Shown piece after piece: positions 1 to 64,000 of a stretch of DNA of 64,000 nucleotides. Source of the DNA: Nocardioides sp. HDW12B (GTDB lineage: Bacteria; Actinomycetota; Actinomycetes; Propionibacteriales; Nocardioidaceae); assembly GCF_011299595.1 (NCBI RefSeq), contig NZ_CP049867.1, positions 3,472,001 through 3,536,000 of the forward strand, in the 5' to 3' direction. A program made the translations under genes and the position numbers. Under the pieces are notes generated by a model, which was not told the origin of the DNA, made no database searches, and saw nothing but the letters and a program-made list of their open reading frames with translations. How positions within the stretch are numbered: position 1 is the stretch's first letter; every line of letters starts with the position of its first letter.

Positions 1-591
1 ACCGAGCATGGTGGTGCCACCGAGGCGCTCGAGGCCGCCTCGGGGGTCGTCGCGGTCGGAGAAGTAGGAGTCGTAGGCCTTCGCCGGGTACCAGTTCAGC
101 TCGATCTCGCGGTCCCCCTGCCCCAGGACCAGGGTGCCGAGCCCGCCCTGCAGGTCGACGTAGGTGACCTCCCAGCCGGGCTCGTCGAGGAGCACGCGGG
201 TCTGGCCGACGAGCGTGCCGTCGGGTTCCGCGGCGGTGAGTCCGGCGCCATCGGCGCCCTCCGCCTGTCCTGTGTCGTCGGCCGGGGAGGGCTCCGGAGC
301 CGCGGTCGTGCCGGCGCCCACGGGCGGCTGCGACGGGTCGTCGCCGCGCAGCCAGAACGCCGGTACGGCGACGGCGGCGGCCACCGTCGCGGCGGCGAGA
401 CCGGCCGCCAGCCACCCGCGGTGGCGGGAGACGGGGCGGCCGTCGAGGGAGTCGTGGTCCGGGGTACGGGTCGGGACGGGTGTGGCCATGATCGCCTCCA
501 GGAGGTCCTGCCGCGCGCCGGCGAGCGGGAGGGCGGCGAGCTCACCGTCGTCGTACGCCGACCCGCTGGTCTCGTGTCCGTGGGTGCTCAT
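1..591 (-). CDS. Membrane-anchored hypothetical protein (partial), partner of the ECF sigma factor
   Basis: The reading frame starts with ATG at 591 and runs off the left edge after 197 codons, so the C-terminus is missing. Residues 1-58 are cytoplasmic-looking, residues 60-80 form one hydrophobic membrane segment, a Pro/Ser/Ala-rich linker follows, then an apparently folded extracytoplasmic domain. The start overlaps the stop of the upstream ECF sigma gene as ATGA, implying translational coupling. Position and topology are those of an anti-sigma factor or sigma-associated membrane protein, but I see no zinc-binding HxxxCxxC motif, so the anti-sigma role is inference from context only. Confidence 0.75.
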   Translation of the reverse strand, partial: MSTHGHETSGSAYDDGELAALPLAGARQDLLEAIMATPVPTRTPDHDSLDGRPVSRHRGWLAAGLAAATVAAAVAVPAFWLRGDDPSQPPVGAGTTAAPEPSPADDTGQAEGADGAGLTAAEPDGTLVGQTRVLLDEPGWEVTYVDLQGGLGTLVLGQGDREIELNWYPAKAYDSYFSDRDDPRGGLERLGGTTMLG

Positions 592-1241
592 CGGTCTCCT
601 CCTCCGCGCGGTCGTGGCTGGTGGGTGTCGCTGTCTCCTGGTTCGTGTCCGGGTGGCCCTGGATCGTGACGGCCGACGCCCGGCGCGTCCGCGCCCCAGG
701 CGTCACCGAGCTCGTCGCGCAGCCGGGCGCGAGCCCGCGACAGCCGGGCGCGGACCGTGCCGACCGGGAGGTCGAGGGCGATCGCGACCTCGCGCGGCTC
801 GAGCTCCTCCCAGACGGTGAGCGTCAGGACCTCACGGTCGGCCTCACGGAGCCGGTCCAGCGCGGCTCGCACCGTCGCGGTGGCGGCGAGGCGATCGGCG
901 TGGTCCGGCACGGCCCGGGGCAGCTCGTCGCGCAGCCGCTGGCCCAGTCGCTGTCGGCGCGCCCGACCGCGACGGTCGTTGGCCAGGACGCGGCGCGCCA
1001 CGCCGTACAACCAGAGGCGGGCGTCGTCGCCGGGCGGCACCTCCGCCAGCCGCCGCCACGCGACCAGGAACGTCTCGGCGACCACGTCGGCCGCGCGCTC
1101 CGGCTCGTCGACGCGGCGCAGCGCGTAGGCCAGCAGCCGGTCGAACGTGTCGGCGTACAGGGCGGCGAAGCGGGCCTCGGCCTCCTGCCGCCTCACCTGC
1201 GCGACCTGCCCGACCCCGGGAGTCTGGGTGCTCGTGTCCAC
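588..1241 (-). CDS. ECF (sigma-70 family) RNA polymerase sigma factor
   Basis: 217 aa. Sigma region 2 spans about residues 24-92 (LLAYALRRV, DVVAETFLVAWRRL, LYGVARRVLANDRR) and region 4 about 125-178 (LREADREVLTLTVWEELEPR, then the HTH EVAIALDLPVGTVRARLSRA). The short linker and lack of region 3 are typical of ECF factors, which direct RNA polymerase to stress or envelope regulons. The gene lies about 130 bp downstream of purB on the same strand, with a long inverted repeat between them, and overlaps the next gene (a membrane protein) by 4 nt. The Arg/Pro/Gly-rich tail after residue 180 is dispensable-looking. The specific regulon is unknown. Confidence 0.9.
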   Translation of the reverse strand: MDTSTQTPGVGQVAQVRRQEAEARFAALYADTFDRLLAYALRRVDEPERAADVVAETFLVAWRRLAEVPPGDDARLWLYGVARRVLANDRRGRARRQRLGQRLRDELPRAVPDHADRLAATATVRAALDRLREADREVLTLTVWEELEPREVAIALDLPVGTVRARLSRARARLRDELGDAWGADAPGVGRHDPGPPGHEPGDSDTHQPRPRGGGDR

Positions 1242-1291
1242 ACCCCCTCCTTGTCCGGCTCCCCCACCGCCGTTACCGGCGGTCGGCAGAT

Positions 1292-1360
1292 CCGTTCAAT
1301 TGTTCGTTCAGAACCCGGTCCGTGGACGTCGAACGAGGTTCTGAACGTTCTTTTGAACGG
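1292..1360. repeat. Long imperfect inverted repeat between purB and the ECF sigma gene
   Basis: Arms at 1292-1315 and 1337-1360 are 24 bp each and match at 20 positions. The inner 10 bp (GTTCAGAACC / GGTTCTGAAC) and the outer 8 bp (CCGTTCAA / TTGAACGG) pair with no more than small interruptions. The 21-bp centre is unpaired. It starts about 10 bp after the purB stop, so a purB terminator is the simplest reading. The stretch is strikingly AT-rich for this genome and also lies upstream of the sigma gene, so an operator is possible. Confidence 0.55.
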
Positions 1361-1369
1361 AATGTGCGG

Positions 1370-2788
1370 CTAGAGGATCGCGCCCGGGGTGTACGACGCC
1401 TCCGCGGGGTGCTGCTCGACGAGCTGCTCGACGCGGGCCACCACGGCGCGGACCTGGTCGACGGCGGCGCCGGTGAAGGCGATCGGCTCGGCCACCAGCG
1501 CTGCGAGGTCGGCCGCGGACAGCCCGAGCGAGGGGTCGGCGGCGAGGCGGGCGAAGACGTCGTTCTCGGCCTGGCCGCGGCGCATGTCGAGGGCCACCCC
1601 GACGGCGGCCTTCTTGATCGACTCGTGGGCGGTCTCGCGACCGACCCCGGCCCGCACGGCGGCCATGAGCACCTTGGTGGTGGCCAGGAACGGCAGGTAG
1701 CGGTCGAGCTCGCGCTGGACCACGGCCGGGAAGGCGCCGAACTCGTCGAGCACCGTCAGGAACGTCTGGAACAGCCCGTCGATGGCGAAGAACGCGTCGG
1801 GCAGCGCGACCCGGCGCACCACCGAGCAGGACACGTCGCCCTCGTTCCACTGGTCACCGGCGAGCTCGCCGACCATGGAGAGGTAGCCGCGCAGCACCAC
1901 CGCCAGGCCGTTGACGCGCTCGCAGGAGCGGGTGTTCATCTTGTGCGGCATCGCGCTGGAGCCGACCTGCCCCTCCTTGAAGCCCTCGGTGACCAGCTCG
2001 ATGCCGGCCATCAGCCGGATCGTGGTGGCGAGGTTCGACGGAGCTGCGCTCAGCTGGACCAGCGCGGAGACCACGTCGAAGTCGAGGCTGCGGGGGTAGA
2101 CCTGGCCGACGCTGGTCAGCACCCGGTCGAAGCCGAGGTGGGCCGCGACCCGGGTCTCCAGCTCGGCCAGCCGTGAGCCGTCGCCGTCGAGCAGGTCGAG
2201 CATGTCCTGGGCGGTGCCGACCGGACCCTTGATGCCGCGCAGCGGGTAGCGCCCGAGCAGGTCCTCGAGCCGGTCGAGCGCCACCAGCAGCTCGTCGGCG
2301 ACGGTGGCGAAGCGCTTTCCGAGGGTGGTGGCCTGGGCAGCGACGTTGTGGGAGCGGCCGGCCATGACGAGCGCCTCGTGCTCGCTCGCCAGCCGCGCCA
2401 GACGTGCCAGCGTCGCGACCACCCGGCCGCGGACGAGGCGCAGCGAGGACACGATCTGCAGCTGCTCGACGTTCTCGGTCAGGTCGCGCGAGGTCATGCC
2501 CTTGTGGATGTGCTCGTGGCCGGCGAGGGCGCAGAACTCCTCGATCCGGGCCTTCACGTCGTGGCGGGTCTCCCGCTCGCGGGCCGCGATGGAGTCGAGG
2601 TCGACCTGGTCGACGACCTTCTCGTAGGCCTCGACGACGCCGTCGGGAACGGCGATCCCCAGGTCGCGCTGGGCCTTGAGCACCGCGATCCACAGCTGCC
2701 GCTCGAGCACGATCTTGTGCTCGGGCGACCAGAGCGCAGCGAGGTCGGCCCCGGCGTAGCGACTGGCCAGGACGTTGGGGTGGGACAC
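1370..2788 (-). CDS. purB: Adenylosuccinate lyase
   Basis: 472 aa with a GTG start. It cleaves SAICAR to AICAR in IMP synthesis and adenylosuccinate to AMP plus fumarate. The fumarase/aspartase superfamily signature GSSAMPHKMN is at residues 276-285. The conserved TSRDLTEN block at 99-106 and the SHN of AGRSHNVAAQ around 143-152 supply substrate-binding and catalytic residues. Length and motif order fit the family. It begins 1 nt after the purD stop, so the two form a purD-purB operon, and purA lies just upstream on the same strand. Three purine enzymes are therefore clustered. Certainty is high. Confidence 0.96.
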   Translation of the reverse strand: MSHPNVLASRYAGADLAALWSPEHKIVLERQLWIAVLKAQRDLGIAVPDGVVEAYEKVVDQVDLDSIAARERETRHDVKARIEEFCALAGHEHIHKGMTSRDLTENVEQLQIVSSLRLVRGRVVATLARLARLASEHEALVMAGRSHNVAAQATTLGKRFATVADELLVALDRLEDLLGRYPLRGIKGPVGTAQDMLDLLDGDGSRLAELETRVAAHLGFDRVLTSVGQVYPRSLDFDVVSALVQLSAAPSNLATTIRLMAGIELVTEGFKEGQVGSSAMPHKMNTRSCERVNGLAVVLRGYLSMVGELAGDQWNEGDVSCSVVRRVALPDAFFAIDGLFQTFLTVLDEFGAFPAVVQRELDRYLPFLATTKVLMAAVRAGVGRETAHESIKKAAVGVALDMRRGQAENDVFARLAADPSLGLSAADLAALVAEPIAFTGAAVDQVRAVVARVEQLVEQHPAEASYTPGAIL

Positions 2789-2789
2789 G

Positions 2790-4025
2790 TCAGACTCCTG
2801 CGGCGATGTCGGTGCGGTGGTGGGCGCCGTCGATCTCGATCAGGTCGACGCCCTCGTAGGCGCGGGCACGGGCGTCGGCGACGGAGTCCCCGACGGCGGT
2901 GACGGCCAGGACGCGGCCGCCGGCGGTCACGAGGTCGTCGCCGGCGGTGGCGGTGCCGGCGTGGATGACGTCGACGCCCTCGAGCGCGTCGGCCGCGGCG
3001 ACCCCGGTGATGACGTCGCCCTTGCGCGGGCTCTCGGGGTAGCCGGCGGCGGCCACCACGACGGTCACGGCCGCTCCCCCGCGCCAGGTCGGCGGGTCGA
3101 CCTCGTGCAGGCGGCCCTCGGCGGCGGCGAGCAGCAGCACGCCGAGCGGCGAGTCCATGCGCTGCAGCAGTGCCTGGGTCTCCGGGTCGCCGAAGCGGGC
3201 GTTGAACTCCACGACGCGCAGGCCCCGCTTGGTCAGCGCCAGCCCGGCGTAGAGCAGGCCCGAGAAGGGCGCCCCGCGGTGGGCCATCTCCACGACGGTC
3301 GGCTCGAGCACGCGTCGCCGTACGTCCTCGACGAGGTCGTCGGGCGCCCACGGCAGCGGCGTGTAGGCGCCCATGCCGCCGGTGTTGGGGCCCTGGTCGG
3401 CGTCGAGGGCGCGCTTGAAGTCCTGCGCCGGCTGCAACGGGTAGACCGTCTCGCCGTCGGTGATCGCGAAGAGGGAGACCTCCGGGCCGTCGAGGTACTC
3501 CTCGATGACGACGCGGACGCAGCCCTTCGCGTGGGCGACCGCCTCGTCGCGGTCCTCGGTCACCACCACGCCCTTGCCGGCGGCCAGGCCGTCGTCCTTG
3601 ACGACGTACGGCGCCCCGAAGGCGTCGAGCGCGTCGGCGACCTCCTCGTCGGTGTCGCACACCCGCGCCATCGCGGTCGGCACCTCAGCGGCGGCCATGA
3701 CGTCCTTGGCGAAGGCCTTGGAGCCCTCCAGCCGGGCGGCGGCGGCGCTCGGGCCGAAGCAGGCGACGCCGGCCTCGCGCACGGTGTCGGCCACGCCGCC
3801 GACGAGCGGCGCCTCGGGCCCGACCACGACGAGGTCGACGCCCAGCCCGGTGGCCAGGGCGGCGACGGCCGGCCCGTCCATCGGGTCGACGGGGTGCAGG
3901 GTGGCGCACGCAGCCATCCCGGGGTTCCCCGGAGCGGCGTGGACCTCGGTCACGTTCGGGTCGCGGGACAGCGCCAGCGCCAACGCGTGCTCGCGGCCCC
4001 CACCCCCGATCACCAGCGTCTTCAC
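2790..4025 (-). CDS. purD: Phosphoribosylamine-glycine ligase (GAR synthetase)
   Basis: 411 aa. It makes glycinamide ribonucleotide from phosphoribosylamine, glycine and ATP. An N-terminal GGGGREHAL motif (residues 7-15) precedes the ATP-grasp domain: VKDDGLAAGKGV (142-153), GPNTGGMGAY (212-221) and EFNARFGDPETQ (273-284). A longer frame is open upstream to 4175, but it runs through a structured intergenic repeat. The family N-terminus begins at the GTG at 4025, which also lies 7 nt after a TAGCCT -10 box, so this start is strongly preferred. The stop is 1 nt before purB. Confidence 0.95.
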   Translation of the reverse strand: MKTLVIGGGGREHALALALSRDPNVTEVHAAPGNPGMAACATLHPVDPMDGPAVAALATGLGVDLVVVGPEAPLVGGVADTVREAGVACFGPSAAAARLEGSKAFAKDVMAAAEVPTAMARVCDTDEEVADALDAFGAPYVVKDDGLAAGKGVVVTEDRDEAVAHAKGCVRVVIEEYLDGPEVSLFAITDGETVYPLQPAQDFKRALDADQGPNTGGMGAYTPLPWAPDDLVEDVRRRVLEPTVVEMAHRGAPFSGLLYAGLALTKRGLRVVEFNARFGDPETQALLQRMDSPLGVLLLAAAEGRLHEVDPPTWRGGAAVTVVVAAAGYPESPRKGDVITGVAAADALEGVDVIHAGTATAGDDLVTAGGRVLAVTAVGDSVADARARAYEGVDLIEIDGAHHRTDIAAGV

Positions 4026-4032
4026 GGGCCCC

Positions 4033-4038
4033 AGGCTA
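4033..4038 (-). promoter_or_regulatory. -10 box giving a leaderless purD transcript
   Basis: On the minus strand, TAGCCT (pattern TANNNT) is followed by 7 nt and the GTG start of purD. Initiation 6-8 nt after this box would put the 5' end at the start codon. No convincing -35 box was seen. Confidence 0.45.
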
Positions 4039-4085
4039 GTCGCCGTACGACGACCCGCCGACACCCGCCGGGGCCCGCCCCCCTT

Positions 4086-4145
4086 CATGTAACGCGGGGT
4101 TATGGACGGGTGCCCTGGCGCTGACGCCTTGGTCCCCGTCCATAA

Positions 4146-4159
<14 letters not shown>
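4086..4159. repeat. Structured intergenic repeat, copy A (symmetrical form)
   Basis: Perfect 23-bp inverted arms at 4086-4108 and 4137-4159 share the block CATGTAACGCGGGGTTAT followed by GGACG. A 28-nt centre can pair further. It lies between the purA stop and the purD start on the same strand. Copies B (6651), C (7861) and D (10163) carry the same block on one side only. It could end purA transcription or be a REP-like element. Confidence 0.8.
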
Positions 4160-5573
<1,414 letters not shown>

Positions 5574-5710
5574 CTAACACCGGCGCGCCCCGGCCGCCGG
5601 GCTCGTCCGCGCCGCGGGCCCCGGCGCCTGCGTCCGTCGTCACCGCAGTACGCCGCTGCGCGGGTCTGCCGCGTCGGTCACAGCACCTGCGGTGCTCGCC
5701 GTCACAGGAG

Positions 5711-5716
5711 TAGGTT
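5711..5716 (+). promoter_or_regulatory. -10 box giving a leaderless lipid-kinase transcript
   Basis: TAGGTT is followed by 6 nt and the GTG start at 5723. No Shine-Dalgarno sequence lies in that gap. This is the same arrangement as at purD, pyrE and several other genes in the window. Confidence 0.45.
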
Positions 5717-5722
5717 CCGCTC

Positions 5723-6631
5723 GTGAACCGCATCCTGCTCGTGACCAACGCCGCTGCCGGCACCAACGAGCAGGAAGCCGTCGACGCCGCCCTCGACGTC
5801 CTCCGCAAGGGCGCCGAGGTCGAGGTCGCCGCCACCAGCAGCCCGGAGGAGCTCGACGAGGTCGTCGCGGGTCTCGACGGTCGCACCGTGGTCGCCTGCG
5901 GGGGCGACGGCACGCTCCACGCCGTGGTCAACGCCCTGTCCCGCGCCGGCGCGCTCGGCTCGACCGACTTCGGGCTGATCCCGCTCGGCACCGGCAACGA
6001 CTTCGCCCGCGGCATCGGCCTGCCGCTGGAGCCGGACGCCGCCGCAGCGGTGATCAGCGGCGGCCGGACCGTCGCCACCGACCTGATCGTCGACGACGAG
6101 GGCACGGTCGTGGTCAACAACGTGCACCTGGGCGTGGGGGCGCAGGCGAGCCGCCGGGCCGAGAAGTGGAAGCCGCGGTTCGGCAAGATCGGCATCGGCA
6201 AGGTCGGCTACCTCGTCGGGGCGCTCGACGCGAGCCTGCAGCCGAAGTACCTCAAGGTGGAGGTCACCGTCGACGGCACCGTCCTGCAGGGCCGCGAGCT
6301 CACGCGGGGCCACCGGGTCGCCCAGGTGGCCATCGGCAACGGCTCCGACGTCGGTGGCGGGACCCAGCTGATCCCCGGCGCCGACCCGGAGGACGGCAAG
6401 CTGTCCGTGATCGTGTCGCGGACACGCGGCACCTGGTCGAAGCTCTCCTACGCCGCCCGCCTCCGGCTCGGCACCCACAACCTCATGAAGGAGGTCACCG
6501 AGGTGACCGGCACCGAGGTGCGCGTGCGGGGCGAGCGGTTCTACTGCGTCGCCGACGGCGAGATCGCCGGTCCCTACACCGACAAGTCCTGGTCGCTGAA
6601 GCGCGGGGCGCTCTCGATGTTCCGCCCCTGA
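5723..6631 (+). CDS. Diacylglycerol kinase family lipid kinase (YegS/DgkB-like)
   Basis: 302 aa with a GTG start. The family phosphorylates diacylglycerol, sphingoid bases or similar lipids at the cytoplasmic membrane. The nucleotide-binding GGDGT is at residues 60-64 and PLGTGNDFAR at 87-96. The C-terminal beta-sandwich region (DGEIAGPYTDKSW) is complete. An alternative reading is a phosphatidylinositol-synthesis-linked kinase, but the substrate cannot be told from sequence. It is divergent from purA and followed by structured repeat copy B, probably its transcript end. Confidence 0.88.
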   Translation: MNRILLVTNAAAGTNEQEAVDAALDVLRKGAEVEVAATSSPEELDEVVAGLDGRTVVACGGDGTLHAVVNALSRAGALGSTDFGLIPLGTGNDFARGIGLPLEPDAAAAVISGGRTVATDLIVDDEGTVVVNNVHLGVGAQASRRAEKWKPRFGKIGIGKVGYLVGALDASLQPKYLKVEVTVDGTVLQGRELTRGHRVAQVAIGNGSDVGGGTQLIPGADPEDGKLSVIVSRTRGTWSKLSYAARLRLGTHNLMKEVTEVTGTEVRVRGERFYCVADGEIAGPYTDKSWSLKRGALSMFRP

Positions 6632-6650
6632 CCCATTTGCCCCCCGGCCC

Positions 6651-6714
6651 CATGTAACGCGGGGTTATGGACGCCCCCCAAGGCGCATGACGCGTGGGAG
6701 GCGTCCACAAGCCT
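6651..6714. repeat. Structured intergenic repeat, copy B (reverse orientation)
   Basis: The block CATGTAACGCGGGGTTAT (6651-6668) is followed by a hairpin whose arms begin TGGACGCC and end GGCGTCCA, then CAAGCCT. It starts 20 bp after the lipid-kinase stop. Relative to C and D the element is inverted. The inner stem differs in sequence (CCCA / TGGG) but still pairs. Confidence 0.8.
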
Positions 6715-6860
6715 TGGTCAGAACCTCTCGGGGGGCACGCAGGCGACCTGGTCGTCGTACGACGAGCCAGGTGTCGTCCCCAACCCCCGCGACCTCGGAG
6801 TTGTCCCCCGCGCGACCCGAGCCCGCCCGACGGCCTCCCGGCCCGACGCAGGGTGCGGGC

Positions 6861-7838
6861 ATGACGAACCTCCCGCCCACCCTGGCCGCCCTCCGGACCC
6901 GGCAGTGCGGGCTCTTCACCCGACGTCAGGCCGTCGACGCCGGGTGCACCGAGCGCGAGGTCAAGACGCGCACGGGCGCACGGGGCGACTGGGCGACGGT
7001 CCGGCGCGGCGTCTACACGCTCCGCACGACGTGGGACCACGGCACCCCGCGCACGCGGTACGTCATGCGCGTGCACGCCGCCGTCCTGGCGGCCCGCACG
7101 CCCGTGCTGCCCAGCCACGCCTCCGCGGCGGCGCTGCTCGGCATGCCCCTGCGGCCGCGGTGGACCGAGCTCGTCCACGTCACCCGCCCCGGCGTGGGCG
7201 GTGGCCGGGTCGAGGGCGGCGTGAGCCACCACGTCGCGGCGTACGACGAGCGCGACGTCACCCTCGTCGGTGACGTGCCGGTGCTGGGCCTGGCGCGGAC
7301 CGCCGCCGACATCGGGCGCGAGCTCAGCCTGGAGGACGCCGTGATCGCGGCGGACGCGGCGTTGCGGCTCGGCAGCACGCGCGAGGAGCTGTGGGCGGCC
7401 ACGGAGCGGATGTGGTCGTGGGCCGGGATCACGACGGTCCGCGCTGCTCTCGAGATCGCCGACGGCGGCGCCGAGAATCCCGGTGAGTCGCTGCTCCGGC
7501 TGGCCGCGTTGGAGGCCGACATCGGTCCGGTCGAGACGCAGTTCCACCTCACCGACGGCCACCGCAACGCCTACACCGACCTCCGCGCAGGGCGGCTGCT
7601 CATGGAGTTCGACGGCGAGGTGAAGTACCTCGGGCGGGACGCCGGCGGCGTCGCGGACCGCCCGGCCCACGAGGTCGTCATCGAGGAGAAGAAGCGCGAG
7701 GACTGGTGCCGCAGCCAGGATGGTGGCTACGGCATGTTCCGAGCGGTGTGGTCGGAGGTGCTGGGGCGACGACGCTCGGACACCGCGCGACGCGTGCGGG
7801 CGGCGTACGTCCAGGCCGAGCGGCTGTACGGCGGCTGA
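6861..7838 (+). CDS. AbiEi-antitoxin-like wHTH / DUF559 endonuclease-like protein
   Basis: 325 aa from the ATG at 6861. The frame is open upstream but runs through repeat copy B. Residues about 5-53 match the winged-helix start of AbiEi-type proteins (LFTRRQAVDAGCTEREV, then RRGVYTL). The C-terminal part, around LLMEFDGEVKY (D251, E253, K255) and EVVIEEKKRED, has the acidic/Lys pattern of Vsr/DUF559 nuclease-like folds. Such proteins are multicopy in Nocardioides-type genomes. No cognate AbiEii-type nucleotidyltransferase lies next to it, so a toxin-antitoxin role is not supported here. Molecular function is unknown. Confidence 0.75.
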   Translation: MTNLPPTLAALRTRQCGLFTRRQAVDAGCTEREVKTRTGARGDWATVRRGVYTLRTTWDHGTPRTRYVMRVHAAVLAARTPVLPSHASAAALLGMPLRPRWTELVHVTRPGVGGGRVEGGVSHHVAAYDERDVTLVGDVPVLGLARTAADIGRELSLEDAVIAADAALRLGSTREELWAATERMWSWAGITTVRAALEIADGGAENPGESLLRLAALEADIGPVETQFHLTDGHRNAYTDLRAGRLLMEFDGEVKYLGRDAGGVADRPAHEVVIEEKKREDWCRSQDGGYGMFRAVWSEVLGRRRSDTARRVRAAYVQAERLYGG

Positions 7839-7860
7839 CGCGCGGCGCGTCGTCCGACCG

Positions 7861-7924
7861 AGGCTTGTGGACGCCTCGCACGGGTCACGACCCTTGCGAG
7901 GCGTCCATAACCCCGCGTTACATG
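7861..7924. repeat. Structured intergenic repeat, copy C (forward orientation)
   Basis: AGGCTTG leads into a long hairpin at 7868-7908: TGGACGCCTCGCA pairs with TGCGAGGCGTCCA, and inside it GGGT pairs with ACCC around a 4-nt loop. The conserved ATAACCCCGCGTTACATG block follows. It sits between two convergent genes, consistent with bidirectional termination. Confidence 0.85.
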
Positions 7925-7965
7925 CGGAAATCAGGCGGTGGCAGGCGCGGGGAGGGTGCCGGAGG

Positions 7966-8457
7966 TCAGACGGTGAAGCCGAAGTGCGCCGCGGCCTCGG
8001 GCGACGAGTCGCGCAGGAACGTCGCGCAGCGGCCGGCCTCGCCGGAGCCGATGACGCCCACCGGCGTGCCGGCGGCCTGCTCCTTGTCGGCCGCCTCGGC
8101 GGGCGCGTCGATCGAGCCCTCCCCGATCGCAGCGGCCGAGCGAGCCAGCAGCGCGAGGCAGGTCAGGAAGCCGCGGTTGGGCTCGTGCGCCCACGGCACG
8201 GGGCCGGTGCCCTTCCAGCCGTTGCGGCGCAGCATGTCGAGTGAGCGGTGGTAGCCGACGCGGGCGTAGGCGTAGACCGTGAGCTCCTCGGCCCCGGCGT
8301 CACGCGCCTGCTGGGCCAGGGCCGCCCAGGCGGTGGGGGACTCCGGGTGCGCCCGGACCACGGCCTCCGGGGCCGCACCGCCGGCGAGGTCCGCGGCGGC
8401 GGGGTCGGCGGGGAGGTGGGTGGGCGGGGGTCCGGCCATGAGGTCCTGGAAGGTCAT
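7966..8457 (-). CDS. DUF3151 domain-containing protein
   Basis: 163 aa from the ATG at 8457. An ATG 15 nt further upstream (8472) is possible. The protein is a soluble, Ala-rich helical protein. Recognisable family blocks are LAQQARDAGAEELTVYAYAR, YHRSLDMLRRNGWKG and the conserved PVPWAHEPNRGFL. The family is actinobacterial and of unknown function. It is typically encoded close to fba, as here (about 1.8 kb away), which hints at a link to central metabolism but proves nothing. No catalytic motif is visible. Confidence 0.8.
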   Translation of the reverse strand: MTFQDLMAGPPPTHLPADPAAADLAGGAAPEAVVRAHPESPTAWAALAQQARDAGAEELTVYAYARVGYHRSLDMLRRNGWKGTGPVPWAHEPNRGFLTCLALLARSAAAIGEGSIDAPAEAADKEQAAGTPVGVIGSGEAGRCATFLRDSSPEAAAHFGFTV

Positions 8458-8619
8458 GGCCCCAGTGTGCATCGTGCGTGAAGGAACCCAGTTACCCGCT
8501 CTCCCTCCCGTTCACACCTGAGGGCTGCGATACTGACCACGCCGACCCAGGGCGGGCGCGGTCGAACCGGCTGCCACACGCCGGGACGGTCGTGAGAAGG
8601 CACGGACAGAAGGACAGCG

Positions 8620-10149
8620 ATGCGTCGTCAGGAAGCGTGGGACACCCTGCGCCACCTCGTCGTCGAGGGATCCCCGCAGCAGGCGGCCACGATGCTGTCG
8701 GCCCTGCTCCTCGGGTACGCCGAGCACGGTCGCGACCGCGCCGCGCTGCTGTGCGAGGTCGCCTTCGCCCAGCTGATGGCCGACGAGCCCGACGCCGCCC
8801 TCTCGACGGCCCGTCTGGCGATGGACGAGGCCACCCACCGCCGCTGCGCCGACGCCGTCGGCCCCCGGGCCCAGGCGGCCGCGACGCTGGCCCTCGGGCT
8901 GGCCGTGCGCGGCCCCGCCCCCGGTACGCCGGCCGCGACGGTGTCCGCCGCGCTCGAGTCGGCCAGCGACCTGCTGCTCGACCTCGAGGTCGACGACCCG
9001 GCCGCACCGATGACGACGTACCTCGTCGCCGAGGCCGCCCTGCTCAACGGTCGCTTCGTGGCCGCCGAGGAGGCCGCCTCCCGCGGACGCGCCGTCGCCA
9101 CCGGCGGCTCGGCCACCGACCCCCGCGACCCGATCGCCCTGGTGCTCAACGAGCTCGTGCTGGCGCGCTCGCTGGTGCTGCGCGGTCGCCGGCGCGACGG
9201 CGCCGCGCTGGCCTCCCTGGCCGCCGACCGTGCCGCCCGGATGTCGATGAGCGCCCTCGAGGGCGTCGGGCGGGCGCTCGAGTCCGTCATCGCCGCGGCC
9301 GCCGACGACCGCAGCGCCGGCCTGGAGGCCGACCGCCGGGCCCGCCGGGTCGCGACCCAGAACGGCAAGAGCCTGCCCGACATCGCCACCTGGTTGCTGC
9401 TCGGCTACGCCGCCTTCCTGCAGGGCCGTCACGCCGAGGCCACCTCGATCGTGGTGACGACCTGCGGCGGCAGCGACCTGCCGCGGTTGCCGTGGACCAT
9501 GCGGGAGGCGACCTTCGAGCTGCTGGCCACCTCCGCGGTGGCGCAGGAGCGCATCGACGAGGCGTCGGCCTGGCTGGCCCGCGCCAGCCGTGGCGAGACC
9601 GTGAGGCGGCCCGACCCGCGCACCTCCGCGGTCAGTGCGCTCGAGCGCCGCGCCGGACGGCTCCACGAGGAGTGGCCGGAGGTGCCCTCGGACGTGGACC
9701 TCGCCGAGGCGGTCGGAGGCTGGCACGCGCTGACGCCGCGCGAGCGCCACGTCGCCGAGCTCGCCAGCCGCGGCCTCAACAACCGTCAGGTCGCCGAGCG
9801 GCTGTTCCTCACCGAGCGCGCCGTCCGGCTGCACCTCGAGCGCGTCTTCCGCGTCATGGGCATCCACGGCCGCGCGATGCTGCCCGCCACGCTGGCCGGC
9901 ATCGTCGAGTCACGCACGCTCGCCCCTCAGGTCGCGCTGACCGACCGTCAGGAGGCCGTCGCGGCCAAGGTCGCCGCCGGTCTCACCAACGCCCAGGTCG
10001 CCGAGTCCCTCGGCATGAGCGTCAAGACCGTCGAGAAGCACCTGCGCGACGTGTTCGCCCGCTGGAGCGTCAACAGCCGCTCCGCGGTGGCCTCGGCCTG
10101 GCACGACTACGCCGAGAGCCGCGACCAGGACAGCGCCAACGCGTCCTGA
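8620..10149 (+). CDS. LuxR-family regulator with two tandem C-terminal HTH domains
   Basis: 509 aa. The ATG follows a plausible ribosome site (AGAAGGACAGCG). The first ~360 residues are Ala-rich helical repeats resembling the TPR region of LAL/MalT-type regulators, but no Walker A NTPase motif is present. The C-terminus carries two LuxR-type HTH units: residues about 368-428 (LTPRERHVAELASRGLNNRQ) and 438-492 (LTDRQEAVAAKVAAGLTNAQ, SVKTVEKHLRDVF). The second is the more canonical of the two. Tandem LuxR HTH domains in one chain are unusual. The signal and targets are unknown. It converges on fba across repeat copy D. Confidence 0.85.
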   Translation: MRRQEAWDTLRHLVVEGSPQQAATMLSALLLGYAEHGRDRAALLCEVAFAQLMADEPDAALSTARLAMDEATHRRCADAVGPRAQAAATLALGLAVRGPAPGTPAATVSAALESASDLLLDLEVDDPAAPMTTYLVAEAALLNGRFVAAEEAASRGRAVATGGSATDPRDPIALVLNELVLARSLVLRGRRRDGAALASLAADRAARMSMSALEGVGRALESVIAAAADDRSAGLEADRRARRVATQNGKSLPDIATWLLLGYAAFLQGRHAEATSIVVTTCGGSDLPRLPWTMREATFELLATSAVAQERIDEASAWLARASRGETVRRPDPRTSAVSALERRAGRLHEEWPEVPSDVDLAEAVGGWHALTPRERHVAELASRGLNNRQVAERLFLTERAVRLHLERVFRVMGIHGRAMLPATLAGIVESRTLAPQVALTDRQEAVAAKVAAGLTNAQVAESLGMSVKTVEKHLRDVFARWSVNSRSAVASAWHDYAESRDQDSANAS

Positions 10150-10162
10150 GCCCGATCCCCGC

Positions 10163-10226
10163 GAGGGTTGTGGACGCCTCACCAGGGGTGTGACCCATGG
10201 TGGGCGTCCATAACCCCGCGTTACAT
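10163..10226. repeat. Structured intergenic repeat, copy D (forward orientation)
   Basis: GAGGGTTG precedes a hairpin (TGGACGCC / GGCGTCCA outer stem, CACCA / TGGTG and GGGT / ACCC inner stem) and then the ATAACCCCGCGTTACAT block. It lies 13 bp after the LuxR-type gene and 32 bp before the fba stop, again between convergent genes. The inner stem differs from B and C in sequence but keeps pairing. Confidence 0.85.
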
Positions 10227-10258
10227 ACGGGTGGGGTCAGGGTGGGTGGGGGTGGGGG

Positions 10259-11287
10259 TCAGAGCTTGTGGCCGGTGGAACGCAGGTTCTCGCAGGCCTC
10301 GACGACGCGGGCGGCCATGCCGGCCTCGGCCGCCTTGCCCCAGGCGCGCGGGTCGTAGGCCTTCTTGTTGCCGACCTCGCCGTCGATCTTCAGCACGCCG
10401 TCGTAGTTGCTGAACATGTGGCCGGCGACCGGGCGGGTGAAGGCGTACTGGGTGTCGGTGTCGACGTTCATCTTCACCACGCCGTAGTCGAGGGCCTCGG
10501 CGATCTCCTGCGGGTCCGAGCCGGAGCCTCCGTGGAAGACGAGGTGGAACGGCTTGGCGCCCTTCTCCAGGCCGAACTCCTGCACGACGGCGTCCTGGGC
10601 GTCGCGCAGGACGGACGGGCGGAGCTTGACGTTGCCGGGCTTGTAGACGCCGTGCACGTTGCCGAAGGTCAGTGCGGTCATGTAGTAGCCGCGGTCGCCG
10701 TACCCGAGGGCCTTGGCCGTGGCGATGGCGTCCTCGGGGGTCGAGTAGAGCTTGTCGTTGATCTCGGCCTCGACGCCGTCCTCCTCGCCGCCGACGACGC
10801 CGACCTCGATCTCGAGGATGATCCGGGCGGCCTGGCAGGCCTGGTGCAGCTCCTCGGCGATCTGCAGGTTCTCGTCGAGGGGCACCGCCGAGCCGTCCCA
10901 CATGTGGCTCTGGAACAGCGGCTCCTGGCCGTTCTTGACGCGCTCGGCCGAGATCGCGAGCAGCGGCCGCACGAAGCCGTCGAGCTTGTCCTTGGGGCAG
11001 TGGTCGGTGTGCAGCGCGATGTTGACCGGGTAGTTCTTCGCGACCTCGCGGGCGTACGCCGCGAAGGCGGCCGAGCCGGCCACCATGTCCTTGACGGTCG
11101 GGCCGGACAGGTAGTCGGCACCACCGGTCGAGACCTGGATGATGCCGTCGCTCTCGGCCTCGGCGAAGCCGGCCAGGGCGGCGTTGAGGGTCTGCGAGGA
11201 CGACACGTTGATCGCGGGGAACGCGAAGGCGTCGCGCTTGGCCGTGTCGAGCATCTGCGCATAGGTCTCGGGGGAAGCGATAGGCAT
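10259..11287 (-). CDS. fba: Class II fructose-bisphosphate aldolase
   Basis: 342 aa. It is a zinc-dependent aldolase of glycolysis and gluconeogenesis. The zinc ligand block ALHTDHC is at residues 91-97. DGSAVPLDENL (about 131-141), GNVHGVYKPG and FHGGSGSD (about 255) complete the active site and the monovalent-cation/phosphate loop. Length and ends fit the long class IIA group. The ATG is preceded by AGGAGACCTCCCTC. A TAGGGT -10 box may lie at 11327-11332 on the minus strand. Confidence 0.96.
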   Translation of the reverse strand: MPIASPETYAQMLDTAKRDAFAFPAINVSSSQTLNAALAGFAEAESDGIIQVSTGGADYLSGPTVKDMVAGSAAFAAYAREVAKNYPVNIALHTDHCPKDKLDGFVRPLLAISAERVKNGQEPLFQSHMWDGSAVPLDENLQIAEELHQACQAARIILEIEVGVVGGEEDGVEAEINDKLYSTPEDAIATAKALGYGDRGYYMTALTFGNVHGVYKPGNVKLRPSVLRDAQDAVVQEFGLEKGAKPFHLVFHGGSGSDPQEIAEALDYGVVKMNVDTDTQYAFTRPVAGHMFSNYDGVLKIDGEVGNKKAYDPRAWGKAAEAGMAARVVEACENLRSTGHKL

Positions 11288-11405
11288 GAGGGAGGTCTCC
11301 TGGAGAAGGTCGGAGGGTCGCGCTTCACCCTAGTGGCTACCCACCGGTCACCGAAGGTGTGCCGACCGTGACAACGGGGCCGGGGGGTGCTTCCGTCTTG
11401 GTGTC

Positions 11406-12347
11406 ATGAGCCGACACCTCTCCGAACCTCCCTACGACGACGCCGAGCTGGCGGCAGCGATCGACGCCTCCTTCGGCGACGGCCCTGCCCCGGCGCCGCT
11501 CGACGAGCTGCTGCTCGCCGGACGGCGCGCCCGCCGGCGACGTACGACGACCCGGGCCGCGGTGGGCGGGCTGGTCGCGGCCGGCGTCCTGACGGTGGCC
11601 GCGGTCTCCGTCGGCAGCTGGGACCTGACCGGCGCCAGCGGGGCCGACGGCGGCGGCGACTTCGCCACCTCTCCCTCGGGTGCCCCGACGCCCGCACCCG
11701 ACGAGGCGGGTCCGACGCCGTCGGACGGCGTCACGACGGAGCCGCCGCCGCTGCCCGCCGGGCAGGAGCTCGGCCTGACCTTCGGCCCGGACGGCGCGCT
11801 GCGCGCCGACGAGGGCACGGTCGTCGTCCGCCGTCTGGTCGACCCGGTCGGTCTCACCGGGATCGGCGGCGCACGGCGGACCTTCGCCCTGGAGGTCGAG
11901 CGCGCGGGGAAGCGGTTCTGGGTCATCGCCCAGTGGTACGGCGACGCGGGCGAGATGATCTCCGCCGACCCGGCCGGCCAGGGGTTCGACCGCTTCGAGG
12001 ACTGGCTGGCCCACCGCAGCGACGCCATGCTGGCCGATGCCGACCCGTTCGTGGTGCTGCAGGCCGACGGCTCCTTGCGCCCCGCTGACGGCGTCGAGCT
12101 GCTCGCCCAGAAGCAGGACCTCGGCTTCGGGCCCCGCTTCTCCGGACCCCAGGACCGCACGGCCGCCGCCGAGGTCCGGGCCGACGGACGCCGGTGGTAC
12201 GTGCTGGTACGCGACGACGCGAGCAGTCAGCCGGACTACATCACGGTCGACCCGAGGACGAGCGCGGCGACGTTCGAGGGCTTCCTCCTCGAGGCAGCGG
12301 AGACGTACTCCGACGAGGCCGACGGCAGCAGCGGAGGCTACCGATGA
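11406..12347 (+). CDS. Single-pass membrane protein, probable partner of the SigE-type sigma factor
   Basis: 313 aa. The cytoplasmic N-terminus (residues 1-50) ends in a basic stretch RRARRRR, residues 51-70 form one membrane segment, and a Thr/Pro-rich linker leads to an extracytoplasmic domain of about 200 aa. Its stop overlaps the start of the downstream sigma gene (ATGA at 12344-12347). Topology resembles the partner at 1-591 of the other ECF factor. Anti-sigma function is plausible from context, but here the membrane protein precedes the sigma gene, the reverse of the usual order. No enzyme motif was recognised. Confidence 0.75.
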   Translation: MSRHLSEPPYDDAELAAAIDASFGDGPAPAPLDELLLAGRRARRRRTTTRAAVGGLVAAGVLTVAAVSVGSWDLTGASGADGGGDFATSPSGAPTPAPDEAGPTPSDGVTTEPPPLPAGQELGLTFGPDGALRADEGTVVVRRLVDPVGLTGIGGARRTFALEVERAGKRFWVIAQWYGDAGEMISADPAGQGFDRFEDWLAHRSDAMLADADPFVVLQADGSLRPADGVELLAQKQDLGFGPRFSGPQDRTAAAEVRADGRRWYVLVRDDASSQPDYITVDPRTSAATFEGFLLEAAETYSDEADGSSGGYR

Positions 12348-12850
12348 CCCCGGGCCGCCGGTCCGAGGACCGCGACGCCGCGTTCACTGCCTTCGTCGCG
12401 GCGCGACGTACCCACCTGCGGCGGATCGCCTACGCCACCTGCGGCGACTGGCACCGCGCGGACGACCTCGTCCAGACCGCGCTGGTCAAGGCGTACGTCG
12501 CCTGGCCGACGCTCCGCAAGCACGGCAGCGAGGAGGCGTTCGTGCGGCGGATCATCGTGCGCTCGAACGTCGACGAGACCCGCCGGCCGTGGCGTCGTGA
12601 GCGGTCCGGGCTCGACGGCCACGACCGCCCAGCGGCGGGCCCCGACGTCGAGGAGCGGTCGGCGCTCTTCGACGCGCTGCAGGAGCTGCCCGAGATGCAG
12701 CGCAAGGCTGTGCTGCTGCGGCACTGGCTCGGGCTCTCGACCGCCGAGACCGCGGCCGAGCTCGGCATCGGCGAGGGGACGGTGAAGAGCCACTGCTCGC
12801 GCGGCCGCGAGCGCCTGCAGCGGCTCCTCACCGAGGCCGACCTCACCTGA
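12344..12850 (+). CDS. SigE-family ECF RNA polymerase sigma factor
   Basis: 168 aa, starting at the ATG that overlaps the upstream stop codon. Upstream in-frame codons overlap the membrane-protein gene and were not used. Region 2 covers about residues 11-83 (FTAFVAARRTHLRRIAYATC, DWHRADDLVQTALVKAY). Region 4 covers about 108-162 (LQELPEMQRKAVLLRHWLGL, with HTH LSTAETAAELGIGEGTVKSH). This is the actinobacterial SigE-family layout of a compact ECF factor with a long linker. Regulon unknown. Confidence 0.9.
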   Translation: MTPGRRSEDRDAAFTAFVAARRTHLRRIAYATCGDWHRADDLVQTALVKAYVAWPTLRKHGSEEAFVRRIIVRSNVDETRRPWRRERSGLDGHDRPAAGPDVEERSALFDALQELPEMQRKAVLLRHWLGLSTAETAAELGIGEGTVKSHCSRGRERLQRLLTEADLT

Positions 12851-12861
12851 GACGACAGGGC

Positions 12862-13608
12862 TCAGCCGCGCCAGGGCGCGCGGGCGTCCGGGCTGTCACC
12901 GCCGGACAGGTCGGCGTGCTGCACGACCCAGGTGTGCATCGCGATCGCTGCCGCTGCCGAGGCGTTGATGGAGCGGGTCGAGCCGAACTGCGCGATCGAG
13001 AACGTCGCGTCGCAGACCGCGCGCGCCTCCGGTGACAGCCCCGGGCCCTCCTGGCCGAACAGCAGGCAGACCTGCCGCGGCAGCCGGAGGGTCTCCAGCG
13101 GCACCGAGCCCGGCAGGTTGTCGATGCCGAGCACCACGACACCCGCCTCGTGCATCGCGGCGGCCAGCGCCTCGGGCGTCTCGTGGTGGCGCACGTGCTG
13201 GTAGCGGTCGGTCACCATCGCGCCGCGGCGGTTCCACCGCCGCCGGCCGACGATGTGGACCTCACGTGCCAGGAACGCGTTGGCCGAGCGCACGATCGTG
13301 CCGATGTTGAAGTCGTGCTGCCAGTTCTCGATCGCGACGTGGAAGTCGTGGCGCCGCCGGTCGAGGTCGGCCACGATCGCCTCCATCCGCCAGTAGCGGT
13401 AACGGTCGACGACGTTGCGCCGGTCCCCCTCGGCGAGCAGGTGCTCGTCGTACACCTCGGAGCCGGGGCCCTCGGGCCGCGGCCCCGGCCACGGTCCGAC
13501 GCCCACCTCGGGCGGCCCGTGCGGCATCGGGTCGTACGGCGCCCGCCGGTCCTCGGCGGGCCGGTCCTCCGCGGACCCGTGATCCACCGGCTCAGGAGTC
13601 GACGGCAC
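12862..13608 (-). CDS. TrmH/SpoU-family RNA 2'-O-methyltransferase
   Basis: 248 aa. The SPOUT knot motifs are all visible: NIGTIVRSANAF (residues 101-112, motif 1), LLFGQEGPGLS (182-192, motif 2) and STRSINASAAAAIAMH (210-225, motif 3). The family uses S-adenosylmethionine to methylate ribose in tRNA or rRNA. The first ~50 residues are Pro-rich and probably disordered, so a later start is possible, but the ATG at 13608 overlaps the dedA stop by 17 bp, as expected for an operon with dedA and pyrE. The RNA target is not determinable. Confidence 0.88.
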   Translation of the reverse strand: MPSTPEPVDHGSAEDRPAEDRRAPYDPMPHGPPEVGVGPWPGPRPEGPGSEVYDEHLLAEGDRRNVVDRYRYWRMEAIVADLDRRRHDFHVAIENWQHDFNIGTIVRSANAFLAREVHIVGRRRWNRRGAMVTDRYQHVRHHETPEALAAAMHEAGVVVLGIDNLPGSVPLETLRLPRQVCLLFGQEGPGLSPEARAVCDATFSIAQFGSTRSINASAAAAIAMHTWVVQHADLSGGDSPDARAPWRG

Positions 13609-14287
13609 GACGCGAGGCTCGGATCGACCGGACCCGCTGCAGGACCCACCAGCAGACGAACAGCACGACGGCCGCGATGACGACCTTCTGGAAGGTGCTG
13701 GCGTACTGGTCGACGCGCTCCCACTGCTCGCCGAGCTGGTAGCCGGCGAGCACGAAGACGCTGTTCCAGATCAGGCTGCCCAGCGTCGTCAGCACCAGGA
13801 AGACCGGGATCGGCATGCGCTCGACGCCGGCCGGCACCGAGATGAGGCTGCGGAAGATCGGCACCATGCGGCCGAAGAAGACCGCCTTGGTGCCGTGGCG
13901 GGCGAACCAGTCCTCGCACTTCTCCAGGTCGCTGACCTTCACCAGCGGCAGCCGCTCCCACACGGCGTACATGCGTCGCCGCCCGAGGGCCGCGCCCAGC
14001 GCGTACATCATCAGCGCGCCCACCACGGACCCGGCCGTGGTCCAGAAGATCGCCTCGGCGATCGTGAACGACCCCTGGCTGGCGGTGAAGCCGGCCAGCG
14101 GCAGGATGATCTCGCTCGGGATCGGGGGGAAGAGGTTCTCGGCGGCGATGGCGATGCCCGCGCCGGGTCCGCCGAGCTTCTCCATCAGGTCGACGGCCCA
14201 GCCGGCGACGCCGGTGAGGTCCTCGCCGGGCGACGCGGTGGACCTCGCGACCGAGGTGAGCGCGACCGTCGCTGCTGCTGCGATCAC
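13592..14287 (-). CDS. DedA/SNARE-associated-family membrane protein
   Basis: 231 aa with a GTG start overlapping the pyrE stop (GTGA). The family contributes to membrane homeostasis, with members acting as lipid-carrier (undecaprenyl phosphate) flippases or transporters. Family blocks are visible: ENLFPPIPSEIILPLAGF with the conserved acidic and Pro residues, the FGRMVPIFRSLISVPAG motif with its functional arginine, and WNSVFVLAGYQLG. About five to six hydrophobic segments are present. The substrate is unknown. Confidence 0.9.
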   Translation of the reverse strand: MIAAAATVALTSVARSTASPGEDLTGVAGWAVDLMEKLGGPGAGIAIAAENLFPPIPSEIILPLAGFTASQGSFTIAEAIFWTTAGSVVGALMMYALGAALGRRRMYAVWERLPLVKVSDLEKCEDWFARHGTKAVFFGRMVPIFRSLISVPAGVERMPIPVFLVLTTLGSLIWNSVFVLAGYQLGEQWERVDQYASTFQKVVIAAVVLFVCWWVLQRVRSIRASRRAVDS

Positions 14288-14838
14288 AGCCCGAGCTCGT
14301 CCTTGCCGATGGCGAAGCGGTACTGCAGGCCCGCCTCCTCGACCTTCTCCGCGGCGCCGGTGTCGCGGTCGACGACCACCGCGACCGCCACCACGTCGGC
14401 ACCGGCCTCACGCAGCGCGGCGACGGCCTCGAGCGCGGAGCCCCCGGTGGTGCTGGTGTCCTCCACCGCGAGCACGCGTCGGCCCTCGACCGGTGCCCCC
14501 TCGATGCGCCGCTGGAGGCCGTGGGCCTTGCCCTCCTTGCGCACGACGAACGCGTCCAGGACCGCGCCCTCGGCGGCAGCAGCGTGCATCATCGCGGTGG
14601 CGACCGGGTCGGCGCCCAGGGTGAGCCCGCCGACCGCGTCGAAGGACAGGTCGGCGACCAGGTCGCGCATGACGCGACCGACCAGCGGGGCGGCGACGCC
14701 GTCGAGGGTGATGCGTCGCATGTCGACGTAGTAGTCGGCGTCCGCCCCCGACGAGAGGGTGACCCGGCCGTGGACGACGGCTTTCTCCTTCACCTGCTCG
14801 ATGAGGGCCTGCCGGTCGTCGTTCGCGAGGGTGGTCAT
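14284..14838 (-). CDS. pyrE: Orotate phosphoribosyltransferase
   Basis: 184 aa. It joins orotate and PRPP to give OMP in pyrimidine synthesis. The PRPP loop VLAVEDTSTTGGSA is at residues 122-135. The catalytic-loop region VVRKEGKAHGLQRRIEG (98-114) and the N-terminal SSGADADYYVDMR block fit OPRTase. It is first of a pyrE-dedA-methyltransferase operon with overlapping ends and is divergent from the aminotransferase gene. A TAGGGT box 8 nt upstream of the ATG suggests a leaderless transcript. Confidence 0.94.
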   Translation of the reverse strand: MTTLANDDRQALIEQVKEKAVVHGRVTLSSGADADYYVDMRRITLDGVAAPLVGRVMRDLVADLSFDAVGGLTLGADPVATAMMHAAAAEGAVLDAFVVRKEGKAHGLQRRIEGAPVEGRRVLAVEDTSTTGGSALEAVAALREAGADVVAVAVVVDRDTGAAEKVEEAGLQYRFAIGKDELGL

Positions 14839-14846
14839 GACTCGTG

Positions 14847-14890
14847 ACCCTAGTCGGCCACCCCTGCCGCCGGGACCCTCGCACTAGCAT
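14847..14890. promoter_or_regulatory. Divergent leaderless -10 boxes of pyrE and the aminotransferase gene
   Basis: On the minus strand TAGGGT (14847-14852) lies 8 nt before the pyrE ATG. On the plus strand TAGCAT (14885-14890) lies 7 nt before the ATG at 14898. Neither gene has room for a Shine-Dalgarno site between the box and the start. Confidence 0.45.
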
Positions 14891-14897
14891 CGCGACC

Positions 14898-16070
14898 ATG
14901 ACCCGCCGCCTCGCGAGACGTCTCCAGGACGTGCCGCCGACCGTCTTCACCACCATGTCGGCGCTGGCGCTGCGCACCGGGTCGGTGAACCTCGGACAGG
15001 GCTTCCCCGACGAGGACGGACCGCCGGAGGTCGTGCGGCGCGCGGTCGCGGCGCTGCAGGGCGGGCGCAACCAGTACGCCCCCGGTCCGGGCGTGCCGGA
15101 GCTGCGCCAGGCGGTGGCCGCGCACCAGCGACGTCACTACGGGATCGACCTCGACCCCGACCGCGAGGTGCTGGTGACCGCCGGTGCCACGGAGGCGCTG
15201 GCTGCCGCGGTGCTGTCGCTGGTCGACCCCGGTGACGAGGTGGCGATCGTCGAGCCGTTCTACGACGCCTACCTGGCGTGCGTGGCCATGGCCGGCGGCG
15301 TCCGTCGTCCGGTCCCCCTGCGGCGTACAGCGTCGGGGTTCCGCCTCGACGTCGAGGCGCTGCGCGCGACCGTGACGGACCGCACCTCGGTGCTGCTGCT
15401 CAACACCCCGCACAACCCGACCGGGGCCGTGCTGGACGCCTCCGAGCGGGCCGCGATCGCGGAGGTGGCGGTCCGCCACGACGTGGTGGTCGTGGTCGAC
15501 GAGGTCTACGAGCACCTGACCTACGACGGCGTCCGGCACGCCCCCTTGGCGGCCGAGCCGGGGATGGCCGAGCGCACCCTCACCATCTCCAGCGCCGGCA
15601 AGACCTTCTCCCTCACCGGCTGGAAGGTCGGCTGGGCCACCGGCAGCGAGGAGCTGGTCACCACGGTCATGGCGGCCAAGCAGTGGCTGACCTTCACCAA
15701 CGCCGCCCCGCTGCAGCCGGCGATCGCCTACGCGCTCGACCACGAGGACGAGGCGGTGGCCACGCTGGCCGCCGACCTCGCCGTACGCCGTGACCTGCTG
15801 TGCGGCGGGCTGGCCGAGCTCGGGCTGGACCCGGTGGTGCCGCAGGGCACCTACTTCACCCTCGGCGACGTCCGGCACCTGGGGTGGCCCGACGGCGAGG
15901 CGTTCTGCCGCGCGCTGCCCGAGCGGGCCGGGGTCGTCGCGATACCGGCGCAGGCGTTCTACGACGACCCCGCCGACGGCCGTCACCTGATCCGGTGGGC
16001 GTTCTGCAAGAACCGCTCGTCGATCGAGCGCGCCCTCCACCAGCTCGCCCGGGCGGACCTCACCGCGTAG
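14898..16070 (+). CDS. PLP-dependent class I/II aminotransferase (DapC/YbdL-like)
   Basis: 390 aa from the ATG at 14898, chosen because it follows a -10 box and begins the family fold. Fold type I motifs: the LGQGFPDEDGP block at 32-42, NPTG at 173-176, Asp201 and Tyr204 (VVDEVYEHLTYD), and the Schiff-base lysine Lys235 in SSAGKTFSLTGWKVGW. Close families are N-succinyldiaminopimelate aminotransferase (DapC) and methionine/kynurenine aminotransferases. These share motifs, so the substrate is left open. Confidence 0.85.
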   Translation: MTRRLARRLQDVPPTVFTTMSALALRTGSVNLGQGFPDEDGPPEVVRRAVAALQGGRNQYAPGPGVPELRQAVAAHQRRHYGIDLDPDREVLVTAGATEALAAAVLSLVDPGDEVAIVEPFYDAYLACVAMAGGVRRPVPLRRTASGFRLDVEALRATVTDRTSVLLLNTPHNPTGAVLDASERAAIAEVAVRHDVVVVVDEVYEHLTYDGVRHAPLAAEPGMAERTLTISSAGKTFSLTGWKVGWATGSEELVTTVMAAKQWLTFTNAAPLQPAIAYALDHEDEAVATLAADLAVRRDLLCGGLAELGLDPVVPQGTYFTLGDVRHLGWPDGEAFCRALPERAGVVAIPAQAFYDDPADGRHLIRWAFCKNRSSIERALHQLARADLTA

Positions 16071-16110
16071 CGGCCCGAGGTCGGGCGCCCGAGGGACCAG
16101 CCCCTGCCGA

Positions 16111-17940
16111 TCACCAGGGCTTGCGGGGCTGCTGCGGCTCGCGTGGCTCCTCCGGCGAACGCTGCCACTGCTGCGGGGGCGGCCAGCCCTGCGGTGCCTG
16201 CTGCTCCGGCGCCGGGGGCTGCTGCTGCTCCTGGGGCGCGGCTCCGGCGTGGTCGTCGTGGGCACGGTCCGTGCCCCCGTCCGCTCCTGCGTCCGTCCCC
16301 TCGTGGTGCCCGGACCGGTCGGCGCCGTCGGTCGACGCCGGTCGCGGCGGGTTGCCCCCCTCGTGGTGGGGCGCGGTCTGCCCGGACTCGTCGCGGTGCC
16401 AGTCCGGCACGGCGCCGGCGTCCCCGGTCGCGGCGCCCTGCCCCGGGCCCGACTGCCCGGGCGGCGCGTGCCCCGGCTGCTCGGCGTACCCGGGCTGGGC
16501 GTAGCCCTGCTGCGCGTCGCCTTGCTGCGCGTAGCCCTGCTGGGCGTACCCCTGCTGGGCGTACCCCTGCTGGGCGTACCCCTGCTGGCCGTAGCCCTGC
16601 TGGCCGTAGCCCTGCTGGGCGTACCCCTGCTGGGCGTACCCCTGCTGGCCGTAGCCGTACGGGTCGTAGCCGGGCTGGGCGTACCCGGAGGGTCCGGCCC
16701 CGTAGCCGGCGGCCTGCTGGCTGTAGGGGTCCCAGCCCTGGCCGCTGCCGGACCAGCCGGTCCCGCCGGTCGGCGTCCGCCGGGCGAACCAGTCGTTGGC
16801 GCCCCCGGTGAAGAGCAGGATCACCGTGGCCCCCGACAGCAGCAGGGGGAACGCCGAGAAGATGCTCAGGATGCCCAGCAGGCTGAGCAGGGCCGTCATG
16901 GCGCTGGAGATGACGAGCAGGATGCGAGCCACCTGCGAGCGTCGGAAGGTCAGGATCGTCAGCACGAAGGCCGCGACGGACCACACGAGGAAGATCGCCA
17001 GCGTCGTCCACGCCAGCGTCTGGACCTCGGTGGTGCTCATGTTCAGCTCGTCGCGGAGGTCCTGGATGAACTCGTCGGGAGCGGCCGCGAGCAGCAGGAT
17101 CCCGAGCAGCGTGAGGGCCGTCATCAACCCCGAGCCGACCCACGCCGACCAGCAGGCCAGCGTCACCGTGGTCGGACGGCGGTCCGGGTCCGGCTGGCCC
17201 GGGTAGCCCTGCCCGCCGTACCCCTGCCCGGCGTAGCCCTGCTGCGCGTAGCCCTGCTGCGGGTAGCCCTGGCCGTCCTGGCCGGGGCCCCACCCCGAGG
17301 AACCGCCGGGAGCACCCTGCGGCGGCGCACCCCCGGCGGCCGGACGAGGCTGCCACCCCGCGGCCGGCCGTGGCTGCCACCCACCGGTGGGCTGGGTGGA
17401 CGCGAGCGGCTCGGCGGCCGTGCGACCGGTCGGCGGGACCGCGGCGTCGGAGTCGTGGCGCCCCGCACCCGGTCGCGCGGACTTCTTCGCCCGCGGGCCG
17501 GGCTGCGACGGGGGCTTGCCGTCGAACCAGTCGCGCGACGGACGGGACCAGTACATCCCGACCGCGATCGCCAGCAGCACGGGCATGACGCCCGAGACCG
17601 GCATCGTGAGGACCAGCAACCCGGTGACGATCGTCAGCCCGAGCCGCGCGCCCCGGTGACCCTGGAGCGCGAAGATGCCCAGCACGAAGGCGGTGGCCGC
17701 GAGCGCACCCGCGACCAGGCCGAGCACGTGGAGGGCGTCGAGGACCTGCTCGACGCTCACCCCGAGGCCGTCGCCGGGAGGCTCGGCCAGGATCTCCTCG
17801 ATGCTCTCCCGCATGTCGCTGCCCCGGAGGCTGCCCAGCGTGTCCATGAGCGTGAACACGAGGAAGACGCTGCCCAGGACGGCCAGCAGCGAGGCGGTGG
17901 TCACCTGGCGGGGCCGCTCCAGGGACGGCTTGTCAGTCAT
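16111..17940 (-). CDS. Polytopic membrane protein with GYAQQ pentapeptide array
   Basis: 609 aa. An N-terminal membrane segment (about 17-35) and two more near 80-140 are followed by a Pro/Gly/Gln-rich linker with a short GYAQQ-type cluster. Four hydrophobic helices come next, then a long low-complexity tail with twelve consecutive GY(A/G)Q(Q/P) pentads and a Gln/Pro-rich end. The ATG is preceded by GGAGG. I do not recognise a catalytic domain. The Tyr/Gln/Gly-rich tail resembles protein-interaction or condensate-prone tails of actinobacterial membrane proteins, but the role is unknown. Confidence 0.75.
16477..16656. repeat. Twelve-unit 15-bp in-frame tandem repeat
   Basis: Twelve 15-bp units encode GYAQQ or close variants ([20 protein letters not shown]). 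Units in the middle are almost identical at the DNA level, indicating recent expansion. The array should be prone to length change by slippage without breaking frame. Confidence 0.85.
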
Positions 17941-18017
17941 GCCTCCATTGCACCACGCGTGCCCGACACCTGCGTCAGGCCGCCCGGCCCTGCCCCGACG
18001 GGTGGCAGCATGACCGG

Positions 18018-18718
18018 GTGACGCCGTTCATGCTTCTCGTGGCCCTCGGGATCGGCACGGCCGTCGTCACCGCGACGGTGATGCGGAGCCGCGACGGCGG
18101 CTCGACGACGCCTCCAGCAGCGCCCGCCACGCCGCCGACCGCGCACGTCCCCCCGTCGCCGGTGTCGGGGAAGACTCCGACGTCCCCGGAGCAGGCGGCG
18201 CGCACCCTGCGGTCCGTACGGCGCCACCGACGTCGTTCGCTGGTCGGCAGCGTCACCGCCGGCGTCGTCCTGGGGCTCGCGACGGGTGCGTTCCCGGTGG
18301 CGCTGTGGGTCGACAGCCGCACCGTCCCCGCGGGAGCCGAGACCACCGAGGTCACCGTCGAGGGCTACGTCACCGGCACGACCGCGCTGCGGTCCGGCGC
18401 GCGACCCAGCGCACGCACCGTCCAGGTCACCCCGGCAGTCGACGGCCGCGACCGGGTCACGCTGGAGTACCGCTGGCTCTGGCCCGACGCCGGCGACGCC
18501 CTGGAGGTCTACCCCGAGGACGGCGGCCTCCGGGCCACCGAGGAGGCCGGCGCCCTGCACCTGGTGGGGGCCTGGCGATGGCGACGTTCTGGACCTGGGC
18601 CACGGTGGGCTGGGTGCGCCACCGTCGTCGTCAGGACCGTGACCGCGAGGCGCGCTGGGAACGCCTGGCCCGGCCGTCGTCCGAATCCGCCCCCGGTCCG
18701 AGGACCGGCGGGGCATGA
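18018..18718 (+). pseudogene. DUF3592-like membrane protein with an apparent frameshift
   Basis: The frame starting with GTG at 18018 encodes an N-terminal membrane segment, a linker, a second segment (about residues 75-97) and an extracytoplasmic domain ending AGALHLVGAW. At the G5 run 18566-18570 the sensible frame changes. Restoring one G gives LVGGLAMATFWTWATVGWV followed by a basic tail RHRRRQ, stopping at 18718, which is a normal final helix plus cytoplasmic end. Unrepaired, the frame reads an Arg/Pro-rich shadow and fuses in frame to the next small gene. Either a real mutation or a sequencing error at the homopolymer. The family assignment rests on topology only. Confidence 0.6.
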
Positions 18719-18725
18719 TCGACCC

Positions 18726-18947
18726 ATGTTCGACATCGCGATCTGGACCATCGTCGCGCTGGGCGTGGTCGTCGGCGCCGTGATCGGGGTGCGCGGCTAC
18801 CTCACCGGCGGCCCGGACGGCGGCCGTGACCCGGGCCTCACCGCGGACCAGCGGCACGCCATCCGCATGCAGGAGCACCACGCGAAGCGGGACGCCAAGC
18901 GAGCCGCCAAGGCGGCCGAGCGCGAGGAGCGCGAGCGCGGCGCGTAG
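18726..18947 (+). CDS. Small single-pass membrane protein
   Basis: 73 aa from the ATG at 18726. One N-terminal membrane helix (IAIWTIVALGVVVGAVIGV) is followed by a short linker and a highly charged Lys/Arg/Glu-rich helical tail, likely cytoplasmic. It is in the same frame as the shifted reading of the preceding gene, so automated calling may fuse the two. The separate ATG and complete topology argue for an independent gene. Function unknown. Confidence 0.6.
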   Translation: MFDIAIWTIVALGVVVGAVIGVRGYLTGGPDGGRDPGLTADQRHAIRMQEHHAKRDAKRAAKAAEREERERGA

Positions 18948-19035
18948 CGCTCCGTCCGGTCCGACGATTTACGGGGTTTTGTCACGTCGCGAGCGCCTTC
19001 GTCGGATCATGGAGATCACGTCACGAGGGGGACGA

Positions 19036-20025
19036 GTGGGCGAGTTCACGGTGGATCCGGACAGCTTGACGGCGAGCGCCGAGGTCGGGCGACGGCAGGC
19101 CGAGCACCTGGCGAAGGTCGACGGCTACATCTCGTCGGCCTGCAGCCGCTTCGAGGCCTTCACCGGCGTCCTGAGCTTCTTCCAGGGCCAGTACTCCGAG
19201 GCGGTCTCCACCGCCCGTGAGGGTGTCCAGACGTTCGGCGACGTCGCCCGGACCGTCGACGAGTCCTTCGAGGGCTGCCGCGACGACTACCTGACGGGCG
19301 ACCGGCAGGTCTACCAACGCTTCGACCGCGCCTTCAGCGACGTCGTCAACCTGGCGCCGTACGAGAAGCCGGGGTCCGGGTCGTCGGTGCCCGCGACCGG
19401 TGGTCCGCCGGCCATGCCGGGATCGGCGCTCGCCGACCCCAAGCCCTACGAGCTGCCGAAGGCGCCGGACTGGGTCAACAAGCCCTACGACACCGTCTTC
19501 CCGAACAACGACGACACCCCGGCGCTCACGCCCCGCGGCGCCATGAAGGAGGGCGCCGTCCGCTGGCTCGACGGCTGGGTCGACGACGCCCAGCAACGGC
19601 ACTACGAGCGCCAGGGCTACTCACCGACGGAAGCCCGTGACATGGCCCGGGCCAGCGCCGACGACCACGCCTCGACCGCGATGCACGACCGCATCGAGGG
19701 CCGCGCCTCGGAGGCCGGGTGGAGGGCCTACTGGGAGGCCCGGGAGAACGGCAGCAGCCACGAGGACGCGACGGCGGCCCGCCACGACGCCTACGGCGAG
19801 TCGCGCAGCAGCGACGCGGTCGACAGCGGCAACCGCCGCGACATCTTCGACGCCGGCAGCGCCTACAAGGGCGCCTACGACGGCGTGAACGACGCCATCA
19901 AGAACACCCAGGAGGTCGCACAGGGCGTGCAGGACCTGCAGGACCAGATGGACGACAACGATCGCTACGGCGACTTCATCGACCGCGAGGACGACGACAG
20001 CAACGAGGAGTGGGGCAGCCGATGA
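19036..20025 (+). CDS. ESX/T7SS-type secretion-target protein with C-terminal extension
   Basis: 329 aa from the GTG at 19036, preceded by GAGGGGGA. An ATG at 19009 is an alternative without a ribosome site. Residues 1-95 look like the helical N-terminus of actinobacterial ESX targets (GEFTVDPDSLTASAEVGRRQ, then helices with regular Ala and Leu). A Pro-rich linker leads to a hydrophilic, His/Asp/Glu-rich helical C-terminal part ending in an acidic tail. It overlaps the next gene by ATGA and faces the T7SS genes, so it is probably a cargo. No toxin motif was recognised. Confidence 0.65.
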   Translation: MGEFTVDPDSLTASAEVGRRQAEHLAKVDGYISSACSRFEAFTGVLSFFQGQYSEAVSTAREGVQTFGDVARTVDESFEGCRDDYLTGDRQVYQRFDRAFSDVVNLAPYEKPGSGSSVPATGGPPAMPGSALADPKPYELPKAPDWVNKPYDTVFPNNDDTPALTPRGAMKEGAVRWLDGWVDDAQQRHYERQGYSPTEARDMARASADDHASTAMHDRIEGRASEAGWRAYWEARENGSSHEDATAARHDAYGESRSSDAVDSGNRRDIFDAGSAYKGAYDGVNDAIKNTQEVAQGVQDLQDQMDDNDRYGDFIDREDDDSNEEWGSR

Positions 20026-20768
20026 GCGTCTTCGAAGCCTTCGACGCATCCTCGGTGGTGGGCGGGTCGCCGCCCGCCGGCCGGCGGGGCGAGGTGATCG
20101 AGGAGGCGAAGAAGAACTGCGGCTTCCTGATCCGGGGCATCGACTGGGCCGTGCACAAGGTGACGGGCTGGAGCCTGCTGGAGGCGATCCTCGAGCCGCT
20201 GGCCGGCGACTTCAACACCCTGGACTCCATGAGCCAGGCCTGGGAGGAGGTCGCGGTGGCGCTGGGCGCCGTCGGCGACAACTACCGCTCGCTCGGGCAG
20301 CAGCTGCCCGGGGTCTGGACGGGCAGCGCGTCCGAGGCCGCCGTCGGGCGTCTCACGTCGATCGCGGGCAGCCACGACGAGCAGCAGGAAGCCGCGGAGA
20401 TGATCGCCGAGCAGCTCACGGCGCTCATCGAGGTCTCCGAGGCCACGGTGGACACGGTGGCCGCCTGCATCAACCTCGTCAACGACATCGCGCAGGACCT
20501 GCTGGCCTCCGCCGCGTCGGGAGGGGTCGGCCTGCTCAAGGTCGCCTTCACCGCACCTGGCAAGGTGAAGCGGATGGTGACGCTGATCCACCGGGCCATC
20601 GAGGCCCTCGACCGGCTCACCTCCGCGGCCAAGGCCGTGGCCACGGTCATGAAGCACGTCAACGCGGCGCTGAACGTCGCCGACGGGGTGCTCGACTTCG
20701 GCAACGCGGCGACCAACTCGCGCGCCGGCGGGATGATGAACGAGACGGCCGGCGCCGGGTTCGGCTGA
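20022..20768 (+). CDS. WXG100-superfamily-like protein with C-terminal helical region
   Basis: 248 aa. ATGA overlap with the preceding gene indicates coupling. A helix-turn-helix of WXG type is visible in the middle: the turn LPGVWTGSASEAA sits between an Ala/Leu helix (WEEVAVALGAVGDNYRSLGQ) and a long amphipathic helix (EEQ-rich, then IAEQLTALIEVSEATVDTV). A more hydrophobic region follows (ASAASGGVGLLKVAF), then further helices. The WTG turn is the signature of ESX substrates and chaperone partners. It is probably the partner of the upstream protein. Function beyond T7SS association is unknown. Confidence 0.7.
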   Translation: MSVFEAFDASSVVGGSPPAGRRGEVIEEAKKNCGFLIRGIDWAVHKVTGWSLLEAILEPLAGDFNTLDSMSQAWEEVAVALGAVGDNYRSLGQQLPGVWTGSASEAAVGRLTSIAGSHDEQQEAAEMIAEQLTALIEVSEATVDTVAACINLVNDIAQDLLASAASGGVGLLKVAFTAPGKVKRMVTLIHRAIEALDRLTSAAKAVATVMKHVNAALNVADGVLDFGNAATNSRAGGMMNETAGAGFG

Positions 20769-20827
20769 GCCCGCCGCCTCGACCACCCGCCCGTCAGTCA
20801 CGCCCGAGACCCCCGCCAGGAGCACCG

Positions 20828-21247
20828 ATGAGCCTCTCGTCCGACCCCCGTCTGCGGCAGGCGCTCGAGGAGTCGCGCCGTCAGACCCGGGACGCCGTGC
20901 GGGACCTGCGCGCCCTCACCGCGCAGACGCAGGCGGAGCAGCGCGAGTTCCGCAAGGAGCAGGAGCGGTCCGGTGCCGACCGCGCCACGGACGCCCGTCG
21001 TGGCGCGCTCGGTCCCGCCATGCAGCGGGTCCAGGAGCGCATCGACCGCCGTCAGACCACCTGGAACGACGTCGTCTCCGGTGCGGACACCCACCCGAGC
21101 GCGGTCGCCGTCCGTCGCGACATCGAGCAGGGGCTGGCCGAGTTCCGTCGTCTGGCCGACCAGGACCCCGAGGTCATCGAGGCGCAGATCGCGGCGCGCG
21201 CGGCAGCCGAACGCCTCCGCGGCGCCTCCGGCCCCGGCGCCCGCTGA
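20828..21247 (+). CDS. Small charged coiled-coil protein
   Basis: 139 aa, rich in Arg, Gln, Glu and Ala throughout, with heptad-like patterning from about residue 5 to 130 and no cysteine or membrane segment. It follows the two T7SS-type genes by 59 bp on the same strand and converges on the mycosin gene. A chaperone, immunity or cargo-partner role is possible by position, but I recognise no family. Confidence 0.6.
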   Translation: MSLSSDPRLRQALEESRRQTRDAVRDLRALTAQTQAEQREFRKEQERSGADRATDARRGALGPAMQRVQERIDRRQTTWNDVVSGADTHPSAVAVRRDIEQGLAEFRRLADQDPEVIEAQIAARAAAERLRGASGPGAR

Positions 21248-21248
21248 C

Positions 21249-21265
21249 CCCGGCGAGCCGCCGGG
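21249..21265. terminator. Short hairpin between convergent genes
   Basis: CCCGGCG pairs with CGCCGGG around a 3-nt loop, 2 bp after the stop of the plus-strand operon and 24 bp from the mycosin stop. There is no T tract, so it is only a candidate bidirectional terminator. Confidence 0.35.
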
Positions 21266-21289
21266 ACACCTGACGGGTCGCCGCCGCCC

Positions 21290-22579
21290 TCAGACCTCCG
21301 CGGACGCCGTACGCCGTCGCGTCGCCGGCCGCACGATGAGGGCGAGCGCGGTGAGTCCGACGCCTCCGAGGCCCCACCACAGCGCCGCCTGGCGAGCGTC
21401 GGCCCACGGGTCGACGGCCGCACCGAGAGCCTTGACGTCCGCCGTCGCCTCGGGTCGCTCGCGCTTGAGCCCCCGCGGGAGCGGCGGCCCGGGGATCGTC
21501 GGGTCGATGGTCATCGTCAGCGCCTCGACCGGGCGGATCTGGCCCCACCCCTGCACCGGGTCGGAGTAGCCGAGCCTCGGCCGGTCCGCCGAGGCGAGGA
21601 TGCGGTAGACGATCTCCTCCGCCGAGGCCTGCGGGTACAGCTCGCGCAGCTGGGCCGCGAGCCCCGCCACGAACGGTGCGGCCCAGCTGGAGTACGGCCG
21701 GTCGACTCCCCCGACGCAGTCGCCGCGGTTGCCCAACGAGGCCACGAGCACGTTCTGCCCGGGAGCCGCCACGTCGGAGCCGGGACCGTGCACGGTGTAG
21801 GCGTCCACGACGCCGGTGGTGTTGGTGGCGGCGACGCCGATGACGTTCTCGTTGGCCGCCGGGTAGCGGGACGCGGTCAGCGCGTCGTCCTCGCTCGCCG
21901 GGGCGTGGTTGCCCGCCGAGGCAACCACCACGACGTCCTCGCTCTGCGCGTAGTCGAGCGCCTGCGTCAGGCTCGGCAGGTCCGCGTCCTCGGAGTCGGT
22001 GCTCATGGACACGTTGATGACGTCGGCCCCGTTGTCCACGGCCCAGCGGATCCCGGCCGCCATCAGCGCGGAGTTGGGCTCGCCGGTGTTGTAGACGTCG
22101 TCGTCGCCCTCGCTGACGAAGACCTGGACCGGGAGGATCTTGGCGTCGCGCGCCGTCCCGACCAGGCCCGAGCCCTCGATCTCCCGGGCGGCGATGACGC
22201 CGGCGACGGCCGTGCCGTGCCCGTAGAGGTCGCTGCGGCCGTCGGCGGTGACGCCGGGGCCGCTGACGAAGGACGTGCCGGGGAGCACGACGTCGGGGCC
22301 GAGGTGCAGGTTGTCGACGTCCACCCCGGAGTCGACCACGGCCACGGTGACCCCGGCCCCGGTCGCCAGCTCCCACGACTGCGGGAACCCGAGGTTGATG
22401 ATCGCCGCCGACTTCTGCTCGATGAAGGGGTCGTCGGCGGTCGGGCACTCCTCACCGGTCTCGGCCGCTCCGGCGGGTGCCGGCGGGACCAGGAGCAGGC
22501 CGACCGCTGCGGCAGCGGTGAGTGCGGCCGCCCGACGAGCGGGTCCCGCGTGAGCGGGCGTCCGCCTGGCCCGGGTCAT
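21290..22579 (-). CDS. mycP: Type VII secretion mycosin (S8 subtilisin-like serine protease)
   Basis: 429 aa from the ATG at 22579, which overlaps the eccB stop (ATGA). The frame is open far upstream but only as shadow of eccB. A signal segment (about 14-38) precedes the protease domain with catalytic Asp83 (VAVVDSGVD), His121 (YGHGTAVAG) and Ser298 (YSSWAAPFVAG, where most subtilases have GTSxAxP). A C-terminal membrane helix (WWGLGGVGLTALALIV) and basic tail anchor it with the catalytic domain outside. Mycosins stabilise or process the ESX membrane complex. Confidence 0.93.
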   Translation of the reverse strand: MTRARRTPAHAGPARRAAALTAAAAVGLLLVPPAPAGAAETGEECPTADDPFIEQKSAAIINLGFPQSWELATGAGVTVAVVDSGVDVDNLHLGPDVVLPGTSFVSGPGVTADGRSDLYGHGTAVAGVIAAREIEGSGLVGTARDAKILPVQVFVSEGDDDVYNTGEPNSALMAAGIRWAVDNGADVINVSMSTDSEDADLPSLTQALDYAQSEDVVVVASAGNHAPASEDDALTASRYPAANENVIGVAATNTTGVVDAYTVHGPGSDVAAPGQNVLVASLGNRGDCVGGVDRPYSSWAAPFVAGLAAQLRELYPQASAEEIVYRILASADRPRLGYSDPVQGWGQIRPVEALTMTIDPTIPGPPLPRGLKRERPEATADVKALGAAVDPWADARQAALWWGLGGVGLTALALIVRPATRRRTASAEV

Positions 22580-23958
22580 GAGTCGCCCTGCTGGTCGGCG
22601 ACCGGAGGCTGCCCGGCCGCGCTGCGGGTCAGGGCCGGCCCGTCCCGGAAGATCTTCGTCCACGGGAGCGGGACCGACGGCGGCTCCACGGCGGCGTAGC
22701 CGAGGGACGCACGCGTGCTCGCCGAGTCGGCCGGTGTGCCCACGGCGTAGCGCGTCCCGGTGGAGTCGACGAGGAAGACGCTGCCCGTCCCCAGCACGCC
22801 GCCCGGCGAGGCCTGCACGAGCGCACCTCCCCCCGGCTGGATGTCGCGGGAGAAGAGTCCGTCCACGATGGCGGGAGCGGACTCCGTGGGGGCGGAGAGC
22901 GAGACCACGGGCGCGGCCCCCTCCTCGGTGTCCAGACGCGCGCACTCGACGTCGGTCGTCGCGTAGTCCTCGACCATCTCCTGCGGCCACGACTCCGGGT
23001 AGGGCGTGTCGTCGTCGAGGTTGAGCCCGGCGACGTCGGAGTTGCTGACGTCGATGTCGAGCCGGGCGAGCTGGGCTCCGCGCCCGGAGCTCGTGTAGAC
23101 GGCAGCAGCGAAGGGCGACAGGGGGATGAGGGTCCCGCCCTGGCCCAGGGCGTAGGGACGGCCGTCGACGAGCAACGGCGTGCCCACGCGGGTCAGGCCG
23201 GGCACGCCCGTGCTGTTGACCTGCGTGCCGGCGCCGTCGACGGCGAAGGGGACCAGCGGGTCCCCCACCGGGAACAGGTCGAGCCAGACCCCGGTGACGC
23301 CGCGCTCGGGCTGGTCGTCGAGGCCGAGCGCTCGCAGCACGGCCGCCTGGGGCTTGGCGGCGTCCGGCAGCTGGTAGCGCTGGTTGCCGGTGACGATCCA
23401 GGACCCCTCGCCGTCGACGACGCGCAACGCCTCGTCGGTGACGGGCGTCGAGACCGGCGTGTCGCCCACGGAGACCGCGAGGCCTCCCGTGCTGTCGGTG
23501 CACGCCGTCCAGCCGGACTGCACGAGGCTGCTGGGTGCGGGGAGGGCGTCCGGGGCCCCCTGGATGCCGATGGTCGCCTCGGTCGGCGCCTCGGCGATGA
23601 GGTCCTCCGGGACGAAGTTGACCTTCATCTCCTCCCCGTCGCTGGCGAGGAGCAGCCGGGCGGAGGTCGTGTTGATGACGGGGTAGAGCGTGCCCTCGAC
23701 CGCGACGAAGCGTGACCCGCTGTCCTTGCCGACGACGAGACCGCCGTTGCTCCAGTCCTCGGGGACGCTGGGCTTGATGAAGCCCGACACGGCGGCGCCC
23801 GCCACGATGAGCAGGGCCAGGACCAGTCCGCCCACGAGCGTGCGGCCGTAGCGGACGGGTTCCACCTCGCGCCCACCCGGCGCCCCGCTGACGAACGCGG
23901 TCACCAGACGACGCCGGTTGAAGGAGTGGGCCTCGACGAGGTCGCGCTTGCTGGACAT
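22576..23958 (-). CDS. eccB: Type VII secretion protein EccB
   Basis: 460 aa. The N-terminal cytoplasmic stretch (SKRDLVEAHSFNRRRLVTAF) and single membrane helix at about 40-60 are typical of EccB, followed by a large extracytoplasmic domain with repeated beta blocks (YALGQGGTLIPLSPFA, YAVGTPADSASTRASLGY). EccB forms the periplasmic cap-like part of the ESX translocon. Two Cys residues in the extracytoplasmic domain could form the family disulphide. It overlaps mycP by 4 nt and follows the LPDTG gene by 86 bp. Confidence 0.92.
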   Translation of the reverse strand: MSSKRDLVEAHSFNRRRLVTAFVSGAPGGREVEPVRYGRTLVGGLVLALLIVAGAAVSGFIKPSVPEDWSNGGLVVGKDSGSRFVAVEGTLYPVINTTSARLLLASDGEEMKVNFVPEDLIAEAPTEATIGIQGAPDALPAPSSLVQSGWTACTDSTGGLAVSVGDTPVSTPVTDEALRVVDGEGSWIVTGNQRYQLPDAAKPQAAVLRALGLDDQPERGVTGVWLDLFPVGDPLVPFAVDGAGTQVNSTGVPGLTRVGTPLLVDGRPYALGQGGTLIPLSPFAAAVYTSSGRGAQLARLDIDVSNSDVAGLNLDDDTPYPESWPQEMVEDYATTDVECARLDTEEGAAPVVSLSAPTESAPAIVDGLFSRDIQPGGGALVQASPGGVLGTGSVFLVDSTGTRYAVGTPADSASTRASLGYAAVEPPSVPLPWTKIFRDGPALTRSAAGQPPVADQQGDS

Positions 23959-24044
23959 TCAGCCTCGGGTTCGTGACGCGGGTGGGTGTGAGGTCAGCAG
24001 TCGGGGGCAGCGGTCTCCCGCTGCCCCCGACCTCGGTCGCTCGA

Positions 24045-25199
<1,155 letters not shown>

Positions 25200-25319
25200 G
25201 GTGTTTCCTCTTTCTCTCATGCGTGTGAATCGTGGACGTCGGGGCGTCGTCGCCCCGGACGGGTGGGTCATCGGTGGGTCGTGCAGCTCGTCGGGTCCGT
25301 CAGGTCGGTCACGGCGCCC

Positions 25320-26687
25320 TCACACCGCCCCGACCACGCCGATGGCGACGACGAGGAGGGGCAGGAGGGACACCAGGGCGACCAGCTCCGCCACGTCGCC
25401 GAGTCGCCCTCGGCGCACCGAGGGAGGCATCGGGACCAGCGTGCTGACGAGCAGGACGGCTGCAGCCGCGGCGAGCACGAGGGCGAGCCCGACGTGCCAG
25501 GACGACTGCAGCAGCAGCGCCGCGGCGGCCGTCGCCGCCAGGCCGGCCACGCCGCACACCAGGCCGACGGCGACCTCGCTGCCGACGCGGTACTGCCGGG
25601 TGCGCAGCATCAGCGCGACGCTCGACATGACGACCACGAGGGCGCCCGTGACGCCGAGGCCCACCGCGAGGGGGCTGACGAGCACCAGCAGGATGCCGAC
25701 CGTCGCGGTGACGGCCAGCAGGACCTCGTGACCCATCCGGGCCCCGGCGCGCACGGCGTCCGGGTCGATGTCGGCGGGCTCGGCAGTCAGGTCGGCGTGG
25801 GTGTGGGCCTGCTCGACGTTCGTGCCGGTGGAGCCGAGCGCGAACCAGGGCAGGGCGCTGCCGGCGAGCACGACCACCACGAGGGCGACGACGTACACGT
25901 TCGCCGGGTCCAGGTCGGTGGCCTGCGCCAGGCCGCTGCCGACGGCCAGCACCGCGCCGACGACCGCCGCCGGGAGCATCAGCGCTCGTCGCTGGACGAG
26001 ACCGAAGAACGCGATCACGCCCACCAGCAGGACGCCACCTCCGGTGGCGGCCAGCGGGAGCTCGAGCACCGGGCCGGAGTCGACGACCGTGAGGCCGGCG
26101 ACACCGGCGTAGAAGGCGCTCGTCCAGGCCAGCACCAGCGCCGCGGTGTGCTCGGCACGCACCCGGGCCAGGGTCAGGGCAGCGGCCAGGAGCAGCAGCG
26201 CTCCCACCCCCGCCGCGGCTCCGGCCACCGGGTCGGGGCGTTGCAGCGCCAGGGCGAGCCCGCCCAGGCCGAGCAGGAGCGCCCCGGCCGACAGCGCCGT
26301 ACGACGACCCGAGGCCGGGTCCCACGGCTGGAGGTCGCCCTCCACCGCGTCGGCCATCGCCTCGACGATGTCGTCGTACACCCGGGGAGGCCGCTGGTCG
26401 GCGCCGACGACGACGCTCAGCACGGCTCCGTCCTCGACGCCCTGGAGGGTCAGCCCGGCCTCGCCGGAGAGCCGTCGGCCGTCGGATGCGTGCAGCTCGT
26501 AGCCGGCGTACGCCGTCGCCGGGTCGAGCACGCCGACGGTGCGGCACAGCTCGGGGAGCAGCTCGGCCACCGGCAACGTCGCCGGCAGCACCAGGTCGGC
26601 GCGGCGTCCGCCGCCCACGACCGTGACCCGGACGAGGCTGGCGCCGGGCGCCGCCGCCGAGGTCGGCTCCTCCATGGTCTGCGTCAT
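25320..26687 (-). CDS. eccD: Type VII secretion integral membrane protein EccD (copy 2)
   Basis: 455 aa from the ATG at 26687, overlapping the upstream stop (ATGA). An N-terminal ubiquitin-like (YukD-type) domain covers about residues 18-92 (LVRVTVVGGGRRADLVLP, ending VLSVVVGADQRPP). After a cytoplasmic linker come about eleven hydrophobic helices to the C-terminus. This is the standard EccD plan. In mycobacterial structures two EccD chains line each protomer's vestibule. It is one of two different EccD genes in this locus. Confidence 0.9.
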   Translation of the reverse strand: MTQTMEEPTSAAAPGASLVRVTVVGGGRRADLVLPATLPVAELLPELCRTVGVLDPATAYAGYELHASDGRRLSGEAGLTLQGVEDGAVLSVVVGADQRPPRVYDDIVEAMADAVEGDLQPWDPASGRRTALSAGALLLGLGGLALALQRPDPVAGAAAGVGALLLLAAALTLARVRAEHTAALVLAWTSAFYAGVAGLTVVDSGPVLELPLAATGGGVLLVGVIAFFGLVQRRALMLPAAVVGAVLAVGSGLAQATDLDPANVYVVALVVVVLAGSALPWFALGSTGTNVEQAHTHADLTAEPADIDPDAVRAGARMGHEVLLAVTATVGILLVLVSPLAVGLGVTGALVVVMSSVALMLRTRQYRVGSEVAVGLVCGVAGLAATAAAALLLQSSWHVGLALVLAAAAAVLLVSTLVPMPPSVRRGRLGDVAELVALVSLLPLLVVAIGVVGAV

Positions 26688-28168
26688 CGGATCACGTCCG
26701 GTCCGAGCTCGTCGTCGTCGATCCACGCGTCCTCGTCGGCCAGCAGCATCGAGCGACGGTGGCCGTCCTCGTCCTCGTGCGCGCCCTGACCGCCTCGGCC
26801 CCCGGTGCCGGCCGCACCGGCCGCGCCGGCTGCTCCCCGGGCGGCGCCTCCGCGTCCGCCGGTGGTCGTCCCGGCCACGCCGGCCGCCCCGCGGCCACCG
26901 GCCGCGCCGGCCGCGCCGCCGCGACCGCCGGCTGCACCTGCGGAGCCGGGGGCCATGCCGCCCCGGGCGCCGCCGGCCGTCGAGGTGCCGGTGGTGCTCG
27001 CCGGGACCATGGTGCCGCCGCGGGCTCCCGCGGCGCTCGAGCCGGTGGTCCCTCCAGCGCCGCTGGTGACACCGGTGCCGGCAGCTCCGGCGGGGAGTGC
27101 ACCGCTGCGCCCGACCGTGCCTGCGAGACCGGACCGCGCACTGGCGCCGATCGCGCCGCCACGACCGGCCGCCGAGCTGCCGCTCGTGCCGGCGACGGCG
27201 GTCGAGCTCAGGGCCCCCGCCGCCCGGGCTCCGAGCAGGCCTCGACTGCCACCCTTGAGGACCCCCAGCGCGCCGGCGCCCGCGGCGACGCCGCCGAGGC
27301 CGATGCCGGGCGATCCGCCCGTGGCACCGATCGCGGACCCGCCGGTGGAGGCCGCCCCCGAGCCGAGGCCGGTGGTGCCACCGAGGTCCGTGGTGCCGCC
27401 GATCTGTCCGTCGGCGGTGACGCCGGTCGCCGGCGTCGAGCCGATGGCGGGGACGTTGGCGCCGTTGCCCGAGCCGAGGACCAGGACGCTGTCGAGGCCG
27501 CCCCGACCGCCGCCGGTGACCGCGCGCACGCCGGAGGCGGTGGAGTAGGTGCCCACCGGACCCGCGTAGGTCGAGGAGGAGCCGGAGCCGCCGCCGGTCC
27601 CCCCGGTGCCGCCACCGCCGCCACCCGTGCCGCCACCGCCGCCGCCACCGCCGCCACCGCCGCTGCCCTCGCGCTGGGAGGCCGCGGAGATGTCGCCGTT
27701 GACGCTCTCCATGCTCGTGGTCATCTCGGCGTAGGCCTCCTGCGCCGCCGACTCCCGGGCGTTCGCCGCCTGGTTGCGCTGCGCGTTCAGCTTGATGTAG
27801 CGGACCTCCTCGTCCGCAGCCGCGTCGGCGCCGGGCGCGGTCGGCGAGGGCGGGACGGGCGGCAGGTTCGCGTACGCCGACTTCGCGGTCCGCAGCGTGG
27901 AGGCAGCCGTGGTGAGCGCGGACGAGGCCGCGTTCATCCGGGAGCTGAAGTCCTGGGTGCGTTCGGCCAGGCCGTCGAAGGCGGTCGTCGCCGCCGTGGC
28001 GTCGCGCCCCTGCCAGTCCGCGGCGATCGCCGTGCTCGCCGAGCGGAGTGCCTCACTGACGTCTCCCAGGCCGGTCGACGCCTTCTTCCACGCGGTCGCG
28101 GCGCTGTCGATCTGACCCGGCTCCGCCGACTCGACCCTGGCGAGCTTCTGCTCGTTCGGTCCTGCCAT
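26684..28168 (-). CDS. WXG-domain, Gly/Ala-rich PPE-like ESX protein
   Basis: 494 aa. Residues about 15-165 form a helical WXG100-like domain with the turn ADWQGRD (W52-G54) and further helices. Then comes a poly-Gly run and a 280-residue Gly/Ala/Thr-rich region without predicted fold. It ends with an acidic motif (EDAWIDDDELGPDVIR) resembling the conserved C-termini of PPE-like proteins in other actinobacterial T7SS loci. ATGA overlap with eccD. It could be a secreted surface protein or a structural component. Confidence 0.8.
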   Translation of the reverse strand: MAGPNEQKLARVESAEPGQIDSAATAWKKASTGLGDVSEALRSASTAIAADWQGRDATAATTAFDGLAERTQDFSSRMNAASSALTTAASTLRTAKSAYANLPPVPPSPTAPGADAAADEEVRYIKLNAQRNQAANARESAAQEAYAEMTTSMESVNGDISAASQREGSGGGGGGGGGGGTGGGGGGTGGTGGGSGSSSTYAGPVGTYSTASGVRAVTGGGRGGLDSVLVLGSGNGANVPAIGSTPATGVTADGQIGGTTDLGGTTGLGSGAASTGGSAIGATGGSPGIGLGGVAAGAGALGVLKGGSRGLLGARAAGALSSTAVAGTSGSSAAGRGGAIGASARSGLAGTVGRSGALPAGAAGTGVTSGAGGTTGSSAAGARGGTMVPASTTGTSTAGGARGGMAPGSAGAAGGRGGAAGAAGGRGAAGVAGTTTGGRGGAARGAAGAAGAAGTGGRGGQGAHEDEDGHRRSMLLADEDAWIDDDELGPDVIR

Positions 28169-28189
28169 GTCCCTGACTCCCCTCGTGTC

Positions 28190-29572
28190 CTACGCGTTCG
28201 TCCTGGTGGTGCTGCCCGAGCCGCCGGACCGTCGTGCCAGCACGACGCCTCCCGCTGCCAGCAGCAGTGCGACGCCGCCGCCGAGCAGCCACGGCAGGGC
28301 CGAGCTGCTTCCGTCGTCGCCCGCCTGCGCGGGTGCTCCGGTGGCCTCGGCCGTGGTCTCGCTCCCGTCCTCGCTGCTCGCCTCCGGCTCGCCGGTGGTG
28401 TCCCCCGCGTCGGCCTCGGCGTCGGCTCCGTCGTCGGCCTGGCCGTAGACCGACATCGGGTAGGTGTCGATCACCCGCTGCGGGTTGCCCTCCATCAGCG
28501 GGTTCTCGTCCGGCCACCCGGTCGGGTCGTTGGCGAGCATGTTGCGCAGCGAGACGACGCCGAACCCGACCGCGTCCGAGTAGGCGAACTCCTCCGGCTC
28601 GGCGTCGAAGTGGATGAGGTGCTGGATCAGCTGGTTCCCCGTGGCCTCGGGGTACTTCGACCGCACCAGGGCCAACGCCCCGGCGACGATCGCCGTCGCG
28701 GGCGAGGTCCCGTCCTGGGGCTCGCCGGCGACGAAGCGGTCGCCCTTCCAGGTGTAGCCGGGGACGCCGACTCCGGGCGCCGCGATCGTCGGGTAGCCGC
28801 GGTACTTGCCGAGGCTGCGGTAGGGCAGCGGGTTGGCGTCCCACGGCCGGGCCTGGTCGTCGAGCGCCATCACCGCGACCCAGCCGGCGTGCGCCGCCGG
28901 GAAGTCCATCATCCCTCGGTTGACCGAGTCCTCGTAGTCGCCTGCGGACGCCACGGCGACACCACCCAGCTCCTCCACGTCACGCTGCAGCTGGTCCCAC
29001 CCGGTGGCGAGGTTGCCGAGCGACAGGCTCAGGATCGGGCCGCCCTCGACGCCGCGGACGGCCTGGCCCAGGATCTCGAGCATCTCGACCTTGCAGGAGA
29101 TCCCCGGCGAGTTGGGGTCGGCGTCGAGGGTGAAGTACTGCAGCTCGGCGTCCGGCGCGATGCCGGCGATGCCGCCGCCCGCGGACCCGCTGCCGCGTCC
29201 GGTCCCGGCCACCAGCGAGGCCATCCAGGTGCCGTGCTCGGCGTCGGGGACGCGGTTGCTCTCCATCTGCTCGCCCAGGCAGCCCTGGCGCAGCTCGAGG
29301 CTCGACCCCTCCAGGGCCGGGACCGTGGCGTCGATCGAGCCGTCGGCCATGATGACGGTCGCGCCCTCACCGGTGGTCTCCTCGTGCGCCTCCGGCACCC
29401 CGAGCGCCTCGAACCACCAGCTGGCGCCCGGGCTGCTCGCGGCGTCGGCCGGCGTCGGTGCCACCAGGGCGAGGCCCGCTGCCGCCGTCGCGCAGGCCAG
29501 TACGCCGGCCCCGACGCGCCGGGCGCGACGGGGGGGCGGTGACGAGGTCGACGAGGGGGGCACCGGGATCAC
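28190..29572 (-). CDS. Second mycosin-like S8 serine protease
   Basis: 460 aa from the GTG at 29572, 4 nt after the upstream stop. Longer in-frame starts overlap that gene. A signal segment (about 20-44) leads to a subtilase domain: candidate Asp77 in VIMADGSID (order ADGS rather than DSG/DTG), His113 (AEHGTWMASLVAG) and Ser290 (DGTSPATAIVAG). A long acidic Glu/Asp/Thr-rich linker precedes the C-terminal membrane helix (LPWLLGGGVALLLAAGGVVL) and basic tail. Topology is that of MycP. With the eccB-linked copy, this locus has two mycosins. Confidence 0.85.
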   Translation of the reverse strand: MIPVPPSSTSSPPPRRARRVGAGVLACATAAAGLALVAPTPADAASSPGASWWFEALGVPEAHEETTGEGATVIMADGSIDATVPALEGSSLELRQGCLGEQMESNRVPDAEHGTWMASLVAGTGRGSGSAGGGIAGIAPDAELQYFTLDADPNSPGISCKVEMLEILGQAVRGVEGGPILSLSLGNLATGWDQLQRDVEELGGVAVASAGDYEDSVNRGMMDFPAAHAGWVAVMALDDQARPWDANPLPYRSLGKYRGYPTIAAPGVGVPGYTWKGDRFVAGEPQDGTSPATAIVAGALALVRSKYPEATGNQLIQHLIHFDAEPEEFAYSDAVGFGVVSLRNMLANDPTGWPDENPLMEGNPQRVIDTYPMSVYGQADDGADAEADAGDTTGEPEASSEDGSETTAEATGAPAQAGDDGSSSALPWLLGGGVALLLAAGGVVLARRSGGSGSTTRTNA

Positions 29573-29576
29573 TGCG

Positions 29577-30326
29577 TCACTGGGCCTGGGTGCCCGAGCC
29601 GGACGACGGCAGGGCGGGCTCCAGCACGTCGATCGTGCCGTCGCCGTCGGCGTCGAAGGACGTGGCGATGGGAGTCGGGGCGGCATCGCCCTCGAACGTC
29701 GTGGTCGACGACTCCGTGCTCCCCGAGTCGTCCCCGGCGCCGTAGCTGTAGGTCTCCGGGGAGTCGGTGTTGCCGGTGGCCCCGTCGTTGCCCTCGGGAC
29801 GCTCACTGCCGGCGGGCGGCTCGGACCCCTCGCGCTGCTCGGCGGCGGGCGGCGGGTCGCCGAGCTCCTCGCGGTGCTCGGCGCCGGCGTTGTCGAAGTT
29901 CTGGTCGGCCTGCGACTGGTAGCCGCTCATCGACTCGTTGAGGCCGCTCAGGGCACCCTGGCCGGCGCGCTGGGCGTCGGCCGCCGACTGCTCGTCCGTG
30001 GCCTCGTGGGCGTTGCAGCTCGCCTCGATGTTGGCCGCGAAGGTCTCGAGGTCGGCGATGACGCCGTCGATGGTGTCCATGAAGACCTGGTGGGCGGCCT
30101 GGTGCTGCTGGCCGACGGTCTGGGCGATCGGCACCTGTCCGAACGCGGACGGGGCGAGGTCCAGCGCGCGGAAGTCGCTGGACTGGGACGTGGCGTTGTC
30201 CTGCATCGCGGCCATGTTGTCGCGCGCGATGCGTCGGATCGCCTCGATCGTGATCTCGATCTGTCCCGAGACTGCTCCGGCCGGGATGTCGGTGCTGCCA
30301 CCGCCACCGGAATCTGCGTTCACCAT
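29577..30326 (-). CDS. ESX-associated helical protein with C-terminal EF-hand loop
   Basis: 249 aa. Residues 15-150 are helical, hydrophilic and Ala/Gln-rich with no WXG turn, resembling long ESX helical-bundle proteins. A disordered Pro/Glu/Ser/Thr region follows. Near the end, residues 225-236 read DADGDGTIDVLE, a canonical EF-hand calcium loop: Asp at 1, 3 and 5, Gly6, Ile8, Glu12. No membrane segment or signal peptide is present, so export would be through the T7SS. It lies between the WXG100 pair and the second mycosin. Role unknown. Confidence 0.75.
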   Translation of the reverse strand: MVNADSGGGGSTDIPAGAVSGQIEITIEAIRRIARDNMAAMQDNATSQSSDFRALDLAPSAFGQVPIAQTVGQQHQAAHQVFMDTIDGVIADLETFAANIEASCNAHEATDEQSAADAQRAGQGALSGLNESMSGYQSQADQNFDNAGAEHREELGDPPPAAEQREGSEPPAGSERPEGNDGATGNTDSPETYSYGAGDDSGSTESSTTTFEGDAAPTPIATSFDADGDGTIDVLEPALPSSGSGTQAQ

Positions 30327-30509
30327 GCCTGTCGGCCCCCGATCTCCCCGTCGTGTGTGCTGCTCAGCCGTGTGCTGCTCGGGGCCCTGACCCTCCCGGG
30401 CCCCGGACGCCGCTCACGGGTCGGGACGACCGAGGTCGTCCCGACCCGCGCGGCAGGTCGTACGTCGTGCTGGGCGCGCGCGGCTGGAGCCACGGCACCC
30501 GGGCGGGGC

Positions 30510-30806
30510 TCAGCCCCAGCGCGCGGTGTTCTGGCTCTCGGTCGCCTGGTAGTCGCTGTTGGACGACGTGACGGCGGTGCCGATCTCGGCCAGCAGGGCC
30601 TTCATGTCGGCCATCGCGGTGTCCCACTTGGCCTTGGCGACCTGGTACGAGTTGGACGCCTCACCGGTCCAGTCCGAGCGCAGCGGCGCCAGCTCGGACT
30701 CGAGGGCGTCGAGACGACCCTCGATCTGGTTGGCCTGCGACTGGATGTCAGCCGCCGCCGCGTCGAGGCTGCCGAAGTTGACCTTCAGCTCTCCTGCTCC
30801 ACTCAT
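30510..30806 (-). CDS. WXG100 family ESX protein (EsxA/EsxB-like), second of pair
   Basis: 98 aa. A two-helix hairpin with the turn SDWTGEA (W46-T-G48), and the C-terminal secretion motif YxxxD/E as YQATE (Y87 to E91). These are the hallmarks of small ESX substrates exported as a folded helical dimer. The ATG is preceded by GAGGGGAAA. It lies 52 bp after the other WXG100 gene, and the two products probably dimerise. Confidence 0.92.
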   Translation of the reverse strand: MSGAGELKVNFGSLDAAAADIQSQANQIEGRLDALESELAPLRSDWTGEASNSYQVAKAKWDTAMADMKALLAEIGTAVTSSNSDYQATESQNTARWG

Positions 30807-30858
30807 GTTCTGTTTCCCCTCGTGCGTGTGTGAAAAGTCGGGTGGGTGTCGGAGCCGG

Positions 30859-31170
30859 TCAGCCGAGGCGGCCGGACAGCTTCGAGAAGGTCGAGGACTG
30901 CGACTCGTCGTTGGCGTTGTAGACCTGCTCGGACGAGCGCAGGTTCGCCTCGAACTCGTTGAGCGCCGACGTGATCTTGCGGGCGTCCTCGTCCCAGCGC
31001 GTCATCACCTGCTGGAAGGCGCTCGAGCCCGCTCCGCGCCACTGGGCGCCGATGCCGGCGAGCTTGCCCCGCAGGCTGCCCAGCTGCTGGTCCAGGTCGC
31101 CACGTGCCGACGAGACCATCTGAGCACCCTTGGTGAGTGACTGATCCTGCTTTGAAACCTCTCCAGCCAT
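30859..31170 (-). CDS. WXG100 family ESX protein (EsxB/EsxA-like), first of pair
   Basis: 103 aa. The turn is AQWRGAG (W44-R-G46) and the tail carries YNAND, fitting YxxxD/E. The ATG at 31170 follows a perfect AAGGAGG ribosome site, the strongest in the T7SS run, as expected for an abundant substrate. The longer upstream frame lacks this. It heads the substrate operon behind a candidate promoter with two palindromes. Confidence 0.93.
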   Translation of the reverse strand: MAGEVSKQDQSLTKGAQMVSSARGDLDQQLGSLRGKLAGIGAQWRGAGSSAFQQVMTRWDEDARKITSALNEFEANLRSSEQVYNANDESQSSTFSKLSGRLG

Positions 31171-31274
31171 GTGGCCAGCCTCCTTGTCGATCCCCCGCCG
31201 TGGCGTGTCCGGTGCCACGATCGAGACTTGTCCCCAGCCGGTCGGCAGGCGACTCGCGTTCCTCTATCAGTTAA

Positions 31275-31334
31275 CCCTGGAATCCCGTCCAGGGCGGCGA
31301 TTTGACCCTAAATCGAAAGTCCCGATCTGGACAA
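31275..31334 (-). promoter_or_regulatory. Candidate promoter and operators of the esx substrate operon
   Basis: On the minus strand TTGTCC (31329-31334) and TAGGGT (31305-31310) are spaced by 18 bp. A perfect inverted repeat CGATTT-N6-AAATCG (31298-31315) covers the -10 box, and a second CCCTGG-N8-CCAGGG (31275-31294) lies just downstream. The stretch is clearly AT-richer than its surroundings. Repressor binding is inferred, not shown. Confidence 0.45.
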
Positions 31335-31420
31335 ATCACAGTGCCGCACGTCCTAGATTCCCGCGCCGGCGGCACCCGAAACGCTGCGGGGACGGTTGAC
31401 GCGTCATGTGTCGGGCGGGG

Positions 31421-33007
31421 TCACGACACCAGCGAGCGCACGGCGCCGAAGATGCCCGAGGCCAGTGGCACCGCGGCGACGACGAGGACCACCGCGAGCG
31501 CCTCGCAGACGTCGGCCAGCCGGGCCCACCACACCGAGCGCCAGCCCTGCCCGAGGGCCAGCCCGACCGAGACGGTGAGGGCGCCCAGCGCGCCGCCGAC
31601 CGCGAAGATCCACCAGGTGGCGCGGGGGTCACCCACGTCGAGCAGCGTGAGCCCGGTCCAGGCCGCGACGACGCCGGCACTCAGCCGGAGCGCGAGCCGC
31701 GGCACGCGGGCGCGGACCGAGCGGGCCACGAGCGCGAGGGCCGCCGCCCCCAGCAGCACCATGGCCACGCGCGAGACACCGAGCACGTCGAGCTCCGCGT
31801 CGCGGACCAGGAGCGCGCCCCCGACGACGACCACGGCGCTGATGACCACGGTGCCCGACGTCATCAGCCGCTGACCCCGACGGACCACCGCGGCCACCCC
31901 GTCGGGACGCACGATGACCCTCTTGCGCCGGCTGCCCCGTGGTTGCTCACGGGCCGACCACGCCGTGTTCTGCAGCCGGTCGAGGTCGAGCAGCGCCTCG
32001 TCCGGCACGTCCACGACGAGGTAGGGCAGCAGGCGCGCGGCGACCACCGCGGCGCCGTACGCGATCGCGAGCAGCGAGAGCACCGACGACCCGAGCAGCA
32101 GGAGCAGGAGCGTGAGCCCGCTCAGCGTGGCGCCGACGACGAGCGCGACGTCGGTCAGCTCCTCCTCCTCCTGGCTCAGCCAGGCACGGGCGACGGCCGC
32201 GGCGCCGGTGGCGCACAGTGCCGCCACCGCGAGGCCGAGGAGCAGCCCGCCCGTCTCGTCGGAGTAGCCGGCCGTGAAGCCTGCCGCCGCGGCGAAGGCA
32301 GGGCTGGCGGCCGCCCGCAGTCGACCCCCGATCTGCGAGGTGCGCAGCGGGAAGGCCGTGGCCAGCGCGGCGAGGACGAAGAACGCGGCGCAGCCCAGTC
32401 GCTGGGACGCCGATCCCTGCACGGCCACCACGGCGGCCGAGCCGACGGCACAGACGGCGCCCATCCCCAGCGTCGCACCGGACGTCACGCCCGTACGGCG
32501 TGCGCGGCGTGCGTCGGCGGCGCCTGCTCGCTCCGCCTCTGTGGGGGCCGGGACCGCGGAGGCCCCGGGCCGGGACGGGTCAGCGGGGGCGGGGTCGCCC
32601 GAGCGGTCACGGGCGCGCGTGCTCGCCGCGCGGCCCGCGCGTCCTCCGGCTCCGCCGGCACCGGCTCCCGTGGTCGTCAGGACCACCGGGGCGTCGGGAC
32701 GCGGTCCCGGTGTGCCCACGCCGGGCGTCTGCGGGGCGGCGGGGGTCACGCCGCCGTCGGCCACGATCAGCACGTCGCCGTGCTCCACGCCGAGCTGCTG
32801 GAGCTCCTGGTCGGCATCCAGCGGGTGCCCCGAGGCCGTGACGAGGCCCGCTCCGGCCGGTCGCGACGAGCCGACGTACGCGGCGTACTCGTCGGTCAGC
32901 TCGGTCGCGGTCATCCACCACGGGACGACCAGGTCCGCCGTCCCGTCCGGGCCGACCACCGTCACCCGGACCGAGGACCGTGCCACCGCCTGGGCATCGG
33001 TGCTCAC
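31421..33007 (-). CDS. eccD: Type VII secretion integral membrane protein EccD (copy 1)
   Basis: 528 aa from the GTG at 33007. The ubiquitin-like N-terminus (SVRVTVVGPDGTADLVVPWW, ending HGDVLIVADGG) is followed by a long Pro/Ala-rich linker and about eleven membrane helices. It clearly belongs to EccD, not EccE, because of the YukD-type domain. Its middle (residues about 320-370) holds a charged loop with RKRVIVR. It is divergent from eccC by 294 bp and upstream of the substrate genes. Compared with copy 2 it has a much longer linker. Confidence 0.88.
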   Translation of the reverse strand: MSTDAQAVARSSVRVTVVGPDGTADLVVPWWMTATELTDEYAAYVGSSRPAGAGLVTASGHPLDADQELQQLGVEHGDVLIVADGGVTPAAPQTPGVGTPGPRPDAPVVLTTTGAGAGGAGGRAGRAASTRARDRSGDPAPADPSRPGASAVPAPTEAERAGAADARRARRTGVTSGATLGMGAVCAVGSAAVVAVQGSASQRLGCAAFFVLAALATAFPLRTSQIGGRLRAAASPAFAAAAGFTAGYSDETGGLLLGLAVAALCATGAAAVARAWLSQEEEELTDVALVVGATLSGLTLLLLLLGSSVLSLLAIAYGAAVVAARLLPYLVVDVPDEALLDLDRLQNTAWSAREQPRGSRRKRVIVRPDGVAAVVRRGQRLMTSGTVVISAVVVVGGALLVRDAELDVLGVSRVAMVLLGAAALALVARSVRARVPRLALRLSAGVVAAWTGLTLLDVGDPRATWWIFAVGGALGALTVSVGLALGQGWRSVWWARLADVCEALAVVLVVAAVPLASGIFGAVRSLVS

Positions 33008-33301
33008 CCCGCACCCCCGTCCTTCACTCGTCCACCTTCGTCGATCCGCCGATGTTCCGTCCGTCGAGCCGCCGGTCGCCGGGCCCCGACGGCCGGCCAC
33101 CACCTGCGTCAGCCGGTCCCCGCCGCCCGTCCGATGGGACGAAGCGGGCGCGGACGTCAGGTTTGCGTCCTACCATCGTGCACGAACCTGGAGTCCACTG
33201 TGTCCGGGTTGCGAAGAGTCGGCACGATGCGCCCCGCATCCGCCGGGACGCCCCTGCTTCCCGCGCGGGCCACGGCGCACGTCCTACGGGGAGGTCCACG
33301 C

Positions 33302-36300
33302 TTGTCCACCACGCTCAGCCACGGCAGCCGGCTCGACCCGCCGACGATGCCCGACGGGGAGCTGGTGCTGCAGGCACCCCCCGAGCTCGCCCCCAACGAG
33401 GGCGCCGGCGGTGCCCTGATGATGGCGCTCCCGATGCTCGGCAGCGTGGGCTCCATCGTCTTCATCTCCGCGGCGCAGCCGGGCGGCAAGAGCATGATCG
33501 CCGCCGGCATGTTCCTCGTCGCCACGCTGGGCTTCATCGGCGTGCAGATCGACCGCCAGCGCAAGCAGCGCAGCGCCAAGATCGGCGGCGCCCGCCGCGA
33601 GTACCTGCAGTACCTCGCCGGCGTCCGCAAGGTCGTCCGCGAGGCGGCCGACCAGCAGCGCCGCACGCTGCTGTGGCACCACCCCGCACCCGCCGCGCTG
33701 CCCGCCCTGGCCGAGGAGCGCCAGCGCCTGTGGGAGCGCGGTCCCGACCACGAGGACTTCCTGCTCACGCGCTACGGCCGCAGCCCCCAGGCCCTGGCCC
33801 TGCGTCTCGTGCCGCCGGAGACCGCGCCCGTCGAGCAGCTCGACCCGGTCGCCGCCTCGGCCCTGCACCGGCTGCTCGTCGTGCACCGCAACCAGCCCGA
33901 CCTGCCGGCCAAGGTCGACATGCAGGCCTTCAGCCGCATCGAGGTCACCGGCGACGAGGGCCCGGCCCGCGGGCTGGCGCGCGCCATGGTCTGCTCCGCC
34001 GCCGCCGCCCACCGTCCCGACGAGATGATCGTCGCGGTGCTGACCAACGACCAGAGCGTCGCCGCGTGGGAGTGGGCCAAGTGGCTCCCCCACGCGCAGA
34101 GCACCGAGGACGCCGACGCCATCGGCCCCAGCCGCATGGTCTGCGACAGCCTCGACGACCTCGCCGCGATGCTGCCCAAGGACCTCGTCGACCGTCCGCG
34201 CTTCGGCGCGGCCGGAGCCGCGGCCACGCCGCACCTGCTGCTCGTGGTCGACGGCGGCTCCCTGCCGCCCGGCAACCACCTGATCCCCGACGAGGGCGTC
34301 CACGGCGTCACCGTGCTCGACCTGCCCGAGCAGTGGGGCGAGCTCTCCGACCCCACCCGGCTCCGCCTGCACCTCGAGGGCGAGGCAACCGAGGACGGCA
34401 CCGTGCCGCTCACCGGCATCCAGGTCTACCGCGACCCCTTCCGCGCCCTCGGCGACCAGATGGACCTCGCCAGCGCCGAGGCCTTCGCCCGCCGCCTGGC
34501 CCCCCTCCACACCGTCCAGGGCCCGGCCCGCGAGGACTCGCTCAGCCGTGCCCCCGAGCTGCCCGACCTGCTCGGCCTGGCCGACGTCCGGACCTTCGAC
34601 CTCGACGCCGCGTGGCAGACCCGGCCCCAGCGCGACCGGCTGCGCGTGCCCGTCGGCATCGGCGACAGCGGCGGCCCGGTGCTCCTCGACATCAAGGAGT
34701 CCGCCCAGCAGGGCATGGGTCCGCACGGCCTCGTGATCGGCGCCACCGGCTCCGGCAAGTCGGAGTTCCTCCGCACCCTGGTGCTCGGTCTCGCGATGAC
34801 CCACTCCAGCGAGGTCCTCAACATGGTCCTCGTCGACTTCAAGGGCGGCGCGACCTTCGCCGGGCTCTCCGAGATGCCCCACGTCTCGGCCGTCATCACC
34901 AACCTCGAGAACGAGCTCACCCTCGTCGACCGCATGCAGGACGCGCTGTCGGGCGAGATGGTGCGCCGCCAGGAGCTGCTGCGCATCTCCGGCAACTACG
35001 CCTCGCTCAAGGACTACGAGAAGGCGCGCACCAGCGGCGAGGCCGAGCTCGACCCGCTGCCGAGCCTGTTCATCGTCGTCGACGAGTTCTCCGAGATGCT
35101 GTCGGCCAAGCCCGAGTTCATCGACCTCTTCGTCGCCATCGGCCGCCTCGGCCGCTCGCTCGGCATCCACCTGCTGCTGGCCTCTCAGCGGCTCGAGGAG
35201 GGTCGCCTGCGCGGCCTCGAGAGCCACCTGTCCTACCGCATCGGCCTGCGCACCTTCTCCGCGTCGGAGTCGCGGGCCGTCCTCGGGGTGCCGGACGCCT
35301 ACGAGCTGCCGTCGGTGCCGGGCCTGGGCTACCTCAAGCCCGACCAGTCCACGCTGCTGAAGTTCAAGGCCGCCTACGTCTCCGGTCCGCCGCCGCGCGT
35401 CGGCCGGGGCACCGTGAACCGCTCCTCGGGCGGCCTCCAGACCGTGATGCCCTTCTCGCTCGGCCACGTCCTCGCCCCGCACCAGGACGAGCCCGAGGAC
35501 CAGGTCGTCGAGGTCCGCAGCGGCTCGGAGGAGGCGGCCGACCACCGCTCCCTGCTCGACATCGCCGTCGACCGCATGGAGGGGCACGGCCCCGGCGCCC
35601 ACAAGGTGTGGCTGCCGCCGCTGGACGTGCCCGACACCCTCGACGAGCTCATGCCGGACCTCACCGAGGACCCCGAGCTCGGACTGGTCTCGCCGTCGTG
35701 GCGCGGACGCGGCGGGCTCGTCGTACCGCTCGGGACGGTGGACCGGCCGCGCGAGCAGCGCCGCGACACCCTGACGGTGAACCTCACCGGAGCCGGCGGG
35801 CACGTCGCCGTCGTCGGCGGGCCCCGCAGCGGCAAGAGCACGCTGCTGCGCACGGTGCTGACCAGCCTCGCGCTGACCACCACCCCGGCCGAGACCCAGT
35901 TCTACGTCCTCGACTTCGGCGGCGGCACCTTCGCGCCGCTGATCGACCTGCCGCACGTCGCCGGTGTCGCCACCCGCTCCGAGCCGGACGTCGTGCGCCG
36001 CATCTACGCCGAGGTGCTCGGCATCGTGGACAAGCGCGAGCGCTACTTCCGCTCCCAGGGCATCGACTCGATCGAGACCTACCGCTCACGCCGCGCCCAG
36101 GGCCGCGCCGACGACGGGTACGGCGACGTGTTCCTGTTCGTCGACGGCTGGAGCACGCTGCGCTCGGACTTCGACGAGCTGGAGATGGCGCTGCAGTCGC
36201 TCGCCCAGCGCGGCCTCACCTTCGGCCTGCACATCGTGGCCGGCGCTGCCCGGTGGGCCGACTTCCGCGCTGCCACCCGCGACGTCCTCGGCACCCGGCT

Positions 36301-37297
36301 CGAGCTGCGTCTCGGTGACCCGATGGACTCCGAGATCGACCGCAAGGTCGCCCAGCTGGTGCCCAACGGCCGGCCCGGCCGCGGTCTGGTCCCGGCCAAG
36401 CTGCACTTCCTCGCCGCCCTGCCCCGCATCGACGGCGAGCCCGACGGCAACACCACGGGCACCGGCGTCGAGGACCTGGTCGAGCGCTCCCGCAAGGCGT
36501 GGCGCGGCGAGCAGGGCCCGAAACTGCGCCTGCTGCCCGAGAAGATCGAGCTGGCGCAGGTGCACGAGCAGGTCGGGCGTCAGCGCGACCTCACCACCGA
36601 CCGCCGGCTCTACCTCGCCATCGACGAGAAGGACCTGGCCCCGGTGGGCCTCGACGTCGAGCGCGAGCCGCACCTGCTGACCTTCGGCGACAGCCGCTCG
36701 GGCAAGAGCGCCCTGCTGCGGGCCTACCTGTCCGAGGTGATGCGCACGCGCACCGCCGAGGAGGCCCAGGTGGTCGTCGTCGACTACCGCCGGTCGCTGC
36801 TGGGCGAGGTGCCCGAGGACTACGCCCTGCACTACCTGACCAGCGCCACCCAGGCCCAGCCGGCGATCGCCGAGCTCGCGCAGTACCTCGAGGGTCGGCT
36901 GCCCGGCCCCGACGTCACGCCCGAGCAGCTGCGCAACCGCTCGTGGTGGACCGGGGCGGAGGTGTTCGTGGTCATCGACGACTACGACCTCGTCTCCACC
37001 CAGTCCAGCTCGCCGATGGCACCGCTGGTGCCGCTGCTCGCCCAGGCCCGCGACGTCGGCCTGCACCTCGCGGTGGCCCGGCGCTCCGGTGGCGCGGCGC
37101 GTGCGCTCTACGAGCCCGTCATCCAGTCGCTGCGCGACCTCGCCATGCCGGGTCTGCTGCTCTCCGGCAGCCCCGACGAGGGCCCGCTCATCGGCACCAC
37201 GAAGCCCCGCCCGGGCGTCTCGGGGCGTGGCCAGCTCATCACCCGCGACCGCGGCGTCGAGGTCGTCCAGACGGTCTGGACGGACGCCTCGATCTGA
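33302..37297 (+). CDS. eccC: Type VII secretion FtsK/SpoIIIE-type ATPase EccC
   Basis: 1331 aa. The start is TTG at 33302, chosen for the GGGGAGG ribosome site 7 nt upstream. The frame is open to 31406 as shadow of eccD, and ATG 33347 is a weaker alternative. Two N-terminal membrane helices (about 38-57 and 62-81) are followed by three FtsK-like ATPase domains with Walker A motifs GATGSGKS (~480-487), GGPRSGKS (~839-846) and GDSRSGKS (~1129-1136). The first has Walker B LFIVVDEFSEM. A single-chain three-domain EccC recognises substrate tails and drives export. The gene converges on the sortase gene. Confidence 0.94.
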   Translation: MSTTLSHGSRLDPPTMPDGELVLQAPPELAPNEGAGGALMMALPMLGSVGSIVFISAAQPGGKSMIAAGMFLVATLGFIGVQIDRQRKQRSAKIGGARREYLQYLAGVRKVVREAADQQRRTLLWHHPAPAALPALAEERQRLWERGPDHEDFLLTRYGRSPQALALRLVPPETAPVEQLDPVAASALHRLLVVHRNQPDLPAKVDMQAFSRIEVTGDEGPARGLARAMVCSAAAAHRPDEMIVAVLTNDQSVAAWEWAKWLPHAQSTEDADAIGPSRMVCDSLDDLAAMLPKDLVDRPRFGAAGAAATPHLLLVVDGGSLPPGNHLIPDEGVHGVTVLDLPEQWGELSDPTRLRLHLEGEATEDGTVPLTGIQVYRDPFRALGDQMDLASAEAFARRLAPLHTVQGPAREDSLSRAPELPDLLGLADVRTFDLDAAWQTRPQRDRLRVPVGIGDSGGPVLLDIKESAQQGMGPHGLVIGATGSGKSEFLRTLVLGLAMTHSSEVLNMVLVDFKGGATFAGLSEMPHVSAVITNLENELTLVDRMQDALSGEMVRRQELLRISGNYASLKDYEKARTSGEAELDPLPSLFIVVDEFSEMLSAKPEFIDLFVAIGRLGRSLGIHLLLASQRLEEGRLRGLESHLSYRIGLRTFSASESRAVLGVPDAYELPSVPGLGYLKPDQSTLLKFKAAYVSGPPPRVGRGTVNRSSGGLQTVMPFSLGHVLAPHQDEPEDQVVEVRSGSEEAADHRSLLDIAVDRMEGHGPGAHKVWLPPLDVPDTLDELMPDLTEDPELGLVSPSWRGRGGLVVPLGTVDRPREQRRDTLTVNLTGAGGHVAVVGGPRSGKSTLLRTVLTSLALTTTPAETQFYVLDFGGGTFAPLIDLPHVAGVATRSEPDVVRRIYAEVLGIVDKRERYFRSQGIDSIETYRSRRAQGRADDGYGDVFLFVDGWSTLRSDFDELEMALQSLAQRGLTFGLHIVAGAARWADFRAATRDVLGTRLELRLGDPMDSEIDRKVAQLVPNGRPGRGLVPAKLHFLAALPRIDGEPDGNTTGTGVEDLVERSRKAWRGEQGPKLRLLPEKIELAQVHEQVGRQRDLTTDRRLYLAIDEKDLAPVGLDVEREPHLLTFGDSRSGKSALLRAYLSEVMRTRTAEEAQVVVVDYRRSLLGEVPEDYALHYLTSATQAQPAIAELAQYLEGRLPGPDVTPEQLRNRSWWTGAEVFVVIDDYDLVSTQSSSPMAPLVPLLAQARDVGLHLAVARRSGGAARALYEPVIQSLRDLAMPGLLLSGSPDEGPLIGTTKPRPGVSGRGQLITRDRGVEVVQTVWTDASI

Positions 37298-37307
37298 GTG
37301 CAGTCGG

Positions 37308-37339
37308 GCGTCCTGGTGTCGTTCACGACACCAGGACGC
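37308..37339. terminator. Strong 15-bp hairpin after eccC
   Basis: GCGTCCTGGTGTCGT (37308-37322) and ACGACACCAGGACGC (37325-37339) are perfect complements separated by TC. It begins 10 bp after the eccC stop, between convergent eccC and sortase genes. There is no T tract. It can act in both directions. Confidence 0.65.
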
Positions 37340-37343
37340 TCGC

Positions 37344-37415
37344 CGTACGTCGTTGACGACGTGGGGACGCCCCAGCCCAGCTCCCCACCGTCCGTACGTC
37401 GTTGACGACGTGGGG
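37344..37415. repeat. Paired 23-bp palindromic repeats downstream of eccC
   Basis: Two identical 23-bp copies at 37344-37366 and 37393-37415 (CGTACGTCGTTGACGACG followed by TGGGG). Within each, ACGTCGT-TG-ACGACGT is a near-perfect palindrome. The GTGGGG end of the first can also pair with CCCCAC just before the second. The copies lie only 27 bp apart and just before the sortase stop at 37424. Confidence 0.8.
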
Positions 37416-37423
37416 CCGTCGGG

Positions 37424-38401
37424 TCAGCGGGGCTCGGACGAGACCAGGTGGCCGAAGGCGATCATGCGGGTGTCGGTGTGGAACAGCTCGGCGCAGGTGG
37501 TCAGCGTGATGAGCCGGTCCTCGCCGGACGCCGGACCGACACCGCCGTCGGGGTTGCGCGGCTGCGGGTCGACGACCCACACGTTCTCGAAGCCGATGAC
37601 GAGGTCGTTGGGGTCGGTGTCCATCACGTAGGTGTGGACCGCGTCGCGGGTCGTCACGACCACCTCGTCGCCGGGGCGCAGCTCGGGCATCTTGCGCAAC
37701 GGCTCGCCGTGGGTGACCCGGTGGGCGGCCAGGGCGTAGTTGCCCCGCTCGCCCGGGGCGGCGGCGCCCTCGAAGTGGCCGAACCCCTCGGCGAGGACGT
37801 CGTCACCGACGCCGGTCTGCACCGGCATCACGTAGTCGTCGCCGAAGCGCGGGATCTGGATGAGCGCCTCGGCGGCCCCGACCTCGAGCGGCGCCTGCGG
37901 CCCGTCGCCGGCGGCCTGGGCCTCCCAGGCCTCCTCGGTGCGCTGCACCAGCGCCTGCTGGGCCTGGCGGGCGACGAAGTCGGTGCCGTAGTACTGCCAG
38001 CCGACCCAGCCCAGCACGCCGAGCCCCGAGGCCACGAGCACGAGCCCGAGGACGGTCCGCAGGCTCGACGGCACCCAGCGGCGACGGCGGCGCGGGGCTC
38101 GAGCGGGGTCGTCGCCGCGCGTGGCGTCGTCGGGGCTGTCCGGCACAGGGCGTGGGGAGGCCGGGTCCGCCGCTGACGTCGCTCCGGTCCCGCTCACGGC
38201 TCCATCATGCGCGACCCGCGGCAACGGCTCGAAGGGCGCCGCCGCGACCGGCATCGGAGTCGGTACGACGCCCGGCCGCGGCGCCTGGCCGTCCCGACGA
38301 CGACCCCGACGGCCGAGCAGCAGGCCGACGACGACGACCAGCAGGAACGGCAGCACGGCGGGCAGGGCCGGGAGGGTTCTCGACGACCGGTCACGGGACA
38401 T
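37424..38401 (-). CDS. Class E-type sortase
   Basis: 325 aa from the ATG at 38401. One membrane helix at about 9-27, a Pro-rich linker, and a second helix at about 113-132 precede the sortase domain. The catalytic residues are visible: His at about 227 in YALAAHRVTHG, Cys303 in ITLTTCAELFHTDTR and Arg312 in TRMIAFG. The TLTTC block resembles class E sortases of Actinobacteria, which usually prefer LAXTG, while other classes take LPXTG. The nearest candidate substrate in the window is the LPDTG protein at 24045-25199. Confidence 0.9.
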   Translation of the reverse strand: MSRDRSSRTLPALPAVLPFLLVVVVGLLLGRRGRRRDGQAPRPGVVPTPMPVAAAPFEPLPRVAHDGAVSGTGATSAADPASPRPVPDSPDDATRGDDPARAPRRRRRWVPSSLRTVLGLVLVASGLGVLGWVGWQYYGTDFVARQAQQALVQRTEEAWEAQAAGDGPQAPLEVGAAEALIQIPRFGDDYVMPVQTGVGDDVLAEGFGHFEGAAAPGERGNYALAAHRVTHGEPLRKMPELRPGDEVVVTTRDAVHTYVMDTDPNDLVIGFENVWVVDPQPRNPDGGVGPASGEDRLITLTTCAELFHTDTRMIAFGHLVSSEPR

Positions 38402-38467
38402 GCTCCGATGATGGGCGAGCCGACCGCCCGCCACCGGGGATTCTGCTCATCCGGGCCGCAGGGCGCA

Positions 38468-38540
38468 CGCCCGAACGGGCAGCTCTGCCCTCCCGTGGCC
38501 GATCCGGGCCGGCGGGAGGGGGAGCTGCCCGTCCGGACGG
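38468..38540 (-). terminator. Long hairpin downstream of clpB
   Basis: The arms (38476-38495 and 38513-38531) pair CGGGCAGCTC with GAGCTGCCCG and CCCTCCCG with CGGGAGGG. Pairing extends outward with few mismatches to about 38468 and 38540. It lies about 25 bp beyond the clpB stop and upstream of the sortase gene, so a clpB terminator is likely. Confidence 0.6.
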
Positions 38541-38562
38541 TCGTGTGGCGCTCGGCCGGTCC

Positions 38563-41160
<2,598 letters not shown>

Positions 41161-41247
41161 CGGATGTCCTTCGGGTGTGCGTCGTGCGTCGGTGCCTGGA
41201 GGGGTCGGGGGCGTCCTGACTCCTCGACCAGTGCAACCCGCCCGAAG

Positions 41248-41266
41248 TTGAGTCTGTTCCACTCAA
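41248..41266. promoter_or_regulatory. HAIR operator (HspR site) of clpB
   Basis: TTGAGT-CTGTTCC-ACTCAA has the 7-bp spacing of the HspR-associated inverted repeat (consensus CTTGAGT-N7-ACTCAAG). It lies between clpB (minus) and the divergent histidine kinase gene (plus), whose GTG is 81 bp away. Confidence 0.85.
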
Positions 41267-41347
41267 CCCTCGATTTCCTGCGAAACTCGTGAGCGAGGGC
41301 CCGGACGCCCTAGGTTTGGTCCGACAAACGGATCCCGGGAAGGGCTC

Positions 41348-43522
41348 GTGGGCGAGGCAACGGCGACAGTGACGTGGGTCCGGCGCCTCGGGCGTCACCG
41401 GGTCCTCGGGCTCGTCGTGCTCGCGGTGCTGGCCCTCGAGGTCGTCTTCGGCCAGATGGCCGTGCGCTTCGCCCCGCCCGGGAGCTCGGTGGCGGCGTAC
41501 TGGCCCAACTCCGGCCTCTCCGTCGTCGCGCTGATCCTCAGCTCGCGGCGCTGGCGTCCGGCCACCCTGGGCGGGGTCTTCCTGGTCACCGTGCTCGCGA
41601 ACCTGCTCGGCGGTCGCGACCTCCAGGTCTCCGCCGGGTTCGCCATGGCCAACGCGGCCGAGGCCGGGCTCGCCTTCTGGCTGCTCGCCCAGGCCCGCGA
41701 CGAGCCCCCGGTCACCGGTCACGGGTCGCCGGGACCCGCGCTGAGCGCGACCGGCCTCCCGGCCGACCGGCCCGACGACGACCGCCCGCGGCTCGAGTCG
41801 GTCGAGGACTTCATCCGGCTCTTCGTCGCCTGCGCCTTCGCGTCCGCCCTCGGGGCCGTGCTCGCGGGCGCCACCATCGGCCTGCTCCAGGACGGCGACG
41901 CCCTGGTCACCGGCCGCGCGGTCCTGGCCTCCCACCTCGCCTCCATGCTGCTGATCGTCCCGCTCTCGATGCGGCTGCCGCGGGACCGCGAGCACGCCGC
42001 GGGCCCCGCGGAGGTGCTCGTGCAGTGGGCCACCCTCACGCTGGTGGTCGGCGCGGTCTTCTTCGGCACCCAGGGGCTGCCCCTGGTGTTCCTGATCTAC
42101 CCGATCCTCGTGTGGGGCGCGCTGCGGGCCGAGCCCTGGGTGACGGCGCTGCAGCTGCTGGTGGCCGGCGGCGCCGTGGCGGTGCTGACCACCACGCGGG
42201 GCGGTCCCTACCTCGACGCCATCCGGGACGCCGGCCAGCCTCCCGAGCTGGCCGGGACCCTGCTGCAGGCGCACCTGCTCGCCTCCGCGCTGGTCACCCT
42301 GCCCCTGGCCCTCATCAAGGCCCAGCGGCTGCTGGCCCTCGCGGAGGTCACCCGCAGCCACGAGGAGCTCGACGCCATCCTCGCCGCCACCACCGCGACC
42401 GCGATCGTCGGCATCGGCCTCGACGGGCGGGTGGAGTACGTCAACGTCGGCGCGCAGCACCTCTCCGGCTACCAGGCCTCCGCCCTGCTGGGCCGCGCCC
42501 GCGTGGTCGTCACCCCCGGCCCCGAGCCCCTGCTCACGTTCGCCGAGGACGGCACCGGCCCGTCCGGCGAGGCACCGCTGCGCGAGGTCGTCGACCCCGT
42601 CCTCGACGCCTCCGACGGCACGGTGGTGCAGGACTGGGGCTTCCTGCGTGCCGACGGCGCCCGGCTGACCGTGTCGGTCGCGCTGAGCCGCCGGTACGCC
42701 GCCAACGGCACGCCGGCCGGCTACCTCGCCGTGGCCGAGGACGTGACCGAGCGGCGCCAGCAGGAGCGGGAGGTCAAGGAGGCGCTGGCCTCGGAGAAGC
42801 TCGTGGTCGACCGCCTCGCCCAGCTGGACCAGACGAAGAACGACTTCCTCTCCACCGTCAGCCACGAGCTGCGCACCCCGATCACGAGCATCCTGGGCTA
42901 CTCCCAGCTGCTCATGGGCCAGGACGCCTCGGACCTGCCGGCCATCCAGCGCCAGGTGGTCGGCCGCATCGAGCGCAACGGCCGGCGGCTCATGGGCCTC
43001 ATCGAGGACATGCTGGCGATGTCGCAGATCGAGGTCGGCAGCTTCGGCTTCACCCGGGTCCCCCTCGACGCGCGCGAGCCGCTGGCCCTGGCGGTCGAGT
43101 CGACGCTGCCGCTGCTGCCGGCGCGCGACCTCGCGCTGGAGCAGCGGGTGTCCACCGAGCCGGTGCTGGTGGCCGGCGACGCCGACAAGCTCGAGCGGGC
43201 CTTCGAGAACCTGCTCTCCAACGCGGTCAAGTTCTCCAACCCCGGCGAGCAGATCGTCGTGCGGCTCGCCGCCGAGGCCGGGGAGGCGGTGTTCAGCGTG
43301 ACCGACACCGGCATCGGCATCGAGTCCGAGGACCAGGAGCAGCTCTTCGACCGCTTCTTCCGCGGCAGCGAGGCCCAGACCCAGGCCATCCAGGGCGCGG
43401 GGCTCGGGCTGTCGATCGCGGCCACGATCGTCAACGGCCACGACGGCAGCATCGACATCGAGTCGGCTCCCGGCCGGGGCAGCACGTTCACGATCCGGCT
43501 GCCGCTGCTCGAGGAGGTCTGA
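41348..43522 (+). CDS. MASE1-PAS sensor histidine kinase
   Basis: 724 aa with a GTG start behind GGGAAGGG. About eight membrane helices in the first ~310 residues match a MASE1 sensor (WPNSGLSVVALILSSRRWRP and NAAEAGLAFWLLAQ are characteristic). A PAS domain (about 337-470: YVNVGAQHLSGYQASALLGR, VAEDVTERRQQER) leads to HisKA with phospho-acceptor His506 (STVSHELRTPITSI) and HATPase_c with N box ENLLSNAVKFSNP, G1 DTGIGI and G2 GAGLGLS. It converges on a stand-alone receiver gene, probably its partner. Ligand unknown. Confidence 0.9.
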   Translation: MGEATATVTWVRRLGRHRVLGLVVLAVLALEVVFGQMAVRFAPPGSSVAAYWPNSGLSVVALILSSRRWRPATLGGVFLVTVLANLLGGRDLQVSAGFAMANAAEAGLAFWLLAQARDEPPVTGHGSPGPALSATGLPADRPDDDRPRLESVEDFIRLFVACAFASALGAVLAGATIGLLQDGDALVTGRAVLASHLASMLLIVPLSMRLPRDREHAAGPAEVLVQWATLTLVVGAVFFGTQGLPLVFLIYPILVWGALRAEPWVTALQLLVAGGAVAVLTTTRGGPYLDAIRDAGQPPELAGTLLQAHLLASALVTLPLALIKAQRLLALAEVTRSHEELDAILAATTATAIVGIGLDGRVEYVNVGAQHLSGYQASALLGRARVVVTPGPEPLLTFAEDGTGPSGEAPLREVVDPVLDASDGTVVQDWGFLRADGARLTVSVALSRRYAANGTPAGYLAVAEDVTERRQQEREVKEALASEKLVVDRLAQLDQTKNDFLSTVSHELRTPITSILGYSQLLMGQDASDLPAIQRQVVGRIERNGRRLMGLIEDMLAMSQIEVGSFGFTRVPLDAREPLALAVESTLPLLPARDLALEQRVSTEPVLVAGDADKLERAFENLLSNAVKFSNPGEQIVVRLAAEAGEAVFSVTDTGIGIESEDQEQLFDRFFRGSEAQTQAIQGAGLGLSIAATIVNGHDGSIDIESAPGRGSTFTIRLPLLEEV

Positions 43523-43561
43523 GCGGCCCCGCGGGTGCTGCCCAGGTGATGCAGGTGCCGC

Positions 43562-43924
43562 TCAGGTGCCGAGGATCGCCTCGACGTGCTCGCGCAGCTC
43601 GATGGGCCCGAAGGGCTTGATGATGTAGGTGTCCGCCCCGGCCTCCATGCCGGCCGTGACGTCCGAGGCCTGGGCCCGTGCCGTCATCAAGATGATGGGC
43701 AGGTCGGCGAGCTTCTCGTCGGCGCGGATCGCGCGGCAGACCTCGAGCCCGCTCATCCCGGGCATCGTGATGTCGAGCAGCAGCAGGCGCGGCGTGACGC
43801 GGCGGCAGGCGGCGAGGGCCTCCTCGCCGTTCCCGACGGCCGTGACCTCGAGGTCGAGTCCCTCGAGGACGAGCTGCACGAGGTCGCGGATGTCGACGTC
43901 GTCCTCTGCCAGAACGACTGTCAC
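43562..43924 (-). CDS. Single-domain response regulator (receiver only)
   Basis: 120 aa, a complete CheY-like receiver without output domain: acidic pocket Glu7-Asp8-Asp9, phospho-acceptor Asp51 (LLLDITMPGMSG), Thr81 and Lys103 (IIKPF). It converges with the histidine kinase gene (39 bp between stops), making that kinase the likely phosphodonor. Output must go through a protein partner or a phosphorelay. A candidate -10 box TATCAT lies upstream near 44000 on the minus strand. Confidence 0.92.
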   Translation of the reverse strand: MTVVLAEDDVDIRDLVQLVLEGLDLEVTAVGNGEEALAACRRVTPRLLLLDITMPGMSGLEVCRAIRADEKLADLPIILMTARAQASDVTAGMEAGADTYIIKPFGPIELREHVEAILGT

Positions 43925-44022
43925 GGGTCACCCCCTCATCTCGGCGTCGCGCCACCACGCGCGGGGGGCGCCCCGTCCCCCGGGGAGCCCGGAGCGATGA
44001 TAGCGGCAAATGCCACGATTCC

Positions 44023-44472
44023 TCACGGGTTCGACGGACCGCGACGCCAGACGACCACGGAGCGCCCGGGGTCGGTGCCGAGCACCGCGGGCAGGTTGGC
44101 CGCGCTCCCCCGGTCGGCTCGCGCCGTCTGCAGGGCGTAGCGCAGCGCGGCCACCTCGTCCTCGCGCTGACGCAGGCGGTCCTGGAGCCCCGCGAGCATC
44201 GCCTCGAGCTGGAGGATGCGGCGCACGCCCTCGAGCCCGATGCCGGCCGCGGTCAGCTCCGCGACCTCGCGCAGCAGCTCGATGTCGCGCCAGGAGTAGC
44301 GCCGACCGCCGCCCCCGCTCCGACCGGGCGAGACCAGGCCGAGCCGGTCGTAGGTGCGCAACGTCTGCGGGTGCAGACCGGTCAGCTCGGCGGCGACGGA
44401 GATGACGTAGACGGGGACGTCCGGCGCCGGCGGGGCGGGCGCAGGACCGCGCCGCCGCTCCCGCTCAGGCAT
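44023..44472 (-). CDS. hspR: Heat shock repressor HspR (MerR family)
   Basis: 149 aa from the ATG at 44472, overlapping the dnaJ end by 8 nt. The MerR-type HTH covers about residues 22-90 (YVISVAAELTGLHPQTLRTY, RLGLVSPGRSGGGGRRYSWR), followed by a coiled coil (LQLEAMLAGLQDRLRQREDE). HspR represses the dnaK operon and clpB at HAIR sites with DnaK as co-repressor. Both sites are present in this window. The Pro-rich N-terminus is an ordinary extension. Last gene of the dnaK-grpE-dnaJ-hspR operon. Confidence 0.95.
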   Translation of the reverse strand: MPERERRRGPAPAPPAPDVPVYVISVAAELTGLHPQTLRTYDRLGLVSPGRSGGGGRRYSWRDIELLREVAELTAAGIGLEGVRRILQLEAMLAGLQDRLRQREDEVAALRYALQTARADRGSAANLPAVLGTDPGRSVVVWRRGPSNP

Positions 44473-45673
44473 CGCCGCCGCCCCCGGACGAGCCCGTGGG
44501 ACCGGTGGCCTCGAAGAGCCGGCCGCGCAGGTCCGAGCCCGCGGTCGCCTCCCGGTAGGCCTCGGCCGCGGCACGGACCTCGTCGCTCGGGGAGGCGGGC
44601 ACCTGCACCTCGACGGTGACCAGCAGGTCGCCCTTGAGGCCGTCGCGGCGCGGCACGCCGCGACCGCGCACCCGGAAGGTGCGGCCGCTGGGCGTCCCCG
44701 GCGGCACCTTCACCGTCACGGGGCCGGTGAGCGTCGGCACCTTGACCTCGGCCCCGAGCACGGCCTCGTCGAAGCCGATGGGCACCGTGAGCGTGAGGTT
44801 GTCGCCGGTGCGTGCGAAGAGCCGGTGCGGCTGGACGTGGACGACGACGAAGAGGTCGCCGGCGGGACCGCCGTTCTCACCGCGCGCGCCCTTGCCGCGC
44901 AGGCGGATCCGCTGGCCGTCCTTGACCCCGGCGGGGATGCGGGCCTGGACCGAGCGGTCCGAGAGCCCCCGTCCCGCGCCCCGGCAGACCGGGCAGGGGT
45001 CGTCGACGACCATGCCGCGTCCGCGGCAGGTCGGGCAGGTCTCGTTGAGCGTGAAGGCGCCCCCGGCCGAGGCGGCGCGCATGCCCGCACCCTGGCAGTC
45101 GGGGCACATCCGCGGCACGGTGCCGGCCTTGGCGCCGGTGCCGCGGCAGGCCTCGCACGGGGCGTCGGAGGCCAGTCGCAGCGAGACGGTGACGCCGTCG
45201 ACGGCGTCGGTGAACCCGATCGTGGTGGAGGTCTCGAGGTCGGCCCCGCGTCGCGCCGACGCCCGGGTACGCCGCCCCGTGCCCCGCTGGGCGCCGGCCC
45301 GACCGAAGACGTCGCCGAGCACGTCGGAGAAGCCGCCCCCGGCCCCGCCGGCCCCCGCCCCGAACAGGTCGTTGATGTCGAACGGGACGCCGTCGCCGTA
45401 CCCGCCGCCGGGACCGGGGCTCCACCCTCCGCCGCCGCCGAACATCGACCGGGTCTGGTCGTACTCGGCGCGCTTGGTGGTGTCGCCCACGACGTCGTAG
45501 GCCTCGGCCACGGCCTTGAAGCGGTCCTCGGCAGCGGTGTCCCCAGGGTGGGAGTCCGGGTGGTTCTCCCGGGCGAGCTTGCGGTAGGCCTTCTTGATCT
45601 CGGCCGCCGGCGCGTCCTTGGCCACACCGAGGACCTGGTAGAAGTCCTTGGTGGCCCAGTCGGCGTTGGTCAT
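44465..45673 (-). CDS. dnaJ: Chaperone protein DnaJ
   Basis: 402 aa. The J domain has HPD at residues 38-40. A Gly/Phe-rich segment (about 76-125) follows. The zinc domain has all four CxxCxGxG motifs: CEACRGTG, CPDCQGAG, CPTCRGRG and CPVCRGAG. C-terminal substrate domains complete a type I DnaJ, the J-protein stimulating DnaK's ATPase. The start is 61 bp after grpE and the end overlaps hspR. Actinobacteria often have a second DnaJ elsewhere. Confidence 0.96.
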   Translation of the reverse strand: MTNADWATKDFYQVLGVAKDAPAAEIKKAYRKLARENHPDSHPGDTAAEDRFKAVAEAYDVVGDTTKRAEYDQTRSMFGGGGGWSPGPGGGYGDGVPFDINDLFGAGAGGAGGGFSDVLGDVFGRAGAQRGTGRRTRASARRGADLETSTTIGFTDAVDGVTVSLRLASDAPCEACRGTGAKAGTVPRMCPDCQGAGMRAASAGGAFTLNETCPTCRGRGMVVDDPCPVCRGAGRGLSDRSVQARIPAGVKDGQRIRLRGKGARGENGGPAGDLFVVVHVQPHRLFARTGDNLTLTVPIGFDEAVLGAEVKVPTLTGPVTVKVPPGTPSGRTFRVRGRGVPRRDGLKGDLLVTVEVQVPASPSDEVRAAAEAYREATAGSDLRGRLFEATGPTGSSGGGGDA

Positions 45674-45734
45674 CGCTCACCTCCCCGGTCGTCGTCGTGC
45701 TGGTTGCTGCTGTCGTGCAGGTCCTCCGTCCCGC

Positions 45735-46423
45735 TCAGCCCTGCTGCTCGGGAGCGGGCTCGGAGTCCTGCGGCGCGGCCGCCCCGGACGGGTCCGGGTC
45801 GACCACGGTCACCATCGCGGGACGCACCACGCGCTCCCCGATGCGGTAGCCCGCCTGCACGATCTTGTCGCACGTGGTCGTGTCGACCTCGCTGGACAGG
45901 CCGTGCATGAGGGCCTCGTGCAGCCGGGGGTCGAAGGCGTCGCCCGGCGTGCCGAACTTGTCGAGCCCCTGGCCGGCGACCACCCGCTCGAGCGCCTCGG
46001 CGACGGCCTTGAAGCCGCCGCTGAGCTCGCCGTGCTCGCGGGCCCGGTCGACGTCGTCGAGGACGGGCAGCAGGGCGGACAGCACCGTGAAGGTGGCGTT
46101 CTGCTTGACCAGCTCGCGGTCGCGGTCGACCCGCCGCTTGTAGTTGAGGAACTCGGCCTGGACCCGCTGCAGGTCGGCGGTCAGCTCCGCCGCGCGGACC
46201 TCGGTCTCCGAGGCCGCGGACCCGGGGGCCGTCGCCGCGTCGCCCGCGTCGCCCGCGGCGGCGCCGGTCCCCGGCGCCTCACCGGCCAGCGCCGCGTCGG
46301 AGGCGGCACCGTCGGCGACCTCGGGGGCGAGGTCCTCGGCGGCGGCCCCGGGGGCCGACCCCGAGGCCGTCTCGTCGACGGTCTCGGGGTCGAAGGCGAC
46401 CTGTCCCTCGTCGGGGAACTGGG

Positions 46424-46427
<4 letters not shown>
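45735..46427 (-). CDS. grpE: Nucleotide exchange factor GrpE
   Basis: 230 aa with a GTG start overlapping the dnaK stop (GTGA). An extended Ala/Asp/Glu-rich disordered N-terminus (to about residue 75) precedes the coiled coil ([20 protein letters not shown]) and the beta-wing C-domain ([11 protein letters not shown], with the family block [20 protein letters not shown]). It releases ADP from DnaK. The long acidic N-terminus is typical of high-GC actinobacteria. Confidence 0.95.
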
Positions 46428-48271
<1,844 letters not shown>

Positions 48272-48383
48272 GTGTCCTACCTCCGTGCGTGGGTTCCGTG
48301 GTGACGGATGGGGTTCGGGGGGCCCGGGTCCGGGCCTCTCAGCGGGCCCTCGACGGGCCGCTTCCTCGAGTGTGTCAAAAGAG

Positions 48384-48402
48384 TTGAGTCCGTTCAACTC
48401 AA
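48384..48402. promoter_or_regulatory. HAIR operator (HspR site) of the dnaK operon
   Basis: TTGAGT-CCGTTCA-ACTCAA with 7-bp spacing, extended by one G/C and one A/T pair on each side (AGTTGAGT / ACTCAACT). It lies between dnaK (minus) and the plus-strand gene starting at 48457, closer to the latter. Confidence 0.9.
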
Positions 48403-48456
48403 CTCCTGTGAGGTGTCCGACAGGGCCCGGTCAGGGTCCGCGGGAATACTGGGGCG

Positions 48457-48906
48457 GTGATCGACCTCGAGCTCGGCCTCGCCCTCGCCCGGGCCCGGCG
48501 CGCCCGCGGGCTCCGCTGGGACCCCCGACCGGGCGACCACTTCGTCGTACCCGACCGCGACCTGGACGACACCGTCTTCGTGGTCAGCGACATGGTCGTG
48601 GAGGTCGTGCAGACCGCGGTCGGCCCGGTGCTGGCCTTCAACGGCACCACCGAGTGGGCCCTCGACAGCATCGAGGTCGACGAGGCCGTGTGGCTGCCGC
48701 TGGAGCACCAGCTGCGCGAGCAGCTCGGCGAGGACCTCGTGAGCCTGGCGGTGGTCGCCTCGCCGGACCTCGGACCCGAGCAGGCCCCGCCCGGGTACGC
48801 CGTGACGGTGCGACGCGGCGCGGACGAGCAGCGCTACCTCGACGTGAGCCCCGAGGCGGCGTACGCCCGGGCGGTGCTGGACGGGCTCAGCCGACCGTCA
48901 CGGTGA
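48457..48906 (+). CDS. Conserved hypothetical protein
   Basis: 149 aa with a GTG start, 6 nt after AATACT (leaderless-type -10). Small soluble protein, no Cys or membrane segment. Alternating hydrophobic segments (DTVFVVSDMVVEVVQTAVG, VLAFNGTTEWALDSIEVD) suggest a compact alpha/beta fold. It is divergent from dnaK with a HAIR site between them, and its 3' end overlaps the convergent gene by 20 bp. I do not recognise a functional motif. Confidence 0.75.
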   Translation: MIDLELGLALARARRARGLRWDPRPGDHFVVPDRDLDDTVFVVSDMVVEVVQTAVGPVLAFNGTTEWALDSIEVDEAVWLPLEHQLREQLGEDLVSLAVVASPDLGPEQAPPGYAVTVRRGADEQRYLDVSPEAAYARAVLDGLSRPSR

Positions 48907-49441
48907 CCGTGTTGGAGCCGCGCTCCTCGGCGACGTCGAAGACCCGGAACACCTGCTCGCCGGTGCGGCTGGTCTGGATCCAGGTCTCGAACGATCCCCC
49001 GCGCACGCTGGCCGTCACCGGGAAGTCGGTCCAGGTGCCACCCTCCCGGCGCTGGATCTGCAGCGAGGCGCCCTCGCCGTCGACGTAGACGCCGTTGAAG
49101 TTGATGCGCTCGCCGGGCGAGACCTGCTGGGGCGCCACGAACAGCGTCACCTTCGCCTTGGTCGGCTCCTTGGTCTGCTCCAGGGGCTCGGTCGAGGACG
49201 GGGTCTGGACGCCGGGGATCTTCGGGTCGTCGTCGGCCCCCTTGGTCGCGCGGTACTTCGGGATGAAGAGCGACTGCTCGCTCTCCTGCTCCGCGGCCTC
49301 GGTGGACCCGCCGAGGACGTCCTTGAGGGCCACCATCGCGACCCCGCCGATGACGAGGCCGACCACCAGGGCGACCCCGAGCATGGCGGCGACCGCCGTG
49401 AGCAGCGTGCGCCCGGGTCGCTCGTCCTCGTACTTCGCCAT
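48887..49441 (-). CDS. Membrane-anchored protein with C-terminal beta-sandwich
   Basis: 184 aa from the ATG at 49441. Cytoplasmic residues 1-11 (KYEDERPGR) precede one membrane helix (about 12-38). A short acidic linker leads to an extracytoplasmic beta-rich domain of about 90 aa (KVTLFVAPQQVSPGERINF, then SLQIQRREGGTW and VFRVFDVAEERGSNTVTVTV), resembling bacterial Ig-like or filamin-type modules. It could display or sense at the cell surface. The gene overlaps its convergent neighbour by 20 bp. Confidence 0.7.
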   Translation of the reverse strand: MAKYEDERPGRTLLTAVAAMLGVALVVGLVIGGVAMVALKDVLGGSTEAAEQESEQSLFIPKYRATKGADDDPKIPGVQTPSSTEPLEQTKEPTKAKVTLFVAPQQVSPGERINFNGVYVDGEGASLQIQRREGGTWTDFPVTASVRGGSFETWIQTSRTGEQVFRVFDVAEERGSNTVTVTVG

Positions 49442-49485
49442 GGGCCCAGTGTCACCTACCACGCCAGCGGCGGGCCAGCCGGGCG

Positions 49486-49944
49486 TCACTCACGGGTGTC
49501 GCGCCACAGCAGCTCCTCGACCAGCTGCCGGCTGCGCCAGCCCGCCGGGGTGCGCACCAGGGTGTGCACGTAGACGCCGCCGAGGTCCGCGCGCCAGGGG
49601 GCCCGGCCCTCGCGGTCGATGAGCAGCGGGTTGGTGAAGTAGGCGCGGACCACGGCGCTGTCGCCGTCGATCTCGACCTGCCGCTGCCCGAGCACGTGCT
49701 GCATCCCGGTGAACAGCGGCAGGGTCGCGGCCAGCCAGGCCTTGACCTCCGGGTAGGGCCCGGCGATCCCGCCGGTCGCGGTGTAGTCGACGAGCGCGTC
49801 GGGGGTGAAGACGTCGTCCAGCCGGTCCCAGGCGTGCTGGTCGACCGCCATCGTGTACGTCGTGAGCAGGTCGTCGACCGCGAGCCGGTCGAGGAGCAGG
49901 CCGAGCCCCTCGCCGTGCTCGCGCGACTCGGTCGAGGGGGTCAT
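49486..49944 (-). CDS. SnoaL-like/NTF2-fold protein (ketosteroid isomerase-like)
   Basis: 152 aa from the ATG at 49944. The cone-like NTF2 fold pattern is visible: LAVDDLLTTYTMAVDQHAWD, VFTPDALVDYTATGG, then PYPEVKAWLAATLPLFTGMQH and the strand VVRAYFTNPLLIDREG. Family members isomerise, hydroxylate or dehydrate polyketide- and steroid-like compounds, and many have unknown substrates. It is divergent from the LLM oxidoreductase across a KstR-like palindrome, and both genes have leaderless-type -10 boxes (this one TAGGGT at 49952-49957). Confidence 0.8.
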   Translation of the reverse strand: MTPSTESREHGEGLGLLLDRLAVDDLLTTYTMAVDQHAWDRLDDVFTPDALVDYTATGGIAGPYPEVKAWLAATLPLFTGMQHVLGQRQVEIDGDSAVVRAYFTNPLLIDREGRAPWRADLGGVYVHTLVRTPAGWRSRQLVEELLWRDTRE

Positions 49945-49964
49945 GGGGGCGACCCTAGCCCCGA

Positions 49965-49984
49965 ACTGGAACACGTTCTAGTAT
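49965..49984. promoter_or_regulatory. KstR-like palindrome between divergent catabolic genes
   Basis: TGGAACACGTTCTA at 49967-49980 fits the mycobacterial KstR operator pattern TNNAACNNGTNNNA as I recall it. With flanks (ACT / AGT) it is an almost perfect 18-bp palindrome. Its right end overlaps the TAGTAT -10 box (49979-49984) of the LLM gene, whose ATG is 6 nt further on. A TetR-type repressor could thus control both genes. Confidence 0.6.
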
Positions 49985-49990
49985 CGCCGG

Positions 49991-50869
49991 ATGCGGTTCA
50001 CCTACGCCGAGGCCATGACCGACGCGACCTACTACGTGCCCCTGGCCCAGGCTGCGGAGGCGGCCGGCTACCACTCCATGACGGTCGCCGACAGCCTCGT
50101 CTACCCCACGCACAGCGACTCGACGTACCCCTACACCGAGGACGGGAACCGGGAGTTCCTCGAGGGCAAGGAGTTCATCGAGACCCTCACGCTCTGCGCC
50201 ACCCTCGGCGCGGTCACCACCACGCTGCGTCTCACCCCCTTCGTGCTCAAGCTGCCGATCCGGCCCCCGGTGCTCGTGGCCAAGCAGGCCTCGTCGGTCG
50301 CCTACCTGACCGGGAACCGGCTCGGCCTCGGCGTCGGGCTCAGCCCCTGGCAGGAGGACTACTCCGTGATGGGCGTCCCCTGGGAGCGCCGCGGCAGGCG
50401 CTTCGACGAGTGCATCGACGTCGTGCGCGGGCTCACCTCGGGCGGCGAGTTCGAGTTCCACGGCGAGTTCTACGACATCCAGCCGGTCACCATGACGCCC
50501 GCACCCACCGAGCCGATCCCGATCCTGGTCGGCGGGCACGCCGACGCCGCCCTGCGCCGCGCCGCCGTGCGCGGCGACGGCTGGATGCACGGCGGTGGTC
50601 CGCCCGAGGAGCTCGACGCCCTGCTCGACCGGCTCGACGAGGTCCGCCGGGCCGAGGGGGTGGCCGACCGTCCCTTCGAGACCCACGTGATCTCGATGGA
50701 CGCCTTCAGCGTCGACGGCTGCCGCCGGCTGGAGGACCGCGGGGTCACCGACGTCATCGTCGGGTTCCGCCTGCCCTACGTCGTCGGGCCCGACACCGAG
50801 CCGCTGGAGAAGAAGGTCGAGCACCTCGAGCGCTTCGCCGAGGACGTCGTGGCGAAGGTGAACCCGTGA
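49991..50869 (+). CDS. LLM-class flavin-dependent oxidoreductase
   Basis: 292 aa, leaderless-type ATG. A luciferase-like TIM barrel of the F420/FMN group: an N-terminal FTYAEAMTDATYYVPLAQAA block, GNRLGLGVGLSPWQEDY, FHGEFYDIQPVTMTP and PIPILVGGHADAALRRAA are characteristic. It uses FMN or F420 to oxidise a small substrate, perhaps with oxygen. It heads a coupled operon with DUF1214, SDR and sulfotransferase. Cofactor choice is not determinable from motifs alone. Confidence 0.88.
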   Translation: MRFTYAEAMTDATYYVPLAQAAEAAGYHSMTVADSLVYPTHSDSTYPYTEDGNREFLEGKEFIETLTLCATLGAVTTTLRLTPFVLKLPIRPPVLVAKQASSVAYLTGNRLGLGVGLSPWQEDYSVMGVPWERRGRRFDECIDVVRGLTSGGEFEFHGEFYDIQPVTMTPAPTEPIPILVGGHADAALRRAAVRGDGWMHGGGPPEELDALLDRLDEVRRAEGVADRPFETHVISMDAFSVDGCRRLEDRGVTDVIVGFRLPYVVGPDTEPLEKKVEHLERFAEDVVAKVNP

Positions 50870-52059
50870 CGGCGGCCGGCGGCCCGAGCAGCACCGCCGG
50901 CTTCAACGCCGCCGTGACCGAGGCCGAGGCGCTCGTCCGCTCGGCGCCGTTCGTGAAGACCGAGCAGGACCTGACCGAGGGCCTGGACTACCTCGCGGGC
51001 TCGATCCGCGCCTCGCTCCAGATGGCGTGGTCCTACCGCCCCGAGCGGCCCTTCCTCGTCAACAGCACCAACCAGCACACCAAGATGGGCCTCGACAACC
51101 CCGACACCGTCTACCACCACGCCAACCTGCGCCCCGACGCGACGTACGTCGTGCGCGGGGTGCGCGGCCGGACCGTCGACCTGTCCTTCCAGGTGCTCGG
51201 GGGCGACTACACCCCGAGCTCCACCCCGGACGGCTCCACCGCCTTCGACGACCGTGAGCTCACCGTGGCCGCCGACGGCACCTTCGAGCTCAGCCTCGGC
51301 CCGGCGGGGTCGCCGCACGCCAGCGCCCACCACGTCGTCCTGCCCGAGTCCGCCGCGATGCTGGCGATCCGCGAGGTGTACGACGACTGGGCCGCGCCGC
51401 GCGGGTCGCTCACCCTGCACCGGGCCGACACCCTCGGCACCTCGCCGGCTGCTCCCCCGACCCGGGAGTCGGTCGAGAAGCGCTACGCCGTGGCGGCGAA
51501 GATGCTGCTCGGCCGGATCCGGACGTGGTTCGCGTTCCCCGAGTGGTTCTACCTCAACGAGCCGGTGAACACCCTGACCGAGCCGCGCCCGACGCCGGGA
51601 GGCCTGGCGTCGCAGTGGTCGTCGGTCGGCCACTACGACCTCGCCGACGACGAGGCCCTGGTGCTCACCGTGCCGCGCGGGACGGCGCCGTACCTCGGCT
51701 TCCAGCTCGGCACGGTCTGGTACACCTCGCTCGAGTACGTCGACCACCAGACCTCGCTCAACGGCCAGCAGGCCCAGGTCGACCCCGACGGGATGATCCG
51801 CATCGTCGTCAGCGAGCGCGACCCCGGCGTCCACAACTGGGTGGAGCGCCTGGGTCACGACCGCGGCTACCTCCAGTTCCGCTGGCAGCGGCTCGACGGA
51901 CCGCTGGCCGCGGCCGACGGTCCGACGCTGCAGAAGGTGCCCGTCGACGACCTCGCGGGCGCCCTGCCCCACCACGACCACAACCGGGCGACGCCGGACG
52001 AGTGGGCCGCACGCATCGCGGCGCGCCAGCTCGGGGTCGCGGGACGGATGCTGAGTTGA
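50866..52059 (+). CDS. DUF1214 domain-containing protein
   Basis: 397 aa, GTG start overlapping the LLM stop (GTGA). No signal peptide. The C-terminal two-thirds shows DUF1214-type blocks (GHYDLADDEALVLTVPRGTA and YLGFQLGTVWYTSLEYV). The function of this domain family is unknown; members occur in catabolic and secreted contexts. The tight coupling to LLM and SDR genes suggests action on the same substrate. Confidence 0.75.
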   Translation: MTAAGGPSSTAGFNAAVTEAEALVRSAPFVKTEQDLTEGLDYLAGSIRASLQMAWSYRPERPFLVNSTNQHTKMGLDNPDTVYHHANLRPDATYVVRGVRGRTVDLSFQVLGGDYTPSSTPDGSTAFDDRELTVAADGTFELSLGPAGSPHASAHHVVLPESAAMLAIREVYDDWAAPRGSLTLHRADTLGTSPAAPPTRESVEKRYAVAAKMLLGRIRTWFAFPEWFYLNEPVNTLTEPRPTPGGLASQWSSVGHYDLADDEALVLTVPRGTAPYLGFQLGTVWYTSLEYVDHQTSLNGQQAQVDPDGMIRIVVSERDPGVHNWVERLGHDRGYLQFRWQRLDGPLAAADGPTLQKVPVDDLAGALPHHDHNRATPDEWAARIAARQLGVAGRMLS

Positions 52060-52871
52060 GCGCGCTCGAGACCGACCTGTCCCCACGCTCGTTCGGGCTG
52101 CTGCGCGGCCGCGTCGTGGTGGTCGCCGGCTACGGACCCGGCCTGGGAGCCGCGCTCGCGTCCCGCAGCGCCGAGGAGGGCGCCCGGGTCGTCCTCGCCT
52201 CGCGGACGCAGCACAAGCTCGACGACGCCGTCGAGCGGCTGCGCGAGGCGGGCCACGAGGCGCTGGCGGTCGCCACCGACGTCGAGAGCGACGAGGCGTG
52301 CCGCGATCTTGTCGACCGGACACGATCTGCCTTCGGCCGCGTGGACGTGCTGTTCGCCAACGCCTTCCGGATGCCCCCGATGGACCCGCTCACCCAGGTC
52401 GACCACCGCAGGATCAGCCGCGCGATGGACGTCAACGTGATGGCGCCGCTGCGGCTGGCCTCGGTCTTCGCCGACTCCCTGGCGGAGGCGCACGGCAACA
52501 TCGTGATGGTCAACTCCGGCGTGCTCTGGCAGTCGCAGCCCGAGTTCGCGGCGTACAAGCTGACCAAGGGCGCGATGCTGCACATGGCGCAGTCGCTGGC
52601 CACCGAGCTCGGCCCGCGCGGCATCCGGGTCAACTCGCTGGCGCCGAGCTACATCTACGAGGACGTGAACAAGGCCTACTTCGACTGGCTCGCGGCCGAG
52701 CGCGGCGTCACCCACGCCGACGTCTACGCCGAGAAGGCCGACCTCAACGACCTCAAGCGGCTCGCCACCGCCGAGCAGATCGCGGACGCGGCGGTCCTGC
52801 TGGCCTCCCCGCTGGCCTCCACGATCACCGGCGTGTGCCTCGACGCGAGCTGCGGGGAGTTCCACCGGTGA
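52056..52871 (+). CDS. Short-chain dehydrogenase/reductase
   Basis: 271 aa with a TTG start overlapping the upstream stop (TTGA), the only plausible in-frame start before the Rossmann motif. The cofactor loop is GYGPGLG (25-31), a variant of TGxxxGxG. The catalytic set is Ser154 (VMVNSG), Tyr167 and Lys171 (YKLTK). NVMAPL and the C-terminal GVCLDASCGE are family-like. An oxidoreductase of the LLM-DUF1214-SDR-sulfotransferase operon, cofactor probably NAD(H) or NADP(H). Substrate unknown. Confidence 0.9.
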   Translation: MSALETDLSPRSFGLLRGRVVVVAGYGPGLGAALASRSAEEGARVVLASRTQHKLDDAVERLREAGHEALAVATDVESDEACRDLVDRTRSAFGRVDVLFANAFRMPPMDPLTQVDHRRISRAMDVNVMAPLRLASVFADSLAEAHGNIVMVNSGVLWQSQPEFAAYKLTKGAMLHMAQSLATELGPRGIRVNSLAPSYIYEDVNKAYFDWLAAERGVTHADVYAEKADLNDLKRLATAEQIADAAVLLASPLASTITGVCLDASCGEFHR

Positions 52872-54007
52872 GCCCGGTCCGCGAGCGGGACTCGGTCGGC
52901 AGCCTGGAGGACCTGCACGACGCCGCCACCCGGATGACCGGCCTCGACGACTTCGGGGCCGACGAGCACCTCGAGCCGCTGCAGGTCCTGCTGCACTCCT
53001 ACGCGCACTCCGCGGGCCTGACCGGCGTCGGCAACACGATGGTGCGCTCGTTCCTGCGCGGGGCGCTGGCGGCCCGCCTGATGTCGGAGGCCGGGTTCGC
53101 CCAGCACCCCGGGCACACCGCCGTCCCGGTCGAGCGCCCGGTCTTCGTCACCGGGATCCAGCGCAGCGGCACCACGATGATGCAGCGGCTGCTGCACGCC
53201 GACCCCGCCGCGCAGGGCCTGGAGATGTGGCTGACCCAGCTGCCCCAGCCGCGCCCGCCGCGGGAGACCTGGGAGGCCGACCCGGTCTACGCGATGCTGC
53301 GCGACGGATTCGAGCAGCACCACGTCGAGAACCCCGAGCTCGCCGGCATCCACTACATGAGCGCCGAGACCGTCGAGGAGTGCTGGCAGCTGCTGCGCCA
53401 GTCGCTGACCACCGCGGCGTACCCGGCGCTCGCGCACCTGCCGGAGTACGCCGCCTGGTTGCGCCAGGCCGACTGGGTCCCGGCCTACGCGCGCTACCGG
53501 CGCAACCTCCAGCTCATCGGGCTCAACGACCCGGGCCGGCGGTGGGTGCTGAAGAACCCGAGCCACCTCGACGCCCTCGACGCCCTGATGGCGGTCTTCC
53601 CCGACGCCCTCGTGGTGCAGACGCACCGCGACCCGGTGACCTGCGTGGGCTCGGCGTGCTCGCTGGCCGCCACCACGACCCGCGGCTGGTCGGAGGTCTT
53701 CGTCGGGGAGAGGCTGGGGCGCGACGTCCTCGCCTCGCTGAGCCGCGAGGCCGAGGTCTTCGCCGAGGCTCGCGGCCGCTACGACGCCGCGCAGTTCGTC
53801 GACGTGGCGTACGACGACCTCGTCGGCGACCCGGTCGGCACCGTCCGCGGCGTCCACGACGCGTTCGACCTGCCCTGGGACGACGACGTGGCGAGCGCCG
53901 TCGCCGAGGAGCACCGCCGCTCCCGCGAGGGCCCCCGCGCCCCCCGGCACCACTACGACCTGGCCGACTACGGCCTCACCGCCGAGCAGGTCCGCGCGGC
54001 GTTCTGA
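52868..54007 (+). CDS. Sulfotransferase family protein
   Basis: 379 aa, GTG start overlapping the SDR stop (GTGA). The PAPS 5'-phosphosulfate loop TGIQRSGTT is at residues 95-103 and the 3'-phosphate block QTHRDPVTCVGSACSLA lies in the middle. The catalytic-base and lid regions are of normal length. This group (related to Stf/LPS-type families) is common in Actinobacteria, and many members are found beside steroid or lipid catabolic genes without proven sulfation. Last gene of the KstR-like-regulated operon. Confidence 0.88.
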   Translation: MSPVRERDSVGSLEDLHDAATRMTGLDDFGADEHLEPLQVLLHSYAHSAGLTGVGNTMVRSFLRGALAARLMSEAGFAQHPGHTAVPVERPVFVTGIQRSGTTMMQRLLHADPAAQGLEMWLTQLPQPRPPRETWEADPVYAMLRDGFEQHHVENPELAGIHYMSAETVEECWQLLRQSLTTAAYPALAHLPEYAAWLRQADWVPAYARYRRNLQLIGLNDPGRRWVLKNPSHLDALDALMAVFPDALVVQTHRDPVTCVGSACSLAATTTRGWSEVFVGERLGRDVLASLSREAEVFAEARGRYDAAQFVDVAYDDLVGDPVGTVRGVHDAFDLPWDDDVASAVAEEHRRSREGPRAPRHHYDLADYGLTAEQVRAAF

Positions 54008-54111
54008 GGCGGGGTCAAGCCGGACGCAAGAGAACCTCAAGCACGCTCCACCAGGGTCGACCACGACACCAACGGACCGGCCCCGCAGCCGGACAGACCC
54101 AGGAGCACAGC

Positions 54112-54738
54112 ATGAGAGTCACCCGCCCCACCCTCGTCCGCGGCCGACGCGGTCCCGGCCGCGCCGCGGTCACCCGGCTCGCCGTGGTCGGCGCCTGCGC
54201 GACCGCCGCGGTCACCAGCACGATGATCGGCCCCTCCGCCTCGGCCCACGACAGCGCCGGGTCGACGAGCGGGTCGACGAGCGCCTCGGCGGCGCACGCC
54301 CGCGACGGCGCTCCCCTGGCCGCGCTGAAGAAGTCGCTGTCGCCCTACCGCGACGTCGACCGCGCCCTGGCCGACGGCTTCATCCCGGTCTCGCCCTGCA
54401 CCGAGTCGCCCGACGGCGGCATGGGCTACCACTACCTCAACCCCGCCCGTGCCATGGCCCCGGTCGACCCGACCAAGCCCGCCATCCTCCTCTACGGACC
54501 GACCGCCGACGGTGACCCCGACGGCCGCCGGCTCATCGGGGCCGAGTGGTTCCAGGCCGACGCCGACCAGCAGCTCGGGACCGACGACGACCGCCCCTCC
54601 CTGTGGGGCCGGCCGTTCGAGGGCCCGATGCCGGGCCACGACCCGCAGATGCCGGTCCACTACGACCTTCACGTCTGGCTCTTCGACAGCAACCCCGCCG
54701 GCGTCTTCGCCAGCTGGAACCCCTCGGTCTCCTGCTGA
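54112..54738 (+). CDS. Secreted hypothetical protein
   Basis: 208 aa. The ATG follows AGGAG. An Arg-rich N-terminus with a hydrophobic segment and SASA cleavage-like site (about 25-45) indicates export. The mature part contains GMGYHYLNPARA and VHYDLHVWLF blocks, one Cys in SPCTESP and a Cys as the last residue, which might pair. The repeated His pattern suggests metal binding. Similar exported proteins are known only as hypothetical to me. It is separated from neighbours by 100-260 bp, so probably transcribed alone. Confidence 0.7.
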   Translation: MRVTRPTLVRGRRGPGRAAVTRLAVVGACATAAVTSTMIGPSASAHDSAGSTSGSTSASAAHARDGAPLAALKKSLSPYRDVDRALADGFIPVSPCTESPDGGMGYHYLNPARAMAPVDPTKPAILLYGPTADGDPDGRRLIGAEWFQADADQQLGTDDDRPSLWGRPFEGPMPGHDPQMPVHYDLHVWLFDSNPAGVFASWNPSVSC

Positions 54739-54997
54739 GCCCGGGTGGGCCCGGGCAGCTCCCGACAGGTCCGAACGGGCCCGGGCGGGTCCGGACCGAG
54801 GGCCCGGTCGTCCAGACCTCCGTCCCTGGCCGGTATCACGCGGGGCGTCCAAGACTCCTCAGCATCCGGCACCGCGTCCGGAGCACCCGACGCGCCGATC
54901 CATGCCACCTCGTGCCTCACCGGCACACACCCTGCAGCTCCCGACACCGCGCCACGAGCGCGGCCCCGGCCTCCGGGCCCTCACGAAAGGACCTCCC

Positions 54998-56434
54998 ATG
55001 ACCGACGTGGTCACCACCCCCACCACCCTGGCCCCGCAGCTGCCGCACCAGGCACGACGTACGGCGATCGAGCCCGACGCCGCCGGCGCCCTGGCCGAGC
55101 TGCGCGACCTGCTCCCCGGCCGGGTCGTCGGACCCGACGACGCCGCCTGGGTACCCGCCCGGATGGCGTGGGTCGTCAACGTGCCGCAGGAGCCGGCCGC
55201 CGTCGTGGCGGTCCGTGACGTCGCCGACGTCGTCACCGCCGTGACCTGCGCGGCCCGCCACGGGCTCAGCGTCTCGGCCCAGCCCGTGGGCCACGGCGCC
55301 ACCGAGGCGCTGACCGGGACCGTGCTGCTGCGCACCGCCGCGCTGGACGACATCGAGGTCGACGTCGCGAAGCAGGTCGTGCGGGTCGGCGCCGGCGTCA
55401 AGTGGGGCGCCGTGCTCGCGGCCGTGGAGCCGACCGGGATGATCGTGCCGGCCGGCAGCAGCCCCGACCCGAGCGTCGTGGGCTTCACGGTCGGCGGCGG
55501 TCTCAGCTGGTTCAGCCGGAGCATCGGCAGCGCGGCCGAGAACGTCGAGGCGTTCGAGGTCGTCGACGCCACCGGCACCGCCCGGCGGGTCACCGCCACC
55601 TCCGACCCCGACCTGTTCTGGGCGATGTGCGGCGGCGGTGGCGACTTCGCGGTGGTCACCACCATCGAGATGCGCCTGACGCCCGCGCCGCCGGTCGTCG
55701 GCGGACGGCTGATGTGGCCGCTCGAGATGGCGCACCCGGTGCTCCACTCCTTCCGCGAAGCGACCGCCGAGGCGCCCGAGGCGCTGACCATGTGGGCCGA
55801 GATCTTCCGGTTCCCGCCGATGCCGGAGCTCCCCGAGGAGATCCGCGGCAAGTCCTTCGTCGCGGTGGACCTGACCTACCTCGGCGACGAGGCCGACCTG
55901 GGCCCGATCCTCGAGCCGCTGCGTCGCGTGCCGGCCCTCATCCTCGACACGGTCGGCCACGTGCCGCTCGGCCGGCTCGGGGACATCGCCGCCGAGCCGG
56001 TGGACCCGATGCCGGCCATGGAGAGCTCCGGCCTGCTCGCCGACCTGGACACGACCACGGTGGACCGGCTGCTGCGCGTGGCGGGTGCCGGTGCGCAGCT
56101 CGCGCTCAACGTCGTGCAGATCCGCCACCTCGGCGGCGCGCTGGCCCGCTCGACCCGCGACGACGTGCCCCAGGGAGGACTGAGCGAGAACTACTCGTTC
56201 TTCACCCTCGGCGTCCCGGCCGTCCCCGAGCTGGTGCCGGCGATCGAGGCGGGCTTCGCCGCCGTCCGCGAGGCGCTGTCCCCGCAGTCCACCGAGCGCG
56301 GTTTCTTCAACTTCCGGGGCTCGAGCAGCGACGCCACGTCCTGCTTCACCCCGGAGGTGGCCGAGCGCCTGCGGGCGGTGAAGGCCGCGGTGGACCCCGC
56401 CGGGGTCATCCGCAGCAACCGCCCGACGGCCTGA
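54998..56434 (+). CDS. BBE-type FAD-linked oxidase (PCMH family)
   Basis: 478 aa from the ATG at 54998 (GAAAGGA upstream). The PCMH FAD-binding domain is clear: ARMAWVVNVPQEPAAVVAVR, QPVGHGATEAL (the His matches the covalent-flavin position of related oxidases), VVGFTVGGGLSWFSRSIG and CGGGGDFAVVTTIEM. The C-terminus has a berberine-bridge-like block (NYSFFTLGVPAVP and DPAGVIRSNRP). Such oxidases act on alcohols, sugars or alkaloids. Its substrate is unknown. No leader of note is seen in the 259 bp upstream. Confidence 0.88.
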   Translation: MTDVVTTPTTLAPQLPHQARRTAIEPDAAGALAELRDLLPGRVVGPDDAAWVPARMAWVVNVPQEPAAVVAVRDVADVVTAVTCAARHGLSVSAQPVGHGATEALTGTVLLRTAALDDIEVDVAKQVVRVGAGVKWGAVLAAVEPTGMIVPAGSSPDPSVVGFTVGGGLSWFSRSIGSAAENVEAFEVVDATGTARRVTATSDPDLFWAMCGGGGDFAVVTTIEMRLTPAPPVVGGRLMWPLEMAHPVLHSFREATAEAPEALTMWAEIFRFPPMPELPEEIRGKSFVAVDLTYLGDEADLGPILEPLRRVPALILDTVGHVPLGRLGDIAAEPVDPMPAMESSGLLADLDTTTVDRLLRVAGAGAQLALNVVQIRHLGGALARSTRDDVPQGGLSENYSFFTLGVPAVPELVPAIEAGFAAVREALSPQSTERGFFNFRGSSSDATSCFTPEVAERLRAVKAAVDPAGVIRSNRPTA

Positions 56435-56452
56435 CTCGGCCGTCCGGGCGGG

Positions 56453-56944
56453 TCAGCCGTCGGTGTCCGCCGACGAGCTGGAGGCGAGGCCGCCCCAGGC
56501 GGCCTCGGCGCCCGAGTGGCCGATGAGCACGACCTGGACCAAGGTGCCGACGCAGGCCACGACCCCGGCCACGGCGAGCGCGAGGGCCGTGCCCTTCGAC
56601 GGGGCTCGCGACGACCTCGCCGAGCGGCGCCCCACGACGGTGAGGGCGACCGCGACGGCGAGCATGCCGAGACACCACCAGATCAGCATCTCCCCGAGCT
56701 CGGCGTGCTCCTCGATCAGCTTCGAGCCACCGAGCTGCTCCTCGAAGTTCTCTCCCGAGCTCGTGGAGATCGGCACCAGGACCGTCGACACGACGGCCAG
56801 GCCCAGCGGCAGCCACCCGGCCCAGGTCCGGAAGCGCGGCAGCAGCACGGCGAGCAGCAGCACCAGCGCCGTCAGCGGGACGAGCACGACGGTGGCGTGC
56901 ACGACGAGCGGGTGGACGGGGAGTCCGAAGACGGTCTCGGGCAC
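56453..56944 (-). CDS. DUF2231 membrane protein
   Basis: 163 aa from the GTG at 56944, chosen because a CAGGAGG ribosome site lies 8 nt upstream. Longer starts lack it. Four hydrophobic helices and the characteristic first helix LPVHPLVVHATVVLVPLTAL with its two His residues identify the family, sometimes proposed to bind haem. Residues SSGENFEEQLGG and HAELGEMLIWWC follow the family plan. Its 3' end is close to the convergent FAD oxidase. Function unknown. Confidence 0.82.
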   Translation of the reverse strand: MPETVFGLPVHPLVVHATVVLVPLTALVLLLAVLLPRFRTWAGWLPLGLAVVSTVLVPISTSSGENFEEQLGGSKLIEEHAELGEMLIWWCLGMLAVAVALTVVGRRSARSSRAPSKGTALALAVAGVVACVGTLVQVVLIGHSGAEAAWGGLASSSSADTDG

Positions 56945-57102
56945 GACGCCTCCTGGGGTCCGGTCGGGCCGGTGGCCGCGACGCTCCACCCACTCTGGCA
57001 CCCGCACCCCGAGGACGACCGGTGAGCCGCCTGTGCGTCACCTGTGACTTGCCGGGTGCCGCGTCGACGGCGCGGACGCGACGCTCCGCGTGGGAGGCGG
57101 GG

Positions 57103-58494
57103 TCAGACGGGGGTGACGACGACGCGGGCGCCGCGGTCGGGGACGCTCGTGATGTTGCGGACCCGGGGCCGGTCGGTGTGGCCGGGGACCACGCCCACGT
57201 CGTACGTCGTGAGCACCTGGCGCAGCACCTCCACGCCCTCCATGAGCGAGAACCCGGCACCGATGCACCGGCGCACGCCGCCGCCGAACGGGATCCACGT
57301 GTTCGGCCGCACCTCCTCGTCGAGGAAGCGCGAGGGCCGGAACTCGTCGGGCTGCGGGAAGTTGTCGGGGTCGGCGTGCGCCAGCAGGATCGACGGCCCG
57401 ACCGACACCCCGGCCGGCAGCTCGTGGCCGCCGACGACCGCCGGCTTCATGAGGAAGCGCACCACCATCGGGATGATCGGGTGCAGCCGCAGCGACTCCT
57501 TCACCACCGCCTCGAGGTGGTCGTCGTCGCCCTCGCGCGCCGCCTGCTGCGCGCGCCGCATCAGCTCGGGGTGCCGTCCGAGCTCGTAGAGCGCCCAGGC
57601 CAGGCCCGAGGCGGTCGTCTCGTGACCGGCCAGCAGCAGGGTGACGAGCTGGTCGCGCAGCTCCTCGTCGCTGAGCGGCGCCTCACCCCCGGCGCCGCGC
57701 CCGTCCTGAGCCTCACCCTGGCCCACGAGCAGCAGCTGCGAGAGCACGTCGGTGCGCTCGGCCAGGTCGGTCGCAGCACGTCGCTCGGCGATCTCGGCGT
57801 AGAGCAGCCGGTCGAGCTCGCGCTGCACCTGCACGACCTTCTTCCACGGCCCGAAGCGCTGCAGGGCGGGATAGCCCCAGCCGAGCAGCACCACCGGCTT
57901 GACGTCGACGGTCGCGTTGACCAGCGGGCGGAGCCGGGCCAGCCGCTCCTCGTCGGCCACGCCGAAGACGACGCGCAGGATGACCTCCAGCGTCAGCGCG
58001 TTCATCCGCTCGAGGCTGCGCAGCTCCTCGCCGGGCGTCCAGGAGGCGACCTCCTCGCGGGCCAGCTGGGCCACGACCGTCCGGTAGCCCTCCATCGCGG
58101 ACGGGCGGAAGGCGGGCATCAGCAGCTTGCGGGCCCGCTTGTGCTTCGCCCCGTCGACCAGCAGCAGCGAGTGCGCCCCCATGATCGGCCCGAGCACGGC
58201 GTTGCCCTTGCCGGCGTGGAAGACCTCGGGGTCGCTGCCGAAGATCTCCTTGGTGGTGGAGGTGCGGCTGAACAGCACGAGCGGGCGGCCCTCCGGCAGC
58301 AGCTTGACGGTCGCGACGTCGCCGTACCGCTTGCGGAGCCACGGCACGAACTGGTGGCGGAAGCGCATCAGCGCGGCCGACTGCACGATCGCCGGTCCTC
58401 GGGGACCGCGGGGCAGCCCGCTGCGGGGCACCGGCGCGTGCTTTCGCTGGCCCAGGGTCATGGTCGCCAACCGGTCGTCCGTGGAGCTGCTCAT
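57103..58494 (-). CDS. Cytochrome P450
   Basis: 463 aa. The I-helix motif LLLAGHETTASGLAW is at about 285-299, ExxR in VKESLRLHP, and the haem loop FGGGVRRCIGAG carries Cys410. No membrane anchor, so a soluble class I enzyme needing a ferredoxin/reductase that is not encoded here. The length and sequence recall bacterial CYP groups acting on fatty acids or terpenoids. The ATG sits 7 nt after a TAGTAT -10 box overlapped by a perfect palindrome. Confidence 0.93.
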   Translation of the reverse strand: MSSSTDDRLATMTLGQRKHAPVPRSGLPRGPRGPAIVQSAALMRFRHQFVPWLRKRYGDVATVKLLPEGRPLVLFSRTSTTKEIFGSDPEVFHAGKGNAVLGPIMGAHSLLLVDGAKHKRARKLLMPAFRPSAMEGYRTVVAQLAREEVASWTPGEELRSLERMNALTLEVILRVVFGVADEERLARLRPLVNATVDVKPVVLLGWGYPALQRFGPWKKVVQVQRELDRLLYAEIAERRAATDLAERTDVLSQLLLVGQGEAQDGRGAGGEAPLSDEELRDQLVTLLLAGHETTASGLAWALYELGRHPELMRRAQQAAREGDDDHLEAVVKESLRLHPIIPMVVRFLMKPAVVGGHELPAGVSVGPSILLAHADPDNFPQPDEFRPSRFLDEEVRPNTWIPFGGGVRRCIGAGFSLMEGVEVLRQVLTTYDVGVVPGHTDRPRVRNITSVPDRGARVVVTPV

Positions 58495-58498
58495 CGTT

Positions 58499-58517
58499 CG
58501 GATACTAGCGGTATCCG
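58499..58517 (-). promoter_or_regulatory. Palindromic operator over the P450 -10 box
   Basis: CGGATAC-N5-GTATCCG is a perfect 7-bp inverted repeat. On the minus strand it contains the -10 candidate TAGTAT (complement of 58502-58507), 7 nt before the P450 ATG. The size and spacing fit a TetR-type repressor. No regulator gene is adjacent, and the palindrome differs from the KstR-like one. Confidence 0.6.
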
Positions 58518-58531
58518 GGCTCGTCGGACGG

Positions 58532-60043
58532 TCAGCGGTCGGGAGAGGTGGCGATCCGGACGTAGGAGTACGACGAGGGGCGGTCGTCGGCGCGCAGGGC
58601 AGCGCAGTCGCCGCGCAGGTCCTCGCACCGGACGCGCAGCCCGCCGTCGCGCCCGATGTCGAGGCGCGAGCGGTAGCGCTCGCTCAGCAGGTCGCCGCCG
58701 CCCTCGGGGTCGACCTCGCGGTCCACGGCGTCGTGGCGCCAGCCGTCGGTGAGCAGCCGGTCGAGGGCCCCGGCCCCGCTGCCCTTGACGTAGCGGTCGA
58801 ACCAGGCCGTGGTGTACCAGGAGGCCAGGTCGATGCCGCGCCGCGTCGCCCCGAAGGTCGGGGTCGGGATGAAGGAGTACTCGTAGTGCGTGCCGCCCCG
58901 GACCACCAGCTGGCCGGAGTCGACGCCGGCCTTCGAGAACACCCGCGACCCCTGCGACTTGGCCCGCGGGTCGGGCTCGGTCAGGAACGGCGTGGGCGTG
59001 AGTCCGTAGTCGTTGGAGATGCCCAGCGAGGGCACCCGGGGCTTCGGCGACCCGAGACCGCCCTCGAGGCACCCGGCGGGCACGTTGCCCCCGGCCGTCA
59101 GCCGCGGCGGGGTCGCCGCCGTGACGTCGCACAGGTTGTCCCAGGCCACGACCGCGTCGACCCGGCGGTCCTGCTGGCCCACCCAGCTGACGCCGGCGGC
59201 GCCGTACGAGTGGCCGGCGAGGCCGACCCGGGTGCGGTCGACGAGCCGGGCGAACGGGTTCCAGCCGGCGTTGAGCCCCGCGGCCGCCCGCCGCTCCTGC
59301 TTGTCGCAGTGGCTCGTGCCGGAGCGGCTGCGGCGCGGGCAGTAGGGGTCCGCCTTGCTGGACAGCGCGAAGTCGAGGCTGTCCTGGGTGCCGTCGAAGA
59401 ACGTCACGCCGGTCGTCTGGGACGGCACGCTGTCGAGGAAGTCGACGCCCTCGCCGAAGGTGTCGGACTGGCCCTGTCCCTGCGCGTCGCGCGTGAGCAC
59501 GACGTACCCCTGCTTGGCGAGGGTCTGCGCCGCCCACCAGTAGAGCTGCTCGGGCGCCTGCACCGAGCCGGGCGTGATGACGACGAGCGGCCGCTTGCGC
59601 GGGCCGGCGTCGGTGGCCCACACGTGCCCGTTGAGCGTCGCGCCGTTGCGCGCGGTGTAGAGCACCTCGCGCACCTTGCCGTGGCCGTCCTCGCGCCACC
59701 GCGCCAGGCGTACGTCGCCGGCGCACGTCAGCGACCCCGACCAGCAGGCGTCGGAGAGGTAGAAGCGCTCGGGGTCCGAGCCCTGCTCGACGAGCGCCTG
59801 GACGAAGGTCTCCGCTCCCAGGGTGGCGAGGGCCGCCAGCCCGGCCGGCGTCAGGTAGACCTCCGCCCGCTCCTGCGTCTTGGCGTAGGTGTTCTGCTCC
59901 TGCGCGGGGTCGACCGGGTCACCGGGGGCGCCCCAGGCGGACCCGGCGCCGGTGGTCCCGACCCCGACCAGCCCGGCCGCGAGCAGCGACGCCCCGGCGA
60001 CGAGGGAGACGACACGAGACCGGGACCGTCGAAGCGACAACAT
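58532..60043 (-). CDS. Secreted alpha/beta hydrolase
   Basis: 503 aa from the ATG at 60043, which begins a signal peptide (LSLRRSRSRVVSLVAGASLL, cleavage near AWG). Upstream frame runs into the repeat region. The hydrolase core has the nucleophile elbow GHSYGAAG with Ser279, preceded by VVITPGSVQAPEQLYWW and LARQGY-type lid residues. A candidate acid/His pair lies in VVRGGTHYEYSF. Four Cys could form disulphides outside the cell. An esterase, lipase or peptidase is possible. It lies 37 bp upstream of the P450 gene, with the P450 operator between. Confidence 0.85.
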   Translation of the reverse strand: MLSLRRSRSRVVSLVAGASLLAAGLVGVGTTGAGSAWGAPGDPVDPAQEQNTYAKTQERAEVYLTPAGLAALATLGAETFVQALVEQGSDPERFYLSDACWSGSLTCAGDVRLARWREDGHGKVREVLYTARNGATLNGHVWATDAGPRKRPLVVITPGSVQAPEQLYWWAAQTLAKQGYVVLTRDAQGQGQSDTFGEGVDFLDSVPSQTTGVTFFDGTQDSLDFALSSKADPYCPRRSRSGTSHCDKQERRAAAGLNAGWNPFARLVDRTRVGLAGHSYGAAGVSWVGQQDRRVDAVVAWDNLCDVTAATPPRLTAGGNVPAGCLEGGLGSPKPRVPSLGISNDYGLTPTPFLTEPDPRAKSQGSRVFSKAGVDSGQLVVRGGTHYEYSFIPTPTFGATRRGIDLASWYTTAWFDRYVKGSGAGALDRLLTDGWRHDAVDREVDPEGGGDLLSERYRSRLDIGRDGGLRVRCEDLRGDCAALRADDRPSSYSYVRIATSPDR

Positions 60044-60078
60044 GCGTGGCAGGTTACGCCGCCCCCCTCCCCGCCCGC

Positions 60079-60174
60079 CCCCAGATCCGTGCACAAACGC
60101 CCCCAGAACCGTGCACAAGTTCGCTCATGGGGCTGGAGATCGCCCCATGAGCCCCATGAGCGGTCTTGTGCGCG
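60079..60174. repeat. Direct repeat plus large hairpin after hutI
   Basis: Two 20-bp copies (GCCCCCAGATCCGTGCACAA at 60077-60096 and a one-mismatch copy at 60099-60118) lie next to an inverted repeat: left arm 60110-60133 and right arm 60151-60174 match at 21 of 24 positions with a 17-bp loop. A competing shorter hairpin (60123-60152) uses GCTCATGGGGC / GCCCCATGAGC. It starts 5 bp after the hutI stop, so it is a likely terminator. Confidence 0.65.
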
Positions 60175-60179
60175 ATTTC

Positions 60180-61373
60180 TCAGGGGGTGACGGGGGGTGG
60201 CGCGAGGGCGAGCGGGGTGGTGAGGGGGACGCCGGGGCGGTAGGCGAGATGGAGGTACGACGGCGCGGCCAGCGTGACCAGGTCGGCGCGGGCCCCGACG
60301 CGCAGGTGCCCGACGTCGTCGCGCCGCAGCGCCCGGGCTCCGCCCAGCGTCGCGGCCCGGAGCGCCTCGGCCGGGGTCAGGCCCATCTCGCGCACGGCCA
60401 GCGCGAGGCAGAACGGCAGCGACGAGGAGTAGCACGAGCCGGGGTTGCAGTCGGAGGCCAGCGCGACCTCGACGCCGGCGTCGACGAGGGCGCGCGCGTC
60501 CGGGTAGGGCGAGCGGGTGGAGAACTCCACCCCCGGCAGCAGCGTGGCGATCGTGCCGCTGTCGCGCAGCGCGGCCACGTCGGCGTCGTCGAGGTGGGTG
60601 CAGTGGTCGACGGCGGCCAGCCCGAGCTCGCACGCCAGCCGCACCCCCGGCCCGGGGCCGAGCTGGTTGGCGTGCAGCCGCCCCTGCAGCCCGGCGGCGG
60701 CGCCGGCCGCCAGCACGGCCCGCGCCTGGTCGGCGTCGAAGGCGCCCCGCTCGCAGAAGGCGTCGATCCATCGGGCGTACGGCGCGCAGGCCTCCAGCAT
60801 GCGGCCGGTGACGAGGTCGACGTAGCCGGCCGGGTCCTCGGCGTACTCGTCCGGCACGACGTGGGCGCCGAGGAAGGTGGTCTCGGGGGTGAACCGGGCG
60901 GCGATCGCCAGGGACCGGGCCTCGTCGAGCACCGTGAGCCCGTAGCCGCTCTTGACCTCGACCGTGGTCGTGCCCTGCGCCCGCATCTCGGCCAGGTGGC
61001 GCAGCAGGTTCGCCTCCAGCTGCTCGTCGGCCGCCGCGCGCGTCGCGACCACGGTGGTGCGGATGCCGCCGCCGTCGTAGCGACGCCCGGCCATGCGCGC
61101 CTCGAACTCGGCGGCGCGGTCGCCGGCGAAGACCAGGTGGCTGTGGGAGTCGACGAAGCCCGGCACCACCGCCCGCCCGCCGACGTCCATCCGCTCGTCG
61201 GCGGCCGGCGCCCGGTGCGCAGGCCCGGTCCACGCGACCCGCCCCCGCTCGACCACGACCGCGGCGTCGGTGAGCAGACCGAGCGGACCGGGGTGCGCCG
61301 GGTCGTGGGTGACGAGCTCGCCGATGCCGGTGACCAGCACGGTCCCGCGCGCCTCGGGCACGGCGGCGCTCAC
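60180..61373 (-). CDS. hutI: Imidazolonepropionase
   Basis: 397 aa from the GTG at 61373, overlapping the hutF stop (GTGA). The longer frame to 61385 overlaps hutF more. It hydrolyses 4-imidazolone-5-propanoate to formiminoglutamate in histidine degradation. Amidohydrolase motifs: [13 protein letters not shown] (metal His pair), [13 protein letters not shown] (Lys region), [31 protein letters not shown] and [10 protein letters not shown] (Asp). Last gene of the hut run visible here. Confidence 0.93.
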
Positions 61374-62749
61374 CGGTCGCCCCACGCCGCGGCGACGGCC
61401 GCGTCAAGCGCGCGGCCGACCGACTCGTGGTCGCCGTCGAAGACCACCCGCCCGCCCGAGACGACGTGGCGCACGTCGGCGGCGGTCGCGGCGTACACCG
61501 CGGTCTCGGCGGTCGCGCCCCCGCCCGCCGTGCGTGGCGTGGTGAGGTCGACGGTGACCAGGTCGGCGCGGGCGCCCACCGCGATGCGGCCGGCGTCGCC
61601 GAAGCCGAGCGAGCGGTGCCCGGCCAGGGTGCCGGCGCGCAGCAGCTCCGCCGCCTCCCGGTGGCCGCGGGCGCGGGCGCGCAGCCGCTCGTCGAGCTCC
61701 ACGGCGCGCATCTCCTCGAAGGGGTCGACGACGGCGTGGCTGTCGGAGCCGACGGTCAGGTGCGCCCCGGCCGCGGCGAGCTCGCGCGAGGGGCCGATGC
61801 CGTCGCCGAGGTCGCGCTCGGTGGTGGGGCAGAAGCACACCGCTCCTCCGGCGGCGCCGAGCCGGCCGACGTCGGTGCCGGTCAGGTGGGTGGCGTGGAC
61901 GGCGGTGGTGCGGTCGGTGAGCGCGCCCGCCTCGTCGAGGACCTCGGTCGGGGTGCGCCCGTACGCCGCCAGGCACTGCTCGTTCTCCGCCACCTGCTCG
62001 GAGAGGTGGACGTGCAGCGGGGTCTCGAACCGGTCGGCCCACTCGGCGACCAGCCGCATGTCGCGCAGCGGCACCGCGCGCACCGAGTGCAGCGCGGCCC
62101 CGACCACGACGTCGCCCCCGAGCTCGGCGGTGAGCTCGTCGGTGCGCTCCTGCCAGGCCTCCGCCGTGCCGTCGCTGAAGCGGCGCTGCACCCCCTCCAC
62201 CGCGAGCGGCGACCCGTCGGGCGCCAGCCCGGCGCTGAGGTAGCAGGTGTCGAGCAGCGCCAGCCGGACGCCGGCGTCGCGGGCCGCCTCCACCAGCGCC
62301 TCGGCCATCACGTTCGGCTCGCCGTAGCGGGTGCCGTCCGGCTGGTGGTGCAGGTAGTGGAACTCCCCGACCGCCGTCCAGCCCGCCGCGGCCATCTCGC
62401 GGAAGACCGCGGTGGCCAGCGTGCGGTAGGTGTCGGGGTCGAGGCGTCCCGCGAGGTCGTACATCTGCTCGCGCCAGGTCCAGAACGACCCCTGGCCGCG
62501 CTGCGTGCGACCGCGCAGGGCGCGGTGGAACGCGTGGCTGTGGCCGTTGGCGAAGCCCGGCAGCGTCAGCCCCGGCAGCCGGACGGCCGCGGGACCCGGC
62601 CGCGCCCGGCCGGCTCCCGCCTCGTCGACGGAGACGATCCGCCCGTCGGCGACTCCGACCAGCACGTCGGAGCGGACCTCGTCGGCGCCGGCGGCGCCGG
62701 CCACCCAGGCGTGCTCGAGGCGGTACGTCGTGGACGGGGGCGCGGTCAC
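61370..62749 (-). CDS. hutF: Formimidoylglutamate deiminase
   Basis: 459 aa from the GTG at 62749 (GTGA overlap with the upstream gene). It converts N-formimino-L-glutamate to N-formyl-L-glutamate and ammonia. Motifs: [16 protein letters not shown] (metal His), [29 protein letters not shown] (metal His), [10 protein letters not shown] and [12 protein letters not shown] (Asp). The pathway therefore goes through formylglutamate, not directly to glutamate and formamide as with HutG alone. Confidence 0.93.
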
Positions 62750-64000
62750 GGGCTCACCTGGGTCTCGGGGTCGGAGGGGTCCGGCGTCGGGGCGTCCGGG
62801 GCCAGCAGCAGCTCCAGGGTGTCGGCGAGCGCGCTGACGCCGGCGAGGCAGTCGGCGGTCCCGGCGTGCTCGTCGGGGGCGTGCGAGACGCCGGTGGGGT
62901 TGCGCACGAACACCATGGAGGTGGGCACCCCCGCGGTCGACAGCACCCCGGCGTCGTGTCCGGCCGCGGTCGGCACCACCGGGAGCGGCTCGGCCTGCGG
63001 TCCGGGTCGCCGACGTCCCAGGTGGCGCGCGAGGCGCTGCGCCAGCACCGGGTCGAAGGCGACGGCGGGGGTCACCGACTCGGCGGTGACCTCGAGCCCG
63101 GTGCCGTCGCGGCCGGCCTGGTCCGCGGTGCGCCCCCGGACCGCCGCCACCAGCTCCTCGAGCAGGTCGGTGGTCGCGGCACGGGCGTCGAGCCAGGCCG
63201 TCACGGCCGAGGGGATGGCGTTGGTGCCGTTGGGTGCGACCTGGACCCGCCCGAAGGTCGCCCGCTGCCCGGCGACCCGCGCCGCCTCCTGCGCGGCCAG
63301 CACCGCGTGGGCGTACGTCGTCATCGGGTCGCGCCGGTCGGCCATCGCGGTGGCACCGGCGTGGTCGGCGCGGCCGGTGAGGTCGAAGCGGTAGCGACCG
63401 TGCGGCCAGATGCCTTCCGCCACGCCGACGGCGGCCTCCCGGTGGACCAGGTCGCGCCCCTGCTCGACGTGCAGCTCGACGAAGACCCCGACCTCGGCCA
63501 GCAGGTCGGAGCCGTGCCCGGGCCCGGGCACCAGGTCGGCGTACGGCACGCCGTCGCGGTCGCGGAGCTCGCGCGCGGCGTCCCACGCCAGGACCCCGGC
63601 GGCGAGCCGCGAGCCGAGGCAGGCGACGGGGAAGCGCGAGCCCTCCTCCTCGCTGAAGACCGCGATCCCCAGCGCACGCACGGGTTCCACCCCCCGCTCG
63701 CGCAGCTCGTCGAGGGCGGCGAGCGCCGAGACCACGCCGAGCGGACCGTCGAAGGCGCCGCCCTGCACCACGGAGTCGAGGTGCGAGCCGGTCAGCACCG
63801 CTTTCTGGTCAGGGCGACATGAATCCGGCCGCCACCAGGCGACGACGTTGCCGAAGCCGTCCTCCTCGACCGCCAGGTCCCGCCGCGCACACTCCTGGAG
63901 GAACCAGGCGCGCGCCTCGCGCTCGGCGGCGGTGAAGGGTTGACGGAGGTAGCCGCCGCTCGACGCCCGTCCCACCGGCGCCAGGTCGCCCCACATCGCC
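62746..64000 (-). CDS. M20-family amidohydrolase (allantoate amidohydrolase-like), partial
   Basis: At least 417 codons. The N-terminus runs off the right edge, since the family begins some residues before MWGDLAPVGR. Metal-binding motifs of the AllC/carbamoylase group are visible: GSHLDSVVQGGAFDGPLGV (His, Asp), FSEEEGSRF (Glu), FVELHVEQG (His) and C-terminal AGHDAG, with the dimerisation lid block in the middle (AVLAAQEAARVAG). Its place before hutF and hutI suggests action on N-formylglutamate in histidine degradation, the deformylase step. This is inference. True allantoate activity is also possible. Confidence 0.85.
   Translation of the reverse strand, partial: AMWGDLAPVGRASSGGYLRQPFTAAEREARAWFLQECARRDLAVEEDGFGNVVAWWRPDSCRPDQKAVLTGSHLDSVVQGGAFDGPLGVVSALAALDELRERGVEPVRALGIAVFSEEEGSRFPVACLGSRLAAGVLAWDAARELRDRDGVPYADLVPGPGHGSDLLAEVGVFVELHVEQGRDLVHREAAVGVAEGIWPHGRYRFDLTGRADHAGATAMADRRDPMTTYAHAVLAAQEAARVAGQRATFGRVQVAPNGTNAIPSAVTAWLDARAATTDLLEELVAAVRGRTADQAGRDGTGLEVTAESVTPAVAFDPVLAQRLARHLGRRRPGPQAEPLPVVPTAAGHDAGVLSTAGVPTSMVFVRNPTGVSHAPDEHAGTADCLAGVSALADTLELLLAPDAPTPDPSDPETQVSP

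What the first reader, a model, noticed from the sequence alone, without database searches (positions are those of the whole stretch)
19036..38401. A type VII secretion locus carrying its own cell-wall-anchored protein and a sortase
Between eccD copy 2 and eccB, in the same strand run, lies a secreted protein with a complete LPDTG sorting signal (residues 347-351, hydrophobic stretch, RRR) and acidic, possibly calcium-binding repeats. The sortase gene is directly convergent with eccC. ESX loci usually encode no sortase substrate. One reading is that the locus exports through EccC and then fixes a surface scaffold or pilus-like component to peptidoglycan, linking two export systems. Alternatively, the sortase is a housekeeping neighbour with unrelated targets.
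Basis: partly seen in the sequence, partly recalled or inferred. Interest (0 to 1): 0.75.

Follow-up and report, generated by a model that had tools for sequence, protein, structure and literature searches.

The report
Wall-anchored protein in ESX secretion locus
Some soil actinobacteria carry, at a fixed position inside the gene set for a type VII protein-export machine, a gene for a protein that looks built to be bolted to the cell wall, which hints at a wall-attached part of that machine; the neighbouring sortase gene looks like an ordinary housekeeping gene.

Summary
The window carries a type VII (ESX, T7SSa) locus with eccB, eccC, two eccD, two mycosins and esxA/esxB. A secreted protein with a complete LPDTG sorting signal lies between eccD2 and eccB, and a class E sortase gene converges on eccC.

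The two halves separate on comparison. The LPxTG-type gene is conserved: it lies directly upstream of eccB in 12 of 13 loci of this ESX type in the window's family, 5 of 26 eccB loci of a second family and one genome of a third. In 125 sequences scanned, all 17 sorting-signal hits fall at that spot. Typical Nocardioides ESX loci lack it. The sortase is not part of the module: its orthologue sits beside aat/pyrE, also in relatives without this ESX, and it adjoins eccC in 1 of the 10 loci where eccC is in view.

The sorting motif partly tracks a proposed substrate-reading residue of each genome's class E sortase, with exceptions. Best reading: an accessory wall-anchored stalk of a two-mycosin ESX subtype, fixed by the housekeeping sortase; its role in export is inferred. 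A pilus and calcium-binding are not supported.

The parts
24045..25199 (-). LPDTG protein (384 aa): signal peptide, acidic/Gly-rich low-complexity stalk, Cys pair, sorting signal LPDTG + hydrophobic stretch + RPRRR
   Evidence: positional orthologues
22576..23958 (-). eccB
   Evidence: PF05108 212.5 bits; TIGR03919 190.7 bits, cut-off 154
21290..22579 (-). mycP1, mycosin protease (start approximate)
   Evidence: PF00082 139.5 bits; TIGR03921 258 bits, under its cut-off of 278.75; Asp/His/Ser motifs present
25320..26687 (-). eccD2, with YukD and EccD domains
   Evidence: PF08817, PF19053; TIGR03920 101.2 bits, cut-off 94.95
26684..28168 (-). WXG100 domain plus Gly-rich tail, probable ESX substrate
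   Evidence: PF06013 28 bits, cut-off 27.3
28190..29569 (-). mycP2, second, divergent mycosin-like protease (start approximate)
   Evidence: PF00082 74.6 bits; TIGR03921 100.6 bits, under cut-off
29577..30326 (-). helical-looking protein between esxA and mycP2, possible substrate
   Evidence: no family match; tblastn matches in the same place in several clade A loci
30510..30806 (-). esxA-like WXG100 protein
   Evidence: PF06013 71.4 bits
30859..31170 (-). esxB-like WXG100 protein (start approximate)
   Evidence: PF06013 53.6 bits
31421..33007 (-). eccD1, divergent second EccD (start approximate)
   Evidence: PF08817, PF19053; TIGR03920 under its cut-off
33347..37297 (+). eccC (EccCa and EccCb fused)
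   Evidence: TIGR03924 942 bits, TIGR03925 872 bits
   Evidence: no Pfam match; homologues beside ESX in L120, L247, L249, L254
20022..20768 (+). WXG100/PPE-like protein
   Evidence: PF06013, PF00823, PF25547 at E 1e-4 to 5e-4, all under cut-off
20828..21247 (+). small protein, third of the set
   Evidence: homologues in L120, L247, L254
37424..38401 (-). srtE, class E sortase; housekeeping neighbour, not part of the ESX module
   Evidence: NF033747 186.6 bits, cut-off 160; synteny; residues

Best explanation
The LPDTG protein is a dedicated, accessory, wall-anchored component of a two-mycosin subtype of actinobacterial type VII (ESX) secretion. It leaves the cell by the Sec route and is cut at LPDTG and joined to peptidoglycan, most likely by the cell's housekeeping class E sortase, which merely happens to lie beside eccC in this genome. 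Its long low-complexity stalk then stands in the thick wall at or near the EccB/mycosin face of the export machine, where it holds the machine to the wall or helps substrates through it. Shown: gene content, conserved position, complete sorting signals. Supported but not shown: anchoring by the class E sortase. Inferred: physical contact with, and a role in, ESX export.
For: Signal peptide plus sorting signal is complete. The gene sits between eccD2 and eccB, same strand, in 12 of 13 loci of this ESX type in the window's family (window plus 11 of the 12 fetched), directly upstream of eccB in 5 of 26 eccB loci of a second family, and in one genome of a third. All 17 sorting-signal hits in 125 sequences fall at that spot. 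No terminator-like site by simple scan between eccD2 and eccB (0.3 expected by chance, so weak). Class E sortases carry Phe at the SrtE1 Tyr229 position in 6 of 6 LPxTG genomes of genera g1/g5/g12, and Tyr in 3 of 3 LAxTG genomes examined (position checked against SrtE1, PDB 5cuw). PMC5148588 (passages) proposes that this Tyr favours Ala at that motif position. Apparent use of LPVTG by a class E sortase is reported in Actinoplanes (PMC13251363, passages). Two of the three genomes with LPxAG in the ESX gene have LPRAG or LPNAG in another candidate (G063, G125).
Against: Most loci of related ESX type do without the gene: 21 of 26 in the second family, none in the f39 (2), f49 (1) and f16 (1) loci, one of 13 in the window's family. 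So it is not essential for secretion. Similarity between families is not established (hhalign probability 2.1%, P = 0.023 over 18 columns), and the eccB branch joining the window's clade to the other families has support 0.64 only, so the gene may have been gained more than once. The sortase correlation has exceptions: three genus g20 genomes have Tyr with LPATG and three have Asp with LPxAG; G023 and G011, without this ESX, also have Phe, so the residue follows lineage; G587, G102 and G125 hold other candidates whose motif differs from that of their ESX gene. Two other sortase-domain proteins are in the genome, one nearest class F (80.5 of 166 bits), one nearest class E (58.2 of 160 bits), and could do the anchoring. 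Nothing shows contact with EccB.
Confidence: 0.5

Rival explanations
1. The LPxTG protein is surface cargo (adhesin, coat or spacer) that is co-expressed with the ESX operon but has no part in export; the operon is only a convenient regulatory home.
For: Signal peptide means Sec export, not ESX. Stalk sequence is low complexity and differs widely between genera. The gene is missing from many related loci.
Against: Fixed slot next to eccB in three families, with no such gene elsewhere in the sequences scanned; surface cargo would be expected to vary in place.
Confidence: 0.3
2. The ESX locus, the LPDTG protein and the neighbouring srtE form one dedicated module.
For: In the window srtE converges on eccC with a 126-base gap, away from the place beside aat/pyrE that its orthologues hold in seven relatives. 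In five relatives with this ESX the orthologue lies on the same contig, about 29-34 kb from eccB.
Against: Adjacent to eccC in 1 of the 10 loci of this type with eccC in view (window plus 9); the orthologue exists in relatives without an eccB match (G023, G011); no hit to it by tblastn in the 80 eccC loci.
Confidence: 0.06
3. The C-terminus is only a membrane tail (like that of mycosins), and the LPxTG-like motif is not processed.
For: Three loci have LPxAG, not LPxTG; mycosins of the same locus have similar C-terminal membrane tails without a motif.
Against: Motif retained as LPxTG, LAxTG or LPxAG in every copy seen; Pfam's anchor model is passed; LPxAG recurs in one other candidate each of G063 and G125.
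Confidence: 0.08
4. Substrate of a different sortase of the genome (the class F-like one in L002), not of srtE.
For: The genome has two other PF04203 proteins, one nearest the class F model though under its cut-off; LPxTG is the motif usually given for class F (recalled).
Against: The L002 sortase lies beside a secreted protein that may be its own substrate; motif variation partly tracks the class E enzyme; in A. missouriensis a deletion of all four class F sortases had no phenotype (PMC13251363, passages).
Confidence: 0.25

Closest known systems
Actinobacterial type VII secretion (T7SSa/ESX, simple ESX-4-like loci)
   Same: EccB, EccC, EccD, mycosin and WXG100 pair; no scanned protein of the locus matched an eccA, eccE or espG model
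   Different: Two eccD genes, two mycosins, and a wall-anchored protein gene between eccD2 and eccB
EsaA/YueB of Firmicutes T7SSb
   Same: An extracellular part able to span the peptidoglycan beside the export machine (PMC9600267, passages)
   Different: EsaA is a polytopic membrane protein with a large folded extracellular domain; the protein here is a predicted sortase substrate with a low-complexity stalk and no Pfam match. Works-like only
Class E sortase substrates (chaplins of Streptomyces, SspA/CwpA/CwpB of Actinoplanes)
   Same: C-terminal LA/LPxTG sorting signal; class E sortase in the genome
   Different: Those are surface proteins of hyphae and spores (PMC5148588, PMC13251363, passages); no passage seen ties them to an ESX locus
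Class E sortase SrtE1 (S. coelicolor, PDB 5cuw)
   Same: Class E model passed; His, Cys and Arg motifs align
   Different: Phe instead of Tyr at the Tyr229 position in the window and its close relatives

Membership tests
T7SSa (ESX) secretion locus | EccC-type FtsK/SpoIIIE ATPase | tested here: met
   TIGR03924 and TIGR03925 far over cut-off
T7SSa (ESX) secretion locus | EccB, EccD, mycosin and WXG100 pair in the same locus | tested here: met
   EccB and EccD2 over cut-off; MycP1 258 of 278.75 bits, under cut-off but Peptidase_S8 over; two WXG100 over cut-off
T7SSa (ESX) secretion locus | Secretion of WXG100 substrates | not testable with these tools
   needs a secretion assay
LPxTG cell-wall-anchored sortase substrate | N-terminal signal peptide and C-terminal sorting signal | tested here: met
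   signal peptide judged from sequence, no predictor run
LPxTG cell-wall-anchored sortase substrate | Covalent link to peptidoglycan | not testable with these tools
   needs fractionation and mass spectrometry
Class E sortase | Class E model score and catalytic His, Cys, Arg | tested here: met
   186.6 bits, cut-off 160; alignments to 5go5, 5go6 and 5cuw
Class E sortase | Conserved Tyr in the beta3/beta4 loop (SrtE1 Tyr229) | tested here: not met
   Phe in the window and in G046, G086, G074, G091, G004 (alignment to 5cuw). The paper proposes this Tyr as a specificity feature, not as the definition of the class
Sortase-assembled pilus locus | Class C pilin sortase with several LPxTG pilins | tested here: not met
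   class C model 33.3 of 160 bits; one sorting-signal hit in the 64 kb window
Calcium-binding repeat protein | Recognised repeat family, conserved in orthologues | tested here: not met
   no Pfam match; repeats not kept in orthologues
EsaA/YueB | Polytopic membrane protein with large extracellular domain | tested here: not met
   one signal peptide and one C-terminal sorting signal; no Pfam match

The most novel reading that the evidence does not exclude
A lineage of T7SSa machines has a peptidoglycan-bound structural subunit: a sortase-anchored stalk that ties the EccB/mycosin face of the machine to the wall or forms the passage through it, a convergent answer to the EsaA/YueB stalk of Firmicutes, whose sorting motif co-evolves with the host's class E sortase.
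Probability: 0.3. Interest if true: 0.75.

Novelty: new variant of a known kind. Interest (0 to 1): 0.5.

Why it matters
How T7SSa substrates cross the thick wall of actinobacteria after leaving the membrane complex is an open question (general knowledge). A conserved wall-anchored protein encoded in the core of the operon is a concrete candidate that can be tested by single gene deletions in soil actinobacteria. The partial match between sorting motif and the sortase's proposed substrate-reading residue also gives a natural series for testing how class E sortases tell LPxTG from LAxTG.

Tried and rejected
Dedicated sortase of the ESX locus: rejected on synteny. Pilus locus: rejected, sortase is class E and there is one sorting-signal hit in the window. 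Calcium-binding repeats: rejected. Second sorting signal on mycP2 (GVDTG model 20.8 bits, cut-off 29): rejected as under cut-off. LPxTG gene as a general feature of Nocardioides ESX loci: rejected; of the 80 eccC loci, 67 show both eccB and eccD2, 64 of those with a gap of 29 bases or less, one (L071) with 188, and only L058 (709) and L038 (1335) with room for the gene, both of which have it; the other 13 of the 80 do not show both genes and cannot be judged.

Limits. (LPXTG_anchor in 15 genomes) did not report the window's own protein that searches find, and its cut-off is passed in 9 of 14 control genomes, so I did not use it to count LPxTG proteins per genome; one search looked at the 30 loci that one search gave, not at all its matches. 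In one search rows outside L004-L083, L120-L131, L199-L210 and L243-L262 were not printed (short or duplicate loci); its threshold missed the window's own protein, so I repeated it with the window and lower thresholds. A third-position GC filter was applied in both. The scanned loci overlap: L038/L129 and L058/L125 are the same contigs (equal lengths), so the 17 hits are 15 distinct loci, the window included. The 20 loci were chosen by hand from the hits, not at random. Clade A loci L126, L130 and L131 do not include eccC, so sortase adjacency cannot be judged there. The eccB tree used 64 sequences after two duplicates were dropped; a few are fragments, support inside clade A is low in places (0.26, 0.34), and two f36 sequences (L311, L312) fall outside the group. 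Class E sortases were picked by a sequence pattern, so class E enzymes that do not fit it were not counted. In one search the region around the best sortase of G028 (genus g5, no eccB match) showed none of the neighbouring genes, so the srtE neighbourhood was not confirmed in that genome. Structure prediction was not run: a low-complexity stalk would give a meaningless model. In one search some frames were picked wrongly (for example L134); one search replaces it.
Full report
What is in the window. The window is bases 3472001-3536000 of a single-contig 4.19 Mb genome, 74% G+C. From 19036 to 38401 it holds: three + strand genes, one of them WXG100-like; then on the - strand mycP1, eccB, the LPDTG gene, eccD2, a WXG100/Gly-rich protein, mycP2, a further small protein, esxA, esxB and eccD1; then eccC on the + strand; then srtE on the - strand, followed by clpB.

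The LPDTG protein. It has a signal peptide, an acidic Gly/Asp-rich stalk (75 D+E, 12 K+R in 317 residues), a Cys pair and a complete sorting signal. Pfam's anchor model accepts it (20.7 bits, cut-off 20; over cut-off in 2 of 14 control genomes). NCBIfam's does too, but that model passes its cut-off in 9 of 14 control genomes. It is the one sorting-signal hit in the 64 kb window. The simple scan finds no promoter-like or terminator-like site from 23800 to 26900, though it expects almost none in such DNA.

Is the gene conserved? With eccB as query, 156 of 294 sampled genomes of the family match at E <= 1e-20. Scores fall into two groups: 13 genomes at 342 bits or more (G000 itself, one of genus g12, four of g5, seven of g20; 'clade A'), and the rest, all of genus g7, at about 254 bits or less. 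Four other genomes of the window's own genus have no match. I fetched all 12 other clade A loci. In 11 of them a gene with signal peptide and sorting signal lies between eccD2 and eccB on the same strand; L131, from a genome rated 90% complete with 8% contamination, has none. Motifs are LPETG, LPDTG or LPATG in g1, g5 and g12; LPATG (three) or LPAAG/LPDAG (three) in g20. In typical Nocardioides loci the slot is closed: of 80 eccC loci, 67 show both genes and 64 of those leave 29 bases or fewer.

Beyond the family. I took 20 loci from other families of the class, chosen by hand. Three carry the gene directly upstream of eccB: G587 (f31, LAKTG), G558 and G797 (f36, LARTG). A search of 149 genomes of f36 gave 26 eccB loci: five carry it (genera g99, four, LARTG, G558 and G797 among them; g236, one, LAYTG), and in 21 eccD adjoins eccB. 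In f31 only G587 has an eccB of this kind (1 of 5). A scan that took no account of position covered 125 sequences, 2.6 Mb: all 17 sorting-signal hits (15 distinct loci) lie in this one slot and none elsewhere, at thresholds 1.7 and 1.5 (16 hits without the window at 1.9). In an eccB tree clade A is firm (0.997), and G587, f16, f39, f49 and f36 without L311 and L312 form a second group (0.927). The branch that joins the two apart from the Nocardioides and other ESX loci has support 0.635 only. Loci of both groups typically match both mycosins. Within the group the gene is scattered, so either one gain with several losses or a few gains. The stretch before the sorting signal looks alike to the eye between f36 and f1 (LG..P..G.V, then a Cys pair), but the profile comparison is weak (probability 2.1%, P = 0.023, 18 columns).

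The sortase. srtE passes the class E model. Its orthologues (53-63% identity) in G046, G086, G004, G074 and G091 lie next to aat, with pyrE, dedA or spoU on the other side, on the same contig about 29-34 kb from eccB. The same place is kept in G023 (same genus) and G011 (genus g12), which have no eccB match; in these two clpB lies on the far side of aat. The sortase region fetched from G028 (g5, no eccB match) showed none of these genes, so the neighbourhood is not confirmed there. In the four g20 flanks fetched no hit to srtE appears (L203, L204, L205, L209). The window's order puts srtE between eccC and clpB instead. Of the 12 other clade A loci, nine include eccC and none of these has srtE beside it. 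So srtE reads as a housekeeping regional gene that came to lie beside eccC in this lineage (1 of 10 seen).

Could srtE still be the enzyme? All 12 other clade A genomes have sortases, and a class E enzyme fits the pattern in each. PMC5148588 (passages) proposes that a conserved Tyr, SrtE1 Tyr229, favours Ala over Pro in the motif, while noting that SrtE1 can recognise both. The alignment of the window's enzyme to SrtE1 itself puts Phe at that Tyr. At this position the six g1/g5/g12 enzymes have Phe and their ESX genes read LPxTG; the three LAxTG genomes looked at (G558, G797, G587) have Tyr. That fits. Against it: three g20 genomes have Tyr with LPATG, three have Asp with LPxAG, and G023 and G011 have Phe without this ESX, so the residue follows the lineage and not the locus; genomes of this ESX type without the gene show Phe (G524) as well as Tyr (G844). 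Other candidates in the same genomes partly agree (G063 LPRAG, G125 LPNAG, G797 LAFTG) and partly do not (G102 LPDTG and LPNTG, G125 LPGTG, G587 LPRTG). I read this as moderate support that the motif is really used, not as proof of which sortase uses it. The two other sortase-domain proteins of the genome score nearest class F (80.5 of 166 bits) and class E (58.2 of 160 bits), both under cut-off.

How it most likely works. Sec export, cleavage at LPDTG, joining to peptidoglycan by the class E sortase, stalk exposed in the wall next to the EccB/mycosin side. EsaA/YueB of the Firmicutes system is a works-like comparison only: its extracellular domain is described as able to span the peptidoglycan (PMC9600267, passages). 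The gene's absence from many related loci means it is an accessory. Surface cargo with no role in export remains a serious rival.

What is in print. Full-text searches for type VII secretion with LPXTG, sortase, EccB, mycosin, cell wall anchor, EccD, Nocardioides gave no paper whose listing describes a sortase substrate as part of a T7SSa locus. Of these I read passages of PMC5720513 (Actinotignum; ESX genes and sortases reported, not as one locus), PMC10924467, PMC4791881 (no mention of LPXTG or sortase) and PMC9600267; the others I saw in the listing only. Most subscription papers are not held, so absence is only within this library.

The check mended the tree support (0.64, not 0.93, for the join), the adjacency count (1 of 10 seen, not 1 of 13), the scan threshold that had missed the window's own protein, and the labels of the other sortases.

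Noticed in passing
28190-29569 (-) and orthologues in L120-L129, L246-L254: The second mycosin keeps apparent Asp, His and Ser in 17 of 17 aligned copies, but the position of the oxyanion Asn is Asn in only 7 of 17 (Asp in the window; alignment uncertain there), so it may be a slow or non-cleaving protease.
   Followed up: partly
31421-33007 and 25320-26687 (-): Two eccD genes for one eccC, with eccD1 highly divergent: a possible EccD heterodimer in place of the homodimer known in mycobacterial ESX (recalled).
   Followed up: no
19036-21247 (+): A three-gene set, one WXG100/PPE-like, accompanies this ESX type in three families at varying places around the core (all three in L120, L247, L254; two in L249); possible secreted substrate set.
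   Followed up: partly
L002, 1498-3280 (-): A second sortase of the genome, nearest class F but under its cut-off, lies beside a secreted-looking protein of about 370 aa with a C-terminal membrane tail and no clear LPxTG motif; possible private substrate.
   Followed up: partly
37424-38401 (-) against L206, L207: srtE lies between eccC and clpB in the window instead of beside aat/pyrE, at the junction where the ESX locus sits; relocation and ESX insertion may be linked.
   Followed up: partly
L128 8686-9337 and 12748-13400: The esxB/esxA pair is duplicated within one genus g20 ESX locus.
   Followed up: no
L120 17038-18145: mycP1 matches in two reading frames in genome G046: frameshift or assembly error.
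   Followed up: no
L325, L339 and L123, L125, L127: LPxAG sorting signals recur in genus g20, in three ESX genes and in two other candidates; an unusual Ala at the cleaved position that may go with a changed class E sortase.
   Followed up: partly
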